This document shows, piece after piece, positions 1 to 64,000 of a stretch of 64,000 bases of DNA. A program made the translations under genes and the position numbers. Each line of letters starts with the position of its first letter. Position 1 is the first letter of the stretch. The notes under the pieces were generated by a model. The model had not been told where the DNA came from, did not search any database, and saw nothing but the letters and a program-made list of their open reading frames with translations. The DNA comes from a virus: the IMG/VR virus record IMGVR_UViG_3300047551_001153, positions 1 to 64,000 of that record, one strand, 5' to 3'.

Positions 1-1469
1 TCAAGAAGGTCATCCACGGTGGAGGTATGAACGGCGTATGTGGGGCCGTCACAAACTTTAGCACCAGGACATTCAATCCAAGGAATGCAGGCGGTGGGAT
101 TGTTCACGGTCAACGAGCGAACACGCTGTTTCAGGAAGTTGCGGTAGATGTCTGCGCTTGTGGTTCCGAATGGGTGGCCCATCATCGGAGTGGACGGGTT
201 TTGTTTGTACTGAGTGGCGAAGTTAGCGTTGAACTGAGATGGGTCGTATCGGTAGATGGTCTGAGTTCCCGTCTTCAACACGGGCGAATAGCACACGGGC
301 GAAGAGAAGTCTCCACGGAAGTGACGCTTGCCCGCTGGGTTCTTGTCGGTGAAAGTCTTGCTTGGCTGATACATCCAGTTGTTCATGATGTCAAAGTAGA
401 TGTTGGCGGGGTCGCTTGATGTGGGAATCACGGTGTTGTAGTTGCCACACTTGATGTTCGGGAAGACCTTCTTGATAGGCTCATACAGCATCTTGTTGAG
501 ACCGTAGTCAGCGATTTTCGCCATGTAGGGGGCCATCTTGCGGGTGAAGTCATTGTTGGTGAACGAGACGAAGAACTCGTCATTCTTGAACACGGGCAGA
601 CCCGCTTCGGTGTAGGCATCTTTGAGTGTCTTGCCCACCCATTGAGTGCCGTCCCAGTCCTCATAGACCACTTCCGTTGAGTATCGTGGGTCGGCCATCG
701 CCGCACGCCACGGTGAGGATGCCCACTCTTTCGGGAACTCGGATGCGAGAGCGGATGTCGTGGCGGGCTTGCGTGAGAAGCCTACCAACTTGAACAGATA
801 AGGCTCAAAGTTCTCAAGGTCTTGTGCGAGGTAGAGAGGGTAGCAAAGGTTACGAGCATCGCACTCGGCCTTCATGCTCCACATCGCCGTCTCCATCCAC
901 TTGCTGATGCCGAGAATCGTTTTGCCGTTTACCACGGTTTCGGATGTTGATTTGGCTACGGCGTTCTTGCTGAATCCAACGCTGTACTTCATGCCAGAGC
1001 GAAGAGCGAGTGCTTCGGCGGCGTTCGTGTATCCTGCGAAGTCATTGAGAGTGAGGCAATCGGAAGCGAGGTCTTCGGTCTCTCTGAAAAGCGTGGGGCC
1101 TTCGTCGGCGCATCCCCAGTTGTGAATGAAGATTGCGCCACCATATGTGCCCTTGTGCGCCTGACCCTTACCTTTGTAGAGGCTCTGATACTCAAACCAA
1201 TCGGCCAGACGCTTGCCCACCTTGATGGCGTTTGCTTTGGTGTAGAACTCACGGTCCCATCCGTTGGGGTTGGTGGTGGCATTGAACTCGCCATACTTGC
1301 CGTATGTGTCGCTTGGAATGTCGGAGTCGAGTGCCCATCCAGAGCGTGTACGGGCGATGACATTTACATTTCCCGACTTGTTCATCGGGTGGTCCACGGG
1401 GGGTTTGTCCCAAAGGAGCCAGAGGAATGTGCCGTCAAAATCATCCTTGGGAAGTACCAATTTGGCCAT
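1..1469 (-). CDS. Large protein of unknown function, possible TIM-barrel (glycoside hydrolase-like) virion protein; C-terminus beyond the window
   Basis: An uninterrupted reading frame of 489 codons runs from ATG at 1469 to the window edge, with no stop in frame; the start has an AAGGA Shine-Dalgarno 8 nt upstream. I do not recognise the family with certainty. Segments GAIFIHNWGC (about residue 120), YPLYLAQDLENFE and FPNIKCGNY alternate with helical stretches, as in TIM-barrel glycoside hydrolases with 'P..L..D.E' and 'FP.I..G.Y' strands; this is inference. It lies directly after gp23, where T4 has the vertex protein gp24, but it shows no gp23/gp24 resemblance. A terminator separates it from gp23 and no late promoter is visible in the 111-nt gap, so it may depend on read-through. 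Confidence 0.75.
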   Translation of the reverse strand, partial: MAKLVLPKDDFDGTFLWLLWDKPPVDHPMNKSGNVNVIARTRSGWALDSDIPSDTYGKYGEFNATTNPNGWDREFYTKANAIKVGKRLADWFEYQSLYKGKGQAHKGTYGGAIFIHNWGCADEGPTLFRETEDLASDCLTLNDFAGYTNAAEALALRSGMKYSVGFSKNAVAKSTSETVVNGKTILGISKWMETAMWSMKAECDARNLCYPLYLAQDLENFEPYLFKLVGFSRKPATTSALASEFPKEWASSPWRAAMADPRYSTEVVYEDWDGTQWVGKTLKDAYTEAGLPVFKNDEFFVSFTNNDFTRKMAPYMAKIADYGLNKMLYEPIKKVFPNIKCGNYNTVIPTSSDPANIYFDIMNNWMYQPSKTFTDKNPAGKRHFRGDFSSPVCYSPVLKTGTQTIYRYDPSQFNANFATQYKQNPSTPMMGHPFGTTSADIYRNFLKQRVRSLTVNNPTACIPWIECPGAKVCDGPTYAVHTSTVDDLL

Positions 1470-1510
1470 ATGAGTTTCCTTATAGAAGGTTATTGTGACC
1501 TTGTATCTAT

Positions 1511-1545
1511 GCCAAAAAGAAAAGGTGGGGCCTTTCAGCCCCACC
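1511..1545 (-). terminator. Rho-independent terminator after gp23
   Basis: On the minus strand an 8-bp GC-rich stem (GGTGGGGC/GCCCCACC, 1524-1531 with 1538-1545) with a 6-nt loop is followed by TTTTCTTTTT. It lies 36 nt after the gp23 stop and would end the abundant capsid transcript before the next gene. Confidence 0.85.
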
Positions 1546-1580
1546 CTTCGGATAAACTTTCAGACTACCAACCAGTTCTA

Positions 1581-2972
1581 TTAGAACAGGTTCGTGACCT
1601 TCACGATGCGGTAGTAGATGTTCGCACGACGAGATGCCGAAGCATACGGGTCTTGCGAGACAGCACCTGCCGAAATCGTAGCGAAGGGGTTGTTCACGAG
1701 GCCGTAGCGAGTCTTGAAGCCGATCTTCGGCTGGAAGGACTGCTCACCGACCGCACGAACCATCTGGAGCGGCACATACGGGCAGTAGAACATACCTGCA
1801 TCGTACGCCGAGGAACCCTTATAGCCAGCCATGAAGAAGTCGTGAGAAGTCGTCATGGAAGCGTAGGGGTCGATGTACACACGGAGGCGACCGTTGAGAA
1901 CACCTGCGAAGGTGTTGCCCGTGTCATCCACATTGAGGTTCGTGGAGAGAGCAGGGGCGTAGTCAAGGATGCCAGCCATGCTGAGGGCCGAGGCGACATC
2001 CGCCGAGCAGAGGATAAAGTTACCCTTGCCACGACGAGTTTCCTTGGCGATCATGTTACATTCACGCTCGATTTGGTAGAGCAAGCCCTTGAACTTCTCG
2101 ACCGACCAACGACCGTTGGAGTCAACATTCAAGTCAAACACGCCAGAGGTCTGGGTCGTGCCTGTTCTTGCACCGAGTTTGGCGTTCTGATAGAGAACAC
2201 GGACAACCTCACGGTTGATTTCGGCGAGGATTTCGCTCGACAGGATGTTAGCGAGTTCGGTTTCGGCATCGAGACCGTGAATCGCCTTCAAGTCCTGAGC
2301 GAGTTCCATCGTGTACTCAGCCTTGAGCGCACGAGTCTTCGCTTCGACCGTGGTCTTCTCAATCGAGAAGGCCATCTGGGGGAATTGATTGTTGGTAGAA
2401 TCACCGAGGGCTTCACCATCAATTGTACGGCGAGCAATACCACCGTTCTGAGCGGAGTTAGCGGCGGGATCGAGACCGTTTGGCTTACGGGGGCCGTTGT
2501 CAGTCTCAAACGGATCAACACCAGCGGCGTTCTCGAAGGTGCTTGTGGTGTACACACCTGCGGCGGTTGCACCAGTAGAACCCGAACCACCGAAAGCGGT
2601 ATCGGCTTCCTGATACAGAGCCTCAGGACCAGTCTGGTTGATGTAACGGCTACGCATGGCGAAGATAAGTCCCGTAGGACCGCTCATCGGCTGAACGCCG
2701 CAGATATCGTAGGCGATGAGGTTAGGCATCGCACGACGAACAAGCGAGATAAGAATGGGGTCCCAACGAGCGACATTACCGCCGCCGTCTTGACCGCCAA
2801 TCGTTGCGCCGCTGAAGTTGGTAGGAGCGGCTTCCTTGAGGTACTGCTCCTGATTCTCCAAGAGCATAGTTGTTACGGCTCTCTTGTACGCATCCTTAAT
2901 TTCGGGAAGTTCCGAGTGTTCCAGAATCGGCTTCCACTTACGCTGAAGTGCTTCAGAAATGGTCAGATCCAT
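1581..2972 (-). CDS. gp23: Major capsid protein gp23
   Basis: This 463-aa protein is the T4-type major head protein that forms the hexamers of the capsid lattice. Diagnostic segments are MPNLIAYDICGVQPMSGPTG near residue 85, the MRSRYINQTG loop typical of aquatic T4-like phages, LELAQDLKAIHGLDAE-like helix sequence in the middle, and a C-terminal GFKTRYGLVNNPFA. The N-terminal ~47 residues are charged and helical and end in LKE (45-47), which fits the (I/L)-X-E cleavage rule of the gp21 protease, so maturation probably begins at Ala48. It is preceded by its own late promoter and an AAAGGAG Shine-Dalgarno and followed by a strong terminator. Confidence 0.98.
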   Translation of the reverse strand: MDLTISEALQRKWKPILEHSELPEIKDAYKRAVTTMLLENQEQYLKEAAPTNFSGATIGGQDGGGNVARWDPILISLVRRAMPNLIAYDICGVQPMSGPTGLIFAMRSRYINQTGPEALYQEADTAFGGSGSTGATAAGVYTTSTFENAAGVDPFETDNGPRKPNGLDPAANSAQNGGIARRTIDGEALGDSTNNQFPQMAFSIEKTTVEAKTRALKAEYTMELAQDLKAIHGLDAETELANILSSEILAEINREVVRVLYQNAKLGARTGTTQTSGVFDLNVDSNGRWSVEKFKGLLYQIERECNMIAKETRRGKGNFILCSADVASALSMAGILDYAPALSTNLNVDDTGNTFAGVLNGRLRVYIDPYASMTTSHDFFMAGYKGSSAYDAGMFYCPYVPLQMVRAVGEQSFQPKIGFKTRYGLVNNPFATISAGAVSQDPYASASRRANIYYRIVKVTNLF

Positions 2973-2997
2973 TGATTTTTCTCCTTTTGGATATGGT

Positions 2998-3005
2998 TAT
3001 TTATG
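2998..3005 (-). promoter_or_regulatory. Late promoter for gp23 (CATAAATA)
   Basis: CATAAATAACCA on the minus strand lies 26 nt upstream of the gp23 ATG, with AAAGGAG between. One mismatch from the T4 late -10 element TATAAATA. Confidence 0.8.
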
Positions 3006-3021
3006 GGATCTAAGTGTTAGA

Positions 3022-4140
3022 TTACCGACGATTCAGTCGGGAAATCATTTCGGTATAGGAACTCATTGATTCGGTGAGATTAGCAGGGACTTCTCCACCC
3101 TCAACGGCATCGGTCGGGTCTTCATGAGAGACAAAGTTCTCTTCACGAATCACGGCCTTCTTGCCACCGAAGTAGGACTCCTTGATAATCTGCACCTTGT
3201 TGCGGAGTTCATCTTCGTCGTCAAACGAGATGTCCTCGGTGAGAACAGCGAAACGCTCCTTCTCGGTTTCAGCGAGGTCAGAGGTGGCCTCGCTCAAAAT
3301 CGCCGCCTTGCGGTATTCAGCGATTTCAGCCTTGAGAGCGATGTTGCGGTTCATCTCTTCATCCAACTGAACCTTGAGACCGTCAACGGCTTCCGCCATC
3401 TGGTCAGCAATGTCCACCTTGGATTCGGGGACTTGAATGTTATGCTCAAGGAAGAGACCACGGAGACCGCTCATGAATTCTTCGGCGATCTCAGTACGGA
3501 TGCCCTTCTCCACGGCAATCTTGTTCTCTTCCATCCACTCCTCAACGACATATGAGAGGTATGAGTCAAGTTGCTCGGAGAGACCCTTCTTGATGGAGTC
3601 CACTTCGTCAACCAGACGGTTGTTGTATTCCTCTTCCAGTTCGGTCTGGATGGCCTGTACACGCTCGTTGAGAGCGGTCTCAAAGATGGTGGAAGCCTTG
3701 GTACGGAAGGTCTCAGAGAGTTCCTCGCCGTCAAACATGGCGTTCATGTGAGTGTCAATCTCCTCACGCATGGCCTTCTTAGCGGCCACATTCGCCTTGA
3801 GTTTCTTCTGCGACTCACCCTTCTCAGGTTGCTCAACATCGGTGGGTTCAGGGATAACAGCACCCTTACCAGTGCCATCCTTGTAAAGGCCGACATATTT
3901 GCCCTTACCAGCCTTGACCTGAGGATTGGCGTTCGCCGCACCCTCGTCAAGTTCCTCTTCCTCTTCTTCCTCTTCCTCCTCTTTCATCTTCATCGGAGGC
4001 TTGGTCTTCTTGCCAACGGCTTTGAGGTTAGCGGCTTGTGTGATTTTGCTATCCTGCTCGTCAAGAGTGTCATCAGTTTCCGTGACTTCCTCTTCAACTT
4101 CAAGGATTTCTTCAACTTCGTTATCGTGGATGGAATCCAT
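3022..4140 (-). CDS. gp22: Prohead core scaffold protein gp22
   Basis: 372 aa, highly acidic and predicted mostly helical, in the position and with the composition of the T4 major scaffolding core protein, which assembles inside the prohead and is degraded by gp21. Residues 54-63 are an uninterrupted run of glutamates encoded by a GAA/GAG tract. Residues 81-99 carry the segment KYVGLYKDGTGKGAVIPEP, which recurs in the core protein at 6214-6915. The second half (about 110-300) is coiled-coil-like. Several (L/I)-X-E sites suit gp21 cleavage. A CATAAATA late promoter and an AAGGAG Shine-Dalgarno precede it. Confidence 0.93.
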   Translation of the reverse strand: MDSIHDNEVEEILEVEEEVTETDDTLDEQDSKITQAANLKAVGKKTKPPMKMKEEEEEEEEEELDEGAANANPQVKAGKGKYVGLYKDGTGKGAVIPEPTDVEQPEKGESQKKLKANVAAKKAMREEIDTHMNAMFDGEELSETFRTKASTIFETALNERVQAIQTELEEEYNNRLVDEVDSIKKGLSEQLDSYLSYVVEEWMEENKIAVEKGIRTEIAEEFMSGLRGLFLEHNIQVPESKVDIADQMAEAVDGLKVQLDEEMNRNIALKAEIAEYRKAAILSEATSDLAETEKERFAVLTEDISFDDEDELRNKVQIIKESYFGGKKAVIREENFVSHEDPTDAVEGGEVPANLTESMSSYTEMISRLNRR

Positions 4141-4162
4141 CAGTTATCTCCTTCGTATTGGT

Positions 4163-4170
4163 TATTTATG
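4163..4170 (-). promoter_or_regulatory. Late promoter for gp22 (CATAAATA)
   Basis: Minus-strand CATAAATAACCA matches the gp23 promoter over 12 nt. A second CTAAATA at 4173-4179, formed partly by the gp21 stop codon, sits just upstream in tandem. Confidence 0.8.
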
Positions 4171-4175
4171 CTTAT

Positions 4176-4823
4176 TTAGAGTTTAGTTACGAACTTCTCA
4201 AATGCTTTCAAGTAAGCCTCTTCCAGTCTTCGGGAAGAGGTCTTACTGATGGTTTTCTTGATTTCTTCAATGTCCCTCTCTTTCAGAAGGCCATTTTCGT
4301 ATACCCATTCTCTACCCTCCATAACGCCTCGCACGAACGCCGCAGGAGCCGAAGGGTCGGCTACGATATCAGCGGCTGTAGCGAGACGGAAGTCATCCTT
4401 TACAACATTTACGCCATTCTTCTCTTCAATGGAGCCGATTCCACGACTGGACACGCCCAACTTGGCTCCTTCGTCAATCAGATTCTTGACGATTTTGCCA
4501 TAGGGGGTATCCATGATTTTAGCCTTGCCCTCAAAGTCCTTGCCCGACTGCTTGAGTTCGGTAATCATATGGGACACACGCTCAAGGTTGATGGTGGGGC
4601 CGTCTGGGTGGCCGAGTTCGCCGAAGGCACGCTTCTGTTCCACAAACTCCTTGATATAACTGTGAACCTTCTCCTTGAGCATCTCCATCGGATACCGCCG
4701 CTTATTGCGGTTGGTGATGTCGCCCTGAAGGAAGATGCCTTCAATGAAGTACTTCTTCTCGCCATTGGCGGCGGCTTCGGTGACGATTTCAATGCCCTCG
4801 TTGACCTCTGTGATGAGTTTCAT
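4176..4823 (-). CDS. gp21: Prohead core protease gp21
   Basis: 215 aa, the serine protease of the HK97/herpesvirus assemblin fold that matures T4-type proheads. The catalytic histidine lies in FGELGHP (His72) and the serine in the GVSSRG motif (Ser125/Ser126), as in gp21 homologues. It processes gp23, gp22, gp68 and the other core proteins encoded around it and finally itself. It lies between the two inserted paralogues (4838-5789) and gp22. The start has AAAGGAAACAA before the ATG. Confidence 0.96.
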   Translation of the reverse strand: MKLITEVNEGIEIVTEAAANGEKKYFIEGIFLQGDITNRNKRRYPMEMLKEKVHSYIKEFVEQKRAFGELGHPDGPTINLERVSHMITELKQSGKDFEGKAKIMDTPYGKIVKNLIDEGAKLGVSSRGIGSIEEKNGVNVVKDDFRLATAADIVADPSAPAAFVRGVMEGREWVYENGLLKERDIEEIKKTISKTSSRRLEEAYLKAFEKFVTKL

Positions 4824-4837
4824 TTGTTTCCTTTTAC

Positions 4838-5236
4838 TTACAGGACGAATTCAAGGATGACGGTTCCCGTGACAACCGCAGTGGGTTTCACATGGAAAAA
4901 TCCATCAGGAGTAGGAGCGGTGTTTTTGATTGTCATGCGCTCAAAAGCAAACTCTCCATTCGCTCCAAATACCGACATGGCGGTCATTCCGCTATTATTA
5001 TCTGGACCGAACTTCAAGTGATAGCCGAATGTTGAGCCGTTTGAAGTCCAAATAATTCTTGAAAGCGAGGGGGTTTGCGCCGTAATACCCGCAATAAACG
5101 GGACACCATCCGCACCACCAATCGCATCAAAAACAGAACCCGTCAATCCGAAAGACATACCTGCGGATTCAGCGACAAAGTTTACTTTTGCCACATGACG
5201 GCGTTGGGTGGTTACAAGATTCTGTTTAGTTGCCAT
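4838..5236 (-). CDS. Beta-rich protein of unknown function, paralogue A of a tandem pair
   Basis: 132 aa, not recognised as a named family. It shares with its upstream neighbour the block FDAIGGADGVPFIAGITA, then S(R)IIW, GEFAFERMTIKN, TPDGFF and the ending VTGTVILEFVL. The composition is beta-rich, with no signal peptide or membrane segment. Insertion between gp68 and gp21, inside the T4 head operon, points to a capsid-related role such as a surface decoration protein; this is inference from position. A CTAAATA late motif and an AAGAGGAT Shine-Dalgarno lie upstream, so it has its own promoter. Confidence 0.85.
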   Translation of the reverse strand: MATKQNLVTTQRRHVAKVNFVAESAGMSFGLTGSVFDAIGGADGVPFIAGITAQTPSLSRIIWTSNGSTFGYHLKFGPDNNSGMTAMSVFGANGEFAFERMTIKNTAPTPDGFFHVKPTAVVTGTVILEFVL

Positions 5237-5257
5237 GCTATCCTCTTAGATATGATA

Positions 5258-5265
5258 TTATTTAG
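5258..5265 (-). promoter_or_regulatory. Late promoter (CTAAATAA) for 4838-5236
   Basis: Minus-strand CTAAATAATATC lies in the 37-nt gap between the two paralogues, 22 nt before the downstream start codon and followed by AAGAGGAT. Confidence 0.65.
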
Positions 5266-5273
5266 CATTTTCT

Positions 5274-5789
5274 TCAAAGCACGAATTCAACTGTCATAGT
5301 GCCAGTCACGGTTCCAACTGGTATAAAGCCATCGTATCTGGAATCACTCAAATAAAGAAAGCCCGTGGGTGTGGTGGCGGAATTTTTGATGCTAAAACTT
5401 TCAAACGAAAAATCCCCGTCAGTTCCATTTAGAACTATCGCATTCTGATACGAATATGCGGTCTCATTCGGTGGATGAAGAAGTCTGTCTTCACTTTCCG
5501 AGCCTTGTCCATCATGAAAAATCAAAGCCATTGAAGGTGATGATGTGTTATTTTGCCAACTCCATCTGACTCGTGAGATTTTTGGTGACCCCGCCGTAAT
5601 ACCAGAAATAAATGGCAAACCGTTTGCCCCGCCTATTGCGTCAAAGGATGACCCAGTAATTCCGATTCTATATGCAAGTGCTATCACATCGTCAAGCGGT
5701 GTATCAAACTCATAGTTACTAAGCGTGATGTGCTTAACACATCTTTTCTGTGTCTTAACTATGTCTCTGATGGTTATTGTTCCTGCCAT
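5274..5789 (-). CDS. Beta-rich protein of unknown function, paralogue B of a tandem pair
   Basis: 171 aa. It aligns with the 4838-5236 product through FDAIGGANGLPFISGITA, GDFSFESFSIKN, TPTGF and the C-terminal VTGTMTVEFVL. It is longer by an N-terminal ~20 residues and an insertion of about 20 residues before the GDFSFES strand. Its ATG overlaps the gp68 stop as TGATG, so translation is probably coupled to gp68. Its function is unknown; a head decoration role is inferred only from position. The pair looks like an old tandem duplication, since only the core motifs are conserved. Confidence 0.85.
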   Translation of the reverse strand: MAGTITIRDIVKTQKRCVKHITLSNYEFDTPLDDVIALAYRIGITGSSFDAIGGANGLPFISGITAGSPKISRVRWSWQNNTSSPSMALIFHDGQGSESEDRLLHPPNETAYSYQNAIVLNGTDGDFSFESFSIKNSATTPTGFLYLSDSRYDGFIPVGTVTGTMTVEFVL

Positions 5790-6214
5790 CAGTCCCTCCC
5801 CATCACAAAGTCAACCGCTTTAGAGTGGCTGTCCTTGCCTTGAATTGTGATGAAGCACATATTTCTACGGGCCTCGTCACCCAACTTCTCATGGAGCATC
5901 AGGAACCTTTTGGCAAAGGTGGATTCCATCCGAACCAATGAACCATCAAGAAGTTTCAAGTCAACACCATCTCCGCTCATCGCTGATGCTTTGGTCATTC
6001 GGAGGAACACGCTGATGTATTGGTCAGCACGACCATCTCCACGAATGTCCTCGGCCATGCTCTTGATGAAGCGAACGGACTTATCGTCTGGGGTGGTCAC
6101 AACAACGGAACGGCCCTCTTGAACAGCGGTGGCACGAATGCCAACGATGCCAAAATGGTCGGCGAATTGCTTCGCTTTCTCTGGGCTACCGAAGTTGAGA
6201 CGAACCTTTGGCAT
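5789..6214 (-). CDS. gp68: Prohead core protein gp68-like
   Basis: 141 aa, the same length I recall for T4 gp68, and in the gp20-core-gp21 interval where T4 carries genes 67 and 68. It is a mixed charged protein with the segment VDLKLLDGSLVRMESTFAKR near its middle and ISVFLRMTKAS before it. It should be a minor component of the prohead core influencing head length. Its start overlaps the upstream stop as TAATG and its stop overlaps the downstream start as TGATG, so the three are translationally coupled. Confidence 0.75.
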   Translation of the reverse strand: MPKVRLNFGSPEKAKQFADHFGIVGIRATAVQEGRSVVVTTPDDKSVRFIKSMAEDIRGDGRADQYISVFLRMTKASAMSGDGVDLKLLDGSLVRMESTFAKRFLMLHEKLGDEARRNMCFITIQGKDSHSKAVDFVMGRD

Positions 6215-6915
6215 TACTTGTGCTTGGCGACAATCTTGTCCAGTTCGGCCTTCTTCTTGGCGATCTTGCGGGCATCGTCGGCAGGAATCTTATCAGGGTC
6301 CACGCCGATATCCTTAGCCGCCTTAGCCGCATCACCCTCATAGTTCTTCTTGATGTAGTTGAAGAACTTCTTCTTCTTGGCATCGTCAAGGTCGGCGGGT
6401 GACTTCGCACCGAACTTCTCCAGAGCCTTCTGGAAGAACTCACGGTACTTCTTCTGGGCGGGAGAGAGTTCCTCCTCACGCACGACCCAACCACGACCAT
6501 TGCGGTCGGAAGCGTCAAGCATTTGGCCTTTGGTAAGACCCGTGGCCTCTTGAAGGCTTACTTCTTTGCCCTCGGTTTCCGTGACCTCAGTCTCCTCTTT
6601 CCAAGCACTCATAAGGGTCTTCTTCTTTTTCTCCTCACGGAGTTTGCGATACATCTCTACACGCTTCATTGCCTCACGGAGGCCCTTGATACGACCGTCG
6701 ATTTCCACGGATAACCTCTGACTTTCTTTTTTAAGGTTGATGGGATTCGGAACCGATGCTCCACGACCGCTTCCGTCATTGTAAAGACCTGCATACTTAT
6801 CAATCTTGCCTTCACGCTTGAGACGATTCTGCTCAAGGCGAGTCAGCGTGCGCTTGAAAATACCTGTGCGGGCATCTACATCTACTGCTTCGTTAACTGG
6901 TTCTTCGTGGTTCAT
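6214..6915 (-). CDS. Prohead core/scaffold-associated protein
   Basis: 233 aa, strongly charged, lysine-rich at the C-terminus and predicted mostly helical. Residues 40-58 (KYAGLYNDGSGRGASVPNP) repeat the KYxGLYxDGxGxGAxxPxP motif found at residues 81-99 of gp22, linking it to the scaffold. It lies between the gp20 portal and gp68, the place of T4 gene 67, but it is about three times the length of T4 gp67 and I cannot show homology. It is likely part of the internal core and a substrate of gp21. Confidence 0.75.
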   Translation of the reverse strand: MNHEEPVNEAVDVDARTGIFKRTLTRLEQNRLKREGKIDKYAGLYNDGSGRGASVPNPINLKKESQRLSVEIDGRIKGLREAMKRVEMYRKLREEKKKKTLMSAWKEETEVTETEGKEVSLQEATGLTKGQMLDASDRNGRGWVVREEELSPAQKKYREFFQKALEKFGAKSPADLDDAKKKKFFNYIKKNYEGDAAKAAKDIGVDPDKIPADDARKIAKKKAELDKIVAKHK

Positions 6916-6924
6916 GGCTTCCTC

Positions 6925-7557
6925 TTACTTCTTAGGTTTTGGGGCTTCTTCCTTAGCCGCATCAGCCTGCGGTGGGGCGGCGGCGACACCCGCCTTCTTA
7001 TCGGCCTTGACCTTATTGGTCATGCTTGCGGCCAGTTCGGGATCTTTCTTAGCGGACTTAACCATGGAGTCAATGTACTGCTTGGTTGCTTTCTCTGCGG
7101 TCTTCGGGCCAGGGAAGAACTCCCATCGGCGGTCGTTGATATACACACGAACGGGCTTGCCGAAACCTATACCAACTTGCTTGACAATAATACTCTGGCC
7201 TTTGTACTCATACGCCTTGTAGAAGTATTCCTTCTCAAAGTTGGGGTCAAGCGAAACATCGTCCTTGTTCGCACCTGCGGCTGTGGGTACGATTTTTAGG
7301 TCTCCTGTTTTCACGGGTGCTACGGCAGGAGGAGCGGATGGAGCCATACCTGATGGAACAGGGCCGCCAATCTCATTAACTGTTGTGGGCCTTTCTTGTG
7401 TCAACACCTGACCAGACAGAGCCTTTTTCAGTTCTTCGATTTTGGAGTGAACTTTCGATGCGAGTTCCTTCTGAATGAGGCCACGAAACTTCGAAGCCTC
7501 CTTCTTCATGAGAGTCTCGATAACCGTCTTGAGGATGTCTTCTGTGTCCTTTTCCAT
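6925..7557 (-). CDS. Putative prohead core protein, gp67 position
   Basis: 210 aa. The N-terminal ~55 residues are a charged helix (KKEASKFRGLIQKELASKV), the middle is Pro/Ala-rich, and a conserved-looking segment at about 125-155 (YKGQSIIVKQVGIGFGKPVR then INDRRWEFFPG) precedes an Ala/Lys-rich tail. It directly follows the portal gene, where T4 has gene 67. A core role is inferred from position and composition only. The start has AGGA before the ATG and 9 nt separate it from gp20. Confidence 0.7.
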   Translation of the reverse strand: MEKDTEDILKTVIETLMKKEASKFRGLIQKELASKVHSKIEELKKALSGQVLTQERPTTVNEIGGPVPSGMAPSAPPAVAPVKTGDLKIVPTAAGANKDDVSLDPNFEKEYFYKAYEYKGQSIIVKQVGIGFGKPVRVYINDRRWEFFPGPKTAEKATKQYIDSMVKSAKKDPELAASMTNKVKADKKAGVAAAPPQADAAKEEAPKPKK

Positions 7558-7566
7558 CCTGTGTCC

Positions 7567-9072
7567 TTACATGAGACCGAACGAACTCGTATCAGCCTCA
7601 ATCTTACCTTGGTTACGCTCACGCTCAATCTGCCTATCCATATCCCGAATCTCGGACTCGGATTGGCCAAGCACATTCTTACGAACCCAATCGTGAGAAT
7701 AGTACTTACCTATGTATGGTTTAATATTACCTAACTCGGCCACCTGACGCTCACGAACCTCGGCGTTTTTGAGTTCCGTGAAAAGGTTGTCTTTGATGAA
7801 GTCAAAATAGATGGCCTCACGGAAGTGGGGCCAATCATCCTGCGTGATGATCTTCTTGAGAATCAATTGCTTCTTGAGAAGGTCATAGAACAATTCAGCA
7901 AACCGTGTGCGAAGACGATGAATGAACTTGGAGAACCGAACTTCATCACGGGTGATTTCAGTTGACCGACCCAACATGAACTGTTTGTCCTGCTCCAGAC
8001 GGCTAACGGGAACCGAAAGGGCACGGTAGAGTTTCTTCTGGAAGTAAACCACATCGGTCAGTTCGCCAAGGTTCGCACCACCCTGTAAGGTAGTGATTTC
8101 CGTACCCTTGGAACCTTCACGACGAGGAAGCCAGTAGTCCTCAAGCATCGACATGAACTTGCGGTCATCACGAATTTCACCAGAACCTGCATCATAAACC
8201 AGACGGTTACGGTACTGATTCATCAGGCCCTTGACATATTGTTCGGCTTTTGTTTTGGGTAAGTTACCGACATCAATGTAGAATATGCGGCGTTCGGGCG
8301 CACGGGAGATGCGGTAGATGACTACGGCATCTTCCAACATTCGGAGTTGGTTAAGGGGCTTGATGGCCTTGTGGAGAAAACCTACAATACGCTTGTAGCG
8401 GCTGTCCATCAAGCCTGATGAGCAGAATGCGATTGCGTCATCGCTGATTTTTGTACCTGAGATATTACCACCCTGACGGGCAGTATCCTTGTTGTAAATG
8501 TAGAAGTCCCGATAACCTGCGATGACCTTCGTGCCATCCTTCAGGGTCTCTTTCTTGAACTCACGAATTTTCGTGATGGTCATGGGGTCAATATAACGAA
8601 GTTCAAGGATGCCCTTCTGAGGGTTCTCTTCGTCAATGATGACATGAAAGTAGACACGGCTGTCCACATACCAACGACGAAAGATGTCAGCACCCTTAGT
8701 CTCAAATTGAAGAACACGGAGGAGGTTTCGGAACTCCTCGTGTATCCTCTCTTTGATATTATCGGGTTGCTTGAGGCGGTCAAGGATGATCTTGACGGGT
8801 GACTTTTTTTCTCCCAGAACAATTCCTTCGTTGACAATATCATCAATCGCAATTTCCGTAATTGGGTCCATTGCCATTTCACGATATTTCATGACAAGTT
8901 CAAAGTCATTACGGACAGTTCCATCAAGGTCGATGTACTGCCCGTAAAAACCACCCGCTTCTACAGGAATAGCACCATCGTCCGTGGTGGGAACCACGAA
9001 CGATTTCAGTGCTTTCATCTCCTGCTTCTGCTTTTTAGTGCGCTCTAATTTGAACCCAAATAGTTCTGCCAT
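7567..9072 (-). CDS. gp20: Portal vertex protein gp20
   Basis: 501 aa, the dodecameric portal that nucleates the prohead, conducts DNA and joins the neck. T4-type signatures include MDPITEIAIDDIVNEGI, then LRYIDPMTITKIREFKKE and FYIDVGNLPKTKAEQYVKGL, with DRKFMSMLEDYWLPRREGSKGTEI following. The C-terminal region is charged and helical. The length is slightly below T4 gp20 (524 aa). The start has AAGGATTTGTA before the ATG. It lies between gp19 and the core genes in the T4 order. Confidence 0.97.
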   Translation of the reverse strand: MAELFGFKLERTKKQKQEMKALKSFVVPTTDDGAIPVEAGGFYGQYIDLDGTVRNDFELVMKYREMAMDPITEIAIDDIVNEGIVLGEKKSPVKIILDRLKQPDNIKERIHEEFRNLLRVLQFETKGADIFRRWYVDSRVYFHVIIDEENPQKGILELRYIDPMTITKIREFKKETLKDGTKVIAGYRDFYIYNKDTARQGGNISGTKISDDAIAFCSSGLMDSRYKRIVGFLHKAIKPLNQLRMLEDAVVIYRISRAPERRIFYIDVGNLPKTKAEQYVKGLMNQYRNRLVYDAGSGEIRDDRKFMSMLEDYWLPRREGSKGTEITTLQGGANLGELTDVVYFQKKLYRALSVPVSRLEQDKQFMLGRSTEITRDEVRFSKFIHRLRTRFAELFYDLLKKQLILKKIITQDDWPHFREAIYFDFIKDNLFTELKNAEVRERQVAELGNIKPYIGKYYSHDWVRKNVLGQSESEIRDMDRQIERERNQGKIEADTSSFGLM

Positions 9073-9095
9073 TACAAATCCTTATTCAAATTTAC

Positions 9096-9722
9096 TTAGG
9101 TTGTGATGTTCGCAATTTCATGGTACTGGTAAGCAATCGTCGCTTGGAATGTCGATGGGTTGGCATCAGGTTGCATGTTCATGCCGATGTTTCCGATAAT
9201 AGTCGGCCAACAGCCAACCAGTTTATATGTCGTGATTGCATTTCCTTCACGAGTAAGCGGGGAAATAAACCAATCCGTCATATATGCGTTCATGGCATTC
9301 GGACCAATGTTGGTCTTACCCGAGTTGATAAGATTCATCCACTTCTCAAAAGCCTTGCGAAGGGTATAATCACCATCGTTATATACGGTTATTGGCCAAT
9401 CAGCATAACTGCGGTCGCCAGGGAATTGAAACTGACGGCCCATATAGTTGATTGCGCCCTTGGCGATGGTTGACTGTGGGATGTCGGCGGATTGTACAAG
9501 AAATGAAACTCTGGAGTTGTCATTTGTACCTGCGGCCAATGCGCCCACAGCACCAACGGCGGCTCCTGCCGCCGCACCAAGCAGAGATCCTGCGGCGGCG
9601 GCGGCGAAGTTCACCGCACCCAAACTTGCACCTGGGAAATTACCCTGAACGAGGAACAGGTTGTTACGAGCAATACCGTTGAGAAGATTTGCTCTGAAAG
9701 CGTCGATACTGAACTGACTCAT
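9096..9722 (-). CDS. gp19: Tail tube protein gp19
   Basis: 208 aa, the hexameric-ring protein forming the rigid inner tube of the contractile tail. It begins with a short helix, has an Ala/Gly-rich hydrophobic segment at about residues 30-65 (GAAVGAVGALAAG) and continues with VSFLVQSADIPQ and GRQFQFPGDRSYADWPITVYND, typical of gp19. The Ala/Gly-rich insertion is longer than I expect for T4 (163 aa in T4). The gene has a CTAAATA late promoter and an AAGGAG Shine-Dalgarno and follows gp18. Confidence 0.95.
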   Translation of the reverse strand: MSQFSIDAFRANLLNGIARNNLFLVQGNFPGASLGAVNFAAAAAGSLLGAAAGAAVGAVGALAAGTNDNSRVSFLVQSADIPQSTIAKGAINYMGRQFQFPGDRSYADWPITVYNDGDYTLRKAFEKWMNLINSGKTNIGPNAMNAYMTDWFISPLTREGNAITTYKLVGCWPTIIGNIGMNMQPDANPSTFQATIAYQYHEIANITT

Positions 9723-9742
9723 TTGTGATGTTCTCCTTATTC

Positions 9743-9749
9743 TATTTAG
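9743..9749 (-). promoter_or_regulatory. Late promoter (CTAAATA) for gp19
   Basis: Minus-strand CTAAATAG in the 35-nt gp18-gp19 gap, 20 nt before the gp19 start, followed by AAGGAG. Confidence 0.7.
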
Positions 9750-9757
9750 AGACTAAA

Positions 9758-11575
9758 TTAGGCTCCGACCTCAGAGAACGACACACCCGTTCTCGTAGCG
9801 ATGAAGTTCAACTGAATGAAGTTGATGCTACGGGCGGGTTTGATATAGATGTCAGCGACAAAGCGGTTGCCGTCGATGACCTCTGGGGTGTTGTTCTTTT
9901 CATCGCAAACGACCTTGAAGTCATAAAGACCACGGCGAGACTGGACATCACGCAGGAACGGCTCAACGAGTGAGCGGAACTGCGCTCTGGTAAACGCATC
10001 ATTGAATTCGAACAGGCTGTATTTCGAAGCCGTTGCAATCGCCTTCTCAAGCACGATGAAGAGGCGACGAACATTGATGCGGTCGAACGCCGAGGGCTTG
10101 GCCTGAGCGGTCTTATCACCATAAAGAACCGTGCCTTCACCTGGGAAGGTTACTACGGGATTGATGTTGTTCTTGTACAACTCGTCACGGAATGTCAGGG
10201 TTGGGTTGAAGGCCAATTTGACTACGCCCTTGACCTGACCACGATTGAAGCCTGCGGGTGACCACCAAGGATCATTAGTGACATCTGTGCGGGCGCAGAG
10301 ACCTGCAATATCACCGCACAATGGAACCCAACGATACTTGTCGTTGTAGATGTCGTACATATACTTGTAACCGCTGTCGATCACCACATAAGAAGAAGAG
10401 CCGATGTTATTTCTATAAGCGATTGCGATGTCCTTCTTCTGTGTCTCCGTCAATGCGGGGTTTGAGATCGGGGCCGAGCAGAACAACACGCAATCTTTAC
10501 GAACATCGGTAATACGATCTTTGATAAGTTTAGCGACAGTTGTTCCTGATGGAGAGGAGTTTTGGTATTCTGGACCACCGATGATAAGATTTACATCAAT
10601 CAATTCAGGGTCTTTGAACATATCGTATCCACCAGATGCACTTGCCTCACCGAAAGCAATGTCGGCGTAGTTGATTTCTTCAGTTGGAGCAGTTTCTCCA
10701 ATACCACCAGCCAAATCGTATCTAAGTTTTCCGAAAGTGATCCATGCTCCAGTAGCACCAGCCCATGTAAGCCCTGTGTTTATAGTAAGATCAAAATCAG
10801 CCGTTCCGACAGCCGCACCTGCTGACATACCCATCATACTTAATGTATCAACAATTCTTGGAGTTTCTGGGCAAAAGATGTAAGTTGAATCCTCATTGAT
10901 TCTGTTTCTGAAATATCGGGATACTCCATTTGCGTCATAAGCATCTTCGTACAAAGAGAGATTTTCAAAACGCTCAAGAACAGTTAAAGGTGTTCCTGTC
11001 CACAAACCAGTCTTGTCAACAACGACAAGATTCATTCCATCTCCAGAGCCTCCAAGAGCGGCAAGCGTTTCACTTGTGCCTGGTTTCTTATCAAATTCAT
11101 CCGAGTAATCCCAATCGCTATAGCCAGCCGCTCCACTCTTCGTACCGAATGCTTCAACACGAAGAGAATTTCCCAACTCGCCCGGATATCGGGCAACGAA
11201 AGCACCATGCCCAGTCATGTTTGCATTGCCATAATAATCTTCGTTTCTAAAAAGATTTGGATTAGCAGTTGTGCCTGTCAATCCGTTTGGTGTGGCATTT
11301 CTCGCCTTCGTTTTATTTCTAAGGGAACGAACAACCGAGAGGTTGTTTCCATAAGAGAGGAAGTTTGCGGCAGAGAAGAAGTACTGATAGTTGTCATTAT
11401 TAGGAAGACCAAATGTTTTGACAAGATTATTTTCGCTGTCAATCAATACAACCTTATCAACTGGACCCCAGTTGAAAAGACCCGCAAAAGCGGCATTAGT
11501 GGTGGCTACGGCAGGGACAATCGTTGTAAGATCCCGCTCCGTAACATTTACGCCTGGTGAAAGTTGAAATGCCAT
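9758..11575 (-). CDS. gp18: Tail sheath protein gp18
   Basis: 605 aa, the contractile sheath subunit that stacks around the gp19 tube. The start FQLSPGVNVTERDLTTIVPA is the typical sheath N-terminus, and the C-terminal region carries INVRRLFIVLEKAI, then FEFNDAFTRAQFRSLVEPFL and the terminal strand RSINFIQLNFIATRTG that inserts into the neighbouring subunit. The middle (about 100-350) is the variable protruding domain. It has a perfect TATAAATA promoter placed in the loop of an inverted repeat. Confidence 0.97.
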   Translation of the reverse strand: MAFQLSPGVNVTERDLTTIVPAVATTNAAFAGLFNWGPVDKVVLIDSENNLVKTFGLPNNDNYQYFFSAANFLSYGNNLSVVRSLRNKTKARNATPNGLTGTTANPNLFRNEDYYGNANMTGHGAFVARYPGELGNSLRVEAFGTKSGAAGYSDWDYSDEFDKKPGTSETLAALGGSGDGMNLVVVDKTGLWTGTPLTVLERFENLSLYEDAYDANGVSRYFRNRINEDSTYIFCPETPRIVDTLSMMGMSAGAAVGTADFDLTINTGLTWAGATGAWITFGKLRYDLAGGIGETAPTEEINYADIAFGEASASGGYDMFKDPELIDVNLIIGGPEYQNSSPSGTTVAKLIKDRITDVRKDCVLFCSAPISNPALTETQKKDIAIAYRNNIGSSSYVVIDSGYKYMYDIYNDKYRWVPLCGDIAGLCARTDVTNDPWWSPAGFNRGQVKGVVKLAFNPTLTFRDELYKNNINPVVTFPGEGTVLYGDKTAQAKPSAFDRINVRRLFIVLEKAIATASKYSLFEFNDAFTRAQFRSLVEPFLRDVQSRRGLYDFKVVCDEKNNTPEVIDGNRFVADIYIKPARSINFIQLNFIATRTGVSFSEVGA

Positions 11576-11608
11576 TTAGTCATCTCCTTGATAATCTGGG
11601 ACTTTTAT

Positions 11609-11633
11609 ATCAAAGGATATTTATACCTTTGAT
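11609..11633 (-). promoter_or_regulatory. gp18 late promoter TATAAATA inside a perfect inverted repeat
   Basis: Consensus TATAAATA is at 11618-11625. It is flanked by perfect 8-nt arms ATCAAAGG (11609-11616) and CCTTTGAT (11626-11633), so a read-through transcript from gp17 would fold the promoter sequence into a hairpin loop. Confidence 0.85.
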
Positions 11634-11637
11634 TATT

Positions 11638-13311
11638 TCAGAGAATGTCCTCTGCATCGGCCATCCATGATGTATCCTTGCGGTTTATGCTCTTCTTTCG
11701 ACCCTCTTCCGCAAGTGCCCTAATTGTTTCGGCTTCGTCATCCGTTTCGTCGGAAAAGAACCCAAAGGGAGTTAGATCGTCCTCAATCTTCTTCAGTTTC
11801 TCTTCATAGAGTCGCCTACGAATATCTATGTCCACCAAATCTTTGTAGTACGGCTGAGTGGTCATCCACCCGAACATGACAAGGGTGGACACAAGGTCAT
11901 CGTGGTAACCCGTGCTTGCCTCATAAGAGTTCGCCTTGGAGATGTAGGTGCTGAACTCCGAGATAATATCGTAATCATTCAGGATAAGTTTGTCCCCTTC
12001 AATCATTTCTTTTAGGGCCATGCACCCGATTTTTTTGATACTGGAGGACATCTTGATGCCGTTGTATGTTCTTGCTCCGCCGAAGGCTACACCGAGTTTC
12101 TGACCTTTTTTACCCTTAACGACAACCTCAATCATGTTGTCGTATTCCAGTTCGTCACGGAGGATGTCGGCCACCTGCTGTCCGATGTCGTTGATCTCAA
12201 CCAACACATACGCCGAGTTATACTTAGTGGCGATGTTCATGATGACATTCGGGTAGATGGCGGCGGGGAGTTGGTTGTTGCGGTACTTGGCGACAACCTT
12301 ATAGGGCAGTTCGGTCACATCCACGACCGTCATGGCGTGGTAGTCCTGTCCTATTGCCCTGCTTGTATCCACGAGGGTCATATAAAGGTGGTTCGGTTTG
12401 GGGTTTTCATAGACAGTCAAACCATCGGGACTCTGAGCAATTGGTTCGGAAAATGATAGGGATGCAATCTTGGATGCCTTGATGAGTGTGTCCTGAGAGC
12501 CGAGGAACTCGCATTCGTATTCCGAAGTCCAGTGGCGTTCCGAGGTGTTCTTGATGGTCTCCCGCTTGAACTTCTCATCCCTACCAGGAACCTGCCACCA
12601 GTGGGCCTCCACAGGAACAAAGTCCGAACGACCATTCTTGGCGTTCGTCCACAACTTGTGGAACAGGTTCATACCGTTCGGGGTGGACACGATGACCGTC
12701 TTGGTGGTCGTGCCTGCCGTGATGGTGGGGTAGACCGAGGCGAAGAAGTCTTCGGCAATCTGGTCGGGCACGAAGGCGAACTCGTCCAGAAGCAGGAAGT
12801 TATAGGACGAACCACGGACGGCACTGGACGAGGTGGATGCGGCCACGACCTTGGAACCGTTCTCCAAGGCGATGCTTGTCTTGTTCCATTCCACCACGCC
12901 CTGTTGCATCCACCTCGGCAGGTTCTCGTAAACCAGTTTCACACGGTCCATGATGTCCGTGGCGGTCTTGAGTTTGTTGGCGAGGATGGCGACCTTGTAG
13001 TTCGGGTTGAAGACAATCTGGTGGACAACTTCTCCGATGAGGACCGTGGTCTTTCCTGACTGACGGGGAATCTTGCAGATGGTGAATCGGTTGCTGTGGA
13101 CGGTTCTAACGATGTCTCTCTGGAAGTCATATAACTTGATCTGGGTCAGGCCGTGATCCAAAGTCACGATCTTCATGTATTTTTCCATGAAGTACACGGG
13201 GTCTTGGGAGCAAAGGATGTACTCCTTGAGTTGGTCTTCCGTGAACTCAATCTGAATGCCGCTCCCCTTGATGAGGGGATTGCCCAAATAAGTGTCATCT
13301 GTCTTCTTCAT
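11638..13311 (-). CDS. gp17: Terminase large subunit gp17
   Basis: 557 aa, the ATP-driven DNA packaging motor with a C-terminal headful nuclease. Visible motifs: Q motif-like YDFQRDIV (61-68), Walker A RQSGKTT (83-89), Walker B LLLDEFAF with Asp176-Glu177, coupling motif VIVSTPNG (207-214), and nuclease residues in LVDTSRAIGQDYH (Asp315), EINDIGQQ and GYHDDLVSTL. There is no intein or intron interruption. The ATG overlaps the gp16 stop as ATGA. Confidence 0.98.
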   Translation of the reverse strand: MKKTDDTYLGNPLIKGSGIQIEFTEDQLKEYILCSQDPVYFMEKYMKIVTLDHGLTQIKLYDFQRDIVRTVHSNRFTICKIPRQSGKTTVLIGEVVHQIVFNPNYKVAILANKLKTATDIMDRVKLVYENLPRWMQQGVVEWNKTSIALENGSKVVAASTSSSAVRGSSYNFLLLDEFAFVPDQIAEDFFASVYPTITAGTTTKTVIVSTPNGMNLFHKLWTNAKNGRSDFVPVEAHWWQVPGRDEKFKRETIKNTSERHWTSEYECEFLGSQDTLIKASKIASLSFSEPIAQSPDGLTVYENPKPNHLYMTLVDTSRAIGQDYHAMTVVDVTELPYKVVAKYRNNQLPAAIYPNVIMNIATKYNSAYVLVEINDIGQQVADILRDELEYDNMIEVVVKGKKGQKLGVAFGGARTYNGIKMSSSIKKIGCMALKEMIEGDKLILNDYDIISEFSTYISKANSYEASTGYHDDLVSTLVMFGWMTTQPYYKDLVDIDIRRRLYEEKLKKIEDDLTPFGFFSDETDDEAETIRALAEEGRKKSINRKDTSWMADAEDIL

Positions 13312-13766
13312 TGCTTACCTTCGGCCTCATTGTCAACCTTCTTGCGTGCGTCACGGAGCATCTTCTGAAGTTCGTTGGTAGAACCGACGAAGATGCTGTT
13401 GTTGGTCACATTGGTTTGCTTGACCGCCTCGGTCTTCTTGATGTCCTTCATGCGCCTGTGCAGGTCAATCAGTTTGGTGTTGGCTTCCAATGTCTGTCCG
13501 ATGAGTTGGGCAACGACCTCGTACGCACGGGGCTGTTGGCTGTCTTCGGCCAGTTCCAGTATGCCTTGGATGGCACTGTTGGATTGCTCAATAACCACCT
13601 TCAGATTGCGCCTGACCTCTTCGTAGTCCTTGTCGGCATCCTGAGACTGGTACTCGCCCGTGAGGGCTTTGGGAGGCTCTACGGGGGCGAGTGGCTTCTC
13701 CTCAACGACCTCTGGGAGGTTGATGTCGAGAGCCTTCGCAATATTCATATCAGACTTGTTGTTCAT
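13308..13766 (-). CDS. gp16: Terminase small subunit gp16
   Basis: 152 aa. It precedes and overlaps gp17 by 4 nt as in T4. It has a Pro-rich N-terminal tail (residues 18-40) and then a long helical, coiled-coil-like core (NLKVVIEQSNSAIQGILELA and RAYEVVAQLIGQTLEANTKL), as in ring-forming gp16 proteins that regulate gp17 and recognise DNA. T4 gp16 is of similar size (164 aa). No clear Shine-Dalgarno is visible, and the gene begins 6 nt after the gp15 stop. Confidence 0.93.
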   Translation of the reverse strand: MNNKSDMNIAKALDINLPEVVEEKPLAPVEPPKALTGEYQSQDADKDYEEVRRNLKVVIEQSNSAIQGILELAEDSQQPRAYEVVAQLIGQTLEANTKLIDLHRRMKDIKKTEAVKQTNVTNNSIFVGSTNELQKMLRDARKKVDNEAEGKQ

Positions 13767-13772
13767 GGTTCA

Positions 13773-14600
13773 CTATCCGTTCGGGTATTCCGTGATCGTT
13801 ATGGTAGCCTTGTCGCCTGTTCCGCCTGTTGGCCCCGGCCCTGTCACCGAAATAAAGTAACTTCCCGCCGTAACGCCTGCCTTTGGAACAGCATTGATAT
13901 TGGCGTATGTCGGACCAGTCGCATTGAGCCACTTGGTATCGAATATATTGACATTCGATGCCGTAATAACACGCTGAGTTTTCACAGGTCCGTATAGATA
14001 AACTTTAGCGACAAATTGCATATTTGCTAAAGTAACTTTTCTGCTCGCATAATCACCATAACTTCCGTCATCACCATCGTTCAATGTGGCGGATGAAAAT
14101 ACGATTGGAATATCCACATCTTGATCCGTATTGTCAACCGCCTTTATGGTGAATGTATACTCTGGACCAAAGTAGGGCAAAATCTGCTCCATTATTTGGA
14201 GAGCATCATCCATCGTCTTACTCATGACACTGACCGTAAATGTCAAGTTATAGGGAACACGCTCATATCTCTTGTACAACTTATCACGACTGGATGAATA
14301 GTAGGCCGCAGTCTGTTGAATGGTATTTAATTTGCGAGTTGAGTCATATTGAAAATTTGTTATCTCAAATGCGATGCGGGGAAGGTAGGTTTCCAATCGA
14401 ATTTGATTTTTGTCAAAATCATCACCGATGCGATCTAAGCGACGAAGAAATTTTTGCTGTGGGCCATATGCAACTGGAACCTTAAATCTCTCGATTTCGA
14501 CCCCGTTTTCGTCCTTACGAGAGATGTATATCTCGTTGAATAGCGATGCAAACGCTATTACAACTTTTCTGATAGTTCCGTGATAGAAATATTCAAACAT
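13773..14600 (-). CDS. gp15: Tail terminator / sheath stabiliser gp15
   Basis: 275 aa against 272 for T4 gp15. It caps the tail tube and sheath and joins the tail to the head-neck. Recognisable segments are MFEYFYHGTIRKVVIAFASL at the start, PVAYGPQQKFLRRL, the ARIxFEI-type PRIAFEITNFQYD and VPYNLTFTVSVMSKTMDDAL. The last ~45 residues (after NVNIFDT) are Gly/Thr-rich and look like an extension. It starts 3 nt after gp14. Confidence 0.93.
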   Translation of the reverse strand: MFEYFYHGTIRKVVIAFASLFNEIYISRKDENGVEIERFKVPVAYGPQQKFLRRLDRIGDDFDKNQIRLETYLPRIAFEITNFQYDSTRKLNTIQQTAAYYSSSRDKLYKRYERVPYNLTFTVSVMSKTMDDALQIMEQILPYFGPEYTFTIKAVDNTDQDVDIPIVFSSATLNDGDDGSYGDYASRKVTLANMQFVAKVYLYGPVKTQRVITASNVNIFDTKWLNATGPTYANINAVPKAGVTAGSYFISVTGPGPTGGTGDKATITITEYPNG

Positions 14601-14603
14601 TTA

Positions 14604-15506
14604 TCAGGGGTCTCCAAACGGGTTCTTCTCACTGAAGTTGATGATCTGATCTGCTTCTGATTCAATTTCATCGTTCTTCGACTCGCTAAGTATTCCCATC
14701 TTGTCATCCGCTGTAGATACACTTGCCCAAATGCTTTGGTCAGATTTAGTTATGTAGGAGGTCGCCGCTCCGCCTGTGACCCAAAGGCCAGATAGGTCGG
14801 CAACAGAAAGTACTTGCGGAGATTGTTTGTTGTCAACCGAGATGACTGTCCCGCTTGCGGTTTTCGTCCTTTGAGTCGCACCCGAAAGTCCTCCCGTAAA
14901 CGATCCATTCTCGTATTGATGTACGATATCACCCTTCGCAAAAGTTCCTGTTCCATATGTTTGCCCCAGAGTAACGAGCAACTTGTAGCCCGTCTCCTGA
15001 TTGATGACATCAATCTCGGGAACGCCCGTAGCGAACTTCTCCTCGCTGTACTGGAAGAGTTCACAGGTCAACTGGTACGAAAACAACTTGCCCAGTTGAT
15101 AGAAGGGGTTCTCATGCTCCACGAACTTGATCTCGAACAATCCTCTATTGAGGGGCAGGTACAACAGGTCTCCTTCCAAGGGTCTCTGTTTTCCTGTCTC
15201 TCGTGTAAACCGCTTGCGGGACACGGTGAACTTCACGCTGTCCCGAATCTCAAATCCGAACTTCGTAAATGTGTCGCCACCCTCGAACGCCGTGGTGGTG
15301 TCCATGTACATCTCGATCATCTTGAACTTGGTGAAACGGGAGTAGCGAGACTCACCGAAGAAATCGTCACGCTTCACCAACTCACGAGGAATGTAAAACA
15401 TCTCCTGCCCGTGAATCTTGATGGCTTCAATCGTCAAGTCCTCCACCAGATTACGCTCTGGGAAGTAGGTCTTGTCATTCACCCGAATGTATGGATTGAG
15501 TGCCAA
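14604..15506 (-). CDS. gp14: Neck protein gp14 (TTG start)
   Basis: 300 aa. It is the neck component that with gp13 forms the gateway through which the tail attaches. The N-terminal segment NPYIRVNDKTYFPERNLVED and the following EMFYIPRELVKRDDFFGE are typical. The only sensible start is TTG at 15506, which has a strong AAGGAG 6 nt upstream; no in-frame ATG lies near. A beta-rich region at about 180-260 carries the variable part. It sits between gp13 and gp15 in T4 order. Confidence 0.92.
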   Translation of the reverse strand: MALNPYIRVNDKTYFPERNLVEDLTIEAIKIHGQEMFYIPRELVKRDDFFGESRYSRFTKFKMIEMYMDTTTAFEGGDTFTKFGFEIRDSVKFTVSRKRFTRETGKQRPLEGDLLYLPLNRGLFEIKFVEHENPFYQLGKLFSYQLTCELFQYSEEKFATGVPEIDVINQETGYKLLVTLGQTYGTGTFAKGDIVHQYENGSFTGGLSGATQRTKTASGTVISVDNKQSPQVLSVADLSGLWVTGGAATSYITKSDQSIWASVSTADDKMGILSESKNDEIESEADQIINFSEKNPFGDP

Positions 15507-15516
15507 ATGATTCTCC

Positions 15517-16326
15517 TTATCCCATCATGAAGTCGGCGGGAAGTTCATACTTGTTGATAATGTCTTTTTCAATTGTATCAATTTCAGCCACAGCCTCCGT
15601 GTACATAGTCTTGCCATCAAGAGTGATGTCGCCTGGTAGTTTGATTCCCGAATATTTTGACAGATTCTGACCCCACTGTCGCTTGAAAAGGGCAACAGCA
15701 TATTTCTTGAGAAGACGATCCTCATAAATTTCGGGGTAGATACGGGGGTCAAGAATACGATAGCATTCTATGATGAGATACATACCCGCCGAAACACTTG
15801 ATGCCCATTGCATATCAATATAGAGCCTGTTTTGAACACGATTGAATCTGACGCTCTTGTCAGGACTCAAATATTGACGAAGCAGAGTAAGGTATTGCTG
15901 AGTGAGGTCATACTGAACAAGGTCAATGGTTCCGAAGGTATACAAGTCGTTCAATGCGTATTGATAGCGAATGTCAAACATACCGACTGATTGCTGAGTA
16001 AACGGGAAGATACGGGTCACGCTTGTGACCAAATCTTCCAAATAAACATTCTCACCGTCAACCGATGTGAACTGTCGCTCGGATGCGGAGAAACCTGTAT
16101 TGTCCGCCTTCATCTCAATGTAGCCGTTTGAGATGTCCTGAGCGGTGACCTGATACTTCAGGTAGACCTTTTCCACGCCGTCGAAGTGATATTCAGAGAA
16201 GAATCGCAGGGCATCATCAAGACGGTCTTCAACCTGTTCATCCGCTATGTTTACTTCGATTACGGGTTCGCCGAGTGCCCTTAGGCAGTACTGTCTCAGT
16301 CCTTCCCTTGACCTTATCTGCGCCAT
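15517..16326 (-). CDS. gp13: Neck protein gp13
   Basis: 269 aa against 309 for T4. It begins with a charged helix (SREGLRQYCLRALGEPVIEV) and the NIADEQVEDRLDDALRFFSE segment that is characteristic of gp13 and related head-completion proteins, and later has YLIIECYRILDPRIYPEIYE. It has its own AATAAATA late promoter and an AAGGAG site; both lie inside the 3' end of the preceding gene, which overlaps it by 89 nt. Confidence 0.93.
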   Translation of the reverse strand: MAQIRSREGLRQYCLRALGEPVIEVNIADEQVEDRLDDALRFFSEYHFDGVEKVYLKYQVTAQDISNGYIEMKADNTGFSASERQFTSVDGENVYLEDLVTSVTRIFPFTQQSVGMFDIRYQYALNDLYTFGTIDLVQYDLTQQYLTLLRQYLSPDKSVRFNRVQNRLYIDMQWASSVSAGMYLIIECYRILDPRIYPEIYEDRLLKKYAVALFKRQWGQNLSKYSGIKLPGDITLDGKTMYTEAVAEIDTIEKDIINKYELPADFMMG

Positions 16327-16777
16327 CAGTGGTCTCCTTCAGGGGGTATTTATTCTTTATTTCAACCCTCTTGGCCTGAAGGTCCTCCACACCCGAATCT
16401 TTGGGATCTTTACCCTCAACAATGTGTTCCCAAAGGGCTACAATCAAGTCATTATATGATGGATATTCACCCATTCTGCATTCTTCGGGTCTGGCTATTT
16501 TACTGACCTCTTCATTGATCTCTTTGTCTTCTTTCTGCGTCAGCCGAATCAGGGTTGCGAAATCATTCTTTCTGGCGATATATCGGTCGCCATTCGGCCA
16601 GTTTGAGAGGGTGTTTGTGATACCATCAACACGAACTTTTAAAATTCCGTCTTTGTAGATAAGTGACTCCATACCCTTTGCGACTCCGTATTGCGGTTCC
16701 AATACGAGAAAGAGCGAAAGGGGGATTTCCAAATCATCAATATAAATCGTTTCGCCGATGTGTTTGAAAGTTGCCAT
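16238..16777 (-). CDS. Putative tail-fibre-associated protein with C-terminal 'YPS..D...LW' motif
   Basis: 179 aa. The segment GEYPSYNDLIVALWEHIVEG followed by LQAKRVEIKNKYP resembles the 'YPS..DQLD.LW...IK..YP' element seen at the C-terminus of many phage tail and fibre-associated proteins; I infer a link to the fibre encoded just upstream. The final ~30 residues are basic (GTRRTRNRSKHSG) and overlap the start of gp13 by 89 nt, an unusually long overlap for this genome. The start follows the fibre stop directly (TAA-ATG) with a GAGGT Shine-Dalgarno. Confidence 0.75.
   Translation of the reverse strand: MATFKHIGETIYIDDLEIPLSLFLVLEPQYGVAKGMESLIYKDGILKVRVDGITNTLSNWPNGDRYIARKNDFATLIRLTQKEDKEINEEVSKIARPEECRMGEYPSYNDLIVALWEHIVEGKDPKDSGVEDLQAKRVEIKNKYPLKETTDGADKVKGRTETVLPKGTRRTRNRSKHSG
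16347..16354 (-). promoter_or_regulatory. Late promoter (AATAAATA) for gp13
   Basis: Minus-strand AATAAATACCCCC lies 20 nt before the gp13 ATG inside the upstream gene and is followed by AAGGAGACC. Confidence 0.75.
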
Positions 16778-20233
<3,456 letters not shown>

Positions 20234-20256
20234 CTTTTATCCTCGAATGATAGGAT

Positions 20257-20263
20257 TATTTAG
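20257..20263 (-). promoter_or_regulatory. Late promoter (CTAAATA) for the 1151-aa fibre
   Basis: Minus-strand CTAAATAATCC lies 24 nt before the fibre ATG in the gap after the glycosyltransferase, followed by GAGGAT. Confidence 0.7.
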
Positions 20264-20281
20264 ACAGCATTACACATCCCC

Positions 20282-21445
20282 TTATGCCTTTTCAGACAAC
20301 AAAGCCTCTGAAGCAAACTTGAGGTTTGCCTCAATCCTATCTTTCTGATCGGGTGGGAACTTATTGTCCTTGAGGAGTTGAATGGAAGCCATTCGGGATT
20401 CGTAGTAATGCTCTGTCCAGTAAGCCGAAATCGCAAATTCATCCAAAATAGCCCAATCGTAAATAGACTGTCCGACAAACAACGCACCTTCGGGGTATCT
20501 GATTTTTAGGGCTTGCTTGGCGAAGCGGTAAGCCTGATCCCAACGGCAGTAGTTTCGGCAGAGACGAGCCGCCGCCCAAAGGCTTTCGGCACGCCACGGG
20601 GCCACCTGATACGCTTGGAAGTACATACGGATGATCTCGTCAAACTCCTTCTTCAGGATTTCCATGATGCGACCCGCTTGGTAGTAGGAGTAGAACACTT
20701 CCTCGTTCCAACCGCCCAGTTCGGCTCGCTTGATATACGCATCAAGTGACTTCTCCCATTGCTGAGAATCACGATAGGACTGGGCGAGGTAGAAGTGATA
20801 ACGATTGAAGTCTTTCTCTTCGACCTTGCCAGAAGCAAGGGCGTTCTCAAAAGTCACGGCATCCTTGGCGTATTTGTCAGCCGACTTGGATCGGTTTCCG
20901 TCCTGAATAGGGGTATTGATGAACCCACGAGCGAAGTCACGAGTCTCGATGGGGTCGTGGCAGTCAACATATTCATGAAGAACACCACGATAGTAGAACT
21001 TCTTGTGGTTAGAGGTCAACTGAGGGCGGTGATACTTAGTCTGGCCGTATACCGCAAAAACATTGTAAAGGTCGGCGGTGAGACTTTCCTTGAACTTATC
21101 AGGATCAAATCCCGAATCATACACAAGAATTTCATCAGCATCAATCATCAGACTATAGTCATGTCCCGTCTTTTGGGCATAATTCAGAGCCTCAGAGCGA
21201 TTGGTTCCGAAGTCCGTCCAAGTGGACTGGTGAAGTTCTCCCTTGATGCCGTTACGGTCAAAGAAGTCCTTGATTTTTTGCTGAGTTCCGTCTGTCGAAC
21301 CCGTATCAACAATCACCCAATAATCAATAACTGGAAGAACGGATGAAAGACAACGCTCAATAACATGAGCCTCGTCCTTTACAATCATGCAGAGATTTAC
21401 CGTCTTTTTCTTTCCACTCACATTGATACTAAAATTATCATTCAT
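20282..21445 (-). CDS. Family 2 glycosyltransferase
   Basis: 387 aa from the ATG at 21445, chosen over the ATG at 21460 because only the inner one has a GGAG Shine-Dalgarno. The N-terminal GT-A domain shows NLCMIVKDEAHVIERCL (17-33), the nucleotide-binding DTGSTDGT (47-54) and the metal-binding DAD at 102-104 in MIDADEIL. The C-terminal ~200 residues contain helical repeats (YFYLAQSYRDSQQWEKSLDA, YSYYQAGRIMEIL) like TPR units, an architecture known in bacterial O-glycosylating GT2 proteins. It transfers a sugar from a nucleotide donor; the acceptor is unknown. It sits alone between two giant fibre genes, so virion adhesins or the host surface are candidate acceptors (inference). Confidence 0.92.
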   Translation of the reverse strand: MNDNFSINVSGKKKTVNLCMIVKDEAHVIERCLSSVLPVIDYWVIVDTGSTDGTQQKIKDFFDRNGIKGELHQSTWTDFGTNRSEALNYAQKTGHDYSLMIDADEILVYDSGFDPDKFKESLTADLYNVFAVYGQTKYHRPQLTSNHKKFYYRGVLHEYVDCHDPIETRDFARGFINTPIQDGNRSKSADKYAKDAVTFENALASGKVEEKDFNRYHFYLAQSYRDSQQWEKSLDAYIKRAELGGWNEEVFYSYYQAGRIMEILKKEFDEIIRMYFQAYQVAPWRAESLWAAARLCRNYCRWDQAYRFAKQALKIRYPEGALFVGQSIYDWAILDEFAISAYWTEHYYESRMASIQLLKDNKFPPDQKDRIEANLKFASEALLSEKA

Positions 21446-21521
21446 CGCAAATTTCTCCATTTTGTTGTGCGATTGTGCAGATGTATATAGGCGGGAAGAA
21501 TCAAATGACTTTCAATTATCT

Positions 21522-21887
21522 TCAGATTTTTGTAACCTCTGGATAAACCGTAATCATTCCCTGAACCACTCGATATACTTTTGTTGGTGGGATTCCATTT
21601 CCTGCACCATCTTTGGGGGTGATGTGCAATTCAACATCATAAAAATAGACTCCACCTTTCACTCCAGAAGATCCTGTAGCACTCAAAGAAACAAGAATCT
21701 CTCCTGTACTACCTGTAATTGTAGTATTGAAAGTAACTGCTGATGTAGAGGAATAATGCTTCCTCATCTGACAAAAAGCAGTCGCACCGCCTGTAATAGC
21801 AACGGCAAAACCATCGCTGTCTTTGCGAGTTGCAACGAAACTGAAGTCAGTTCCTTGGTCAAGATCGTAGTTGATGCTAATTGCCAT
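21522..21887 (-). CDS. Small virion-associated protein (baseplate/fibre adaptor-like)
   Basis: 121 aa. The pattern DQGTDFSFVATRKDSDG, AFCQMRKHYSSTSAVTFNT, then GGVYFYDVELHI and VVQGMITVYPEVT resembles small beta-sandwich proteins in aquatic phages and the N-terminal part of BppU-type baseplate proteins. Its role as an adaptor for the adjacent fibres is an inference from context. It follows the 1618-aa fibre by 15 nt and has AGAGGAA before the ATG. Confidence 0.8.
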   Translation of the reverse strand: MAISINYDLDQGTDFSFVATRKDSDGFAVAITGGATAFCQMRKHYSSTSAVTFNTTITGSTGEILVSLSATGSSGVKGGVYFYDVELHITPKDGAGNGIPPTKVYRVVQGMITVYPEVTKI

Positions 21888-21902
21888 TTTTCCTCTGATT
21901 AC

Positions 21903-24900
21903 TTAACTGATTCTGCTTATTGTTACAGAGCAACCATTACTCCTAAATCTTCTATTTCCAGTACCACCTGCAATACCCGCAGGAACGCCGTTGGATGCTT
22001 CCCCACGAAGTGCGTAAAGAGTAAATACAACAGGATATCCTTGCCCTTGTAGGGGATCGTTGGCAAGACGAGGAAGAACTTGAATTTCCGTCATATCAAC
22101 CGAACTTGATCCTGGCAAATATCCATAACCTGCACCGCCGAGGTTTTCGTTCATAAATCTCAACTTGAGTTCACCTTGTCCGCTCAAAAGCCCCCCTTCA
22201 GCCGCAACCCATTGTAAATGCTTAACAACACAACTTCTGGCCGAACCACCACCTTGTTGTGGGAAATATTGAACATGGCCCTCCATTTTAATATTATATG
22301 TCCCTGGATTAAGCGTTATTGTTTTTATAACATCAGCATCAGTTCCCGCATAGAACTGTGTAGTCATCTCTGCTGGGGGTGAACCAAACATATAAATATT
22401 ACTAATTCTCTGATCAACATAATCCTTGTTCGCCGCATCACATCCACTGGATGGTGCAGTCAGACCAGTGATTCTACCTCTGCATCCACCACGATTGTCA
22501 ACAAATTCCAAAGTTGGGGCGGGGGTGGCTCTTTCATTTGTGACTGTATATGAACCATTCACATAACCCGCTGTATATCCGCCCAGAATCGTAACTTTAT
22601 TCAAAACTGGATCAACCGCAAAGGACGCACTGCCGTGTGCAGATCGGTTGGAAGATCGACCGTAGGCATCTCCAAATACTGTAAAGTCTCCGTTTACAAA
22701 AATCTCATGAGCAGAATCATAAGAATTTATGGATCTCGGATCAGCATTTGCAAAGGCACTAAGAATTGTGCGAGTGGGTCTTCCCTGTCCAAGCAAATCT
22801 TGATTTGTACTGATGTTGAATCCTCTAACTCCATTAACAGCAGGAATTCTGCCTGTCGGGTATAGAGGCGGTTCTGGAAGGATTGAACCCGTAATAGCGA
22901 CACCAATATCAGTAATTGCACGACTTATGCTGACTCTACCGCTTGAGGAAACTTCAAAATCCTCTGAGTTGAACATCGCCACACCAGTGACGGAGTATCC
23001 AGCCAAAGGTATGATTAGTCTCTTCTTGGCAATTTCCTGATCAACATACCACTTGTTTGTGGCCTTGTCATCTCTATCTGGTGCGGTAAGACCCTCGATA
23101 ATACCGATTGGATCACCGCTTACAAAATCTCCCTGTCTTGGATTGCGATTCAACAAAGAAATGGTGGGAGGCTCAAGGAGATTTATAGCAGAAATATCTG
23201 TATTTGCGGTTCCTCCACCAATAACTCTGAATCGAGAAAGTAGAGTATCAAATGTAAATGTTCCTCTATTATGTGCAGGAAGGATTACATTTCCGTCTGA
23301 ACCCGTAAGGCCGTTTCCATAAATGCTCATGTCGCCACGGATGTGGACTTCCGTCTTTGCTCCAACTCCAGACGGTGTACTATCCGCAACAACGCTCAAT
23401 ATCGTCTTTTCAGTTGGTGCTATGACTCCCGTTGCGGCGATGACATTAAACTGACCTGTTGGTCGGTTTCTACTTGCAGAAAATTCACCCGCAGGTAAGG
23501 CGTTGTAAATAAACTTGGACGCTGTGTCTGTGTAGAATTTATTTGTAGCGTATGAGTCTTGACCATCTTTAGGAGCGGTTAGACCAATTATTTGACCGAT
23601 TGGGAATGTATCTACATTCGGGGCTTGAATATTGGTAAATTTGAGTTTTGGAGGCTGAAGATTATTGACTGTAGAGCCGTGAATCGAAACTTGAGATATC
23701 TTTGAATCAAGTTTGAATGCGACACCCGCATAGCCTCCACCCGTAAGGTTGTTTAGTGTAATTCCATCACTAAACACACTCAAATCACCATACATGAAAT
23801 TCTGCAAGACGCTATTAGATTCACTACCAATCAGACCTATATCCCAACGGCTGATAAACATTCCAGTAAATCCACCAGGTCTTCTCATTTGTGGATATGA
23901 GGATGGGATGTCGTGATAGACTCCCCAATCTCCATAGAATCCCGCCGAATATGGACTTACTTTGAAGTTTCCTTGGAGGGGATGGTAGCGATCATCATGA
24001 TTATGACCCGAAAGAATAAGAGCGGATAAACCACGCTTCGCACGGATAATCCAGTTAATCGTGGCATATGGTTGCATTACATCGAATGCTCTTCTGTTTA
24101 CACCACTGGCGAGTTGCGGTCCTAAATCGGTGTAGCGAACGGTTGACAGATTACTGGTTTCGCTGTTAGTAGCATTTCCGATTCCAACTATAGCACCAGA
24201 TCCGACAGAAACACCAGATGCTGTTCTGATTTCGTGTGAGTGGGCTGGGAGTTGATCAGCCGAAATGAACTTCAATCCTGCACCGCCGATGTCTCCCAAA
24301 GAAACATCCACACCAGCAAAAGACGCACCAGAATCCTTGGTTGAACCAATCAGGGTTCTGCTACGGAAATCTGGGAGGAAGAATATCGGATTACCCGTCT
24401 GACCCTGACCGGGAATGCGACCACGAAGTCTCAGAGTTCTTCCTGCGAGGGTTTGTGCGACATTGGAAACTACGATGCTGAATGAATTGACTGTTATGCG
24501 ACCGTAGTTCACTCCTGCACCAACAGAGGCTACGATGGTGTTGGCATTGTAATAAATTCCGTTGACATTTACTTCAACCTGCAAGCAATCACCGACCTGA
24601 ATATCATACGAATCGGTATTCGTAAGAACGATAGTCACGGGTCCAGTGGTGTAATCATTCGGAATTCGACCTTCAAGGTAGTAATTCTGACCAATGATCG
24701 CATACAACTCCGCCCATTCAGCCTTCAACAGTCTTGTACCGTCACACAACTTCCAACCATACGGTATGTCCGATATAGCACCAGAATATGGCATAACCAT
24801 ACCGATTGGTATGACACCTGCCGAATCAACTATATCTGTCTCTTCACCAGAAACGATACCGAGGTAGTTTGCAACATATCCCGTATATGCGCTGAGAGCC

Positions 24901-26759
24901 AAAAGCATCGGCTTTCTAATTTGGCCAAGCGTGATTGGAAGAGGACCATCTGGATCTTTGATTAGAGACCCGTAATCATTTGAACTAAGATAATACACAT
25001 TTCCCGTGACAAGAGGGAACACATCCCAAATGTTAGATGAGGAATTTCCCGTAAGGCTGATGAATCCCTTGGTCACAACACATACTTCATTACCTGTTAC
25101 AGAACTAACAATACCAAGTGCTTCGGCTCTTTCGAATGTGTCCGCTCTTGCGAATGTAAGACTTCCATTGTCTGGATTCACTCGGACAACATCTCCGATG
25201 ACAAGACCGCTTGATGCCTGCGTAAAGCATTTCGTGATCGCTTCTGTTCCTTCGGGGAGCCAATCCCGTGCGATCTTTCCATTGCTCATTGAAATCGGAA
25301 TGGAGAATGGTGTGGCCCATGTTGTTCCATGTGCGCCGTCCAAGAAATCGCTATTGAATCCCTGTGCAAAAGTTGTGGTTGTGTTTGTGCCCTGTCCTGT
25401 CACAAATGCAGAACCAAATGTCTGACCAGACGCACCAGAAGCAATTTTGAAAAGAACCGATTCACTATCCGTAGTGCTTTTCTTGAAAATAAAGTTCAAA
25501 GGTTGGTGAGTAGCACCAGTTATTCCTCTATTATCGTGCTGAATTGCCCAATAACCATGGTGGCCATATTGTTGTTGACCAGTTGATCCACCGATTATGA
25601 TTTTCGGCTTTCCATCATCGAATCCCATGAACTGGAATGTGTTATTGACAGACGAGTCGCTATAACCATACGAGCGGAATTTCGATGCAATTATTGAATT
25701 GCTACTTCCAGATACACCCAAATTGGATGTGGAAATGAAAGAGTTGTAAATGTCTTGATTGGGTCCCTCTTTGTAAACCCAAACTAACTCTTTGTCTCCA
25801 GACGCACCCTTAATCCTAATACCAGAAAAGTCTAAAAGATCATCGGTAAGGAACGCTGTCGTTGTAGTTGGGCCAGATACAACAGTAAAGTCCCACCTAC
25901 TACCCGGCCCATAAGGTCCAGTTACGCTCAGTTTTCCATCGGGTCTAATATCACCGACTCCGCCCTTCGTAAACTTGTGAAGTCGTATTTCGGTTTGATC
26001 ACCCGCAAAAGTAATCCCTTGAATTCTTGCGATTGATGAAGGAGTTGCAGTTCCACCCGATGTAGTATCATAATAGTAAAGAGTAAGACCGACTGCTGGA
26101 AAACCTAAATTATTTGGGGCAGTAATTCCAGTACAACCCACAGCAACGGTTTGTACATACGCCAACTCAATCAGAGAGTCCTCGACCGCCACCTCTCCTG
26201 AAGCAAGATTAGTTGCGTTTTCAACCGTCAAAGCACCGTTGATATACACATTACCATTAAACTCAAACCCATCTGGAAGGTAAACCTTCGGCGGAAGCAT
26301 TTGCTGTGCTTGTATTTTCTTCGGAGTTCCGCCGCCAACACCGAGAGTTCCATCGCTTACATCACTTACAATAAACCAGTCATTGAGTGCTGGGAAAGAT
26401 GAAGTTGGTCTTGTTCCAATAGCATCATCGTATCCGCTTCCTGCTTCCCAACCACTCAACCCCGTAACATCCAACATAATCGAGTTCAAATAATAGTTTG
26501 GTGTTGAGACACTTCCAAGTCCGATGCCTGGGCCAACCTGAGCCTTTATCGTAAGCAATCCACTATAGTTTCCATTCTGACAGGTGGACACACCAGTCAG
26601 ACCACTATTAGTAAGTCCGACTTGGACATCGTAAATGTTGACCTTATTCAGGCTTGTAATGACTTCATTCGTTCTATCGTACCAAGTGTGAAAGGTATCG
26701 GAAAGAGCGAGAGGATTGATATTGATGAGGTCGCAGTTACCTGTGCAGGAACAAGACAT
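21903..26759 (-). CDS. Giant tail fibre/adhesin with tail-collar domain
   Basis: 1618 aa. The Cys-containing N-terminus (MSCSCTGNC) leads to a beta-rich module at about 210-290 (GFPAVGLTLYYYDTTSGG, then TGPYGPGSRWDFTVV) shared with the 1283-aa protein at 48917. A tail-collar domain spans about 645-900: IPIGMVMPYSG, WKLCDGTRL, FFLPDFRSRTLIGS, LPAHSHE and YATINWIIRAKRG, followed by SGHNHDDRYH. The C-terminal half has three copies of a GLTAP...ATNKxYVD fibre motif (near TAPKDGQDSYATNK, TAPDRDDKATNK and TAPSSGCDAANK). It is probably a trimeric distal fibre attached to the baseplate. A CTAAATA motif lies 63 nt upstream in the preceding gene. Confidence 0.9.
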   Translation of the reverse strand: MSCSCTGNCDLININPLALSDTFHTWYDRTNEVITSLNKVNIYDVQVGLTNSGLTGVSTCQNGNYSGLLTIKAQVGPGIGLGSVSTPNYYLNSIMLDVTGLSGWEAGSGYDDAIGTRPTSSFPALNDWFIVSDVSDGTLGVGGGTPKKIQAQQMLPPKVYLPDGFEFNGNVYINGALTVENATNLASGEVAVEDSLIELAYVQTVAVGCTGITAPNNLGFPAVGLTLYYYDTTSGGTATPSSIARIQGITFAGDQTEIRLHKFTKGGVGDIRPDGKLSVTGPYGPGSRWDFTVVSGPTTTTAFLTDDLLDFSGIRIKGASGDKELVWVYKEGPNQDIYNSFISTSNLGVSGSSNSIIASKFRSYGYSDSSVNNTFQFMGFDDGKPKIIIGGSTGQQQYGHHGYWAIQHDNRGITGATHQPLNFIFKKSTTDSESVLFKIASGASGQTFGSAFVTGQGTNTTTTFAQGFNSDFLDGAHGTTWATPFSIPISMSNGKIARDWLPEGTEAITKCFTQASSGLVIGDVVRVNPDNGSLTFARADTFERAEALGIVSSVTGNEVCVVTKGFISLTGNSSSNIWDVFPLVTGNVYYLSSNDYGSLIKDPDGPLPITLGQIRKPMLLALSAYTGYVANYLGIVSGEETDIVDSAGVIPIGMVMPYSGAISDIPYGWKLCDGTRLLKAEWAELYAIIGQNYYLEGRIPNDYTTGPVTIVLTNTDSYDIQVGDCLQVEVNVNGIYYNANTIVASVGAGVNYGRITVNSFSIVVSNVAQTLAGRTLRLRGRIPGQGQTGNPIFFLPDFRSRTLIGSTKDSGASFAGVDVSLGDIGGAGLKFISADQLPAHSHEIRTASGVSVGSGAIVGIGNATNSETSNLSTVRYTDLGPQLASGVNRRAFDVMQPYATINWIIRAKRGLSALILSGHNHDDRYHPLQGNFKVSPYSAGFYGDWGVYHDIPSSYPQMRRPGGFTGMFISRWDIGLIGSESNSVLQNFMYGDLSVFSDGITLNNLTGGGYAGVAFKLDSKISQVSIHGSTVNNLQPPKLKFTNIQAPNVDTFPIGQIIGLTAPKDGQDSYATNKFYTDTASKFIYNALPAGEFSASRNRPTGQFNVIAATGVIAPTEKTILSVVADSTPSGVGAKTEVHIRGDMSIYGNGLTGSDGNVILPAHNRGTFTFDTLLSRFRVIGGGTANTDISAINLLEPPTISLLNRNPRQGDFVSGDPIGIIEGLTAPDRDDKATNKWYVDQEIAKKRLIIPLAGYSVTGVAMFNSEDFEVSSSGRVSISRAITDIGVAITGSILPEPPLYPTGRIPAVNGVRGFNISTNQDLLGQGRPTRTILSAFANADPRSINSYDSAHEIFVNGDFTVFGDAYGRSSNRSAHGSASFAVDPVLNKVTILGGYTAGYVNGSYTVTNERATPAPTLEFVDNRGGCRGRITGLTAPSSGCDAANKDYVDQRISNIYMFGSPPAEMTTQFYAGTDADVIKTITLNPGTYNIKMEGHVQYFPQQGGGSARSCVVKHLQWVAAEGGLLSGQGELKLRFMNENLGGAGYGYLPGSSSVDMTEIQVLPRLANDPLQGQGYPVVFTLYALRGEASNGVPAGIAGGTGNRRFRSNGCSVTISRIS

Positions 26760-26762
26760 GGA

Positions 26763-26966
26763 TTACTTCTTCCTTATTTCTTCTATTAGTAAACGGAGTT
26801 CGGCCAGTTCATTTTCGAGTTTATTTAGTCGTTCTCTATCCGATTCAATCTTTTTTCGCCTGTTTTCATATATGCGTATCGCATCTCTATCAACTGATAA
26901 AATCGCCCCAGTTGACTTATCACGAACGAGTCCAGAGTTGTTTTTTACTGGTATCTTTTCACTCAT
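26763..26966 (-). CDS. Small coiled-coil protein
   Basis: 67 aa: a short N-terminal segment NNSGLVRDKSTGAILSVDRD followed by a charged coiled coil (ESDRERLNKLENELAELRLL, heptad pattern, residues ~38-66). Similar short proteins with an 'LVRD..TGAI' start are found beside baseplate genes in cyanophages as far as I recall. Its ATG overlaps the stop of the DUF4815 gene as ATGA, so it is co-translated with it. Its function is unknown; an assembly chaperone or trimerisation adaptor is possible. Confidence 0.85.
   Translation of the reverse strand: MSEKIPVKNNSGLVRDKSTGAILSVDRDAIRIYENRRKKIESDRERLNKLENELAELRLLIEEIRKK
26822..26828 (-). promoter_or_regulatory. Possible late promoter (CTAAATA) for the 1618-aa fibre
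   Basis: Minus-strand CTAAATAAAC lies inside the 67-aa gene, 63 nt before the fibre start. It is less certain because it is within coding sequence. Confidence 0.45.
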
Positions 26967-29900
26967 ACGGCGATAATCCTAAGGTTCTTGATTTTCGGAA
27001 TGCTTCTTGGGTCTTTCCCTGTTGTCGTAGCATTTGATGAGTACATTACAATCTTTATCGAGAAGGCACGGAACTTCGAAAGGGATTGCTTTGAGAATGT
27101 TATTTCACGGAAGGTGTCTGGATTTGAAGAATATCCTATTGATGCGGCTGTGGTTGGGGACAATTGTTGATAACTGATATTTGTGAAATCAGACTCACCG
27201 ATGGGCATGGGTCTGACAAACACCTGTATTGTGGAATCGGGAGGATTGCTGAGTGCCATCTGGACATAGATGTCTGTGGCTTCAAAACCCTCTTCCAAGA
27301 TAACCTGCTTGGTGATATAACGAGCCGCACTTCTATTGTCAGCGGTCGCCCCAAGATTTGTCGGATTCAACTCATAGTTAAGATTCAAATCAGTATTATT
27401 GTTTATGTTATTTTTTACGATCAGGAAGTGTGAACTTTCAGAATCCACAACGGGTGACACATAAGCATTACCGTAAAGTTTCATCTTCAGATTTGTAAAG
27501 TTGGTCGATGCGGTTTTCTCTCGTGAGGCGGCGGCGATTGCGGGTCTATCGAAGTTCTTATTCGCCTGAACAAGGGTAGCCGATGTATTCAACAAGCCAT
27601 CTTCCTCAAAGATTATATTCGTGGAGGAGGGCAGAATATGATTGACATTGATTCTACCCACATCGAAGAAGGTGCTTCCCGCATAAGATCCTGCGTCATT
27701 TCGATATGTACACTCTCCGCTTTGTGGTGAGAATATGCAAACTCCGAGAGAGAATCTCAGGGATTCGTTGTCGTTCTTCTTAAGCGAACCAGTATTTTGA
27801 GGAGTAAACAAACTTCTGATTCCGGGTTGCTTTGTGGCTTTTCTGTCCGCAACGCCAGTTGTCAGGTTTATAATATTACTACCCACAACCGCCTTGTAAA
27901 CGGTAAACTCAGAACTATTCGTAACCAAACAGATTGCGTATTCGTTTCCGGGCAACAGATAGATTGGACTACTAAAGGTGAATGTCGTTTCGGTAGATCC
28001 GTCCGAACTTGTAGTAATATTGTCCGAATAGAGCGTCTTTTCACCGAATGGAATTATCTTCGATGGGTGTGGATATCCAGAAACGGTGGGTCTGATTTGA
28101 GCAGTTATTGGTATATTATTATCCGTACTCTTCGTTGCAAACGCAATACCCACATTCTTAATGAAAACTCCGTTTGGATACTTTACGGGATCAACAAAGA
28201 ATGTCTGACTCATCGGCTCGGTAAATCCGAAGAAGTCGGTCGATAAAAGTTCCGAAAGATTCGATTGAATCTTGTTGGACTTCACGGATCTTCTTCTCGT
28301 ATGGGTCGGTCTCGTTGAGAGGATTCCGTCCTCGTTGAGGGTGTCAACTGCTCCAATAGAATTATAAGTAGCGTCAGCCGCCATTGTGGACTGAGATACG
28401 GTATTCGTACTGCTGTCCGTGATTCTGAAATTTCTTCTTCCTGTGAGGAAGTTATTCACTGTATCGCCAGTAGCACCACGATATTGAACCGTGCAATACC
28501 CCTTAGAATCTGTCTTCTGTGAAGATCCCGTGCAATACGCTGTAATATCAATATTGTCAAGGAACACATAGAAAGTAGTGTTTGGCTTGAGTCCCGATGC
28601 CTCAAGCGTTACATTTTGCTTACGGGCATAAGGAATAATATCCTTCTTGATTGTTTTGGTGACAGATTTTCTCTTGATTCCCTCGGGAACACCTGACTTG
28701 TAGGTATTTCCGAGGCTTACTCCTTTATTCTTCGCAACAACGGAGTTCTGAACTGGGAGATTTGGCTTAGTGGTAGTTTCACTTGGAATGTCTCTACCAT
28801 ACCAATTTGACTCCCAGTCATTCCATTGAGAACCGAAACCTCCTCCAGAGAAACCCAGACCCTGACCAGAAGCCCATGCGTTATTTTCACCATCCACATT
28901 GACACGAACAACTGGATTCAGTGCATTACTGAACCAATAATCACCCGATGGTGTAAGTTTCAAGTTTCCAAGATAGTTGACAATAGATGAAGAGTTTACA
29001 AATTCAGTATCCGTGGCAAGAACTTGATTGATTTCTGAGCGCAATGTATATGGAAGAGTTATGATTCCGTCTTCGGAAACCGTAAGCGTGTTTGTTCTTG
29101 ATCCATATGGACCAGTAAATCCAAATACTCTATGCTCAAATGGCGGACGAAGTTCATTCTTTTCAAAGTCTATCGAGGCGGCATACATTAGATTGGTGAC
29201 ATCACCAATGTTGTGTCCTTTGAATTGATCAACCAAAATACCCTTTTTGGGCATTTCGATGCCATCGGAGTCAACAATAGAAAGTGTCTTTGCTTCTTGT
29301 TCAAGCAATGAAAGCGTAGTGTAATATTCAACTGCCTCGATACGCTTTTCCAACTCACCGATGTCACGCATCGTGTATCTACGATTGTCCACATATCTCA
29401 AAGATGTATCGTCTTTATCGTATGTGTATGGATTTAATGTAATATTATAAAGTGTCATCGCATTGGGATCGTCAGGGGGAGTTATTGCATCAAGGCTCGG
29501 AACTCCCTGTATGACCGAGAATGTTCTATCTCTCTTCAATACGATTTTATCTGTTCGTGGTAAATAATGAGTGTAAGAAAACTCATTATCGTTTGCTACG
29601 GTATTTGTCGGTATCCAAGGAACGCCTGTTGTTCCTGTGCTTCCGCTCGGGCCTCTATCGGGTCTGAAATCAATCACATCCGCCAAGTTATAAGTTTTTC
29701 CTGTAGTTCTGCTTGTGTAGTCTGGTATATCTGAGTAATTTACTCCAGAATATGAATCCACTGTAAATGGGCCGACTCCTGAGTGATTAAATCGCTTAAT
29801 AGTGGCCCAGTAAGGTCCCGTCACCGCAGTAATTCCTGCGTTCAAGACCATTCTCGACCAATCATAAATGTTGTCTCTTTGACCGCTGTCGAATGTAAAA

Positions 29901-31957
29901 TAATTTTTAACCTGTGTGGTGGTAGTGTCGTAAACTCCCGTAAGTGAAATTACCTCATAAACATCAGTTTTTCCACCGAAGTAAAGAACGCTGTTTCCGT
30001 ATTGATCACTCGTTAGACCTGAGAAAAATCCAGTAAAACCACCCGCATTTCCAGATAAACTCTCAGTCACGGAACTCTTGGATCGTTTGAATGTGGATAT
30101 ATCATTGATGTCTATACTTGTGGTAATGAAAATAGTGTTACTATGAGTCACACCTTTACCTCTAAGGGTGACATTAATTGTTCCATCTGCGGTTCTTATA
30201 GCGGTTCCGCCGACTGCTCCATTTCTATCAAAAGCCATCAAGTTGTCATCTGAGTTTATGGTCGTTATAACTGAGGGCGAAATAGAGAATCTTGATCCAG
30301 CATTAACCGTATATGTTTGTGCATACAAATCAAAGTTTGCGCTGACTATACCCCCAGATGATGTAAATTGAGAGGATGTTGGTGTTGTATTAAAAAACTT
30401 AAAGTGCCCCGCAACCGCATAATCTGCGCTTGTTATGGTTTTAACTCTACTACCAGATGGGACAATGTATAAAAGGTCTCCATCTTTTGTGTTTTGAAGT
30501 CCGACTGTTCCTGTTATAGAAAATGCGTGAGACGCTCCCGATGGTTCTGTAAAAATTCGTGTTGTGTCGTTGAAGGATGATGGGCCAGTCATTTCAACAT
30601 TGTAAAGATACAAATTAAATATGTTTCCAGTATCCCATTCTATACCACGAACTCTGGCCGTTCCTATTCTTTGTTGTGTGGATGCACTAAGTCCAGAACT
30701 AAGATAGACTAATTGCTGTTGATCAAATCCAGTAAAACTGTGTATTGATGCGGTAATGCCAGAAAACTCAACTTGACAGTATGGGCCGACACCACGATTG
30801 AAATCAACCGTTGTAAGAGTTCTTTCGTGTGTTGATGTTCTTGCGGCTTCCAATTCAAGTCGAGTGTTTGATTGCGTTTCAAACTCATACCCAAATACAT
30901 AAGCCTTACCCGGCTCAAGATCGGCGAAAATCGAGCCTGTCTCTCCGCTGTTAGTTATACCCACACCGTTCACGAGGTTCACTTCAAAAGGACGAACCGT
31001 GTAGTTTCCAGATTCATCGAATGTTCTTCTGGCAAGAGACTCTTCCAATACGGCATACTCTGGATACTTCTCAATCTTGATTGGAGAGCCATCAACCAAT
31101 CGAATAAATTCAATGAAATCGGTTCTTGAGAAGTTATCGACTGCGCTTGTGTTTGTTGCGGTATACCCAGATTGAGCGATATTCAAATCAATCTGGAATC
31201 TATCCGCACCCGGTGCATTATAGTTGTATGAGCCATATGCGGGATCTTTGAGGGTGGTATCCGTGTCGGCATCTACAAAACTCTTATCAACCGAGAACCC
31301 AATTCGTGTGTTTGGGCTGTCAAACCATCTGACTTGACTGCCGCCTGGCCCGCTAAGACCATATGCGCCGATCTTTTGAGCCTCATGATAAACAAAGAAG
31401 CCTTCAGCAAAGCGAACGCCCTCATCGACTGAAACAACCAGAGCGTTTCCGACAGGGGGTGGACTTGAATTTACCACAGAAGTTCCCGTTACGCTAAATG
31501 CAATCAGGGTGTCATTTGCGGCGGTTCCTTCGATTCTACTGCCATAAACGAAACCCGTGCCACCATCAAGGTAGTCAAAAAACACAACGGCAAAATTATC
31601 AACCGAGGATGTTGTCAACCCGTATTCAGCGTGTACGATTCTTGCTCTGGCGGTCGTAGCACCTCTGGCGACAACGCCGATAAAATCCTTGACATCGGTT
31701 GTTCCCGAGAGGCCCATGACACGGGCATATTTCAAACTGTTTACATTTATTTTTCCGCCACTTACAATACTTCCCTCTTCAAAAACATGGTCGCCGAATC
31801 GCTCAATTTGATTCTGGAGAATGGTTTGAACCTGAGTAAGTTCACGAGCCTGAACGCCATATCCAGGGCGGAACATGATACGCAGGAATTTCTTCTGTTC
31901 GTTGAAGTCATCGTAATACGGATCGGTATTGAAAAGTTCTGGTATATAAGATGGCAT
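26963..31957 (-). CDS. Giant virion structural protein with DUF4815-type N-terminus (gp9/gp10 position)
   Basis: 1664 aa from the ATG at 31957, chosen because AAGGT precedes it and because MPSYIPELFNTDPYYDDF is the usual beginning of this family; a TTG 7 codons earlier has no ribosome site. The N-terminal region (DPYYDDFNEQKKFLRIMFRP and GVQARELTQVQTILQNQIER) is the DUF4815 signature found in T4-like cyanophages. The rest is beta-rich. It directly follows gp8, where T4 encodes gp9-gp12, so it probably forms the baseplate-to-fibre connector or a baseplate-attached fibre. Confidence 0.9.
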   Translation of the reverse strand: MPSYIPELFNTDPYYDDFNEQKKFLRIMFRPGYGVQARELTQVQTILQNQIERFGDHVFEEGSIVSGGKINVNSLKYARVMGLSGTTDVKDFIGVVARGATTARARIVHAEYGLTTSSVDNFAVVFFDYLDGGTGFVYGSRIEGTAANDTLIAFSVTGTSVVNSSPPPVGNALVVSVDEGVRFAEGFFVYHEAQKIGAYGLSGPGGSQVRWFDSPNTRIGFSVDKSFVDADTDTTLKDPAYGSYNYNAPGADRFQIDLNIAQSGYTATNTSAVDNFSRTDFIEFIRLVDGSPIKIEKYPEYAVLEESLARRTFDESGNYTVRPFEVNLVNGVGITNSGETGSIFADLEPGKAYVFGYEFETQSNTRLELEAARTSTHERTLTTVDFNRGVGPYCQVEFSGITASIHSFTGFDQQQLVYLSSGLSASTQQRIGTARVRGIEWDTGNIFNLYLYNVEMTGPSSFNDTTRIFTEPSGASHAFSITGTVGLQNTKDGDLLYIVPSGSRVKTITSADYAVAGHFKFFNTTPTSSQFTSSGGIVSANFDLYAQTYTVNAGSRFSISPSVITTINSDDNLMAFDRNGAVGGTAIRTADGTINVTLRGKGVTHSNTIFITTSIDINDISTFKRSKSSVTESLSGNAGGFTGFFSGLTSDQYGNSVLYFGGKTDVYEVISLTGVYDTTTTQVKNYFTFDSGQRDNIYDWSRMVLNAGITAVTGPYWATIKRFNHSGVGPFTVDSYSGVNYSDIPDYTSRTTGKTYNLADVIDFRPDRGPSGSTGTTGVPWIPTNTVANDNEFSYTHYLPRTDKIVLKRDRTFSVIQGVPSLDAITPPDDPNAMTLYNITLNPYTYDKDDTSLRYVDNRRYTMRDIGELEKRIEAVEYYTTLSLLEQEAKTLSIVDSDGIEMPKKGILVDQFKGHNIGDVTNLMYAASIDFEKNELRPPFEHRVFGFTGPYGSRTNTLTVSEDGIITLPYTLRSEINQVLATDTEFVNSSSIVNYLGNLKLTPSGDYWFSNALNPVVRVNVDGENNAWASGQGLGFSGGGFGSQWNDWESNWYGRDIPSETTTKPNLPVQNSVVAKNKGVSLGNTYKSGVPEGIKRKSVTKTIKKDIIPYARKQNVTLEASGLKPNTTFYVFLDNIDITAYCTGSSQKTDSKGYCTVQYRGATGDTVNNFLTGRRNFRITDSSTNTVSQSTMAADATYNSIGAVDTLNEDGILSTRPTHTRRRSVKSNKIQSNLSELLSTDFFGFTEPMSQTFFVDPVKYPNGVFIKNVGIAFATKSTDNNIPITAQIRPTVSGYPHPSKIIPFGEKTLYSDNITTSSDGSTETTFTFSSPIYLLPGNEYAICLVTNSSEFTVYKAVVGSNIINLTTGVADRKATKQPGIRSLFTPQNTGSLKKNDNESLRFSLGVCIFSPQSGECTYRNDAGSYAGSTFFDVGRINVNHILPSSTNIIFEEDGLLNTSATLVQANKNFDRPAIAAASREKTASTNFTNLKMKLYGNAYVSPVVDSESSHFLIVKNNINNNTDLNLNYELNPTNLGATADNRSAARYITKQVILEEGFEATDIYVQMALSNPPDSTIQVFVRPMPIGESDFTNISYQQLSPTTAASIGYSSNPDTFREITFSKQSLSKFRAFSIKIVMYSSNATTTGKDPRSIPKIKNLRIIAV

Positions 31958-31967
31958 TTTTTCTACC

Positions 31968-34310
31968 TTATAACTCAATTACGAGTTTAATTTCTTCTCT
32001 CTGTTCTAAATCTCTAAGAACTGGATTCATATTTTGTATGTATAGAATATCGCCAGACCTAAATTTCAACTCACCCTTATGGCTGATGGTTGTAATTTGA
32101 GCGTTTGTGGTTGATGTATTTCCTGATGGGCCTATTACGACATAATCAACATTTTGACCAACTGCGACATTTCCCTGCAATCCTGCGAGGCGAATATCGC
32201 CATAAGTTCCACCTGTTGACGGAACCCAGTCAATAATGTATCCATTCGCAATAGTCAATCCCGTTGAGAAATAAACCTGAGAGTCGGCGAGGAATGAATC
32301 TTCATCAAAATTCGTCCCACTGACTCTAACGGTTGTGGTTAGGTCGTAGACTGAGGGAACATTTTCAAGTTCCGTGGATATAGAGGTTATTCTCCCTGGC
32401 CCAGAAAATCCGTTCCCGACAACTTCAAACTTTGGAGTCATTTGGAGGACTGTTTCGTTGAGATCGAATCTGCCTTTCGGGAACTCCAGTGACAATATTC
32501 CCGATTTTCCAGACTCATCGGGAGACCAACCGCAAATCTGACCACTTGAATATGATTTTCCGACATTTAAAACTGTATTTCCTACGCCATGTGCGTAGTA
32601 ATTCTTGCTATAATCTGACCCATCGTCCGCAAAATCCGAGCCGACCGAGGCCAGTCTGAGATTGAGTAAATGCCTTCCCTCTTGTCCAGCCCGAGTTATT
32701 TCTCTTACATCAAAAATTTTGAAACCGGGGGCAAAGGTTGCACCCATGGCAAATGTGGGTCCAATTATGTTGTTCAAGACAAGTTCACTGGTTCCACTAA
32801 CACCATCCTTACCTTTACACCACTCTAATATTGTACCTATCGCACCCGTGCCTGTATTACCCCCGCCCGCAGTTCCGCCAACTGAGAAAGAACCAGTGAT
32901 ACCAGACTGATAGAATTTCAGTCTGAATTGCTTACTTTGCAATAAAGGATTTCTCAATATACCGAACTGCCTAAAGTCATTATCAGTGTCCACTTTACCC
33001 GATTCTTCACGATCATATTCGGCTACAATCATGTAAGCATTTGAACCGAGTTCCTTGACTGGGTTTGCACCGTGGCCACCTGGTGGGGGCATTACGGCAT
33101 GAATCAGATTTGCTATTTTTCGATATGTTGGTGGAGTGTAAGATAGAGCGGTTACGCCCTTGGGCACATCAAGGTTTGCAAACGAATAATCTTTTCCTCC
33201 ATTGATTATCTCTATTCCAGAGATCAATCTTGCCTCATAGGTATTGCACACATTTGTCGCCGCCGAATCCGCTGTTGATCCAAATTTCAAGGCTAAATCG
33301 GCTGTGGTAATATATGGATTTACGGTGCTTGTTCCAAATCCATCACCAGAAACCAAAACTCTGGGTTGAATGCTAAACAGGGATACATTACTTCCTGCTT
33401 CGGAACTGGAAAGACCTGTTGTTAATTCGTCTACATTGATTCTTCCATATCCACCGATAGAATTCCAAGTATAAGATTTGATAACTCGTCTTTGGCCCTG
33501 TCCCGCTCCGCTGTCAACACTAAAAATCATGTCCTTGTATTTTTCGGCTGTGGGCACTAAATCAGGAGATGATATGTCGATGTATGTTGCGCCCGCTGGA
33601 ACCGTAATAGCAACAAGATTCGTTCCACTTGGGAATATACAGTCGTCCGTGCTTACCCAGTAAATTTTTGCCGCATCGTCTGCGTATGCAAAATCAATTT
33701 TTCCATTTACTGCGTTTTGTTGAACAAGCCATTGCAGTCTTCGCTCATCGTTTGGCTGTAAGTATTCGATATATTCAACTGGCATATAACCGATGGCACG
33801 AGCATCGGATTTTGTCAAAAATTTTCTTTTGGTTTCAGTTATTTCGTATAAAAATTTCCAACGATATCCATCCGCCAGTTTTCGAACCAATGAATCGGTA
33901 TGGGTGGGTGGATACAGAGATTGGGAATTATTATTGTTGTCAATACAGATGTAAACTCGCTGATCATCAACTAAAGCGTAAAAATCGGCGGGTTTCAGAT
34001 CATCAAATAAGTCAACATCATCCCTATAGGCATCGAATACCTTACCTGGATTCCAATCAATTCTTCGAACAACAAGAGACACATCGTCTCTGTTGATTCT
34101 TTTGGCGGCAATCATGCCCCTCCAAAAATCAGTATCATCTTTGACCGAATCAATTGACGGTATTCTGTTGTCGTTTGTGACACCCCATTGAGTAATTTTT
34201 CCAATAGACAAATAGAGATTTTCTTCCGAAATATCGCTGTATTCGTCTAATAGCGTTTCCATGATGAAACGCTTGTGATTTTGTCGAAATGGGTCGCAAC
34301 TTCTGGGCAT
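31968..34310 (-). CDS. gp8: Baseplate wedge protein gp8, enlarged
   Basis: 780 aa against 334 for T4 gp8. The N-terminal third matches gp8 (LYLSIGKITQWG, DDTDFWRGMIAAKRI, DVSLVVRRIDWNPG, DGYRWKFLYEI, IGYMPVEYIEYL) and the extreme C-terminus again matches (HKGELKFRSGDILYIQNMNP then REEIKLVIEL), so about 450 residues of beta-rich sequence are inserted between. The first ATG is kept because residues 1-16 look alignable with T4 gp8; an inner ATG at 34262 is possible. A perfect TATAAATA ends only 10 nt before the start and there is no Shine-Dalgarno. Confidence 0.88.
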   Translation of the reverse strand: MPRSCDPFRQNHKRFIMETLLDEYSDISEENLYLSIGKITQWGVTNDNRIPSIDSVKDDTDFWRGMIAAKRINRDDVSLVVRRIDWNPGKVFDAYRDDVDLFDDLKPADFYALVDDQRVYICIDNNNNSQSLYPPTHTDSLVRKLADGYRWKFLYEITETKRKFLTKSDARAIGYMPVEYIEYLQPNDERRLQWLVQQNAVNGKIDFAYADDAAKIYWVSTDDCIFPSGTNLVAITVPAGATYIDISSPDLVPTAEKYKDMIFSVDSGAGQGQRRVIKSYTWNSIGGYGRINVDELTTGLSSSEAGSNVSLFSIQPRVLVSGDGFGTSTVNPYITTADLALKFGSTADSAATNVCNTYEARLISGIEIINGGKDYSFANLDVPKGVTALSYTPPTYRKIANLIHAVMPPPGGHGANPVKELGSNAYMIVAEYDREESGKVDTDNDFRQFGILRNPLLQSKQFRLKFYQSGITGSFSVGGTAGGGNTGTGAIGTILEWCKGKDGVSGTSELVLNNIIGPTFAMGATFAPGFKIFDVREITRAGQEGRHLLNLRLASVGSDFADDGSDYSKNYYAHGVGNTVLNVGKSYSSGQICGWSPDESGKSGILSLEFPKGRFDLNETVLQMTPKFEVVGNGFSGPGRITSISTELENVPSVYDLTTTVRVSGTNFDEDSFLADSQVYFSTGLTIANGYIIDWVPSTGGTYGDIRLAGLQGNVAVGQNVDYVVIGPSGNTSTTNAQITTISHKGELKFRSGDILYIQNMNPVLRDLEQREEIKLVIEL

Positions 34311-34320
34311 GGGTTTCTAC

Positions 34321-34328
34321 TATTTATA
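34321..34328 (-). promoter_or_regulatory. Late promoter (TATAAATA) for gp8
   Basis: Perfect T4 late consensus on the minus strand in the 34-nt gp7-position/gp8 gap, 10 nt before the gp8 ATG. Confidence 0.85.
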
Positions 34329-34344
34329 GTGGGTTATGTGACTA

Positions 34345-36513
34345 TTACGGATCGGTATCAATGTAAAGAATCACAATCGAATCAGATGGAACTAAAGGTG
34401 TCTTTTTACCATTTTCTGTCAAAGCATTTATTTGTATTCTATGTAAACCATAACTGGGGCTGGCGAACCTGCCCGTTCTTTGCTCAAGTGTCATTTTGGG
34501 GCCGATATTCGTAGCAGGTCTTCCGTCAACTAAAACTTCAATTTCAACCACTTTATCAGATGCGGGTAAAACCCTATTGTTTTCTCCATTTTCAACCGAT
34601 ATGGTCACCACCAAATCGTCCGCAGTTACCACTTCTCCATTTTTGGGACTGGCAATGGATATTGATGGGGGACTGATGTCATTGAAGTCGTATCGGCAAT
34701 CAAAGGGAATACCCACGGGCATCTCAAAGAAACTTCTGGCCGTTATTTTTCTGAATTCGGATGTGGGGGAATACTTCAAGAATGTGTATTTACTATCGAC
34801 AGGTTCGGCGGAATAGAAGTCGGCAGTCCATCCAGTCGCACCGATTCCACCCGTAATCGTGCAGAATTCATCCCATTTCCATCCGAACTCTGGGTTTCCG
34901 ACAACCTGATTTTTCCATATTCTGGCCAAAACAGGTTCTGTAATTTTTCGATTTGGGTGTTCATAAATGATCCAGAAAGGATCAGCGTATTTTCTGGCAG
35001 GCTCGCCCAAAGGTCTGAACTGACCTCTGTCTTCGTAAATCGGTTGGCTCGGAATCGAAAAACTTGGTAATGTATTCGTCGGGAGCGAGAACGGTGGAAC
35101 TGAGAGGTATGATGCTCTTGAATCAAATATTCTGAAAGGAACACCGCTCGATATTGGATTTCCCGGTATTGAAATGTTTTGTATCAATTCGTTATGGAAG
35201 AAGGGCATATACCCTTCAGCCGTAAGTGATCCCGGAAGTCCATCGTAAAGTTCATCCTCGTAACGAGTGAACCAATCTTGTAAATTGTCGTATGTCTTGA
35301 ATGTATATGGCGCATAGTGTCCGATTATTGGAACTTCGTACCTAATCATTGCGGAGGCGTTACGAATATCGTCCTGAGCGCATCGTTTAATCAAGACTTG
35401 ACCGAACATCGCCATTCCTGCTGGGTGTGTAAGTCTTCTTATGATTTCACGATACTGATCAATTATAACCTCTGTTTTCAGAACATATGAATAATCCTGA
35501 TAGTAGTGATTATCCTGCAAGACCTTGTTTGTACTCAGTCTTCCGTCATAATTGAGGTAGTAACCTTCAGATTTGCATAATGAACCAAGAACTGCGGTTC
35601 CAGAAAAACCAGATCCGCCGATAGATTCCACACTAACCGTTGGAGCCAATGAATAATTGATTCCAAAATTTTCAATTCTAATTTTTCTGATTGCGCCCGT
35701 GCTTGATATTGCCGAGACGATTCCTGACGCATCAAAACCAGAATCTCCAGTTGCGGATGTAAATCGAACTGCATCTCCTATCGAATAACCCGATCCTCCG
35801 TTTGTAATACTAACTGAAGACACTACATTATAAATTTTTATTTCGTTGAATGTTTCGCCATCAACATCGAAAGATGCGCCTGAATTTGCAACGAAGTTTC
35901 CGTTTCGATTCGATATCGTGATTTCGGCTACTTCATAAATTCCTTGTTGATATATGTTTACATCAACAACTTTTGCGGATGCTGTAATTTTTCCTGCGGC
36001 GTTTCGTTGATAAACTATCCGTCCGACTGAATCATAGATTCTTTCGCCAAGGGATGTGGTTGTTTTCAGCGCATTCTTTTCATACCATTTACCATCGGAT
36101 GTTCTCAGAATGTCTTTCTTGGGGTAGTAAAACTCCACACCGACATCGTAAAGAATCCTGAACAAGAACTCATATGATTTTTCCGTTCCCTTGCTTCTAT
36201 AGAAAGATTTTATATTCTTTATGAGTCTTTTGATGTCAACAGGCTTTCCTGTCGCATCAGAGATGGCGAGTTTTTCTGGAAAATTGAAGAGATATTCTTT
36301 TTTGAAATGGTCTATGAACTGGTCGATTGTATTATCAACATCTATGACATCACCTAAAGACATCGGACTGAGCAGTTTTCCATCTCTGTCATTGTTCTGA
36401 AGCCACTCGTAATAAGTCTCAAGAAATGAGACAAGAGTTGGATTGTCTACCCGAACAAATTCGGGCAGTTGTGTGCTGACCAACTCTGAAATTTTTCTAT
36501 CTTTGTCAATCAT
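34345..36513 (-). CDS. Baseplate wedge protein in gp7 position
   Basis: 722 aa. The N-terminus (ISELVSTQLPEFVRVDNPTL, SFLETYYEWLQ) and RLIKNIKSFYRSKGTEKSYE are shared by cyanophage-type baseplate proteins encoded between gp6 and gp8. A beta-rich, glycine-rich part follows (SITNGGSGYSIGDAVRF at about 235-250), and the C-terminal ~100 residues look Ig-like (PPSISIASPKNGEVVTADDL). T4 gp7 is longer (1032 aa) and I cannot show direct homology, so the wedge role rests on synteny. Confidence 0.82.
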   Translation of the reverse strand: MIDKDRKISELVSTQLPEFVRVDNPTLVSFLETYYEWLQNNDRDGKLLSPMSLGDVIDVDNTIDQFIDHFKKEYLFNFPEKLAISDATGKPVDIKRLIKNIKSFYRSKGTEKSYEFLFRILYDVGVEFYYPKKDILRTSDGKWYEKNALKTTTSLGERIYDSVGRIVYQRNAAGKITASAKVVDVNIYQQGIYEVAEITISNRNGNFVANSGASFDVDGETFNEIKIYNVVSSVSITNGGSGYSIGDAVRFTSATGDSGFDASGIVSAISSTGAIRKIRIENFGINYSLAPTVSVESIGGSGFSGTAVLGSLCKSEGYYLNYDGRLSTNKVLQDNHYYQDYSYVLKTEVIIDQYREIIRRLTHPAGMAMFGQVLIKRCAQDDIRNASAMIRYEVPIIGHYAPYTFKTYDNLQDWFTRYEDELYDGLPGSLTAEGYMPFFHNELIQNISIPGNPISSGVPFRIFDSRASYLSVPPFSLPTNTLPSFSIPSQPIYEDRGQFRPLGEPARKYADPFWIIYEHPNRKITEPVLARIWKNQVVGNPEFGWKWDEFCTITGGIGATGWTADFYSAEPVDSKYTFLKYSPTSEFRKITARSFFEMPVGIPFDCRYDFNDISPPSISIASPKNGEVVTADDLVVTISVENGENNRVLPASDKVVEIEVLVDGRPATNIGPKMTLEQRTGRFASPSYGLHRIQINALTENGKKTPLVPSDSIVILYIDTDP

Positions 36514-36523
36514 GACTTATTAC

Positions 36524-38446
36524 TTATGTGTTGAAAGGAAACCCTCTGTCAGATGCGCCTCTATCAATAACAGTCTTTTCCTCATATACATCTACCTGAA
36601 TCTTGTCATCATTGAATTCCAACACCTGATTTCTTCTCACAAAAATGTCGTTTCTATTTGGAATTACGCTTATTCGAATTTCACTTGAACCATCCAAGAT
36701 TGAAATTGGAGCGAAGTTTTTGAGTGATATTTTTCCAGTTTCATAGTTGATTGTTCCCACATTATCAACCAAATAAACCTTATTTCCATTTACTAACTTG
36801 TATATTCGAACCTTTCCATATCCGTCATCATCAAAATACGCCACAACGCTGGGTTTATTTGCGCTCGTTGAGGCATAGTCTATGTAATAGAAAGCCGTGG
36901 ACTCAAGAATAGACGGATATCCATCAATCGGATGTTTAAGTGGATTGTCAAAGTTTATAGTGTATGGAAAACTTTGCCCAAGAACTGGCTCGATTACCTT
37001 TTCAAGAACTAAATCAACATTACTGCTGTTGATTGATGTATCCATTCTATCAATCGTTGCCAAAAACTTGGATGCTCTAAAATTAGATCCAAATTTGTTC
37101 AGATTTTCGTCGCCAAATTCTATCGTTCTATTTCTCAGGCTCGTTGACATTTCCGTGCTTGTTACAAATGTTTTTGAAGAATCAAAATAAACTTTTACTT
37201 TGGGCACGATATATGTTATGTCGGGGTCAACAACCTCTGGGGTTACAGTCAAAATACTTCTGTCTCTTAGGACTGTTCTTGCGATGGACTGCTTCTCGGT
37301 AATTGAAAGTTTCGGAGAATTTTTAGGTTTGATGCTTATGAACACTTTACCATATTGCGGGGGATCGTTTTCCTCTCCGCCCCAAACCAAGAAAGACTCG
37401 GATCTAAGGCTATAATCTCTTGCAAGAAGGGCAAGATAGTCATCTTTTGTCACCGCTCTATCTTGCGCCTGATACGATCTTGGTGCATAATACTTAACTG
37501 ATTCGACCTCTTCAGGGCTTTCTCCTCCATAAGATGGCTGAGGTTTTCCTTCATCGTTTACTACAACAGTTGCCTTGTATACCTCATCCACCACGCTAAA
37601 TGTTGGTGTGTTTTCAGAATCGGTTGATCCCACACCATTGCCTAAAGTTCCCTTGGATGAAAGATAAACTATAGTAATCAGATTTCCATTTTCTAATGCT
37701 CTTCCGATGATTCCATCACCAAAATAAATCTCCCATGTTTGATCTTCTGCTTCTTGTAAAAAGAATACAGTCGAATCACCACTTAGTTCCGTGATGTCAG
37801 TTGCCTTTTGCCAGACTTCATCAATGTTTGCTGTGTTTGATACTGATTTTGCAACACGAAGTAAAATAGTGTCCACATCGACATTTTTATCGGTTATTAA
37901 AAATCGTTGATTCGTATCTCGTGTGTTTACGATGTATGACTCTGATTTAAATGCACCCTCATAAATGGTGACATTTCTCGCAACAAACTGATTTCCAAAC
38001 ACTTCGACTCTATGGTCACTCAATGTATTGAATGTTACGGTGTCGCCGTTCTGCCCTCTGGTAGTGAACTTAGTTCCACGAGGAATTGTTAGCGAACCAG
38101 ACTTTGATCTCAGATTTGCGGTTCGAATATCTTCAGTATTGTTCACCAGATACTCAATATCGACATTTATTCTTGCTGACTTTGTTGATCTGGGGGTATA
38201 ATTTAGGTGCTTGGCGAGAGACACGACCGATGCTCGTTTTCGAGCAGAGTCAAGAAAAGCCTCATTTGCGACCATGTTGGCATAGAAAGCCTGATAGTGC
38301 GTGTTATATGCAAGCAAATCAAGAATGATGTTGAGTGTCGAACCTTCGAAATCGTAATCCTTGAAAGTTTCCTGACCTCTCAAGTAATCCCGAAGACTTT
38401 TCTTGATTAAGTCGAAATCAAGTTGGTCAACTGGTGTGTTAGCCAT
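36524..38446 (-). CDS. gp6: Baseplate wedge protein gp6
   Basis: 640 aa (T4 gp6 is 660). gp6 forms the inner ring of the wedge and is the homologue of P2 gpJ. The N-terminus shows PVDQLDFDLIKKSLRDYLRG, then DYDFEGSTLNIILDLLAYNT, YQAFYANMVANEAFLDSA and RASVVSLAKHLNYTPRS, all diagnostic. Mid-protein TKDDYLALL and RSESFLVWGGEEND follow the expected order. It overlaps gp25 (TAATG) and has AAAGGACT upstream. Confidence 0.96.
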   Translation of the reverse strand: MANTPVDQLDFDLIKKSLRDYLRGQETFKDYDFEGSTLNIILDLLAYNTHYQAFYANMVANEAFLDSARKRASVVSLAKHLNYTPRSTKSARINVDIEYLVNNTEDIRTANLRSKSGSLTIPRGTKFTTRGQNGDTVTFNTLSDHRVEVFGNQFVARNVTIYEGAFKSESYIVNTRDTNQRFLITDKNVDVDTILLRVAKSVSNTANIDEVWQKATDITELSGDSTVFFLQEAEDQTWEIYFGDGIIGRALENGNLITIVYLSSKGTLGNGVGSTDSENTPTFSVVDEVYKATVVVNDEGKPQPSYGGESPEEVESVKYYAPRSYQAQDRAVTKDDYLALLARDYSLRSESFLVWGGEENDPPQYGKVFISIKPKNSPKLSITEKQSIARTVLRDRSILTVTPEVVDPDITYIVPKVKVYFDSSKTFVTSTEMSTSLRNRTIEFGDENLNKFGSNFRASKFLATIDRMDTSINSSNVDLVLEKVIEPVLGQSFPYTINFDNPLKHPIDGYPSILESTAFYYIDYASTSANKPSVVAYFDDDGYGKVRIYKLVNGNKVYLVDNVGTINYETGKISLKNFAPISILDGSSEIRISVIPNRNDIFVRRNQVLEFNDDKIQVDVYEEKTVIDRGASDRGFPFNT

Positions 38447-38838
38447 TAACGAGTCCTTTCAACGGATACTGTTGTGGTGAATACCTTTTGATGGTTATTC
38501 AAGGTGTATGTAACCTGAACTTTTAAACTATTCGTATCTTCGTCAAAAAATACATCAACTTTGCTTGATTTCACTCTTGGTTCATACTGAATAATCATTC
38601 TCTGTATTCTGTTTCTTATTTCACCCACCACAACTGATGTTGATGGTTCAAACAGCAAATCAACAACGCCCGCATTTATTTCGGGGTGAAATGGTTTTTC
38701 ATTCTTTTTTAATTGGAGGAGCGATCTTACTGCTCGTCTTATGGCGGCTTCACCTTCAATCAAAGAAACATCATTTGAGAATGGGTTTCTTGAAAAGGCC
38801 ATATCGAGGTCGGATGCGAAAACATTAACTTCAGGCAT
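38446..38838 (-). CDS. gp25: Baseplate wedge protein gp25
   Basis: 130 aa (T4 gp25 is 132). This small protein nucleates sheath contraction at the baseplate and is homologous to P2 gpW and T6SS TssE. It contains AFSRNPFSNDVSLIEGEAAI, RRAVRSLLQLKKNEKPFHPE, then NRIQRMIIQYEPRV. The name lysozyme sometimes given to this family is not supported by any catalytic motif here. Strong GGGGG Shine-Dalgarno before the ATG; it overlaps gp6. Confidence 0.95.
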   Translation of the reverse strand: MPEVNVFASDLDMAFSRNPFSNDVSLIEGEAAIRRAVRSLLQLKKNEKPFHPEINAGVVDLLFEPSTSVVVGEIRNRIQRMIIQYEPRVKSSKVDVFFDEDTNSLKVQVTYTLNNHQKVFTTTVSVERTR

Positions 38839-38850
38839 ATTACCCCCTTA

Positions 38851-39147
38851 TTAGCCTCCACAGAACACAGTCGGAGAACCCGTACCCGCCGCAGAGCCGC
38901 ATGAGACTGGATCTCCAATACGACCTGCATTCTTACTATTTACATACACATTTGATGACCCCATAGCAAGTTTACAGGGCGGATCGCAATGACACGAATC
39001 GCCACAGCAATGGCTCGCCCACTTATCACCCCTTCGATGCCAACCTTTACTATTAACAATCACATTCGATGAAGCCTGAATGTTCTTTCTGGGTGGGAAA
39101 CATCCATGACCCGTGCAAGCATCGCCTTTTCTATGTACTGCTGGCAT
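38851..39147 (-). CDS. PAAR-type spike tip protein
   Basis: 98 aa from the ATG at 39147, which has GGAG 5 nt upstream; the longer frame back to 39177 would overlap the preceding gene. It contains PAAR-like repeats MPAVHRKGDACTGHG, SSNVIVNSKGWHRRGD and SSNVYVNSKNAGRIGDPVSC with conserved His/Cys, expected to bind a metal at the apex of a small cone. In T4 the equivalent is gp5.4, which sharpens the gp5 needle. It lies close to gp5, as expected. Confidence 0.93.
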   Translation of the reverse strand: MPAVHRKGDACTGHGCFPPRKNIQASSNVIVNSKGWHRRGDKWASHCCGDSCHCDPPCKLAMGSSNVYVNSKNAGRIGDPVSCGSAAGTGSPTVFCGG

Positions 39148-39155
39148 ACCGACTC

Positions 39156-39806
39156 CTATAACCGATACGGCGAACATTGACCCGGCCCCGGAAAATAACC
39201 CTTACGCTTCATACCTTTCAGATAAGTAACATTATCCACAGGTTTCGAATCAAGACTGAATGTATAACCCTCCCCAACAGGATAAGTCAGACCTTCTGGC
39301 GAACCTGTCAGGGGGTACTCGTTCTTTATATTTAGTATGAAATCGTCACGCCTTGAACTCCAATCAGTCAAGACATACATCTGAAATGCGGCATCGTAAG
39401 TGGTTGGAGAACCGACTGATCCAAAATAAGCACGGACTGTAAATACCGCATTCAATCCCAACTTGGCATAATCTAAGTAATTGGTCTGGTCATAAGGAGT
39501 GACTAAAGGGGGGTTTCCCATCTTTGAAGGAGATGTCAATCTGTTGTCTGAAACAACTCCATAGATTGCGCCATCATTCGATATTGTCAATCCCGCTGGC
39601 CACTCCCCAGAAACAACAGCGTATTTGAATGCTTCAGTCGATGTGGGCAAACTGGTTATTGGATCTGTTCCATCCAGATACGCATGGATGGACATTTGCC
39701 CCCGATTCATACACTGATGTTCAAGTATTGGTGTGGGGGAAAATCCAACAGATGGGTAAACTCTATTCGGCGGCTCCCACCGAATCGTAGATGGACTGGC
39801 GGGCAT
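39156..39806 (-). CDS. Unknown virion protein with a putative Ig-like domain
   Basis: 216 aa. Residues ~60-85 (YAVVSGEWPAGLTISNDGAI) match the 'putative Ig' pattern in which a value is followed by WPAGLTI..DG.I.G. The C-terminal half (AFQMYVLTDWSSRRDDFILN) is beta-rich. I do not know the function. It lies between the hub/spike gene gp5 and the PAAR tip and overlaps the preceding stop (TAATG) with a strong GGAGGAG site, so a baseplate-hub accessory role is likely. Confidence 0.75.
   Translation of the reverse strand: MPASPSTIRWEPPNRVYPSVGFSPTPILEHQCMNRGQMSIHAYLDGTDPITSLPTSTEAFKYAVVSGEWPAGLTISNDGAIYGVVSDNRLTSPSKMGNPPLVTPYDQTNYLDYAKLGLNAVFTVRAYFGSVGSPTTYDAAFQMYVLTDWSSRRDDFILNIKNEYPLTGSPEGLTYPVGEGYTFSLDSKPVDNVTYLKGMKRKGYFPGPGQCSPYRL
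39329..39335 (-). promoter_or_regulatory. Possible internal late promoter (CTAAATA) ahead of PAAR, gp25 and gp6
   Basis: Minus-strand ACTAAATATAA inside the Ig-like gene, 182 nt before the PAAR start. It is in coding sequence, so it may be chance. Confidence 0.3.
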
Positions 39807-40462
39807 TAAAAATCTCCTCCGTCAAGAAGTCCCACATCGAACGGAGGGGCTTCGCCGAAGTCAGTTGCGGGTTCGGTTTCCTCTGCGGGGACAGCCGCTT
39901 CCTGAGATACTCCTCCGCCTGGTAGTTTTTCACCCAATATCGAACCGATGGGTCTCTCTGTCTGTGAAAGAACTTGTTGCTCCCCATCGGCAAGAGAGGA
40001 TTCGGTTGTTTCTTCGACAACTTTTCCCAGTCCCCCAAAAGCGTTCACATCGGAAGAATTCAAGTCAACCACGCCCACAGCAATATTTGCAATGTTTGAT
40101 GTTTGGGGCAAAACATCCTCAATAGAACTGAATGGAGTGGGTGGTATGGACGAAGCAGAAAGCGTTTCTGGGACTTTAGAACCCAATACCGAACCCTCGG
40201 GAGCGGGTGGATCTTCCACTTTTACTGGAAACTTTTCAATTTCTTTTGTGATAATGTCATCGCTGTCTATTCCAAGTTTATCATTCAGTTCGCTATTTCT
40301 TACCGCATCATCAAACGATGAGGGAACATTTACCACAGGAACTTGTGCGATTCCTATTAGTTCGGGCGGTACAACACCAACCGAAGACACAATCTCGCTC
40401 GGTGCGATTCGTGGTGGTGTCTTTGGTGCTGATATTTTATATGGTGTAGGCCCAAGTCCCAT
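39806..40462 (-). CDS. Low-complexity, probably disordered protein
   Basis: 218 aa, rich in Pro, Ser, Val, Glu and Asp, with no stable domain that I can see (for example PYKISAPKTPPRIAPSEIVS and EETEPATDFGEAPPFDVGLL). It is acidic overall and contains no Cys. It lies just after gp5 in the hub cluster. A linker or assembly role, or a tape-like connector within the hub, would be conceivable; I cannot support a specific function. GAGGTAAA lies a rather long 13 nt or so before the ATG. Confidence 0.65.
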   Translation of the reverse strand: MGLGPTPYKISAPKTPPRIAPSEIVSSVGVVPPELIGIAQVPVVNVPSSFDDAVRNSELNDKLGIDSDDIITKEIEKFPVKVEDPPAPEGSVLGSKVPETLSASSIPPTPFSSIEDVLPQTSNIANIAVGVVDLNSSDVNAFGGLGKVVEETTESSLADGEQQVLSQTERPIGSILGEKLPGGGVSQEAAVPAEETEPATDFGEAPPFDVGLLDGGDF

Positions 40463-40476
40463 ATCGTTTGTTTACC

Positions 40477-41577
40477 TCAACCAGATTTATTGGATTTTTT
40501 ATTATAGACTTTGCTGACGGTTTTACGAAGAGTCGTAAGAATAGTCTTGATACTCTTAGCGGAAAGCCCGCTCGGATTCAGGTCGATTCTGGGTGCTACA
40601 AGCAACATATTACCTTCTGACGCAAGCGTCATCTTTCCTTTGACTTTGTGAATCATGTTCCCCAGAGTTTCCATGATAGTGTTTCCTTTCACCAAAACTC
40701 TGAAGTCTCCATCAATTTCAAACTCTAAGTGTTCGCCAGTCTTTATTTTCATTATTTTTCCGACCGTGGTTGACGAGTTGCCTTTGACTAAAATCATATT
40801 GTCGCTGAGAGTTATGTCCCAAGCGTTTCCGACCACTTTATGCACTTCACTTCCCAAGGGGTGTGTTTCGGTAAAAGAACCAGACTTGTGGTATTCGTGA
40901 ATGCGCTCAGAGCCAGGTGTGTCATCTACTTCAAATATGTGTCCAGATTCCGTTTCGACAACATGGTTCTTTGGATATTTCGCCGCATAGGGCGTTTTTG
41001 GCTCTTCCCATGAGCCGTATAAAGCGGTGTCGCACTTGTTTCTGGAATCATCTTTTTTCTTAACAATCGTCCAATCCACATTCTCATTTCTCGCCAAACG
41101 ATTTGTATCTGGCTCACCCATTCTACCCTCTACGGGATAAATCTTTGATGGATCTCGGAAACCCAATTCGTAGTCCATGTAATTATTGGTACTTCTCTTT
41201 TTTCCCATGTCGTTATATGGGACTTTACCCTTTGATTTATCCACGAAGTCTGGCTTCTGTATTCCACCATAGGAGCCAATAACAAGCGGTTGTTGGGCAT
41301 TTGTGCCATCTAAGAAAAATCCGATCACCCAACAGCCTTGCAAAAGTCCCGTGGGCGAGTGTCCTAATCCAGACATGGCAGGGCTTGTGATTGGTTGCAT
41401 CACCTGCGCCCACGGGAGGTCGTTGGTGGGTATACCTTTCTCCGACTTCTCGTCCGTATGCCAACCAAGTATTCGGACCTTGACTCGACCGATTTTCATC
41501 GGATCGTTGATCTCCTCAACCACCCCAGTCCACCAAACAAATGTATCTAATCCTGCATAATCGGATCTGGTTGTCAT
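40477..41577 (-). CDS. gp5: Baseplate spike gp5/VgrG-like, without lysozyme domain
   Basis: 366 aa. The N-terminal ~110 residues are an OB-fold of the gp5/VgrG type (FVWWTGVVEEINDPMKIGRV, then GLGHSPTGLLQGCWVIGFFL), and the C-terminal part (about 210-340) has repeated short strands (HVVETESGHIFEVDDTPGSE, HKVVGNAWDITLSDNMILVK) forming the triangular beta-needle. T4 gp5 carries a lysozyme domain between these parts and is cleaved; here that region is only ~100 residues without the lysozyme Glu-Asp motif. It overlaps the preceding hub gene by ATGA. Trimer with gp27. Confidence 0.92.
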   Translation of the reverse strand: MTTRSDYAGLDTFVWWTGVVEEINDPMKIGRVKVRILGWHTDEKSEKGIPTNDLPWAQVMQPITSPAMSGLGHSPTGLLQGCWVIGFFLDGTNAQQPLVIGSYGGIQKPDFVDKSKGKVPYNDMGKKRSTNNYMDYELGFRDPSKIYPVEGRMGEPDTNRLARNENVDWTIVKKKDDSRNKCDTALYGSWEEPKTPYAAKYPKNHVVETESGHIFEVDDTPGSERIHEYHKSGSFTETHPLGSEVHKVVGNAWDITLSDNMILVKGNSSTTVGKIMKIKTGEHLEFEIDGDFRVLVKGNTIMETLGNMIHKVKGKMTLASEGNMLLVAPRIDLNPSGLSAKSIKTILTTLRKTVSKVYNKKSNKSG

Positions 41578-42914
41578 AATATTTCCACTTCCTTTGGTTT
41601 CTTGTCAGGTGCGGGTTCGACAAGCGAGTCTTTTGCCAAAGTCACAGTCATTTCATGCAAGCCTGAAGTATATTCATGGGCAATCGCAATCACCATATAT
41701 TTACCTGAGAGATAGCGATCTGTTTCCTCTTTCGACTCGGAAACTTTCTCTGTTGCCATAATTTTAAGCCTGACAGTCTCTCCGACTCTGAGTGTGGAGT
41801 CACCAAAAACACGGATTGACATGATAAAAGAGTTCATCTGGTTCAACAGAGATTGTCGTTCCAGACTTCTATCCACGAAAGAACTATCGGCGATTTTGTC
41901 CCATGTATAATGAGGCTTTATATGATATTTCAGGTAAGCCGTATCGAATTTTGACAGAATATCATTTCGATTTATCAGCGGCTTGGAGTTCATTCCTGGG
42001 TTTCTATCAAAAAGATTATTATACAAATGCGTGTTGGCGTAATAAGATTTGGTGGTCATCTCAAAAACCAACTGACTTGCGCCATACATTCCTTCGGAAA
42101 CCTCTTTCAGGCGGTCGTGGGCATCATTAATGTTGTATCGTGTGATTGTCCGCAACTCAAGGACTGGGAGCCTGTCACCCGACTTTGACCGCTGACCCGC
42201 AGGAATATTGGTGTATTCCCGAACGGCCTCATTCACTTTCATTTTGCTGAGTGAGTGAAAATAGTATCCGTCAATAGTTTGATAAAACAAAAAGTCGCTC
42301 ATCCACTCGTTCTGTGAGGCGGTGGAGCGATATGACAACCAGTTCAAAGCATACAGGGGGGACCAATTAGTCAATATCAAATTTGTAGGAGTATTCTGTG
42401 ATTCGTGTGTACTCATAAACGGAGCATTGCTCCGAGTAGAGTCGGCAAGTGAAGGTTTGATGTCTTCAAAAACAGAAACCGCCATGTTTGAGTATGTCAT
42501 GTTTTTCAAAACACGATTCATCTTTACCAAACTTGAGATGGTCATGATGGGGGATATGAGTTCAAGGCGAATAACGGTCGTAGCCTGACCCTCCTCACCA
42601 CGAAGTTGGGATGAGACTTTATAAACATCCATCTCAACTTTTCTGAACTTATCGTCAACACCCGGTGTTTTGAACTTTATGAAAACCTTCTCACGACCTA
42701 TTATCGGTATGTGTTTGAGAAGGTTTAGCGAGTCCATAATAAGAATATTTCCAGACAACCCGTTTGAGTATATGTTTTCGAAAATAGTAAACGCACCGAC
42801 CATCTTGGTGATGTTCACCTGAAAACCTGTTTGCGTGGAAACAATAAGAACTTCATCGAGGAGAATGTCTCCTGCGTGATTAAGCGTATCGGATGATGAT
42901 AAAGAATCAGCCAA
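41574..42914 (-). CDS. gp27: Baseplate hub protein gp27-like (TTG start)
   Basis: 446 aa against 391 for T4 gp27. The N-terminal segments LLDEVLIVSTQTGFQVNITK and FENIYSNGLSGNILIMDSLN, followed by GREKVFIKFKTPG, fit the tube-like hub domains. Its position between gp53 and gp5 supports the call. The start is TTG at 42914 with GAGGAAG upstream; the next in-frame Met would remove ~37 conserved-looking residues. It overlaps gp53 by 8 nt. It would form the trimeric cylinder on which the gp5 spike sits. Confidence 0.82.
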   Translation of the reverse strand: MADSLSSSDTLNHAGDILLDEVLIVSTQTGFQVNITKMVGAFTIFENIYSNGLSGNILIMDSLNLLKHIPIIGREKVFIKFKTPGVDDKFRKVEMDVYKVSSQLRGEEGQATTVIRLELISPIMTISSLVKMNRVLKNMTYSNMAVSVFEDIKPSLADSTRSNAPFMSTHESQNTPTNLILTNWSPLYALNWLSYRSTASQNEWMSDFLFYQTIDGYYFHSLSKMKVNEAVREYTNIPAGQRSKSGDRLPVLELRTITRYNINDAHDRLKEVSEGMYGASQLVFEMTTKSYYANTHLYNNLFDRNPGMNSKPLINRNDILSKFDTAYLKYHIKPHYTWDKIADSSFVDRSLERQSLLNQMNSFIMSIRVFGDSTLRVGETVRLKIMATEKVSESKEETDRYLSGKYMVIAIAHEYTSGLHEMTVTLAKDSLVEPAPDKKPKEVEIL

Positions 42915-43812
42915 TGAAAATCTTCCTCAATTCCGTTGCGACAAATTCAGTAAATTCTGGGCGCAACATTTTTATAACTCTCTTCTTGTCGTTTTCCCTG
43001 ATTTCATAGTCGATGTTAATTATGGGTGTCACAAATGATCCGTCAGGCATTGGACGCAAATCATTTCCACGAATATATCGCTCAAGATTGCTTGACTTAT
43101 TTTTATCGGCGTTTACATATACGGGATTTATACCCAAATCTCTTCTTACCTGCTCTATACTTTCAACAAAATGATGGTCAACTATTTCTTCCGAGTCTAA
43201 CTTTTCGAAATGATGAACTGCGTAGCGATTGTCATCTACGATTCGATAGACTCTTGCGGTAAAGGACTTCCCATCCGATCTTTGATGATAAAGGATGTTC
43301 TGCGATATACCGAAGAAGTCCAAACTTTCAGGTATTGTGCTGACACTTGGTGAATTTTCATCTACTACGACTTTGTATAGGTTCGGTTCCCAAGCCAGAA
43401 TGGTCACATCATATCCATTGATTGTGGTGACGCTTCCTTCGGATGTGGGCTGAATCCAGAAATCGCTTTGGGTGGATGATGCCTCTTCTAAATCTATAAA
43501 GTACGCCCTTCCTGGATACTTTTGGCTCACGGATTTTTCCAACTCAACGCTTGATGATGGCCAATCAAAATATGGATTCAGTATCTCATTGAAAAGCAGT
43601 ATCGTCCAATGGAGTGTCGGTTTTCCGTAAACACGATAGGCTAATTGTTCGGGTCTTTCGCCATCTCTGATCGTATAATCCAAATAAGACACTTGAGTGT
43701 TGCTTACATAATCAAGTATTTTTGCACGCACGGTCAAATCGGTCGCCAACATCGGAGGTCTTCCGACATCATCGCTGTAATACGATACTGGGAAATACTT
43801 GAAGTATGACAT
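42907..43812 (-). CDS. gp53: Baseplate wedge protein gp53
   Basis: 301 aa from the ATG at 43812 (GAGGAT upstream; a TTG one codon earlier is less likely); T4 gp53 is 196 aa. Characteristic text is DYTIRDGERPEQLAYRVYGK then LHWTILLFNEILNPYFDWP, the LysM-like element of gp53 that joins neighbouring wedges. The extra length is in the second half (to FVATELRKIFIG). Start and gp48 stop overlap as TGATG. Confidence 0.93.
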   Translation of the reverse strand: MSYFKYFPVSYYSDDVGRPPMLATDLTVRAKILDYVSNTQVSYLDYTIRDGERPEQLAYRVYGKPTLHWTILLFNEILNPYFDWPSSSVELEKSVSQKYPGRAYFIDLEEASSTQSDFWIQPTSEGSVTTINGYDVTILAWEPNLYKVVVDENSPSVSTIPESLDFFGISQNILYHQRSDGKSFTARVYRIVDDNRYAVHHFEKLDSEEIVDHHFVESIEQVRRDLGINPVYVNADKNKSSNLERYIRGNDLRPMPDGSFVTPIINIDYEIRENDKKRVIKMLRPEFTEFVATELRKIFIG

Positions 43813-45080
43813 CAATATCCTCTGTCAATTTCTTCTCTGGTGAGTATTGAGAGTTCTTCGAAATCAAGCGACATTCTTACGAGAGTGGGGTGAACAACGG
43901 TTGACTTTCCGTCAGTGCTTGCAAGTTTGAATCCACTGAAAAATTTTTGCTCTCCATACTTAACATCTATTCCCGTTAGAGCGCACTTTCTGATTTTTGG
44001 TACACGGATAATTTCTTCATTATTGAAAAGAAAGGTTATATCGAACTCTGCGGGAAAGTCAAGAAACCTACCATCTCGTGATCTTTTGGGGTGGCTATAT
44101 TGCCTGAATTTTCTCACAATCATGTCCACGGATTTCGCTTCCTGTGGAGAGCGAGGAGTAAAAGAGAATTCATATTTAAACTTTCTTCTCTGAACACCCT
44201 TGAACAAGTGAACAAGAAAGGGGTTTACAATCTCACGCTTGCTTGCTTTGTTGTAGTTTTGAAACAATTCTTTTCCACCTAAACTATCAGCAACTTCATC
44301 TGCTACACTTAGCATTTGCAAAGAAAGTTTTTTAGCAATCTCGCCCATCCCGTCTGGGTTGTCAATTCCTCCAAGTGCTTGGAGGGCTTTAACGATGTCA
44401 ATAGCACCAAGATCGGCTGATTCATAATCCATTTGAGAATTGAATGAAATATTCGAAGGAAGATACAAGTATATCGACTCTTTCTTCTCCGTCAGACCAA
44501 CTAAACCAGTCACTTCTTCTTCTTTACTATCACGCATGGTTCCTACGCCAGTTACATTTCCATTTGCATCTCTTTGAAAGTCACGCTTTTTGACCTGACT
44601 TCCCGTGACATTTGTAATCTGACTTATTTGTGTCTGCAAAGCGGCGTTTCCACCTTGCAATAAGGCTTTGCCATATGTTGTGGCCGAAACTCCGTTGCCT
44701 GCCTCTCGTTGTTGTTTTAACTCGGCGTAAGCCTTATCTAAAGATGCCATGGCATCGTTATTTCTTTTTCGGTTTGAGTCGAGAGTAGCACCACCAGTAT
44801 CAAATATATCAAATCTCATTCCAAATGCGTACTCTTTGGTCTGAAATAAATCCCTTGGAAAGTAAAGCAGTCGAGTATCTTTACTTAGATCATCACCATA
44901 AAGTTTCGATTCAAACTCATTTGAAACTGGTGGATTAGGCTCGGGCGTTGATTGAGTATCGAGCGAGCCTTTGAACACCGATGATTCATTATTAGTCTCA
45001 ACTACGGTGGTTCCGTCAGCAAGACGATATTTGTCATCTGCGCCGTTGTCTGATTTACCTAAGTATATTCTGTCTGGCAT
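43812..45080 (-). CDS. gp48: Baseplate tube cap protein gp48-like
   Basis: 422 aa from the ATG at 45080 (MPDRIYLG). The 30 codons of upstream open frame overlap the divergent promoters and are not expected to be translated. The C-terminal half has KFKYEFSFTPRSPQEAKSVD followed by IVRKFRQYSHP, which parallels the 'W.LTPRS..D......Y..F.Y' element of T4 gp48, and ends with a tail-tube-like beta domain. It would form the first ring on which gp19 polymerises. A CTAAATA motif ends 5 nt before the ATG and there is no close Shine-Dalgarno. Confidence 0.85.
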   Translation of the reverse strand: MPDRIYLGKSDNGADDKYRLADGTTVVETNNESSVFKGSLDTQSTPEPNPPVSNEFESKLYGDDLSKDTRLLYFPRDLFQTKEYAFGMRFDIFDTGGATLDSNRKRNNDAMASLDKAYAELKQQREAGNGVSATTYGKALLQGGNAALQTQISQITNVTGSQVKKRDFQRDANGNVTGVGTMRDSKEEEVTGLVGLTEKKESIYLYLPSNISFNSQMDYESADLGAIDIVKALQALGGIDNPDGMGEIAKKLSLQMLSVADEVADSLGGKELFQNYNKASKREIVNPFLVHLFKGVQRRKFKYEFSFTPRSPQEAKSVDMIVRKFRQYSHPKRSRDGRFLDFPAEFDITFLFNNEEIIRVPKIRKCALTGIDVKYGEQKFFSGFKLASTDGKSTVVHPTLVRMSLDFEELSILTREEIDRGY

Positions 45081-45085
45081 AATAC

Positions 45086-45092
45086 TATTTAG
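45086..45092 (-). promoter_or_regulatory. Late promoter (CTAAATA) for gp48 and the baseplate operon
   Basis: Minus-strand CTAAATAGTATTATG. The start codon follows the motif after only 5 nt, placing a T4-like initiation point at or next to the ATG. Divergent from the plus-strand promoter at 45102. Confidence 0.7.
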
Positions 45093-45101
45093 TCCCTTTC
45101 C

Positions 45102-45109
45102 TATAAATA
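45102..45109 (+). promoter_or_regulatory. Late promoter (TATAAATA) for gp4
   Basis: Perfect late consensus on the plus strand ending 10 nt before the gp4 ATG at 45120; no Shine-Dalgarno lies between. Confidence 0.85.
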
Positions 45110-45119
45110 CATCCACATC

Positions 45120-45584
45120 ATGACACGGCGACCCAACGAGAGTTATAAGGGGAAGTACACTCCCCGACACCCCGAGAAGTACAAAGGCAATCCCGACCTT
45201 TGTATCTACCGCTCGCTCTGGGAACGAAAGTTCATGACATTCTGCGATGACACCCCGTCCGTCATTGAGTGGTCATCGGAGGAAATCGTCGTTCCCTACA
45301 TCTCGCCTCTGGACGGACGCAGACACCGCTACTTCGTGGACTTCTGGGTCAAGGTCAAGTCCAAGGACGAGACCATCAAGGAGTACCTGATTGAGGTCAA
45401 GCCGAAGTCCCAAACCGAGCCTCCCAAGCCCCCCAAAACCAAGCGGGTCTCCAAGTCCAAAATAACGGAAATGCGGAACTGGATGATTAACTCCGCCAAA
45501 TGGAACGCCGCCCGTAAGGTTTGCGAGGATAAGGGTTGGGAGTTCAAGATTCTGACCGAAGATAATCTTTTCTCCACCAGTTGA
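45120..45584 (+). CDS. gp4: Head completion nuclease gp4
   Basis: 154 aa (T4 gp4 is about 150). gp4 acts at the filled head before tail joining. The text YKGKYTPRHPEKYKGNPDLC, IYRSLWERKFMTFCD, then VIEWSSEEIVVPYISP is the family signature. Asp74 in YFVDFWV and the Glu92-x-Lys94 of LIEVKP form a PD-(D/E)XK-type nuclease core, as in TnsA-like enzymes. It is the first gene of the plus-strand segment and probably has a near-leaderless late mRNA. Confidence 0.95.
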   Translation: MTRRPNESYKGKYTPRHPEKYKGNPDLCIYRSLWERKFMTFCDDTPSVIEWSSEEIVVPYISPLDGRRHRYFVDFWVKVKSKDETIKEYLIEVKPKSQTEPPKPPKTKRVSKSKITEMRNWMINSAKWNAARKVCEDKGWEFKILTEDNLFSTS

Positions 45585-45608
45585 TTTTTGCCGATTCGGG
45601 AGTATACT
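45581..45608 (+). promoter_or_regulatory. Sigma70-like early promoter for gp61
   Basis: TTGATT (45581-45586), 16-nt spacer, TATACT (45603-45608). The -10 and following six bases (TATACTGACCCC) are identical to the promoter of gp46. The -35 overlaps the gp4 stop codon. Confidence 0.65.
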
Positions 45609-45614
45609 GACCCC

Positions 45615-46643
45615 ATGGCGATGTACTTAGATGCGAAGTTCATAAACCTGCTCTCCCCGAGGCTTGAGCGGTTCAAGTGGAAGAAGAGCAACCTTGCCAG
45701 TTGCCGTTGCCCCGTCTGTGGCGACTCAATCAAAAACAAGTCCAAGACCCGCTTCTATTTCTATGAAAAGAACGGCGACTATTTCGTCCGTTGCCATAAC
45801 TGCGACTACAGCACCACTCTGGGTGTATTCATTCGTTTCATGGACGAGGGGCTTTACCGACAATATTGTCTGGAAGCCTTTGCCGACAAGAAGGCGGCCT
45901 CGCCTACCCCCGAGCGCAAGCCCGAGCCTATAACGCCTCCTAAGCCAAAGAACGAGGCTTTACAGAGCATCCCGAGACTCGTTGACCTGCCCAAAGACCA
46001 CTGTGCCCTCGCATGGGCGGACACCCGAAGGATTCCCGAACAACGCCGACACCTCCTCTACTACGCCCCAAACTTCTGGGAGTTCGTCAATCAGATTGAC
46101 CCCGAAGCCAAGGTGGGTGATGACGAGCGTATCGTTATCCCTATCTTTGACCTAAAAGGTAATCTCACGGGCGTGCAGGGGCGACTTCTGAAATCGAATA
46201 ACCACAAGTGGAAAGAAATCCGATACATGACTATCAAGGTCAACCCGAACGGAGACCGACTCTGGTATGGTCTGGAGCGAGTCAAGACTGATGAGCCAAT
46301 CGTAGTTACGGAAGGGCCGATTGACAGCCTGTTCCTCCGTAATGGCGTGGCGATGCTTGGCTTGTCCGACCCACTCTATGTCCCCGAGGGTATCCCACCC
46401 GAGCGTCTCATCTACGCTCTGGACAATGAACCCCGTAACGAGCAGGTTGTTGAAGCCATGCTCAAACTTGTCGATGCGGGGCGTAAGGTTTGTGTCTGGG
46501 ACAGGAGCGTCAAGTCCATCAAGGACATCAATGATATGGTCATGCGAAACATCCGACCAGTTGAGATTGAGTCCATGATACGCACCTGTTCCTACAACGG
46601 ATTGTCTGGAATGTTGGCCGTGAATCGTTGGAAGCGAGTCTAA
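45615..46643 (+). CDS. gp61: DNA primase gp61 (DnaG type)
   Basis: 342 aa from the ATG at 45615. It makes RNA primers for lagging-strand synthesis with the gp41 helicase. An N-terminal zinc site is formed by Cys32/Cys35 (RCPVCGD) and Cys60/Cys63 (RCHNCDY). A proline-rich linker (98-112) separates it from the TOPRIM catalytic region, with Glu233 in VVTEGPIDSLF and Asp270 in IYALDNEP. An upstream TTG at 45588 lies inside the predicted promoter and is rejected. The ATG is 6 nt after the -10 box. Confidence 0.95.
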   Translation: MAMYLDAKFINLLSPRLERFKWKKSNLASCRCPVCGDSIKNKSKTRFYFYEKNGDYFVRCHNCDYSTTLGVFIRFMDEGLYRQYCLEAFADKKAASPTPERKPEPITPPKPKNEALQSIPRLVDLPKDHCALAWADTRRIPEQRRHLLYYAPNFWEFVNQIDPEAKVGDDERIVIPIFDLKGNLTGVQGRLLKSNNHKWKEIRYMTIKVNPNGDRLWYGLERVKTDEPIVVTEGPIDSLFLRNGVAMLGLSDPLYVPEGIPPERLIYALDNEPRNEQVVEAMLKLVDAGRKVCVWDRSVKSIKDINDMVMRNIRPVEIESMIRTCSYNGLSGMLAVNRWKRV

Positions 46644-46646
46644 ATA
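46640..46646 (+). promoter_or_regulatory. Late promoter (CTAAATA) for the Sm-like gene
   Basis: CTAAATAG overlaps the gp61 stop codon and lies 23 nt before the ATG at 46670, with AAGGAG between. Confidence 0.7.
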
Positions 46647-46669
46647 GCGTACCTTATAAGGAGTCTTGT

Positions 46670-46969
46670 ATGAATGTGAAGTTAATTGGTTTGCCGAGCG
46701 GTGAGCAGTTGTTGGTGGATGTCGTGGGTGAAGATGGTCAGGGTCTTCATATCAAGTCCCCCGCCGTCCTTCTTCCTGCGGGTCAGGGGCGTTTGGCTCT
46801 TGTTCCGTGGCTCCCGTACGGCGAGACGGACAACATGGTTTTGAAGAATGTGTCGTTCATGATTGCGCCGAAGGTGGAACTCCTGAACGAGTACAACTCC
46901 ATGTTCGGTAGTGGTCTGGTGATTCCTCCCAAGGAACTCGCCACGCCGAAACTTGTCCTGACCGAATAG
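46670..46969 (+). CDS. Sm-like (LSm fold) phage protein
   Basis: 99 aa from the ATG at 46670 with AAGGAGTCTTGT upstream; the frame is open to 46628 but that part lies in gp61. The pattern MNVKLIGLPSGEQLLVDVVG, then IKSPAVLLPAGQG, VPWLPYGETDN, the later VxxxxxPKVELLNEYNSMFG matches my memory of a family from ocean metagenomes and cyanophages whose structure showed an Sm-like fold and an oligomeric ring. RNA binding is therefore possible but not shown. It is the last plus-strand gene before a bidirectional terminator. Confidence 0.8.
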   Translation: MNVKLIGLPSGEQLLVDVVGEDGQGLHIKSPAVLLPAGQGRLALVPWLPYGETDNMVLKNVSFMIAPKVELLNEYNSMFGSGLVIPPKELATPKLVLTE

Positions 46970-46982
46970 TCTTACCTGTTCC

Positions 46983-47015
46983 AAAAGAAAGGCCCCCGAA
47001 AGGGGGCTTTTTCTT
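46983..47015. terminator. Bidirectional rho-independent terminator
   Basis: Stem GCCCCC/GGGGGC (46992-46997 with 47002-47007) with a GAAA tetraloop, flanked by TTTTTCTTT on the plus side and by AAAAGAAAG on the left (CTTTCTTTT on the minus strand). It separates the convergent Sm-like and gp46 genes and can stop both. Confidence 0.9.
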
Positions 47016-48721
47016 TATGCCATCTTACTGAAGTTGCCCTTCTTGACAACTTGGATATGCCTCTGGAACTTGTCCTGAAGCACTTCCTTGGACTTGTGGC
47101 TGATGACGAAGACATTCACCCCGCCGCCCTTCATGCTGTTGAGAATCTCAAGGAAGGCTTCGGTGGATGTATCATCAAGCGACCCGTCAAGCACCTCGTC
47201 CAGAATGAGAAGGTTCGTGGACAGGCTGTTCTTGACTTCGGCCATAGACCGCCATGCGAAGAGCAGGGCAAGGTCAATCTTACGCTTCTCTCCTTCGCTG
47301 AAGGATGCGTAGGTGAAGATGTCCCGATGGCGGGACTTGATGGTCTCGTTGAACTCATCGTCCAGTTGGAAGTTGACAAAGAAGTTCATCATGCTGAGAT
47401 ACTTGTTGATGATGAGATTGATGACTGGGATGTAGTTCTTGATGATTTTTTTCTTGATGCCGCCGTCACGAAGCAGGACGCTTGCGAGATTCATGTAGTG
47501 TTGCTCCTCCACAAGTTCCTTCTTGGAGTCAACCGCTTCGCTCTCCTCGTTGAGATATGTCTGGAGCGTATCCTCTTCCTTGCGAAGTTTCTCCGTGTCA
47601 ACGCCACGACTGCGAACCTTGCCGATGTACTCGTTCAGGTTCTCAATGTCATTGGTCTTGTTGGTCACGAGTGCCTGAAGACTGGCGACTTCATGAAGGA
47701 TGTCGGTGATTGCGTCATATCGGTCTTCGGCTTCCTTGAACTTCGCCGTCAGTTCCGACAAGGCGGTCTCTAACTCGTTCTTTCGGTTGGACTTTGACTC
47801 AATCGTCGCCTTCTTAAACTCGTCAGCAATCGCCTGTTGGCAGGAAGGACACTTATCATTCTTAGTGTAAAACTCAACCTCCTTGCGAATGGACGATATT
47901 TTCTTCTCAATCTGGGCCTTGAGTTCAAAGCACTTCTCCTTCTGCTTCTGGACGGTTTTCTTATCGGACACGGATGAAACCATGGTGTCTATGCGGGTCA
48001 CGAGGTCTGAGATTTCCGTCTGGATTTTGGCGATGGATTCAGAGGTCTTTTGAACTTCCGTCTCCTCCCACTCCCTGTCCTTCTGAGAACGATTGCGCTC
48101 GTCCTCAATGACCTTCTTCTGGCTTCGGACTCGCTCCTTGGCCACGGCGAGTTGGGTGTCCGTTTGGGCCATCTCCTCCTTGGTCTGACTGGCACGCTCC
48201 TTGAGAAGGGTGTTCATGATGGAGAACACGCCGATGTCCAGAACGCTTTCCACGATGGTTCGGCGTTCGGCGGCTGGTAGGCGCATGAACGGGACATAGT
48301 TGGCCGAGCCGAGGATGACCACCTGACAGAACGCACGGAAGTTCATGCGAAGGATTTGCTCCTCCAGAAACTTCTGGCCGTCCTTGGCCTTGGCCTCTTG
48401 GTCAAGGAACTTTCCGTCCTTCCAGATTTCAAAGACCTTGGGAGCCTGCCCACGCACGACCTTGTACTCATGCTTGCCGTCCGAGAACTCAATCTCAACC
48501 ACGCAGTCCTTCTCGTTGACCGTATTGACCAACTGAGGAAGATTGATGGCACGGTAGGGCTTGTTGAACAGGACGAAGGTCAGAGCATCCAATACGGTAC
48601 TCTTACCCGCCCCGTTCTCGCCGCTGATGAGGGTTGTATAGGTGTCGCACAGGGAGACCTCGTTGAAGGTGTTGCCTGTGGACAAGAAGTTTTTCCAACG
48701 GATTTTTGTGAATGTAATCAT
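47015..48721 (-). CDS. gp46: Recombination endonuclease subunit gp46 (SbcC/Rad50-like ATPase)
   Basis: 568 aa from the ATG at 48721; 14 codons further upstream would run into the promoter. With gp47 it resects DNA ends for recombination-dependent replication. Walker A GENGAGKST (34-42), coiled coils flanking the zinc hook KCPSCQ (Cys291, Cys294), an ABC signature FSEGEKRKIDLALL and Walker B LLILDEVLDGSLD are visible. gp47, adjacent in T4, is not in this window. There is no Shine-Dalgarno in the ~27-nt leader. Confidence 0.95.
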   Translation of the reverse strand: MITFTKIRWKNFLSTGNTFNEVSLCDTYTTLISGENGAGKSTVLDALTFVLFNKPYRAINLPQLVNTVNEKDCVVEIEFSDGKHEYKVVRGQAPKVFEIWKDGKFLDQEAKAKDGQKFLEEQILRMNFRAFCQVVILGSANYVPFMRLPAAERRTIVESVLDIGVFSIMNTLLKERASQTKEEMAQTDTQLAVAKERVRSQKKVIEDERNRSQKDREWEETEVQKTSESIAKIQTEISDLVTRIDTMVSSVSDKKTVQKQKEKCFELKAQIEKKISSIRKEVEFYTKNDKCPSCQQAIADEFKKATIESKSNRKNELETALSELTAKFKEAEDRYDAITDILHEVASLQALVTNKTNDIENLNEYIGKVRSRGVDTEKLRKEEDTLQTYLNEESEAVDSKKELVEEQHYMNLASVLLRDGGIKKKIIKNYIPVINLIINKYLSMMNFFVNFQLDDEFNETIKSRHRDIFTYASFSEGEKRKIDLALLFAWRSMAEVKNSLSTNLLILDEVLDGSLDDTSTEAFLEILNSMKGGGVNVFVISHKSKEVLQDKFQRHIQVVKKGNFSKMA

Positions 48722-48728
48722 AATGAAA

Positions 48729-48770
48729 TCGTCCGATGTACACCGATTGGGGTCAGTATACATCGGACGA
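48729..48770. promoter_or_regulatory. Operator-like inverted repeat over the gp46 promoter
   Basis: Perfect 12-nt arms TCGTCCGATGTA (48729-48740) and TACATCGGACGA (48759-48770) separated by 18 nt. One arm overlaps the spacer and the edge of the -10 box; the other lies just after the predicted start. Only one arm would be transcribed, so it is more likely a DNA site for a dimeric repressor than an RNA hairpin. Confidence 0.7.
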
Positions 48771-48782
48771 AATTTTTGTCAA
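48755..48782 (-). promoter_or_regulatory. Sigma70-like early promoter for gp46
   Basis: Minus-strand TTGACA (48777-48782), 16-nt spacer, TATACT (48755-48760), then GACCCC. The -35 is consensus and the core matches the gp61 promoter. Confidence 0.85.
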
Positions 48783-48790
48783 GAGGTTCT

Positions 48791-48904
48791 TTACTGCTTG
48801 TTCCAAGGGAGTTTCGCCGATGCCCACTTCCATGCGGGACCGCCGATCAACGCACCTGCGACAAACATGAGAACGCTCCACCAGACTACGCTAAGACCAA
48901 ACAT
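48791..48904 (-). CDS. 37-aa single-pass membrane protein
   Basis: A short frame starting at ATG 48904 with AAAGGAGCATTT directly upstream. The product MFGLSVVWWSVLMFVAGALI continues with GGPAWKWASAKLPWNKQ: one hydrophobic transmembrane helix (about residues 4-22) and a basic, Trp-rich tail. It could be a small inner-membrane protein such as a holin-like or superinfection factor; nothing in the sequence decides. A perfect TATAAATA on the same strand at 49015-49022 could drive it late. Confidence 0.75.
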   Translation of the reverse strand: MFGLSVVWWSVLMFVAGALIGGPAWKWASAKLPWNKQ

Positions 48905-48916
48905 AAATGCTCCTTT

Positions 48917-51900
48917 CTATCGAGTTAGAATATTATATGTTATATCTACGGCTGATGTTGGAACATATCTGTGGTTTCTAAAGAACTGATCTGCACCATT
49001 CATCAACTTGATCTTATTTATAGTGTGAATATCCATTCTTCGATTTATTTCAGGAAATGATGCTCTGTTTATTTGCTGATTGTTTTCATTGTATAAACTA
49101 TTATAATATCTCCAATTTTGTGAAACTTTAGCGAGTGGCCTGATTGGATAGTCATTTCTCGTATAAAAGAATCTTTCAATATCCGCTACGGTTGTGATTC
49201 CTTGCGGGAATTCATTTACACCAAAGAATATATTCATCAATTCACCCTTATCTTGATTCGGAATCTCAGAACTCAGCAAAAACTCGGGAATGGTTCTGGT
49301 AGTGAGACTCATCGAATATTTCGGCCCACTTATATTGTTACTAATCGGAATATCCGTTCCAAATTGCGCCCTACAAGGCATAGGCGAATTTCCTAAACTT
49401 ATTCTTCTATATTGACAATTAAGCGGTGGTATAGGTATTCCTGTATTTGAACACACGCAAGCAGTTGCTCCAAATGATCGCTCAAGGTTCGTTATCGTAT
49501 CGTCTGGTATTTCTATACATTTTGATACAAATGAGGTTTCTTGTACATTTACAAGGCCAGCGGCTCCTCTATCACGAACAACCTGAGTTTGCGATACATC
49601 TCCAATAAAATTTGATCTGGATGAACACCCGCATCTACCGCCACTATACGATATTGCGGAAGGTCTTCTTGATGATGGAACGGGTGGTCCGCCCAATCCA
49701 ACTTCACTTCTGAATACACAACCGTTTGAACTTAGGCATTGATCACTACAGCATCCATTAAACATATTTCTTTTGATTTTGTGCGAATAAATCTTGAGGG
49801 GAACACCAACTTGACAAGTACAATCGGAACTCTCCCAAAGTATAGTGTCAATCGAAAAACACTCAAGGTGCGGAATAACTCCGCAATCGGAGCAATTTTG
49901 AGCGCATCTATCAAAATAAATGTCTGAAACAGCCGTAATTTTTATTGAATATAAAACACCGACCACGATAGTTGTGCCGTCATTTTTCACTACTTCTGAA
50001 ATTATGAAAAGATCATTTACATTTACATCATTTGTACTTGACACAGAACCTGGTGTGGGAATGACACCATTTACAAACACATTTAGGTGTCCCTCTTGTA
50101 TTGAACCTCTCGGCGGAAGCGGTGAATATCCCGTGGGATGAACTGTGTATATAATTTGAGCCTGAGTTGATGGATCATAAACTTTTATATATTTTACATC
50201 ATCAAAAAAGTCCGAAATGCTTGCTCCTTCAATGCGAAGTCTTAATCTCAATCCAAAATCAGCATACCATTCTCCACCAGCACGAATACAATCGCATTTT
50301 CCAACTATAACGGAAGAGCAGATATTGTTGATATAACAAGAGCCAGCCAAAGTATCATCCGCCAGACACTCCTCGCAAGTAGACACCCGAGTTCCACCCA
50401 TTCTTTCACATTGCGCTCTCTGTACAATTGAGCAAGACCCACGGCACTGGGTTCCCTCTGGAGACGGCAAACAGCAAAGAACGGGGACATAATCACAGCA
50501 ATTGTCAGCCAATGGGCTAAAGTCCGATAGTGTTGGAGGTGTGTCTTCCTGTCCTACACATTGGTACGAATTGTTCCAACGATTTGAAAGAACAAGTTCT
50601 GCCCCACTCACTCCCACACAGTTTCCATTAGAATTAAACATCAGAGTTTGATTTGAAGATCCAATCGGAACACTCTCAGAAAGGAATCTCATATAATCAG
50701 AAGCGTAAGTTTTCGAGTAAAATTCGTGTTGTTTATAGAGTTCAGATTCGGTTGGAAATAAATCATTTCCAGTAATAGTCATGGTTCTGATTTTAACATT
50801 TAATCCAGAAATATCTTCATCAGTGATTCGTGGCGGCTCTTCGAAAACAGTTGGTATATCAAGAAGGCGTGGAACAGATAATTTTGTCAGGCTACTACCA
50901 GTTACGGGCGGATTGTAAAACAAATCAAATTCAGGATTTCTTACTATTGTAAAATCCCATTTACTGTTTGGACCTATCGGACCCGTGATGCTGATTTTAC
51001 CATCCAAAATAATTTGATCACGAATATTCACATCTCGCTTAAACTTGAACAGCGATATGTAAGAAGTTTCTCCACCATATGAAACACCTGCAATTCTTCC
51101 GATATTATCAGGGTTTGCGAATCCGCCAGATGTTGTATTGTAGTAATAAAATGTCAGTCCTACACTTGGGAATCCTTCTCCAGTATTACCTGTCACTCCA
51201 ACTACAACACCCTCAGTATATGGACTGATCGTCAAAGTGCCACCCGTGAGTCTTTGATCTGGTTGTTTCCACCTCAATATTTCATAATTTGCCGTTTCTC
51301 CTGATCCTTTGACCATGACATATTTGTGTTCATTGAATGTATCCGTTGTAAGCCCGTTTCCCGAAACTGAAAGGACTACAATCTTATTCTGATCATATTC
51401 GAAAGAAATCGGTTGGTATTGAGCGTATGAATTATTTGACCAAATTGGTAAATTTTCGCTGGGCGGAGTTCCAAAAGACTCTCTTCCTATAAAGTTTCTC
51501 GATCTTCTTTGCAAATACTCCAAATTCCCCGACGATTGATCAGATGAAAATGCCGCAGTCAAAGCGAAAGGAATTTGATCCAAATAAACAAAACCATCGC
51601 AACCGTATATTGTGTTTATGGGAGTATTTGATAAGTACGGGCTTGCCGCAGGTTCAATCATCCCGCCCTTGAACATGGCTTCTGAAATAAACTTGTCTGT
51701 TGCATATGACTTATTACCAGTATAACCATCCAAGAAGGAAACTATGGAAGAGGTTCTGCTGTCCTCTATTTTTTTACCTCTGAGGAATCTTCCCGTTGGG
51801 TCATCATAGAACCCGATAAATCGAGATCGGTACATATTGTTCACAAGGGGAAGAACTTCTTTTCTTTCCGAGCCATTATTGATCACATCATTGTCAGCAT

Positions 51901-52768
51901 ATACTTTTGACAACCTGATCAAATCTTCGGTATGATTTCTCTTGCTTTCAATCGAATACCATTCTCTCGATTCTCCCTCATGGTCATACAATGGATTGAT
52001 GTCTGGACAAATCCAACCCGATTTTTCCAAAATTGTAGATACGCTGTCGGTGAAATTGGATAAATGCCAGTCCTTCAAATCCTGCGGAGCGTTTGCCCAA
52101 CTATACATTACCTCATCCAGATTTCCTATCTTGGGATGATTGTTGTCCCAATAGTTTGTGGACCCTACTCCTGTATTTGTTCCATAGCCACCCTCAGACA
52201 TAACCTGAGAAAATTGCCAAGTGAAAAAATCGTTTGTTTCTGGTGCGTAAATGACTGTCTGAGGAATGTAGGGAAGTCCCGCAAAACTAAATTTGATTTT
52301 TGGGAATGTGTTGTTCAAATGTTCAAGCATCGCTGTGGCGGCTGAGACCGTCTGCGTAAATATAGTCGAACTCTTGTTTGATTGTCCGATAATACCATCA
52401 CCCGTGATGATATTCCATGAGGGAGATCCTCTAAAGTCCAACAATATTTTGCCTGATATCTCATTATCAAAAACATAATTTGTGGCAATATAATCAGAGA
52501 AGTCGGTAAGACCAGTTTCTTCCATTCCCGTCATACTTGGACTTTGCCAAAATACGGGGATATATGCAACCAAGTTATCAGTACCGCTTGAGGGAGTTCC
52601 GTCAGATGGTGTTTCCTGAACTCTGTAATCAAAAATATCGTTCAACTGATCGCCGTGTGTATTTCCATAATTCGGAAACGGATTGGGATATGTATTTCCA
52701 TTCTTTGCCGTATATTCTTCAGTAAAGGATGGGAGTGCATTGAATAATTTGAAATATTTTATTGGCAT
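48917..52768 (-). CDS. Giant Cys-rich virion protein, possible TIM-barrel N-terminus
   Basis: 1283 aa from the ATG at 52768; eight upstream codons would overlap the late promoter. The N-terminal ~400 residues show spaced strands KILLDFRG, KIKFSFAGLPYIP, GWICPDINPLYD and VLPLVNNMYR, suggesting a TIM barrel (inference). Residues ~520-605 share a module with the 1618-aa fibre (GFPSVGLTFYYYNTTSGG and TGPIGPNSKWDFTIV). The C-terminal 550 residues are very Cys-rich (NCCDYVPVLCCLPSPEG, CDCIRAGGEWY, NGCCSDQCLSSNGC), implying disulfides or metal sites. It is probably a tail adhesin or fibre. Confidence 0.85.
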   Translation of the reverse strand: MPIKYFKLFNALPSFTEEYTAKNGNTYPNPFPNYGNTHGDQLNDIFDYRVQETPSDGTPSSGTDNLVAYIPVFWQSPSMTGMEETGLTDFSDYIATNYVFDNEISGKILLDFRGSPSWNIITGDGIIGQSNKSSTIFTQTVSAATAMLEHLNNTFPKIKFSFAGLPYIPQTVIYAPETNDFFTWQFSQVMSEGGYGTNTGVGSTNYWDNNHPKIGNLDEVMYSWANAPQDLKDWHLSNFTDSVSTILEKSGWICPDINPLYDHEGESREWYSIESKRNHTEDLIRLSKVYADNDVINNGSERKEVLPLVNNMYRSRFIGFYDDPTGRFLRGKKIEDSRTSSIVSFLDGYTGNKSYATDKFISEAMFKGGMIEPAASPYLSNTPINTIYGCDGFVYLDQIPFALTAAFSSDQSSGNLEYLQRRSRNFIGRESFGTPPSENLPIWSNNSYAQYQPISFEYDQNKIVVLSVSGNGLTTDTFNEHKYVMVKGSGETANYEILRWKQPDQRLTGGTLTISPYTEGVVVGVTGNTGEGFPSVGLTFYYYNTTSGGFANPDNIGRIAGVSYGGETSYISLFKFKRDVNIRDQIILDGKISITGPIGPNSKWDFTIVRNPEFDLFYNPPVTGSSLTKLSVPRLLDIPTVFEEPPRITDEDISGLNVKIRTMTITGNDLFPTESELYKQHEFYSKTYASDYMRFLSESVPIGSSNQTLMFNSNGNCVGVSGAELVLSNRWNNSYQCVGQEDTPPTLSDFSPLADNCCDYVPVLCCLPSPEGTQCRGSCSIVQRAQCERMGGTRVSTCEECLADDTLAGSCYINNICSSVIVGKCDCIRAGGEWYADFGLRLRLRIEGASISDFFDDVKYIKVYDPSTQAQIIYTVHPTGYSPLPPRGSIQEGHLNVFVNGVIPTPGSVSSTNDVNVNDLFIISEVVKNDGTTIVVGVLYSIKITAVSDIYFDRCAQNCSDCGVIPHLECFSIDTILWESSDCTCQVGVPLKIYSHKIKRNMFNGCCSDQCLSSNGCVFRSEVGLGGPPVPSSRRPSAISYSGGRCGCSSRSNFIGDVSQTQVVRDRGAAGLVNVQETSFVSKCIEIPDDTITNLERSFGATACVCSNTGIPIPPLNCQYRRISLGNSPMPCRAQFGTDIPISNNISGPKYSMSLTTRTIPEFLLSSEIPNQDKGELMNIFFGVNEFPQGITTVADIERFFYTRNDYPIRPLAKVSQNWRYYNSLYNENNQQINRASFPEINRRMDIHTINKIKLMNGADQFFRNHRYVPTSAVDITYNILTR
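49015..49022 (-). promoter_or_regulatory. Late promoter (TATAAATA) ahead of the 37-aa membrane protein
   Basis: Perfect consensus on the minus strand within the last codons of the 1283-aa gene, about 110 nt before the small gene's start. Confidence 0.6.
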
Positions 52769-52776
52769 GGCTTGCT

Positions 52777-52784
52777 TATTTATC
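52777..52784 (-). promoter_or_regulatory. Late promoter (GATAAATA) for the 1283-aa protein
   Basis: Minus-strand GATAAATAAGCAAGCC overlaps the stop codon of the HExxH gene and ends 8 nt before the ATG at 52768; no Shine-Dalgarno. Confidence 0.75.
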
Positions 52785-53376
52785 AGATACAACCAGAAAG
52801 AATATCTTCAACTGATTTTGGCATGAATTTATGTGATTGCGCTCGGAAAGAGGTGGGCATTTTTCTCAAAACCGAACTCGCATATGGATTCTTGCGAAAG
52901 TTTCTTATTTTTTGCTTTTCCATAAAATGGTACATATAGACATTGCAGTTTGCTTCTTGGGCATACCTTTCCATGTCGAAGTCTATTCCATGTTCAATCA
53001 TGAGTGAAACGGTAATCTTTTCGCACTCCCGTTCCATGGCTCTATATGTCTCAAAGGCCCGTTTGACTTTTGCCGATGAACACTTCTTCCCTCTTGTCCA
53101 GTCCTCAACGACCTCGGCATAATTGTTCAGAGGGCCGAAGCATTTGCGGTACAGGGGAGATCCGACTTTCCATTGAATGAAGTGGGAAAACTCGTGCGCC
53201 AAAACTTCAATCCATCTTGGATTTTTTAATGCTACACATACCTCTTCATCGGTGAAATATCCAAGGCATTTATAACCATCACCAACTAACCAATTTACTT
53301 TTTTCAAACGAAGTCTTATTCCTTCTTCTTTCAAAGAGGATCTGACAAGAGAAATAAATTTCTTCTTATTGTTCAT
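52783..53376 (-). CDS. Putative zinc metallopeptidase (HExxH)
   Basis: 197 aa. The zincin motif is EVLAHEFSHFIQW with His61, Glu62 and His65; a following helix with Glu residues (NYAEVVEDWTRG, about 86-97) could supply the third zinc ligand. Before it, GYFTDEEVCVALKNPRW forms the expected edge strand. There is no signal peptide. The substrate is unknown; its neighbours are a giant virion protein and a membrane protein, so virion maturation or host-envelope work is possible. It overlaps the 99-aa gene as ATGA. Confidence 0.8.
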   Translation of the reverse strand: MNNKKKFISLVRSSLKEEGIRLRLKKVNWLVGDGYKCLGYFTDEEVCVALKNPRWIEVLAHEFSHFIQWKVGSPLYRKCFGPLNNYAEVVEDWTRGKKCSSAKVKRAFETYRAMERECEKITVSLMIEHGIDFDMERYAQEANCNVYMYHFMEKQKIRNFRKNPYASSVLRKMPTSFRAQSHKFMPKSVEDILSGCI

Positions 53377-53672
53377 TTGAGTCTGGCAATTTCGTGTCCG
53401 TCGATCTTAAACACTAAAATTCCATTACCCAACATCTCTTTAATTCTGGTGTAAAGTGGGTCGAATCTGACCTGAGAAGGAAGATTCATATACAACTTCT
53501 TTACAAACTCAACCTCATTTTTGCCTTTTTTACAACTGCATACATTCGGATCTTTTAAGAAGTTGGCTTTTGCATAGAAAACCGCAATAGGCCCGTCTTT
53601 CTCGGGATCAACTGATTGACCAGAAAGACGATAGTACAAATCATCAACGCCTTCAATTACAATTTCAATCAT
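53373..53672 (-). CDS. Small protein of unknown function
   Basis: 99 aa, not recognised. It shows DDLYYRLSGQSVDPEKDGPI, a CSCKKGK cluster near residue 45 and a C-terminal GILVFKIDGHEIARLK. It is soluble in appearance, with mixed alpha/beta composition. It is tightly packed between the membrane protein (8-nt overlap) and the HExxH gene (4-nt overlap), so the three are one translationally coupled unit. Confidence 0.75.
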   Translation of the reverse strand: MIEIVIEGVDDLYYRLSGQSVDPEKDGPIAVFYAKANFLKDPNVCSCKKGKNEVEFVKKLYMNLPSQVRFDPLYTRIKEMLGNGILVFKIDGHEIARLK

Positions 53673-54030
53673 GGCTCACCATCCAGTTGTTGACTTTTTT
53701 GAAACCCGAGCAAATCAATTGCCCGCCAAAATATACTGCGGGCAACCAAAAAATTTCACCAATAATATATGATGAAATAAGTGCCAACCAAAATCCAAAG
53801 CAATATCTACAACTAAACAATTTAACAAAGAAACCGCTATACTTTGTTTCCATGTATTCCGAATATTGAACACTGTATCCATTCTTCAGAGCGTTCTTGT
53901 ATTCATCAATTTTTGTAAAATAATTCAGGGGTTTTAAAACAGGGAGACTCAAGTATGAAAAGACGGCACTGGTCTCGTATAGCAGGAAGAGAGCCAGTGC
54001 CGTCCAGATTGTCGCAACGAGAATATCCAT
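53665..54030 (-). CDS. Membrane protein, DUF1360-like
   Basis: 121 aa. Hydrophobic segments lie at about 4-30 (IWTALALFLLYETSAVFSYL), 76-95 (CFGFWLALISSYIIGEIFWL) and to ~110. The motif SCRYCFGFWLAL fits the CxxCxGFW core of DUF1360 proteins, a small membrane family of unknown function seen in bacteria and phages. It leads the three-gene unit with the HExxH protein and has a CTAAATA late motif and AAGGAG upstream. Confidence 0.8.
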   Translation of the reverse strand: MDILVATIWTALALFLLYETSAVFSYLSLPVLKPLNYFTKIDEYKNALKNGYSVQYSEYMETKYSGFFVKLFSCRYCFGFWLALISSYIIGEIFWLPAVYFGGQLICSGFKKVNNWMVSHD

Positions 54031-54049
54031 GATATAGACTCCTTGCGTG

Positions 54050-54056
54050 TATTTAG
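54050..54056 (-). promoter_or_regulatory. Late promoter (CTAAATA) for the membrane protein/HExxH unit
   Basis: Minus-strand CTAAATACACGC in the gap after the RNR gene, 20 nt before the ATG at 54030, followed by AAGGAG. Confidence 0.7.
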
Positions 54057-54063
54057 TCGCCTA

Positions 54064-56022
54064 TCAAACCCTTACAGGCGGAGATTTGCGTTCAGGCTCC
54101 GAGGTCAGGTCAACCACCTCACAGACATTACCACTACAGGCATAGGTCTGAGAACCGACAGTCTTGTCCTCCTTCTCATAGTTGGACAGGAGCGACCAGT
54201 CAACCGTCTTGGGCATCTTCTCAAGGAACGCCTCGTACTCCTCTTTCGTGCAGTCCTGATATGGGGCCTGCTTGTAGGTATGGTCCGAATGAGGCAGGAA
54301 GGAAACGCCCGAAACCTCGTCAAAGTGCTTGTAGACCCATGCACCGACCTCCATCCACTCATGCTCCCGAACGGTGATGGTGATGGACGGCTTGTGTTCG
54401 CACCAGTGACGCTGATAGGTCAGCCACAGGTCAAGATGTTGGGTAGCCGTAAGGTCATTACGGGTGATGGCATGGTCAGGGGACTTCATCGGGAACGAGA
54501 AGACCGTGGTATGCTCAGGACGCATGACACACAGTTCGTGGGGGAATCCCGCCTCCTTCATCATCTGGCAGAGAGGGTCTTTGTTATCGGCTCTTACCGT
54601 ACGGATGTAGTACGGGTTGTGACGGGCGTGCATACCCGAGGCCGCATCCGTCAACTGGGACACCGTTCCCGAGGGCTTGACACAGGTGATGGCGGCGGCA
54701 GGGTTGATGCCCAAACGCTTCGCCCATTCCTTATTGGTCTCCACGGCATGGGCCTTGAGATGCTCAAGGACATTCGCAAGTTCATGATGTTCCCCGTGAA
54801 TGGTTCGCATCATGGTGTTATCCAACTGGCCTGTCATGGACACGCCGAGCAAAGCCTCCTCGTTGCAGTTCTTAGACCACTCCGATGAGATGTACTGGAA
54901 CTTGGTCAGACTGGCCTGCATCGTTCCAAGGATGGTGGCAAGGCGAACCTTGCGCTTGAGAGTGTCAACATTGTCATCAGGACGAACGACCACTTCGGTC
55001 AGGTTGCAGAACTCACGGTCACGGAGAATAATCTCCGAACAGGGATTACAACCGAAGTCTTGGTTGGGGTCACGGCGGTCACCCAACTTCGCCACGGTCT
55101 TCTTGGCGGCATCACGATTGAAGATGCCACGCTCGCCCGACTTGCTGTCATAGAGCGAGAGCCACTCCTTCATGAACACACCGATGTCGGGCTTTTCATG
55201 ATAAGCCACCGAGTTGTTGGCAAGGGCACGCTGAGGATTGGCCTCCCACCAAGCACCTGACTTGGCATCACGCATCCGAACATCGTTCAGGTCTGACAGG
55301 GAGATGAGAGCCGAGCGACGAACGCCGCCGACCACCACAATCTCAGCCGTCTTACACACGATGTCATGACACTCCACCGTGGTCAGTTTGCGACCTGCGG
55401 CTCTACGGAAGGTTTCAACCGTGAATTTGAACAGGTCATCAAGGGGAGCGGGGCCAGAGGCACGACCGCCGAAGGTCTTCAGGCGTGCGCCTGCGGGACG
55501 AACCTTGCTCAAGTCCCACTTCGGAATCTGTCCTGCTACCAAAAGGCTAACGAGTTCACGGAAGGCTCTCGCCCAACCCGCCTTGGAGTCGGCAACGACG
55601 ATGACCGTATCGCTGTCGGAGAACTCCTCCGAGATGGTCGGGAGTTTCTCCACGAACTTCTGCTCAACGCTGAAGCCCACGCCCGTGCCACACATGAGGA
55701 TGTAGAGGATTTCGTCAAAGGCACGAAGGCGATTGATGTGGACATAGGCGCAGTTGTAGCCCGCCACATTCTCACGCTCAAGAGCCTCGCCTGCCGTCAT
55801 GAGGCATCGCATGGAAGGAAGAACCTCAAGGTTCAGGACGGCCTGACGGAGTTCCTCACGCTCGCTCGCCTTCAGTTTTGACTTCGTATTCTCACCGAGG
55901 TGTTTATCAAAGAAGTCAAAATAGCGGTTCACGGTCTCTTCCCAAGTTTCTCTGCGACCTTCGTTCTCAAGCCAACGGGAGTAACGGGAGAGGTGAATGA
56001 ACTCGCTATAAAGGCTACGCAT
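54064..56022 (-). CDS. nrdJ: Adenosylcobalamin-dependent ribonucleoside-triphosphate reductase (class II)
   Basis: 652 aa from the ATG at 56022 (AAGGATTTGT upstream; 24 more upstream codons cross the promoter). It reduces ribonucleotides to deoxyribonucleotides for phage DNA synthesis. Aligning with Lactobacillus RTPR: redox Cys91 (YNCAYVH) and Cys339 (REFCNLTE), thiyl-radical Cys328 with Glu330 in CNPCSEI, and the shuttle pair Cys629/Cys634 (ACSGNVCE) near the C-terminus; the spacings 328-339 and 629-634 equal those of RTPR. All key residues are present, so it should be active if B12 is available. Confidence 0.95.
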   Translation of the reverse strand: MRSLYSEFIHLSRYSRWLENEGRRETWEETVNRYFDFFDKHLGENTKSKLKASEREELRQAVLNLEVLPSMRCLMTAGEALERENVAGYNCAYVHINRLRAFDEILYILMCGTGVGFSVEQKFVEKLPTISEEFSDSDTVIVVADSKAGWARAFRELVSLLVAGQIPKWDLSKVRPAGARLKTFGGRASGPAPLDDLFKFTVETFRRAAGRKLTTVECHDIVCKTAEIVVVGGVRRSALISLSDLNDVRMRDAKSGAWWEANPQRALANNSVAYHEKPDIGVFMKEWLSLYDSKSGERGIFNRDAAKKTVAKLGDRRDPNQDFGCNPCSEIILRDREFCNLTEVVVRPDDNVDTLKRKVRLATILGTMQASLTKFQYISSEWSKNCNEEALLGVSMTGQLDNTMMRTIHGEHHELANVLEHLKAHAVETNKEWAKRLGINPAAAITCVKPSGTVSQLTDAASGMHARHNPYYIRTVRADNKDPLCQMMKEAGFPHELCVMRPEHTTVFSFPMKSPDHAITRNDLTATQHLDLWLTYQRHWCEHKPSITITVREHEWMEVGAWVYKHFDEVSGVSFLPHSDHTYKQAPYQDCTKEEYEAFLEKMPKTVDWSLLSNYEKEDKTVGSQTYACSGNVCEVVDLTSEPERKSPPVRV

Positions 56023-56054
56023 ACAAATCCTTTCTTGTTGTCTAATCGTGGGGT

Positions 56055-56061
56055 TATTTAG
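56055..56061 (-). promoter_or_regulatory. Late-type promoter (CTAAATA) for nrdJ
   Basis: Minus-strand CTAAATAACCCC lies 32 nt before the nrdJ ATG. A late-type motif before a nucleotide-metabolism gene is notable. Confidence 0.6.
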
Positions 56062-56116
56062 AGGCCATAATACCCATGGGACAGCGAAAAGCAATACGAT
56101 TGTTTGCTATTCGCAA

Positions 56117-56710
56117 TCAGATAAGATTGAGATTCACATAATGGCCATAGAATGCAGGGTTGGTTACGACCGTTGTAGTGACGGGAACCGAAAGAGTGCT
56201 TGGTCTGCCGCCTGTAGTAATGGTTTGAAACACGCCAGACTGTATTTCATCAGCACGACCATAACCATGGAACTGACACATGGTTGATGCGCTCATGCCG
56301 ACCGCAACCCAAAGTTGGTCACCAACTTTTATTGACTGGTCGAGCACAACATTTACTTTCTTTCGGTTTGCAATACCTGTTCCAACGCCATACACTTGCG
56401 CCGAAATGTCAGTATATCCGAGTCTCGTCAATGAAGCACCGCCGCCAAGTGTGAAATCTCCTCTGAATATTCCTATTTCAGCCCAACTGATTGATACGGC
56501 GGTTCCTGCATCAACGATGTATTGAACTTCGGCGTTTTCGCTGTTGATTCCTGCAACGCCCATGTAATAGAAATACGGTTGTTTTCCGTCAGCGGTTGTG
56601 GGCGAGCGATATGTTGCGCTACTGCTTGTTCCGTTGAAAACAGCCGTTGGAAAAAGAGCGTTGGTTGTATTATTTACGATATCATGAGGAACTGCGTAAT
56701 TGTGTGACAT
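56117..56710 (-). CDS. Beta-rich virion protein, paralogue 1 of three
   Basis: 197 aa from the ATG at 56710, which overlaps the preceding stop as TAATG with GGGAGAG upstream. Shared core with the next two genes: VSISWAEIGIFRGDF, SLTRLGYTDIS, IKVGDQLWVAVGMSAS, then SGVFQTITTGG. It is a jelly-roll-like beta protein without signal peptide. Function unknown; a position among fibre genes suggests a fibre tip or capsid-surface protein. Confidence 0.8.
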   Translation of the reverse strand: MSHNYAVPHDIVNNTTNALFPTAVFNGTSSSATYRSPTTADGKQPYFYYMGVAGINSENAEVQYIVDAGTAVSISWAEIGIFRGDFTLGGGASLTRLGYTDISAQVYGVGTGIANRKKVNVVLDQSIKVGDQLWVAVGMSASTMCQFHGYGRADEIQSGVFQTITTGGRPSTLSVPVTTTVVTNPAFYGHYVNLNLI

Positions 56711-57378
56711 TATGCTCTCCCTGTATAATATTTCAACGAAAACCAAGGAAAGATGTTTGTCGGTGAATCAGGTATTACGGGGAAATGTGGTCCTGGTCCC
56801 ACGGTATTGGATATGGCAAGTGTGGATGCGCCCTGTGCGTTTGAAAGTATACCCGATGCATTTGTGTCAAATCCACCACCAGTTAAAACTGGAGCAACTG
56901 GGCTTGTGCCACCTGTTGCGTTGTATCCGAACACAATCCACAGCGGTGTTCCAACCGATATTGTTGTGCCCGTGATGGGTGACGCTGTATGTCCAAAAAC
57001 GATTCGTTTCAATCCTGCGGTAGCACCGTTAGTGGTGCTGTTGACGATCCCTTGAATGTTCACAGTTGATAAAACAGATAAAGTATTCACGCCGCTCATT
57101 TGAAAATTATATAATCCTTTACACAAACCGATTTCCATATAGTAGTTTGTGGGAGCGGATGCACCATAACTCGCAGGTGTCTTCAGGTGAAAGTTCATGG
57201 AAACAGCACCGACCGTAATCGGAGCATATCCCACAAACACGGCTCTCCATGTGGAAGACATGGTAAAACTGTTAGATACAATCGTTGCTAAACTTGTTCC
57301 GTCAACGCAAACTCTACCGCTTTGTCCAAAACGGGAGCCTACTACCAAAGGTGTTTTGTTGAGTGAATTATTAGCCAT
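56710..57378 (-). CDS. Beta-rich virion protein, paralogue 2 of three
   Basis: 222 aa, the most divergent of the trio: MNFHLKTPASYG, NYYMEIGLCKGLYNF, GLKRIVFGHTASP, then ISVGTPLWIVFGYNATG parallel the 'WAEIG..KG.F', 'GLK' and 'GDQLWVA.G' blocks of its neighbours. It ends with an aromatic segment NIFPWFSLKYYTGRA. It overlaps the preceding gene by 8 nt and the following one by one. Unknown function, presumably the same structural role with different specificity. Confidence 0.78.
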   Translation of the reverse strand: MANNSLNKTPLVVGSRFGQSGRVCVDGTSLATIVSNSFTMSSTWRAVFVGYAPITVGAVSMNFHLKTPASYGASAPTNYYMEIGLCKGLYNFQMSGVNTLSVLSTVNIQGIVNSTTNGATAGLKRIVFGHTASPITGTTISVGTPLWIVFGYNATGGTSPVAPVLTGGGFDTNASGILSNAQGASTLAISNTVGPGPHFPVIPDSPTNIFPWFSLKYYTGRA

Positions 57379-57982
57379 TCAATTTCACCGTAATACGAGG
57401 AACATATGTCGCTGTCGCTCCATATGCAAAACTGGTCGCAGGATTGGTCATGTCGGACAATTTTTGATTGCTCAACGCCACGGTCAAATATCTGCCACTC
57501 TGAAGAAACTCGGGACTTGTCGCCCAAAGAGTGCTACAAACACTTGCCGAACAGCCGATGGCCACCCACAATTCCTCTCCCAAATCACAAGTAGAACCGT
57601 TGAATGAGCAATCAAATGCTTTGAATCCTGTGGTTCCGCTGACGATGCTGACGGTTCCCATTCTCGTAAGAGAGGAAGGAAGAGTTTCTACCTGAGCAAA
57701 CGGAGCGGCGGCGGTGGCAGGAACGCCCGCTGTTAATGACTCTGGATAAAAGCCTTTCCAAATACCCACTTCCGCCCATGTAACATTTGTTCCCGTCACC
57801 GACATATACATCGCAACACCACAACCAGTAAGAGAAGCGGATGGCGATGGGCCAAGATAGAAACAATGTGCGGATTGAGATGTCAGGCTGACCGTGGTGT
57901 TCACAACGCTGGAAAACCAGTTCGTACTAAGAACCGTATCGCCTCGCACAAGATATTCATTTGTTGTATAAGATTGACTCAT
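57371..57982 (-). CDS. Beta-rich virion protein, paralogue 3 of three
   Basis: 203 aa. NVTWAEVGIWKGFYPESL, SSLTRMGTVSIVSG, CDLGEELWVAIGCSASVCST and QSGRYLTVALS match paralogue 1 block by block. It has four or more cysteines. It overlaps the upstream 68-aa gene by ATGA and the downstream paralogue by 8 nt, so all are translated from one message. Confidence 0.8.
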   Translation of the reverse strand: MSQSYTTNEYLVRGDTVLSTNWFSSVVNTTVSLTSQSAHCFYLGPSPSASLTGCGVAMYMSVTGTNVTWAEVGIWKGFYPESLTAGVPATAAAPFAQVETLPSSLTRMGTVSIVSGTTGFKAFDCSFNGSTCDLGEELWVAIGCSASVCSTLWATSPEFLQSGRYLTVALSNQKLSDMTNPATSFAYGATATYVPRITVKLNG

Positions 57983-58185
57983 ATGGATGCAATGTAATTA
58001 TAAAAATCCTGAAAACTGAAAGTTCTGTCTAAGGTTGATGAACCGTTGAGTTGCACACGAATTTGCCCCGATTCTGTTGCGGTTAGGACAATACTGTCCA
58101 AACCCTCGCTCGCCGAAAGCGTATCCAAAGGAACCGAGATGTTTTCAGTCACTTGGTGGATGACTGTTTTTGCTCCGATTATCAT
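57979..58185 (-). CDS. Small protein of unknown function
   Basis: 68 aa, beta-strand pattern (TVIHQVTENISVPLDTLSAS, GQIRVQLNGSSTLDR), no membrane segment and no cysteine. ATGA overlaps at both ends place it in a tightly coupled string from 59018 to 56117. Probably a minor virion or fibre-assembly component; unknown. Confidence 0.75.
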   Translation of the reverse strand: MIIGAKTVIHQVTENISVPLDTLSASEGLDSIVLTATESGQIRVQLNGSSTLDRTFSFQDFYNYIASI

Positions 58186-58511
58186 GTGATTTCCACTCCA
58201 AAAGCGTTGAATGAAAGATTGGCGTTGCCTGCATACACCCGAATCTTGTCGGTTGTTGCAAGGCTGATGCCTATTGTGGCCACGAATGTGTCCATGCCGC
58301 CGATGGTAATATCGTCATACAAGTAGTCTTTGTTTGTAGTAGCCGCACCCGCTTGACTTACCGAGATGCGAAAGGTGGTGCTTGTGGTTCCACGATTGCA
58401 CACGACGATACTGCTCACAACCGCACTTGTGGCGGCGGGAACCGTATACAAGTCGGTTTCGGTTGTGGCGTTTGGAGCCGATTGACCTAAGATTTTTACC
58501 GTGTCTGGCAT
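58182..58511 (-). CDS. Small beta-sandwich virion protein
   Basis: 109 aa. KILGQSAPNATTETDLYTVP followed by AVVSSIVVCNRGTTSTTFRI and the TIGGMDTFVATIGISLATTD block is a pattern common to small structural proteins of aquatic phages. I know of no defined function for this family; a virion-surface or fibre-associated role is likely. It starts 3 nt after the fibre gene at 58515. Confidence 0.82.
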   Translation of the reverse strand: MPDTVKILGQSAPNATTETDLYTVPAATSAVVSSIVVCNRGTTSTTFRISVSQAGAATTNKDYLYDDITIGGMDTFVATIGISLATTDKIRVYAGNANLSFNAFGVEIT

Positions 58512-58514
58512 ATA

Positions 58515-59018
58515 TTACATTCCTGAAAACAAGAAAGGTCTTGATAGTGATGTTTGATATGAACCTGTGATGCTGACTGTTCCTGTTGCGCTGACCGAGA
58601 AGTGGTTCGGGTTGAATGACGCTACACCCGTCACGCCTGTGGTTGTTGCAAGGGGTGAAGAGCCACCACCACCTGCCGAGGATGAGATTGTGATTGTGCT
58701 TCCGACCGTGCTTACTGTAACATTTGAACCCTGAGCGATTGTTACTGGGCCAGTTATGCTGTTGACGGAGGTTACATAGTTGCTTGTAAGACTTACGGCT
58801 CCTGCGGCACTTACTACAAACTCATTACCGAACGAAGCAACACCCGTCACACTTGAAGTGGCAAGAGGCGGTGCGTATGTTACAGCACCCGTGGACCCAT
58901 TGAAACTATTGACAACATTGGACGACGAAACCGTGCCAACAATAGCACCGCTGGCGTTCACTACCGTTGTGCCGTTGACCGAGAATCCGTCCGTTGAGTC
59001 AAATTGTGTACCTGCCAT
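58515..59018 (-). CDS. Short fibre protein with SVTGVASF module
   Basis: 167 aa. It carries one copy of the module NSFNGSTGAVTYAPPLATSS then VTGVASFGNEFVVSAAGAVS, plus a glycine/serine-rich segment and a second partial copy (TTGVTGVASFNPNHFSVSATG). The same module builds the next two upstream genes. The product is all beta and probably trimeric. It has its own CTAAATA late motif and an AAGGT ribosome site. Confidence 0.82.
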   Translation of the reverse strand: MAGTQFDSTDGFSVNGTTVVNASGAIVGTVSSSNVVNSFNGSTGAVTYAPPLATSSVTGVASFGNEFVVSAAGAVSLTSNYVTSVNSITGPVTIAQGSNVTVSTVGSTITISSSAGGGGSSPLATTTGVTGVASFNPNHFSVSATGTVSITGSYQTSLSRPFLFSGM

Positions 59019-59027
59019 ATCTTACCT

Positions 59028-59034
59028 TATTTAG
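59028..59034 (-). promoter_or_regulatory. Late promoter (CTAAATA) for 58515-59018
   Basis: Minus-strand CTAAATAAGG in the 19-nt intergenic gap, 9 nt before the ATG. Confidence 0.6.
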
Positions 59035-59037
59035 AAG

Positions 59038-59913
59038 TTATGCCCCAGCCCCACCGACAATTGGTGACAATACAGCATATACTCTGAATATCGTGCTTGT
59101 TGCTGATGCGGGAGTCGCTCTTAGTCTCCATTCGTCACTCGAATAATCCACCGTAAATGTAGCAACCGTATTACCAACCGATACGGTTCCATATTGAGTA
59201 TGCGTAACCGTTGAGCCGTCAGCAAGAGCGACAATCATGAATCGTGTTGAGAGAACACCCAAAGTTCCCGATACTAAAGTTCCCTGTTCCGCTTGAACTA
59301 TAATATCAGCAGAAGCATATCCTTCTATAAGACTCAATGCCCCGCTACTTGCAAGCGTAAACTGAGATGTGCTTGTAGTGGTGCTTGTGTATGTCTTGAC
59401 AACCTGACCGCTTGGAAGCCTGATTATGTCGGATACAGCATCACCAACTGTCAGGTTTCCGTTGATGGCGACATTTCCGTTGAAGGTCGCACCTTGAGCA
59501 ACAAAGAGACTTTGAGTGGTAAGTCCGCTTGTGAAACTCGCTCGGCTGTTGAAGGTCGCACCCTGCGAAACTAACAGACTCTGGGTCGTGAGACCTGCGT
59601 TGAGCGTTTGAAGACCCGTGAAGGTGTTTGCCGAGTTGGTTCGGGCGACATTAGAGAGACTAACAGCACCCGACGAAACCGTGAAGTCGGACGAGTTGAA
59701 CGAGGCGACACCCGTGACGCTTGTGGTGGCGAGGGGTGGAGCATAAGTGACTGCACCCGTGGAACCGTTGAAACTGTTGACGATATTTGGTGCTGAAATA
59801 TTTCCGCTGAATGTAGCACCCAGACCGACAAAACCTCTTGCCGAGTCTATGACAACCGAGTTGCCCGTTCCTACGGAAAATCCGCCTACTGAATTGTATG
59901 GTTGGATAGACAT
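59038..59913 (-). CDS. Fibre protein with SVTGVASF module and repeated TTQSL strands
   Basis: 291 aa. Near the N-terminus it has NSFNGSTGAVTYAPPLATTS and VTGVASFNSSDFTVSSGAVS, almost identical to the downstream gene. Then follow two tandem ~20-residue repeats (LTTQSLLVSQGATFNSRASF, LTTQSLFVAQGATFNGNVAI), and the C-terminal ~110 residues form a beta domain (TVDYSSDEWRLRATPASATS) shared in type with the end of the 597-aa fibre. No clear Shine-Dalgarno; it begins 11 nt after the upstream stop. Confidence 0.8.
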   Translation of the reverse strand: MSIQPYNSVGGFSVGTGNSVVIDSARGFVGLGATFSGNISAPNIVNSFNGSTGAVTYAPPLATTSVTGVASFNSSDFTVSSGAVSLSNVARTNSANTFTGLQTLNAGLTTQSLLVSQGATFNSRASFTSGLTTQSLFVAQGATFNGNVAINGNLTVGDAVSDIIRLPSGQVVKTYTSTTTSTSQFTLASSGALSLIEGYASADIIVQAEQGTLVSGTLGVLSTRFMIVALADGSTVTHTQYGTVSVGNTVATFTVDYSSDEWRLRATPASATSTIFRVYAVLSPIVGGAGA

Positions 59914-59924
59914 GGGTTATATCG

Positions 59925-61718
59925 TTAGACTATTTGATTGAGTCCCTTATAGATGATGGTATTGATGTCAAAATATGTTTTTGCCGATGAACTGGGTGTA
60001 ACCACCAATCCCCAATAATCATTATAACCTGTCGCTTCAATAGCGAATGTTCCTAACTCCGTTCCTGTAGAAATGTTTGAATATTCCGTGAATTTTGCAC
60101 CAGAGCCGTTTTGATTGCCCAAAATCATGAATTTTCTTATGCTATAGTTAATTTGGTCATCTGTGTAGGCAAAAACCGTGACATCCGCCGCATGGTGATA
60201 TGATATGGATACGATGGATGCGGTGATTCCGCCCGTTGAACCTGAATCTGGTGTAAACGAATATTCGTTTGGCTCCGCACCCTGAACCAATAAAACTTTT
60301 GTCGTTGAATTAGTTATGACTTGCTTTCCGAGGTTGTCGGATATTGTGGTCGCTCCGCAGTCTGGATAAGAAAGCAGTCTGTACTTGTTTGTTTGGTACA
60401 TTACTTTCTGACATTCAATGTCGGAGCCATATACTGTTGGAGGTACAAATCCATCGGGCGGAACCGTAACATTATTTGGTCTAAACAGATTAACTTGACC
60501 GACATTTGTTACAAAAAACTGAACAGGATTGTAACTGTTAACACCCGTAATTGAAGTGGTTCCAAGCGGAACAGCATTTTCAATGCGAGCCAGATTTCCA
60601 GTTTTGGTTATGACTATCCTATTTCCCGCTGTAACCGAATCACCTGTCACCTGATATGATGGAGCAAGAGAGACAGCACCAAGACCACTTACTGAAAAAT
60701 AAGTTGAATCGAAAGATGCTACGCCCGTCAAACTTTGAGTCGCAACAGATGGAGCATATACTACTGATCCTGTAAAACCGTTGAAACTCTTGACATAATT
60801 TGCAGTAAGGCTCACACTGCCTAAATTACTGACCACAAACTCATCAGTAAAAGATGCTACACCCGTAACAGAACTTGTAGCCACAGGACTATTACTTCCA
60901 ATTGTTACAGTATTACCCGATCTTGATACTGAAATCCTTGAACCCGCTACAACTGTATCACCTGTTACTTGATATGTCGATGCTAAAGAAACAGCACCCA
61001 AGCCACTAACGGTAAAGTATGATGAGTTAAAGGATGCTACACCTGTCAAACTTTGTGTGGCAACGGGTGTGGCATACAAAACAGATCCTGTAAGGCCATT
61101 GAAACTCTTGACATGGTTGCTTGTTATACTTACTGCACCCAAAGCACTTACAATAAATTCGTTACCAAAAGATGCCACGCCTGTGACACTGGAGGAAGCG
61201 ATAGGAATTACTGCGGGGAGGCTACTAAGAGTAACATTACCTGTCTGTCCATTTATTGATTTTACAATACCTGCTGTTAGACTTACAGCACCGAGTGCCG
61301 ACACATTAAAATCAGTTGCATTAAAAGATGCCGCACCAGTAATACTGGATGATGCAATTGGAATATTGACAGAACCAGAACCAACAGGGACACCATTAGA
61401 ATATATGGTTCCCTGAACATATAAATCTTCTTGAATTCCAACACCACCATAAACAACTAAAGCACCAGTTGATACACTATTTGACGGGGTGGTGTTTTCA
61501 ATATTAACTACACCCTGAAATATATTTGTATCTGTAAATGTGTTGGGTAATGCGAGCAAAGCCGCACCAACTGGTGTTGAGCCTAATTCAACGATGCTTC
61601 CCGTGCTACCAACAAACAATCTTCCATCAGCCACATTTACAGCAAGTTCACCCAATGTCAAACCTGTGGGTTGAAAACCCGCAGTAAGACCACGCTTGAT
61701 TTTGATGATATTCGCCAT
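59925..61718 (-). CDS. Repeat-built tail fibre protein
   Basis: 597 aa. The N-terminus IIKIKRGLTAGFQPTGLTLG followed by ELAVNVADGRLFVG is the usual attachment start of many cyanophage-type fibres. Residues ~125-400 hold five copies of a SVTGVASF..EF.VS.LGAVSLT...VKSFNG.TGSV.YA module, arranged as two long ~106-residue repeats plus an extra unit. The C-terminal ~150 residues are a separate beta domain, likely the receptor-binding tip. The ATG follows the stop of the 52-aa gene directly (TAA-ATG), with a perfect TATAAATA 20 nt upstream. Confidence 0.87.
   Translation of the reverse strand: MANIIKIKRGLTAGFQPTGLTLGELAVNVADGRLFVGSTGSIVELGSTPVGAALLALPNTFTDTNIFQGVVNIENTTPSNSVSTGALVVYGGVGIQEDLYVQGTIYSNGVPVGSGSVNIPIASSSITGAASFNATDFNVSALGAVSLTAGIVKSINGQTGNVTLSSLPAVIPIASSSVTGVASFGNEFIVSALGAVSITSNHVKSFNGLTGSVLYATPVATQSLTGVASFNSSYFTVSGLGAVSLASTYQVTGDTVVAGSRISVSRSGNTVTIGSNSPVATSSVTGVASFTDEFVVSNLGSVSLTANYVKSFNGFTGSVVYAPSVATQSLTGVASFDSTYFSVSGLGAVSLAPSYQVTGDSVTAGNRIVITKTGNLARIENAVPLGTTSITGVNSYNPVQFFVTNVGQVNLFRPNNVTVPPDGFVPPTVYGSDIECQKVMYQTNKYRLLSYPDCGATTISDNLGKQVITNSTTKVLLVQGAEPNEYSFTPDSGSTGGITASIVSISYHHAADVTVFAYTDDQINYSIRKFMILGNQNGSGAKFTEYSNISTGTELGTFAIEATGYNDYWGLVVTPSSSAKTYFDINTIIYKGLNQIV
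60580..61215 (-). repeat. Two tandem ~318-bp imperfect repeats within a fibre gene
   Basis: Matching landmarks recur exactly 318 bp apart: the 'gatgc' codons of the ASF segment at 60715 and 61033, and again at 60853 and 61171. Each copy encodes two half-modules. Related single modules lie near 58600, 58830, 59700 and 61327. Confidence 0.8.
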
Positions 61719-61877
61719 TTAGAAGTTTCCGCCGTCAATATTTATAGAGAAAAGGTCATCTATGCTGATGGTGGTTACGGGGTACACCTGCCAAGCCTCT
61801 CCGTCCCAACGCCAACTGGAGTAATCATATGTATAGATTTGATTCAACGAAGGATTTGCAGGAAATGCGAGTGCCAT
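61719..61877 (-). CDS. 52-aa Trp-rich fibre-associated protein
   Basis: A short frame from ATG 61877 with AAGGAAC upstream, ending in TAA immediately before the next ATG. The product MALAFPANPSLNQIYTYDYS then SWRWDGEAWQVYP follows the 'FP.NP..gq.Y......W.W.G..W' motif seen in many phage tail proteins, where it often forms a small carbohydrate-binding-like fold. It sits in line with the fibre genes and is probably a small adhesin module encoded as a separate protein. Confidence 0.85.
   Translation of the reverse strand: MALAFPANPSLNQIYTYDYSSWRWDGEAWQVYPVTTISIDDLFSINIDGGNF
61739..61746 (-). promoter_or_regulatory. Late promoter (TATAAATA) for the 597-aa fibre
   Basis: Perfect consensus on the minus strand inside the 3' end of the 52-aa gene, 20 nt before the fibre ATG. 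Confidence 0.8.
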
Positions 61878-61886
61878 GGTTGTTCC

Positions 61887-63170
61887 TTAGATGATATCAA
61901 ACCAACTCAAATCAATAGAAATGTTTGTGCTTGCCGCAAAAGCCCGAGCCGCAATCGTAACCGTATCACTTTTTCCAGTTGCGCCTGTTATGCTCGTTTG
62001 AGTGCGTCCAAGTTGAAAGTTAAAGTCGTTGATGGATGATATGTCAAGCACACCGCTCTCATCAAAGAAGCCGCCAATAATATCGGTTCCTGTGACCTCA
62101 ATGTGTGTGGGGGTAAAAGTATAATCAACATTTCCGTTTACATGGGTCGTCCATACCACATTTGGGCTACCTTGAGCCGACAAACCAGCATTAAGCAACA
62201 CACGATATTCAACGGCTCGTGTGCCTGCGGCTTGATTGCTTGTGGTAACTAATCCGTTTAGATTGGAGGGAACCACCACACTATCCAAACGATTTTCATT
62301 TAGTCGTATTGATACAAGCGGACGCAGGCGGTCGGTGGGTAAATTGGTTATAGGACTTCCGTCAGTACCAACATTCGCACGGCGACTGAAACCTTCGTAT
62401 CCACCTTCGCTAATTATGCTACTGCAAATCTGCTTCATGGTTGCGCCCGTGATACTCTGTCCGTTCAGTGTTCCAGTCACGCCAGTTCCGATGGACTCAA
62501 TCTCGTAACGAACAGGAAGCACCGCCGTGGTCATGTATGTGGTGGAATTGATGTTGTCGTTGTGAAATATGTGGGCAATCACAGGCTTGCCGTCTATGAA
62601 GAAACCCGTTCGCACATCGCCCACGCCAAGCCATTCAATGTCCGTCCAGAAAATGTTTGCGCCTGTGACACTCAACACACGACCGCTTGGTCCGTTGCCA
62701 TCGTATGTGTCATCGCTCCAACTTGATTGTGGAATGCGGCGAGTGGTGCTGTCCACGGTTCCAGTAACATTTGAGCGCAGAACCATGTATGCGGTCAAAC
62801 CATCTTGTTCAAAATACACGCCGTTTTTTTCGCCGAAGTATCCGACTCGTTGACGCAGATTTTGGTGCGGTTGGTTCATCACGAATGTGTTGAGACTCAA
62901 CAGCGACTTGCCGGGTTGATACGGAAACACACGCTTGGTTTCACGATACACTTTTGACCCCGTGGTCAAGCCGATGGTCATGTGAATCGTGCTTTCGTTG
63001 GGCATGTGATGGTGGGTTCCGCCAGTTGCGGTGATGGTACTCCACTTGTCGTTTTCTTGATAGCGGTGTTGCGAGTCGAACAGAGTGAAAGGATTGGCCA
63101 CACGCAGACGATTGAAAGCGTCAACCGTATCCTCTTTGAAACCCACCAAATCGTTGAACAAGTAACTCAT
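61887..63170 (-). CDS. Virion structural protein of aquatic-phage type
   Basis: 427 aa from the ATG at 63170 (GGAGAATCAT upstream; a GTG four codons earlier is less likely). DAFNRLRVANPFTLFDSQHR, then MTIGLTTGSKVYRETKRVFP and YQPGKSLLSLNTFVM form a signature of a structural protein family in marine T4-like phages and others. The remainder is beta-rich, with a lectin-like feel (TDIEWLGVGDVRTGFFIDGK). It overlaps the collagen-like gene as ATGA. Probably a fibre or head-fibre subunit; the exact place in the virion is unknown. Confidence 0.85.
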   Translation of the reverse strand: MSYLFNDLVGFKEDTVDAFNRLRVANPFTLFDSQHRYQENDKWSTITATGGTHHHMPNESTIHMTIGLTTGSKVYRETKRVFPYQPGKSLLSLNTFVMNQPHQNLRQRVGYFGEKNGVYFEQDGLTAYMVLRSNVTGTVDSTTRRIPQSSWSDDTYDGNGPSGRVLSVTGANIFWTDIEWLGVGDVRTGFFIDGKPVIAHIFHNDNINSTTYMTTAVLPVRYEIESIGTGVTGTLNGQSITGATMKQICSSIISEGGYEGFSRRANVGTDGSPITNLPTDRLRPLVSIRLNENRLDSVVVPSNLNGLVTTSNQAAGTRAVEYRVLLNAGLSAQGSPNVVWTTHVNGNVDYTFTPTHIEVTGTDIIGGFFDESGVLDISSINDFNFQLGRTQTSITGATGKSDTVTIAARAFAASTNISIDLSWFDII

Positions 63171-64000
63171 ATGATTCTCCACCCCGCACGATAAATGAAC
63201 TGCAATGCACCATTATCTATCGCCAACACCGCTGAGTCTTGGTTGTCTATCTTATGGGACGCACTACCACCCACAATCGTGATTCGGTGGTTTACGCCCT
63301 TTCCACAGTTTCCAGACTCGTCCTTGATGGTGATTTGCCTACCCGTCTCTGGGCTTACAGGGAGAGTAATCGTCACGGGGCCGTCATAGTTCACGCCGAC
63401 ATAGTAATCGCTGTCCGTAACCTGATAGGATGAGGCGGTCACCGATGCGGTCGCCAAAATGGAGACCGTCATGTTGGGCATACTGGGCTGAAGCCAGACA
63501 TAGGCTCCACCCGCACCCGCAGGCGCATAGACATACTCAATACCCGTATCCGAGTCCATCCAACGGCTACCTGCCGTTATGCCTGTTGTTGGGGCAGTCG
63601 CCCTGTAGTTGTAGTCGCTTGAGCGAATCTTGAGGGTGTTCGTGGCGGAGTCTGTCGTGAGAAAGACATGATATCCCGCTTCAACGGTCAGGGTTTCTTT
63701 ATCGTACTGAACCGAAGTCAGGTCAGATTGACCCGAAACGCTGATGACCTTGAACGCTGTGTCCAGACCACCACCGCCGTCATACAGGACGGGCTTACCA
63801 CCACCGCTACCAGACCCGATAACCTTTTGAAGTTTCTTCAGGTCGATGCTGATGCGTTGGTCTTTGAGAACCAAGGGAGCCTGAGCCGACACGATGCCCA
63901 TCGGACCCGTATCGCCCTTCTCACCCCTATCGCCCTGAGGCCCTGCTAATCCTTGCTCTCCTTGTGGTCCTCGTAACCCAACAGGGCCTTGATTTCCTTG
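63167..64000 (-). CDS. Collagen-like virion protein, N-terminus beyond the window
   Basis: The frame is open to the window edge, giving 277 visible residues. The first 33 are 11 perfect Gly-X-Y triplets (QGPVGLRGPQGEQG and so on), so the apparent ATG at 63901 is internal. A hinge (PLVLKDQRISIDLKKLQKVI) leads into a beta-rich C-terminal domain with ADNGALQF-like strand GWRII at the end and a segment GPVTITLPVSPETGRQITIK typical of phage fibre tips. It is probably a trimeric collagen-stalk fibre. Confidence 0.88.
   Translation of the reverse strand, partial: QGNQGPVGLRGPQGEQGLAGPQGDRGEKGDTGPMGIVSAQAPLVLKDQRISIDLKKLQKVIGSGSGGGKPVLYDGGGGLDTAFKVISVSGQSDLTSVQYDKETLTVEAGYHVFLTTDSATNTLKIRSSDYNYRATAPTTGITAGSRWMDSDTGIEYVYAPAGAGGAYVWLQPSMPNMTVSILATASVTASSYQVTDSDYYVGVNYDGPVTITLPVSPETGRQITIKDESGNCGKGVNHRITIVGGSASHKIDNQDSAVLAIDNGALQFIYRAGWRII
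63902..64000 (-). repeat. Collagen-like Gly-X-Y repeats (cut by window end)
   Basis: Eleven uninterrupted triplets in frame with the downstream domain; the region continues past the last base of the window. Confidence 0.9.

Follow-up and report, generated by a model that had tools for sequence, protein, structure and literature searches.

A T4-like lineage very probably has two gp55-type late promoter architectures, a leadered kind with a Shine-Dalgarno (SD) site and a compact leaderless kind, as judged from the sequence of the window (the whole 64,000-nt stretch analysed), the rest of its contig (G000) and a comparison set of nine related contigs (943 kb). In the ordinary architecture the late motif would be followed by a leader of about 12-23 nt, an SD site and the AUG, as in T4. 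The compact cassette would occupy about 15 bases, [AC]TAAATA-N5(-10)-AUG, with transcription from the AUG itself or from 1-5 nt before it. Translation would then start independently of an SD site, presumably by direct binding of the ribosome to the 5'-terminal AUG. With such a cassette, everything needed to express a gene would fit into a very short gap between genes, chiefly at divergent gene pairs.

Two spacing classes of late motifs

The window phage is a freshwater relative of T4. We scored the late motif as [AC]TAAATA and counted the bases from the motif end to the ATG as the spacing d. The late motifs of the window formed two groups, one at d 19-42 with SD sites and one at d 5-10 without. 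The initial annotation had named gp48, gp4, gp8, a 1283-aa gene and gp61 as genes with promoters abutting the ATG, and all five sites were recovered. The gp48 baseplate tail tube cap gene (43812-45080, minus strand; PHROG 230, E 1.4e-42) has CTAAATA at 45086-45092 (minus strand, d = 5). The gene for the head completion/closure protein gp4 (45120-45584, plus strand; PHROG 218) has TATAAATA at 45102-45109 (plus strand, d = 10), and these two promoters stand back to back. The same motif, TATAAATA, lies at 34321-34328 (minus strand, d = 10) before the extended 780-aa baseplate wedge subunit gp8 (31968-34310, minus strand; PHROG 438, Pfam PF09215). The 1283-aa gene (48917-52768, minus strand), which had no match among the protein families searched, has GATAAATA at 52777-52784 (minus strand, d = 8), and this motif overlaps, at 52784, the TGA stop of the preceding gene. 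A fifth late gene, absent from the initial annotation, encodes a 167-aa tail-fibre-like protein (58515-59018, minus strand; ATG 59018) with CTAAATA at 59028-59034 (minus strand, d = 9). It has an AAGG, but upstream of the predicted +1. Beyond the window, the same contig carries UvsW helicase (69908, d = 7) and an FmdB-like zinc ribbon protein (72405, d = 5).

The contrast that had been drawn with leadered SD genes was also borne out. The motifs of the gp22 scaffold gene (4163-4170, minus strand, d = 22, with GAAGGAG), the gp19 tail tube gene (9743-9749, minus strand, d = 20, with AAGGAG) and gp18 (d = 42, with an SD site) were all in the long group, and that of a 597-aa gene lay at d = 20 (61739-61746, minus strand).

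Distances were likewise bimodal in the nine contigs, with 60 motifs at d 4-10, a trough at 12-16 and a leadered hump at 17-28, although these counts are partly non-independent because G001, G002 and G004 are close relatives. The main peak was at d 5-7 (14, 19 and 12 motifs at d = 5, 6 and 7) with a shoulder at 8-11, and a single match below 5 marks a lower limit of 5 nt. About one fifth of all late motifs in the window's clade abut an AUG. In HTVC008M, a cultured pelagiphage, this was the case for more than half of the late motifs near a start codon, and 11 of its 12 short-spaced genes had d of exactly 5 nt. These 11 are located at 6280, 7562, 11972, 16007 (minus strand), 18916 (minus strand), 18943, 19456, 31132, 49760, 75830 and 142360. 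Each of 14 permuted motifs gave 1-5 matches at d 4-10 in the clade, an expectation of 2.7 against the 60 observed, so chance is excluded. In an unbiased positional 6-mer search of the clade and HTVC008M, TAAATA at d = 5 and SD words were among the strongest signals before start codons; in the outgroups the related ATAAAT came out at d = 22.

The short class has lost its SD sites, as expected of leaderless mRNAs: strong SD cores preceded 7 of 66 short-spaced genes vs. 75 of 99 long-spaced ones (P = 2e-17). AUG-only starts were considered as a further leaderless signature and rejected as non-discriminating, since the leadered late genes also start nearly always with AUG. Initiation on mRNAs that lack an SD site is known to occur in an S1-dependent way (see PMC5397173), and the AT-rich element might accordingly not be a promoter but enhance translation as an A/U-rich site of the S1 type, on transcripts that begin farther upstream. 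We consider this very unlikely, because the signal belongs to the late motif in its exact form and permuted versions do not reproduce it, SD genes carry the identical motif 17-28 nt ahead of their starts, and divergent genes have it as back-to-back pairs. It is also locked at 5 nt in HTVC008M, a register that A/U enhancers do not require.

The short class also differed in gene arrangement. Same-strand gaps had a median of 18 nt vs. 48 nt in the long class, and 20 of 65 short-class genes vs. 4 of 99 long-class genes belonged to divergent pairs. The remaining 45 of the 65 have a same-strand upstream neighbor, and many of these lie only 8-20 nt past its stop codon, so that termination-reinitiation could contribute. 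Ribosomes finishing the preceding gene on read-through transcripts might thus supply most initiation, with the abutting promoter as a secondary booster, and the overlap of the 1283-aa gene motif with the upstream TGA would fit such coupling. This appears unlikely, since the divergent genes, which include gp48/gp4 of the window and 4 of the 12 short-class genes of HTVC008M, have no gene to couple to. Both members of the HTVC008M pair formed by gp4 and the gp2-like DNA end protector have d = 5, and nothing in coupling would account for a motif placed exactly 5 nt from the ATG. Initiation on a leaderless mRNA is what we infer for the short class.

Predicted transcription start and leader length

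The T4 late promoter is read by gp55, gp33 and gp45 and has a TATA box at -10 (review PMC2988020; structure PMC7892883). The adenines recognised in the gp55-promoter structure are at -12, -9 and -8 (PMC7892883), and TATAAATA placed at -13 to -6 agrees with them. A TATAAATA-like motif, and not its permutations, stands upstream of the late genes. The contig of the window encodes a gp55 homologue (67373-67735, E 1.5e-19), although none was detected in contig G003. A promoter of the T4 type would start transcription about one helical turn past its TATA box. Purines after leadered late promoters peaked at base 6 in Melnitz-3 (1.00), in Syn9 and S-CRM01 (0.98) and in T4 (0.77). The clade's own leadered promoters showed a weaker peak, 0.63 at base 6 and 0.64 at base 7, which leaves room for start sites to shift there by one or two bases. 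Taken together, the purine peak and the T4 structure make the sixth base after the late motif the probable +1, and d = 5 would then place the A of the AUG at +1.

With +1 set at this base, the predicted leaders are 0 nt for gp48, 3 nt for the 1283-aa gene and about 5 nt for gp8 and gp4. These lie in the proposed range of 0-5 nt, but gp4 and gp8, like the 1283-aa and 167-aa genes, would be near-leaderless and not exactly leaderless. It is possible, if rather improbable, that only genes at d = 5-7 (gp48, UvsW and the zinc ribbon protein) are exactly leaderless, and that the 3-5 nt leaders at d = 8-10 (gp4, gp8 and the 1283-aa gene) work differently or poorly. The division of the distances into a main peak and a shoulder favors such a mixture, as do the gp4 relatives, which are often SD-led instead. 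The gp8 relatives, however, keep d = 7-10 mostly without an SD site, which makes the shoulder look like an extension of the peak.

The compact layout was also found at sigma70-type promoters. DNA primase gp61 (45615-46643, plus strand; PHROG 47, E 1.3e-70) is predicted to be leaderless from an early-type promoter at 45581-45608 (plus strand; TTGATT 45581-45586, 16-nt spacer, TATACT 45603-45608; d = 6). The -35 hexamer of this promoter overlaps the gp4 stop codon. The promoter is at d = 6 in L003 as well (TTGATT..TACACT) and at d = 11-12 in G001, G002, G006 and HTVC008M. Across the clade, -10 hexamers taken alone gave no more than a weak spike at d = 7, which the full -35/-10 pattern resolved into 11 promoters at d = 6-8, eight of them at d = 7, against 1-2 in controls. 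None at d = 6-8 was found in T4, Syn9, S-CRM01, phiM12 or DLP6. In an underpowered scan of SAR11 host genomes, sigma70 promoters abutting an ATG were no more frequent than the reversed-pattern control (5 vs. 3 matches). The suggestion of a translation mode peculiar to late infection did not hold, since the early promoters of the clade show equal geometry, and host ribosomes probably accept leaderless mRNA throughout infection.

Spacing and start codons among relatives

Orthologues of gp48 and of the 1283-aa gene were drawn from whole contigs, because scans of viral-contig relatives were too narrow. The distance between promoter and start codon was conserved, as would be expected of leaderless mRNAs: seven clade genomes keep gp48 at d = 5-7, six keep gp8 at d = 7-10 and five keep UvsW at d = 5-7, and HTVC008M has gp48 at d = 5. 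In 24 of 24 distinct pelagimyophage regions upstream of gp48 (protein identity at least 43%), d was exactly 5. These orthologues uphold the earlier proposal of a distinct SD-less subset with promoters abutting the AUG. The 1283-aa gene was more variable, with d = 7 in G007, 11 in G002 and G004, and 27 in G001. For gp4 the proposal needs correcting. The spacing d = 10 is retained in L003-L005 despite a differing spacer sequence, but most gp4 relatives have an SD site and an apparent AUC, AUU or AUA start. By this comparison gp4 is a poor example and not a conserved member of the short class.

Misplaced start codons are a frequent annotation error, and an in-frame ATG lies some 17 codons inside gp8, so the true starts could be inner codons with SD sites behind ordinary leaders. 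This seems most improbable. Inner SD-led starts, which had been named as one refuting case, were found in 7% of short-class vs. 9% of long-class genes. The gp8 proteins of relatives align from residue 1 (46-57% identity), the match of UvsW to the Pfam UvsW_N model begins at residue 4, and the deposited start codons of HTVC008M coincide with the short-class starts in seven of seven genes checked.

A broader reading, to which we give somewhat less than even confidence, is that much of the gene expression in a T4-like branch that includes SAR11 pelagiphages and the freshwater group, late and in part early, has been reorganised to rely on leaderless mRNAs, with genes switching one by one in evolution between SD-led and leaderless forms. 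Initiation in the infected cell would then follow two pathways, one on leaderless and one on SD-led virion mRNAs, that differ in their demands on initiation factors and ribosome state, and the phage could exploit these to set protein ratios. Orthologues that have switched would be matched pairs for studying how initiation routes are exchanged. Annotation may be affected too: where starts are called from SD sites, virion genes of very abundant aquatic phages may be given the wrong start.

Comparison with known systems

T4 late transcription is a textbook case, with late mRNAs that carry leaders of the ordinary kind and SD sites. The window shares with it the late motif and the predicted start position, and its contig the gp55 homologue. 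In T4, however, no ATG is preceded by a late motif at d 5-11. Syn9 and S-CRM01, T4-like cyanophages, share the motif, yet have no late promoter at d 5-11; gp48 also adjoins gp4 in Syn9, with late promoters 32 and 24 nt from the starts. No short-spaced late motifs were found in phiM12 or DLP6, and among the genomes compared the compact class is restricted to some lineages.

SAR11 is an abundant ocean bacterium and the host of the marine cousins of this clade, the pelagiphages; a search for the clade's own host through genome-binned relatives of gp4 found none. HTVC008M has the two-class architecture of the window in its purest form and, being cultured, makes the leaderless prediction directly testable. 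Melnitz-3 (PMC9004378) also has two classes, with three cases at d = 5. Both of these phages encode the ribosomal protein bS21, unlike the contigs of the window's clade. Phage bS21 was considered as a general cofactor of leaderless translation and rejected, because PF01165 was found only in HTVC008M and Melnitz-3 and in none of G000-G010.

A literature search whose coverage left out most subscription journals and all preprints found no report of leaderless late mRNAs in T4-like phages, cyanophages or pelagiphages. The publications found on leaderless mRNAs deal with cellular sigma factors or, for phages, with isolated examples such as lambda cI. If the prediction is true, the compact class would be a clear example from nature of leaderless mRNAs generated by a phage sigma factor. 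The closest likeness is to the leaderless mRNAs of bacteria and archaea, including Mycobacterium (PMC4633059, PMC3898074; review PMC9031893), which also have a -10 element directly before the AUG, no SD site and an AUG at or near the 5' end. The difference is that in the window this element is a late promoter specified by the phage and serving virion genes.

Late promoter spacing in the window and its relatives

PHROG family matches in the window (gp4, gp8, gp18, gp19, gp22, gp48, gp61 and portal protein) indicate a T4-like phage. The closest named gp4 among the matches listed was that of Methylophilales phage Melnitz-3, at ~58% identity. A search for genome-binned gp4 relatives that might point to a host of the window's clade found none. 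The window is part of a virus record of 77,599 bases (G000), which also encodes a gp55 homologue at 67373-67735.

The initial annotation had proposed that some late promoters abut the start codon, and its motif and ATG coordinates were all correct on re-check. We measured d, the number of bases between the end of the late motif [AC]TAAATA and the ATG. Late promoters in the window formed two groups, with d of 5, 8, 9, 10 and 10 (short class) versus 19, 20, 20, 20, 22, 22, 23 and 42 (long, leadered class). One short-class site, absent from the annotation, has its motif at 59034-59028 and its ATG at 59018 (d = 9).

We scanned nine contigs of this freshwater clade (G000-G004, G006, G007, G009 and G010; 943 kb), which held 314 [AC]TAAATA motifs. 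Motif counts from d = 5 to d = 11 were 14, 19, 12, 5, 6, 4 and 5, followed by a trough at d 12-16 (6 motifs summed) and a second hump from d 17 to ~28. Fourteen permuted control motifs gave 1-5 matches apiece at d 4-10, where 60 late motifs were observed versus 2.7 expected (permuted motifs scaled to 314). The short spacing is not chance. A motif-free positional 6-mer search upstream of ATG recovered TAAATA at d = 5 beside Shine-Dalgarno (SD) words in the clade and the cultured Pelagibacter phage HTVC008M, and the related word ATAAAT at d = 22 in outgroups.

As the annotation had claimed, short-class genes were SD-poor: a strong core at positions -17 to -4 relative to the ATG occurred in 7/66, versus 75/99 in the long class (Fisher P = 2e-17) and 39% of genes that have no late motif, the short-class count being partly depressed because the AT-rich motif itself fills this stretch. 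The annotation had named translation from an inner SD-led codon as one reading that would overturn its own; in-frame inner starts with SD were no more frequent in the short class (7%) than in the long class (9%).

Predicted start site and compact layout

The initiating purine, expected as a peak 3' of the motif in leadered promoters, was used to place +1. The peak lay at base 6 after the motif in Melnitz-3 (1.00), Syn9 and S-CRM01 (0.98), T4 (0.77), and phiM12 and DLP6 (0.72), while the window's clade showed a flatter signal (0.63 at base 6, 0.64 at base 7). The adenines that gp55 recognises in the structure of the T4 late promoter are those at -12, -9 and -8 (PMC7892883); these contacts put TATAAATA at -13 to -6, in agreement with the peak at base 6. 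If transcription starts at base 6, the A of AUG would itself be +1 in genes with d = 5. Spacing had a sharp floor in the nine contigs (1 match below d = 5 versus 14 at d = 5), as expected if shorter spacing would invade the AUG. Short-class promoters are thus predicted, from sequence, to give leaderless or near-leaderless mRNAs.

Full sigma70 patterns in the clade lay 6-8 bases upstream of an ATG 11 times (8 of them at d = 7) and at d 14-25 only 3 times, and control patterns gave 1-2 matches. No sigma70 pattern was found at d 4-13 in T4, Syn9, S-CRM01, phiM12 or DLP6, and an underpowered scan of SAR11 host genomes gave 5 sigma70 promoters abutting ATG versus 3 in the reversed-pattern control. 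The gp61 promoter of the window (TTGATT-16-TATACT, d = 6) has the early-type geometry described in the annotation, and in relatives a promoter lies 6-12 nt 5' of the gp61 start. The compact layout therefore extends beyond late genes, which argues against a translation mode confined to late infection.

The simplest function would be compaction, with the whole expression signal within ~15 bases. The median intergenic gap was 18 nt for the short class versus 48 nt for the long class, and divergent gene pairs made up 20/65 versus 4/99. Translational coupling may contribute to expression of same-strand genes, but short-class promoters at divergent pairs exclude it as a general explanation of the class.

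Conservation among orthologues and the gp4 start

Promoter-ATG spacing, which the annotation had proposed comparing among related phages, was kept for gp48 (5, 5, 6, 7, 6, 5 and 6 in seven clade genomes; 5 in HTVC008M), UvsW (7, 7, 6, 6 and 5) and gp8 (10, 9, 7, 7, 7 and 7). Homology begins at residue 1 in gp8, and in UvsW the match to Pfam UvsW_N begins at residue 4. The family of the 1283-aa gene showed d of 8, 7, 11 and 11, with one leadered member (d = 27). Among late-motif genes, reciprocal orthologue pairs were short-short in 161 cases, short-long in 55 and long-long in 213, counts inflated by related contigs. Some orthologues change class, as in the head-tail adaptor Ad2 (gp13-type): four clade genomes have d = 20 and an SD, whereas HTVC008M has d = 8 and no SD.

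The gp8 gene (window 31968-34310) encodes 780 aa, versus 334 in T4; PHROG 438 covers residues 23-460, and Pfam Gp8 and PHROG 977 only the final 40-50 residues, so that gp8 looks extended or fused. The 1283-aa gene (48917-52768) had no match in Pfam or PHROG; its orthologues in G001, G002, G004 and G007 range from 579 to 918 aa, which fits a fibre-like protein. A late promoter abuts the gene of an FmdB-like zinc ribbon protein (PF09723; G000 72405-72674), at d = 5 or 11, in G000, G001, G002, G007 and HTVC008M, which suggests a conserved late regulator.

The annotation's inclusion of gp4 held for the window (d = 10) and its close relatives L003-L005, which retain d = 10 despite an altered spacer, but not for most other clade relatives, where the stretch from the late motif to the conserved YKG residues contains a good SD followed by AUC, AUU or AUA. 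Such apparent starts with strong SD occur in L006, L007, L008, L012-L017, G001, G002, G004, G006, G007 and G010. No in-frame AUG, GUG or UUG lay between the late promoter and the YKG motif in G001, G002, G004, G007 or L007, and these look like conserved non-AUG starts. If true, gp4 would use a conserved start codon other than AUG that is sensitive to IF3, like that of infC. Across relatives gp4 thus appears to alternate between two states, one combining a strong SD and a weak start codon, the other an AUG and no SD. The divergent gp48/gp4 promoters of the window (45080-45120) stand back to back, each beside its own gene; in marine relatives, L018-L033 among them, the two promoters point towards each other and each lies closer to the opposite gene, which gives leaders of ~20-25 nt.

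Comparison with HTVC008M and other phages

No late promoters at d 5-11 were found in T4, Syn9, S-CRM01, phiM12, DLP6 or contig G012, whereas Melnitz-3 had three. Regions upstream of gp48 in IMG/VR relatives with at least 43% protein identity had d = 5 in 24/24 distinct cases, and more divergent relatives mostly had d = 20-28, with AAGGA present in several of them. No report of leaderless late mRNAs in T4-like, cyano- or pelagiphages was found in the open-access literature. The two marine phages in which some genes have d = 5 exactly, HTVC008M and Melnitz-3, carry bS21 ribosomal protein genes (at 91237-91392 and 35461-35619, respectively); phage bS21 was attractive at first as a cofactor and may contribute to translation of leaderless mRNAs in the marine branch, but the gene is absent from contigs of the window's clade.

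The clearest display of the short class is in the cultured phage HTVC008M, where 12 promoters belong to this class, 11 of them with d = 5 exactly, and 7 to the long class. Its start codons as deposited match the short-class ATGs in 7/7 genes checked, and its divergent DNA end protector/gp4 pair has d = 5 for both genes.
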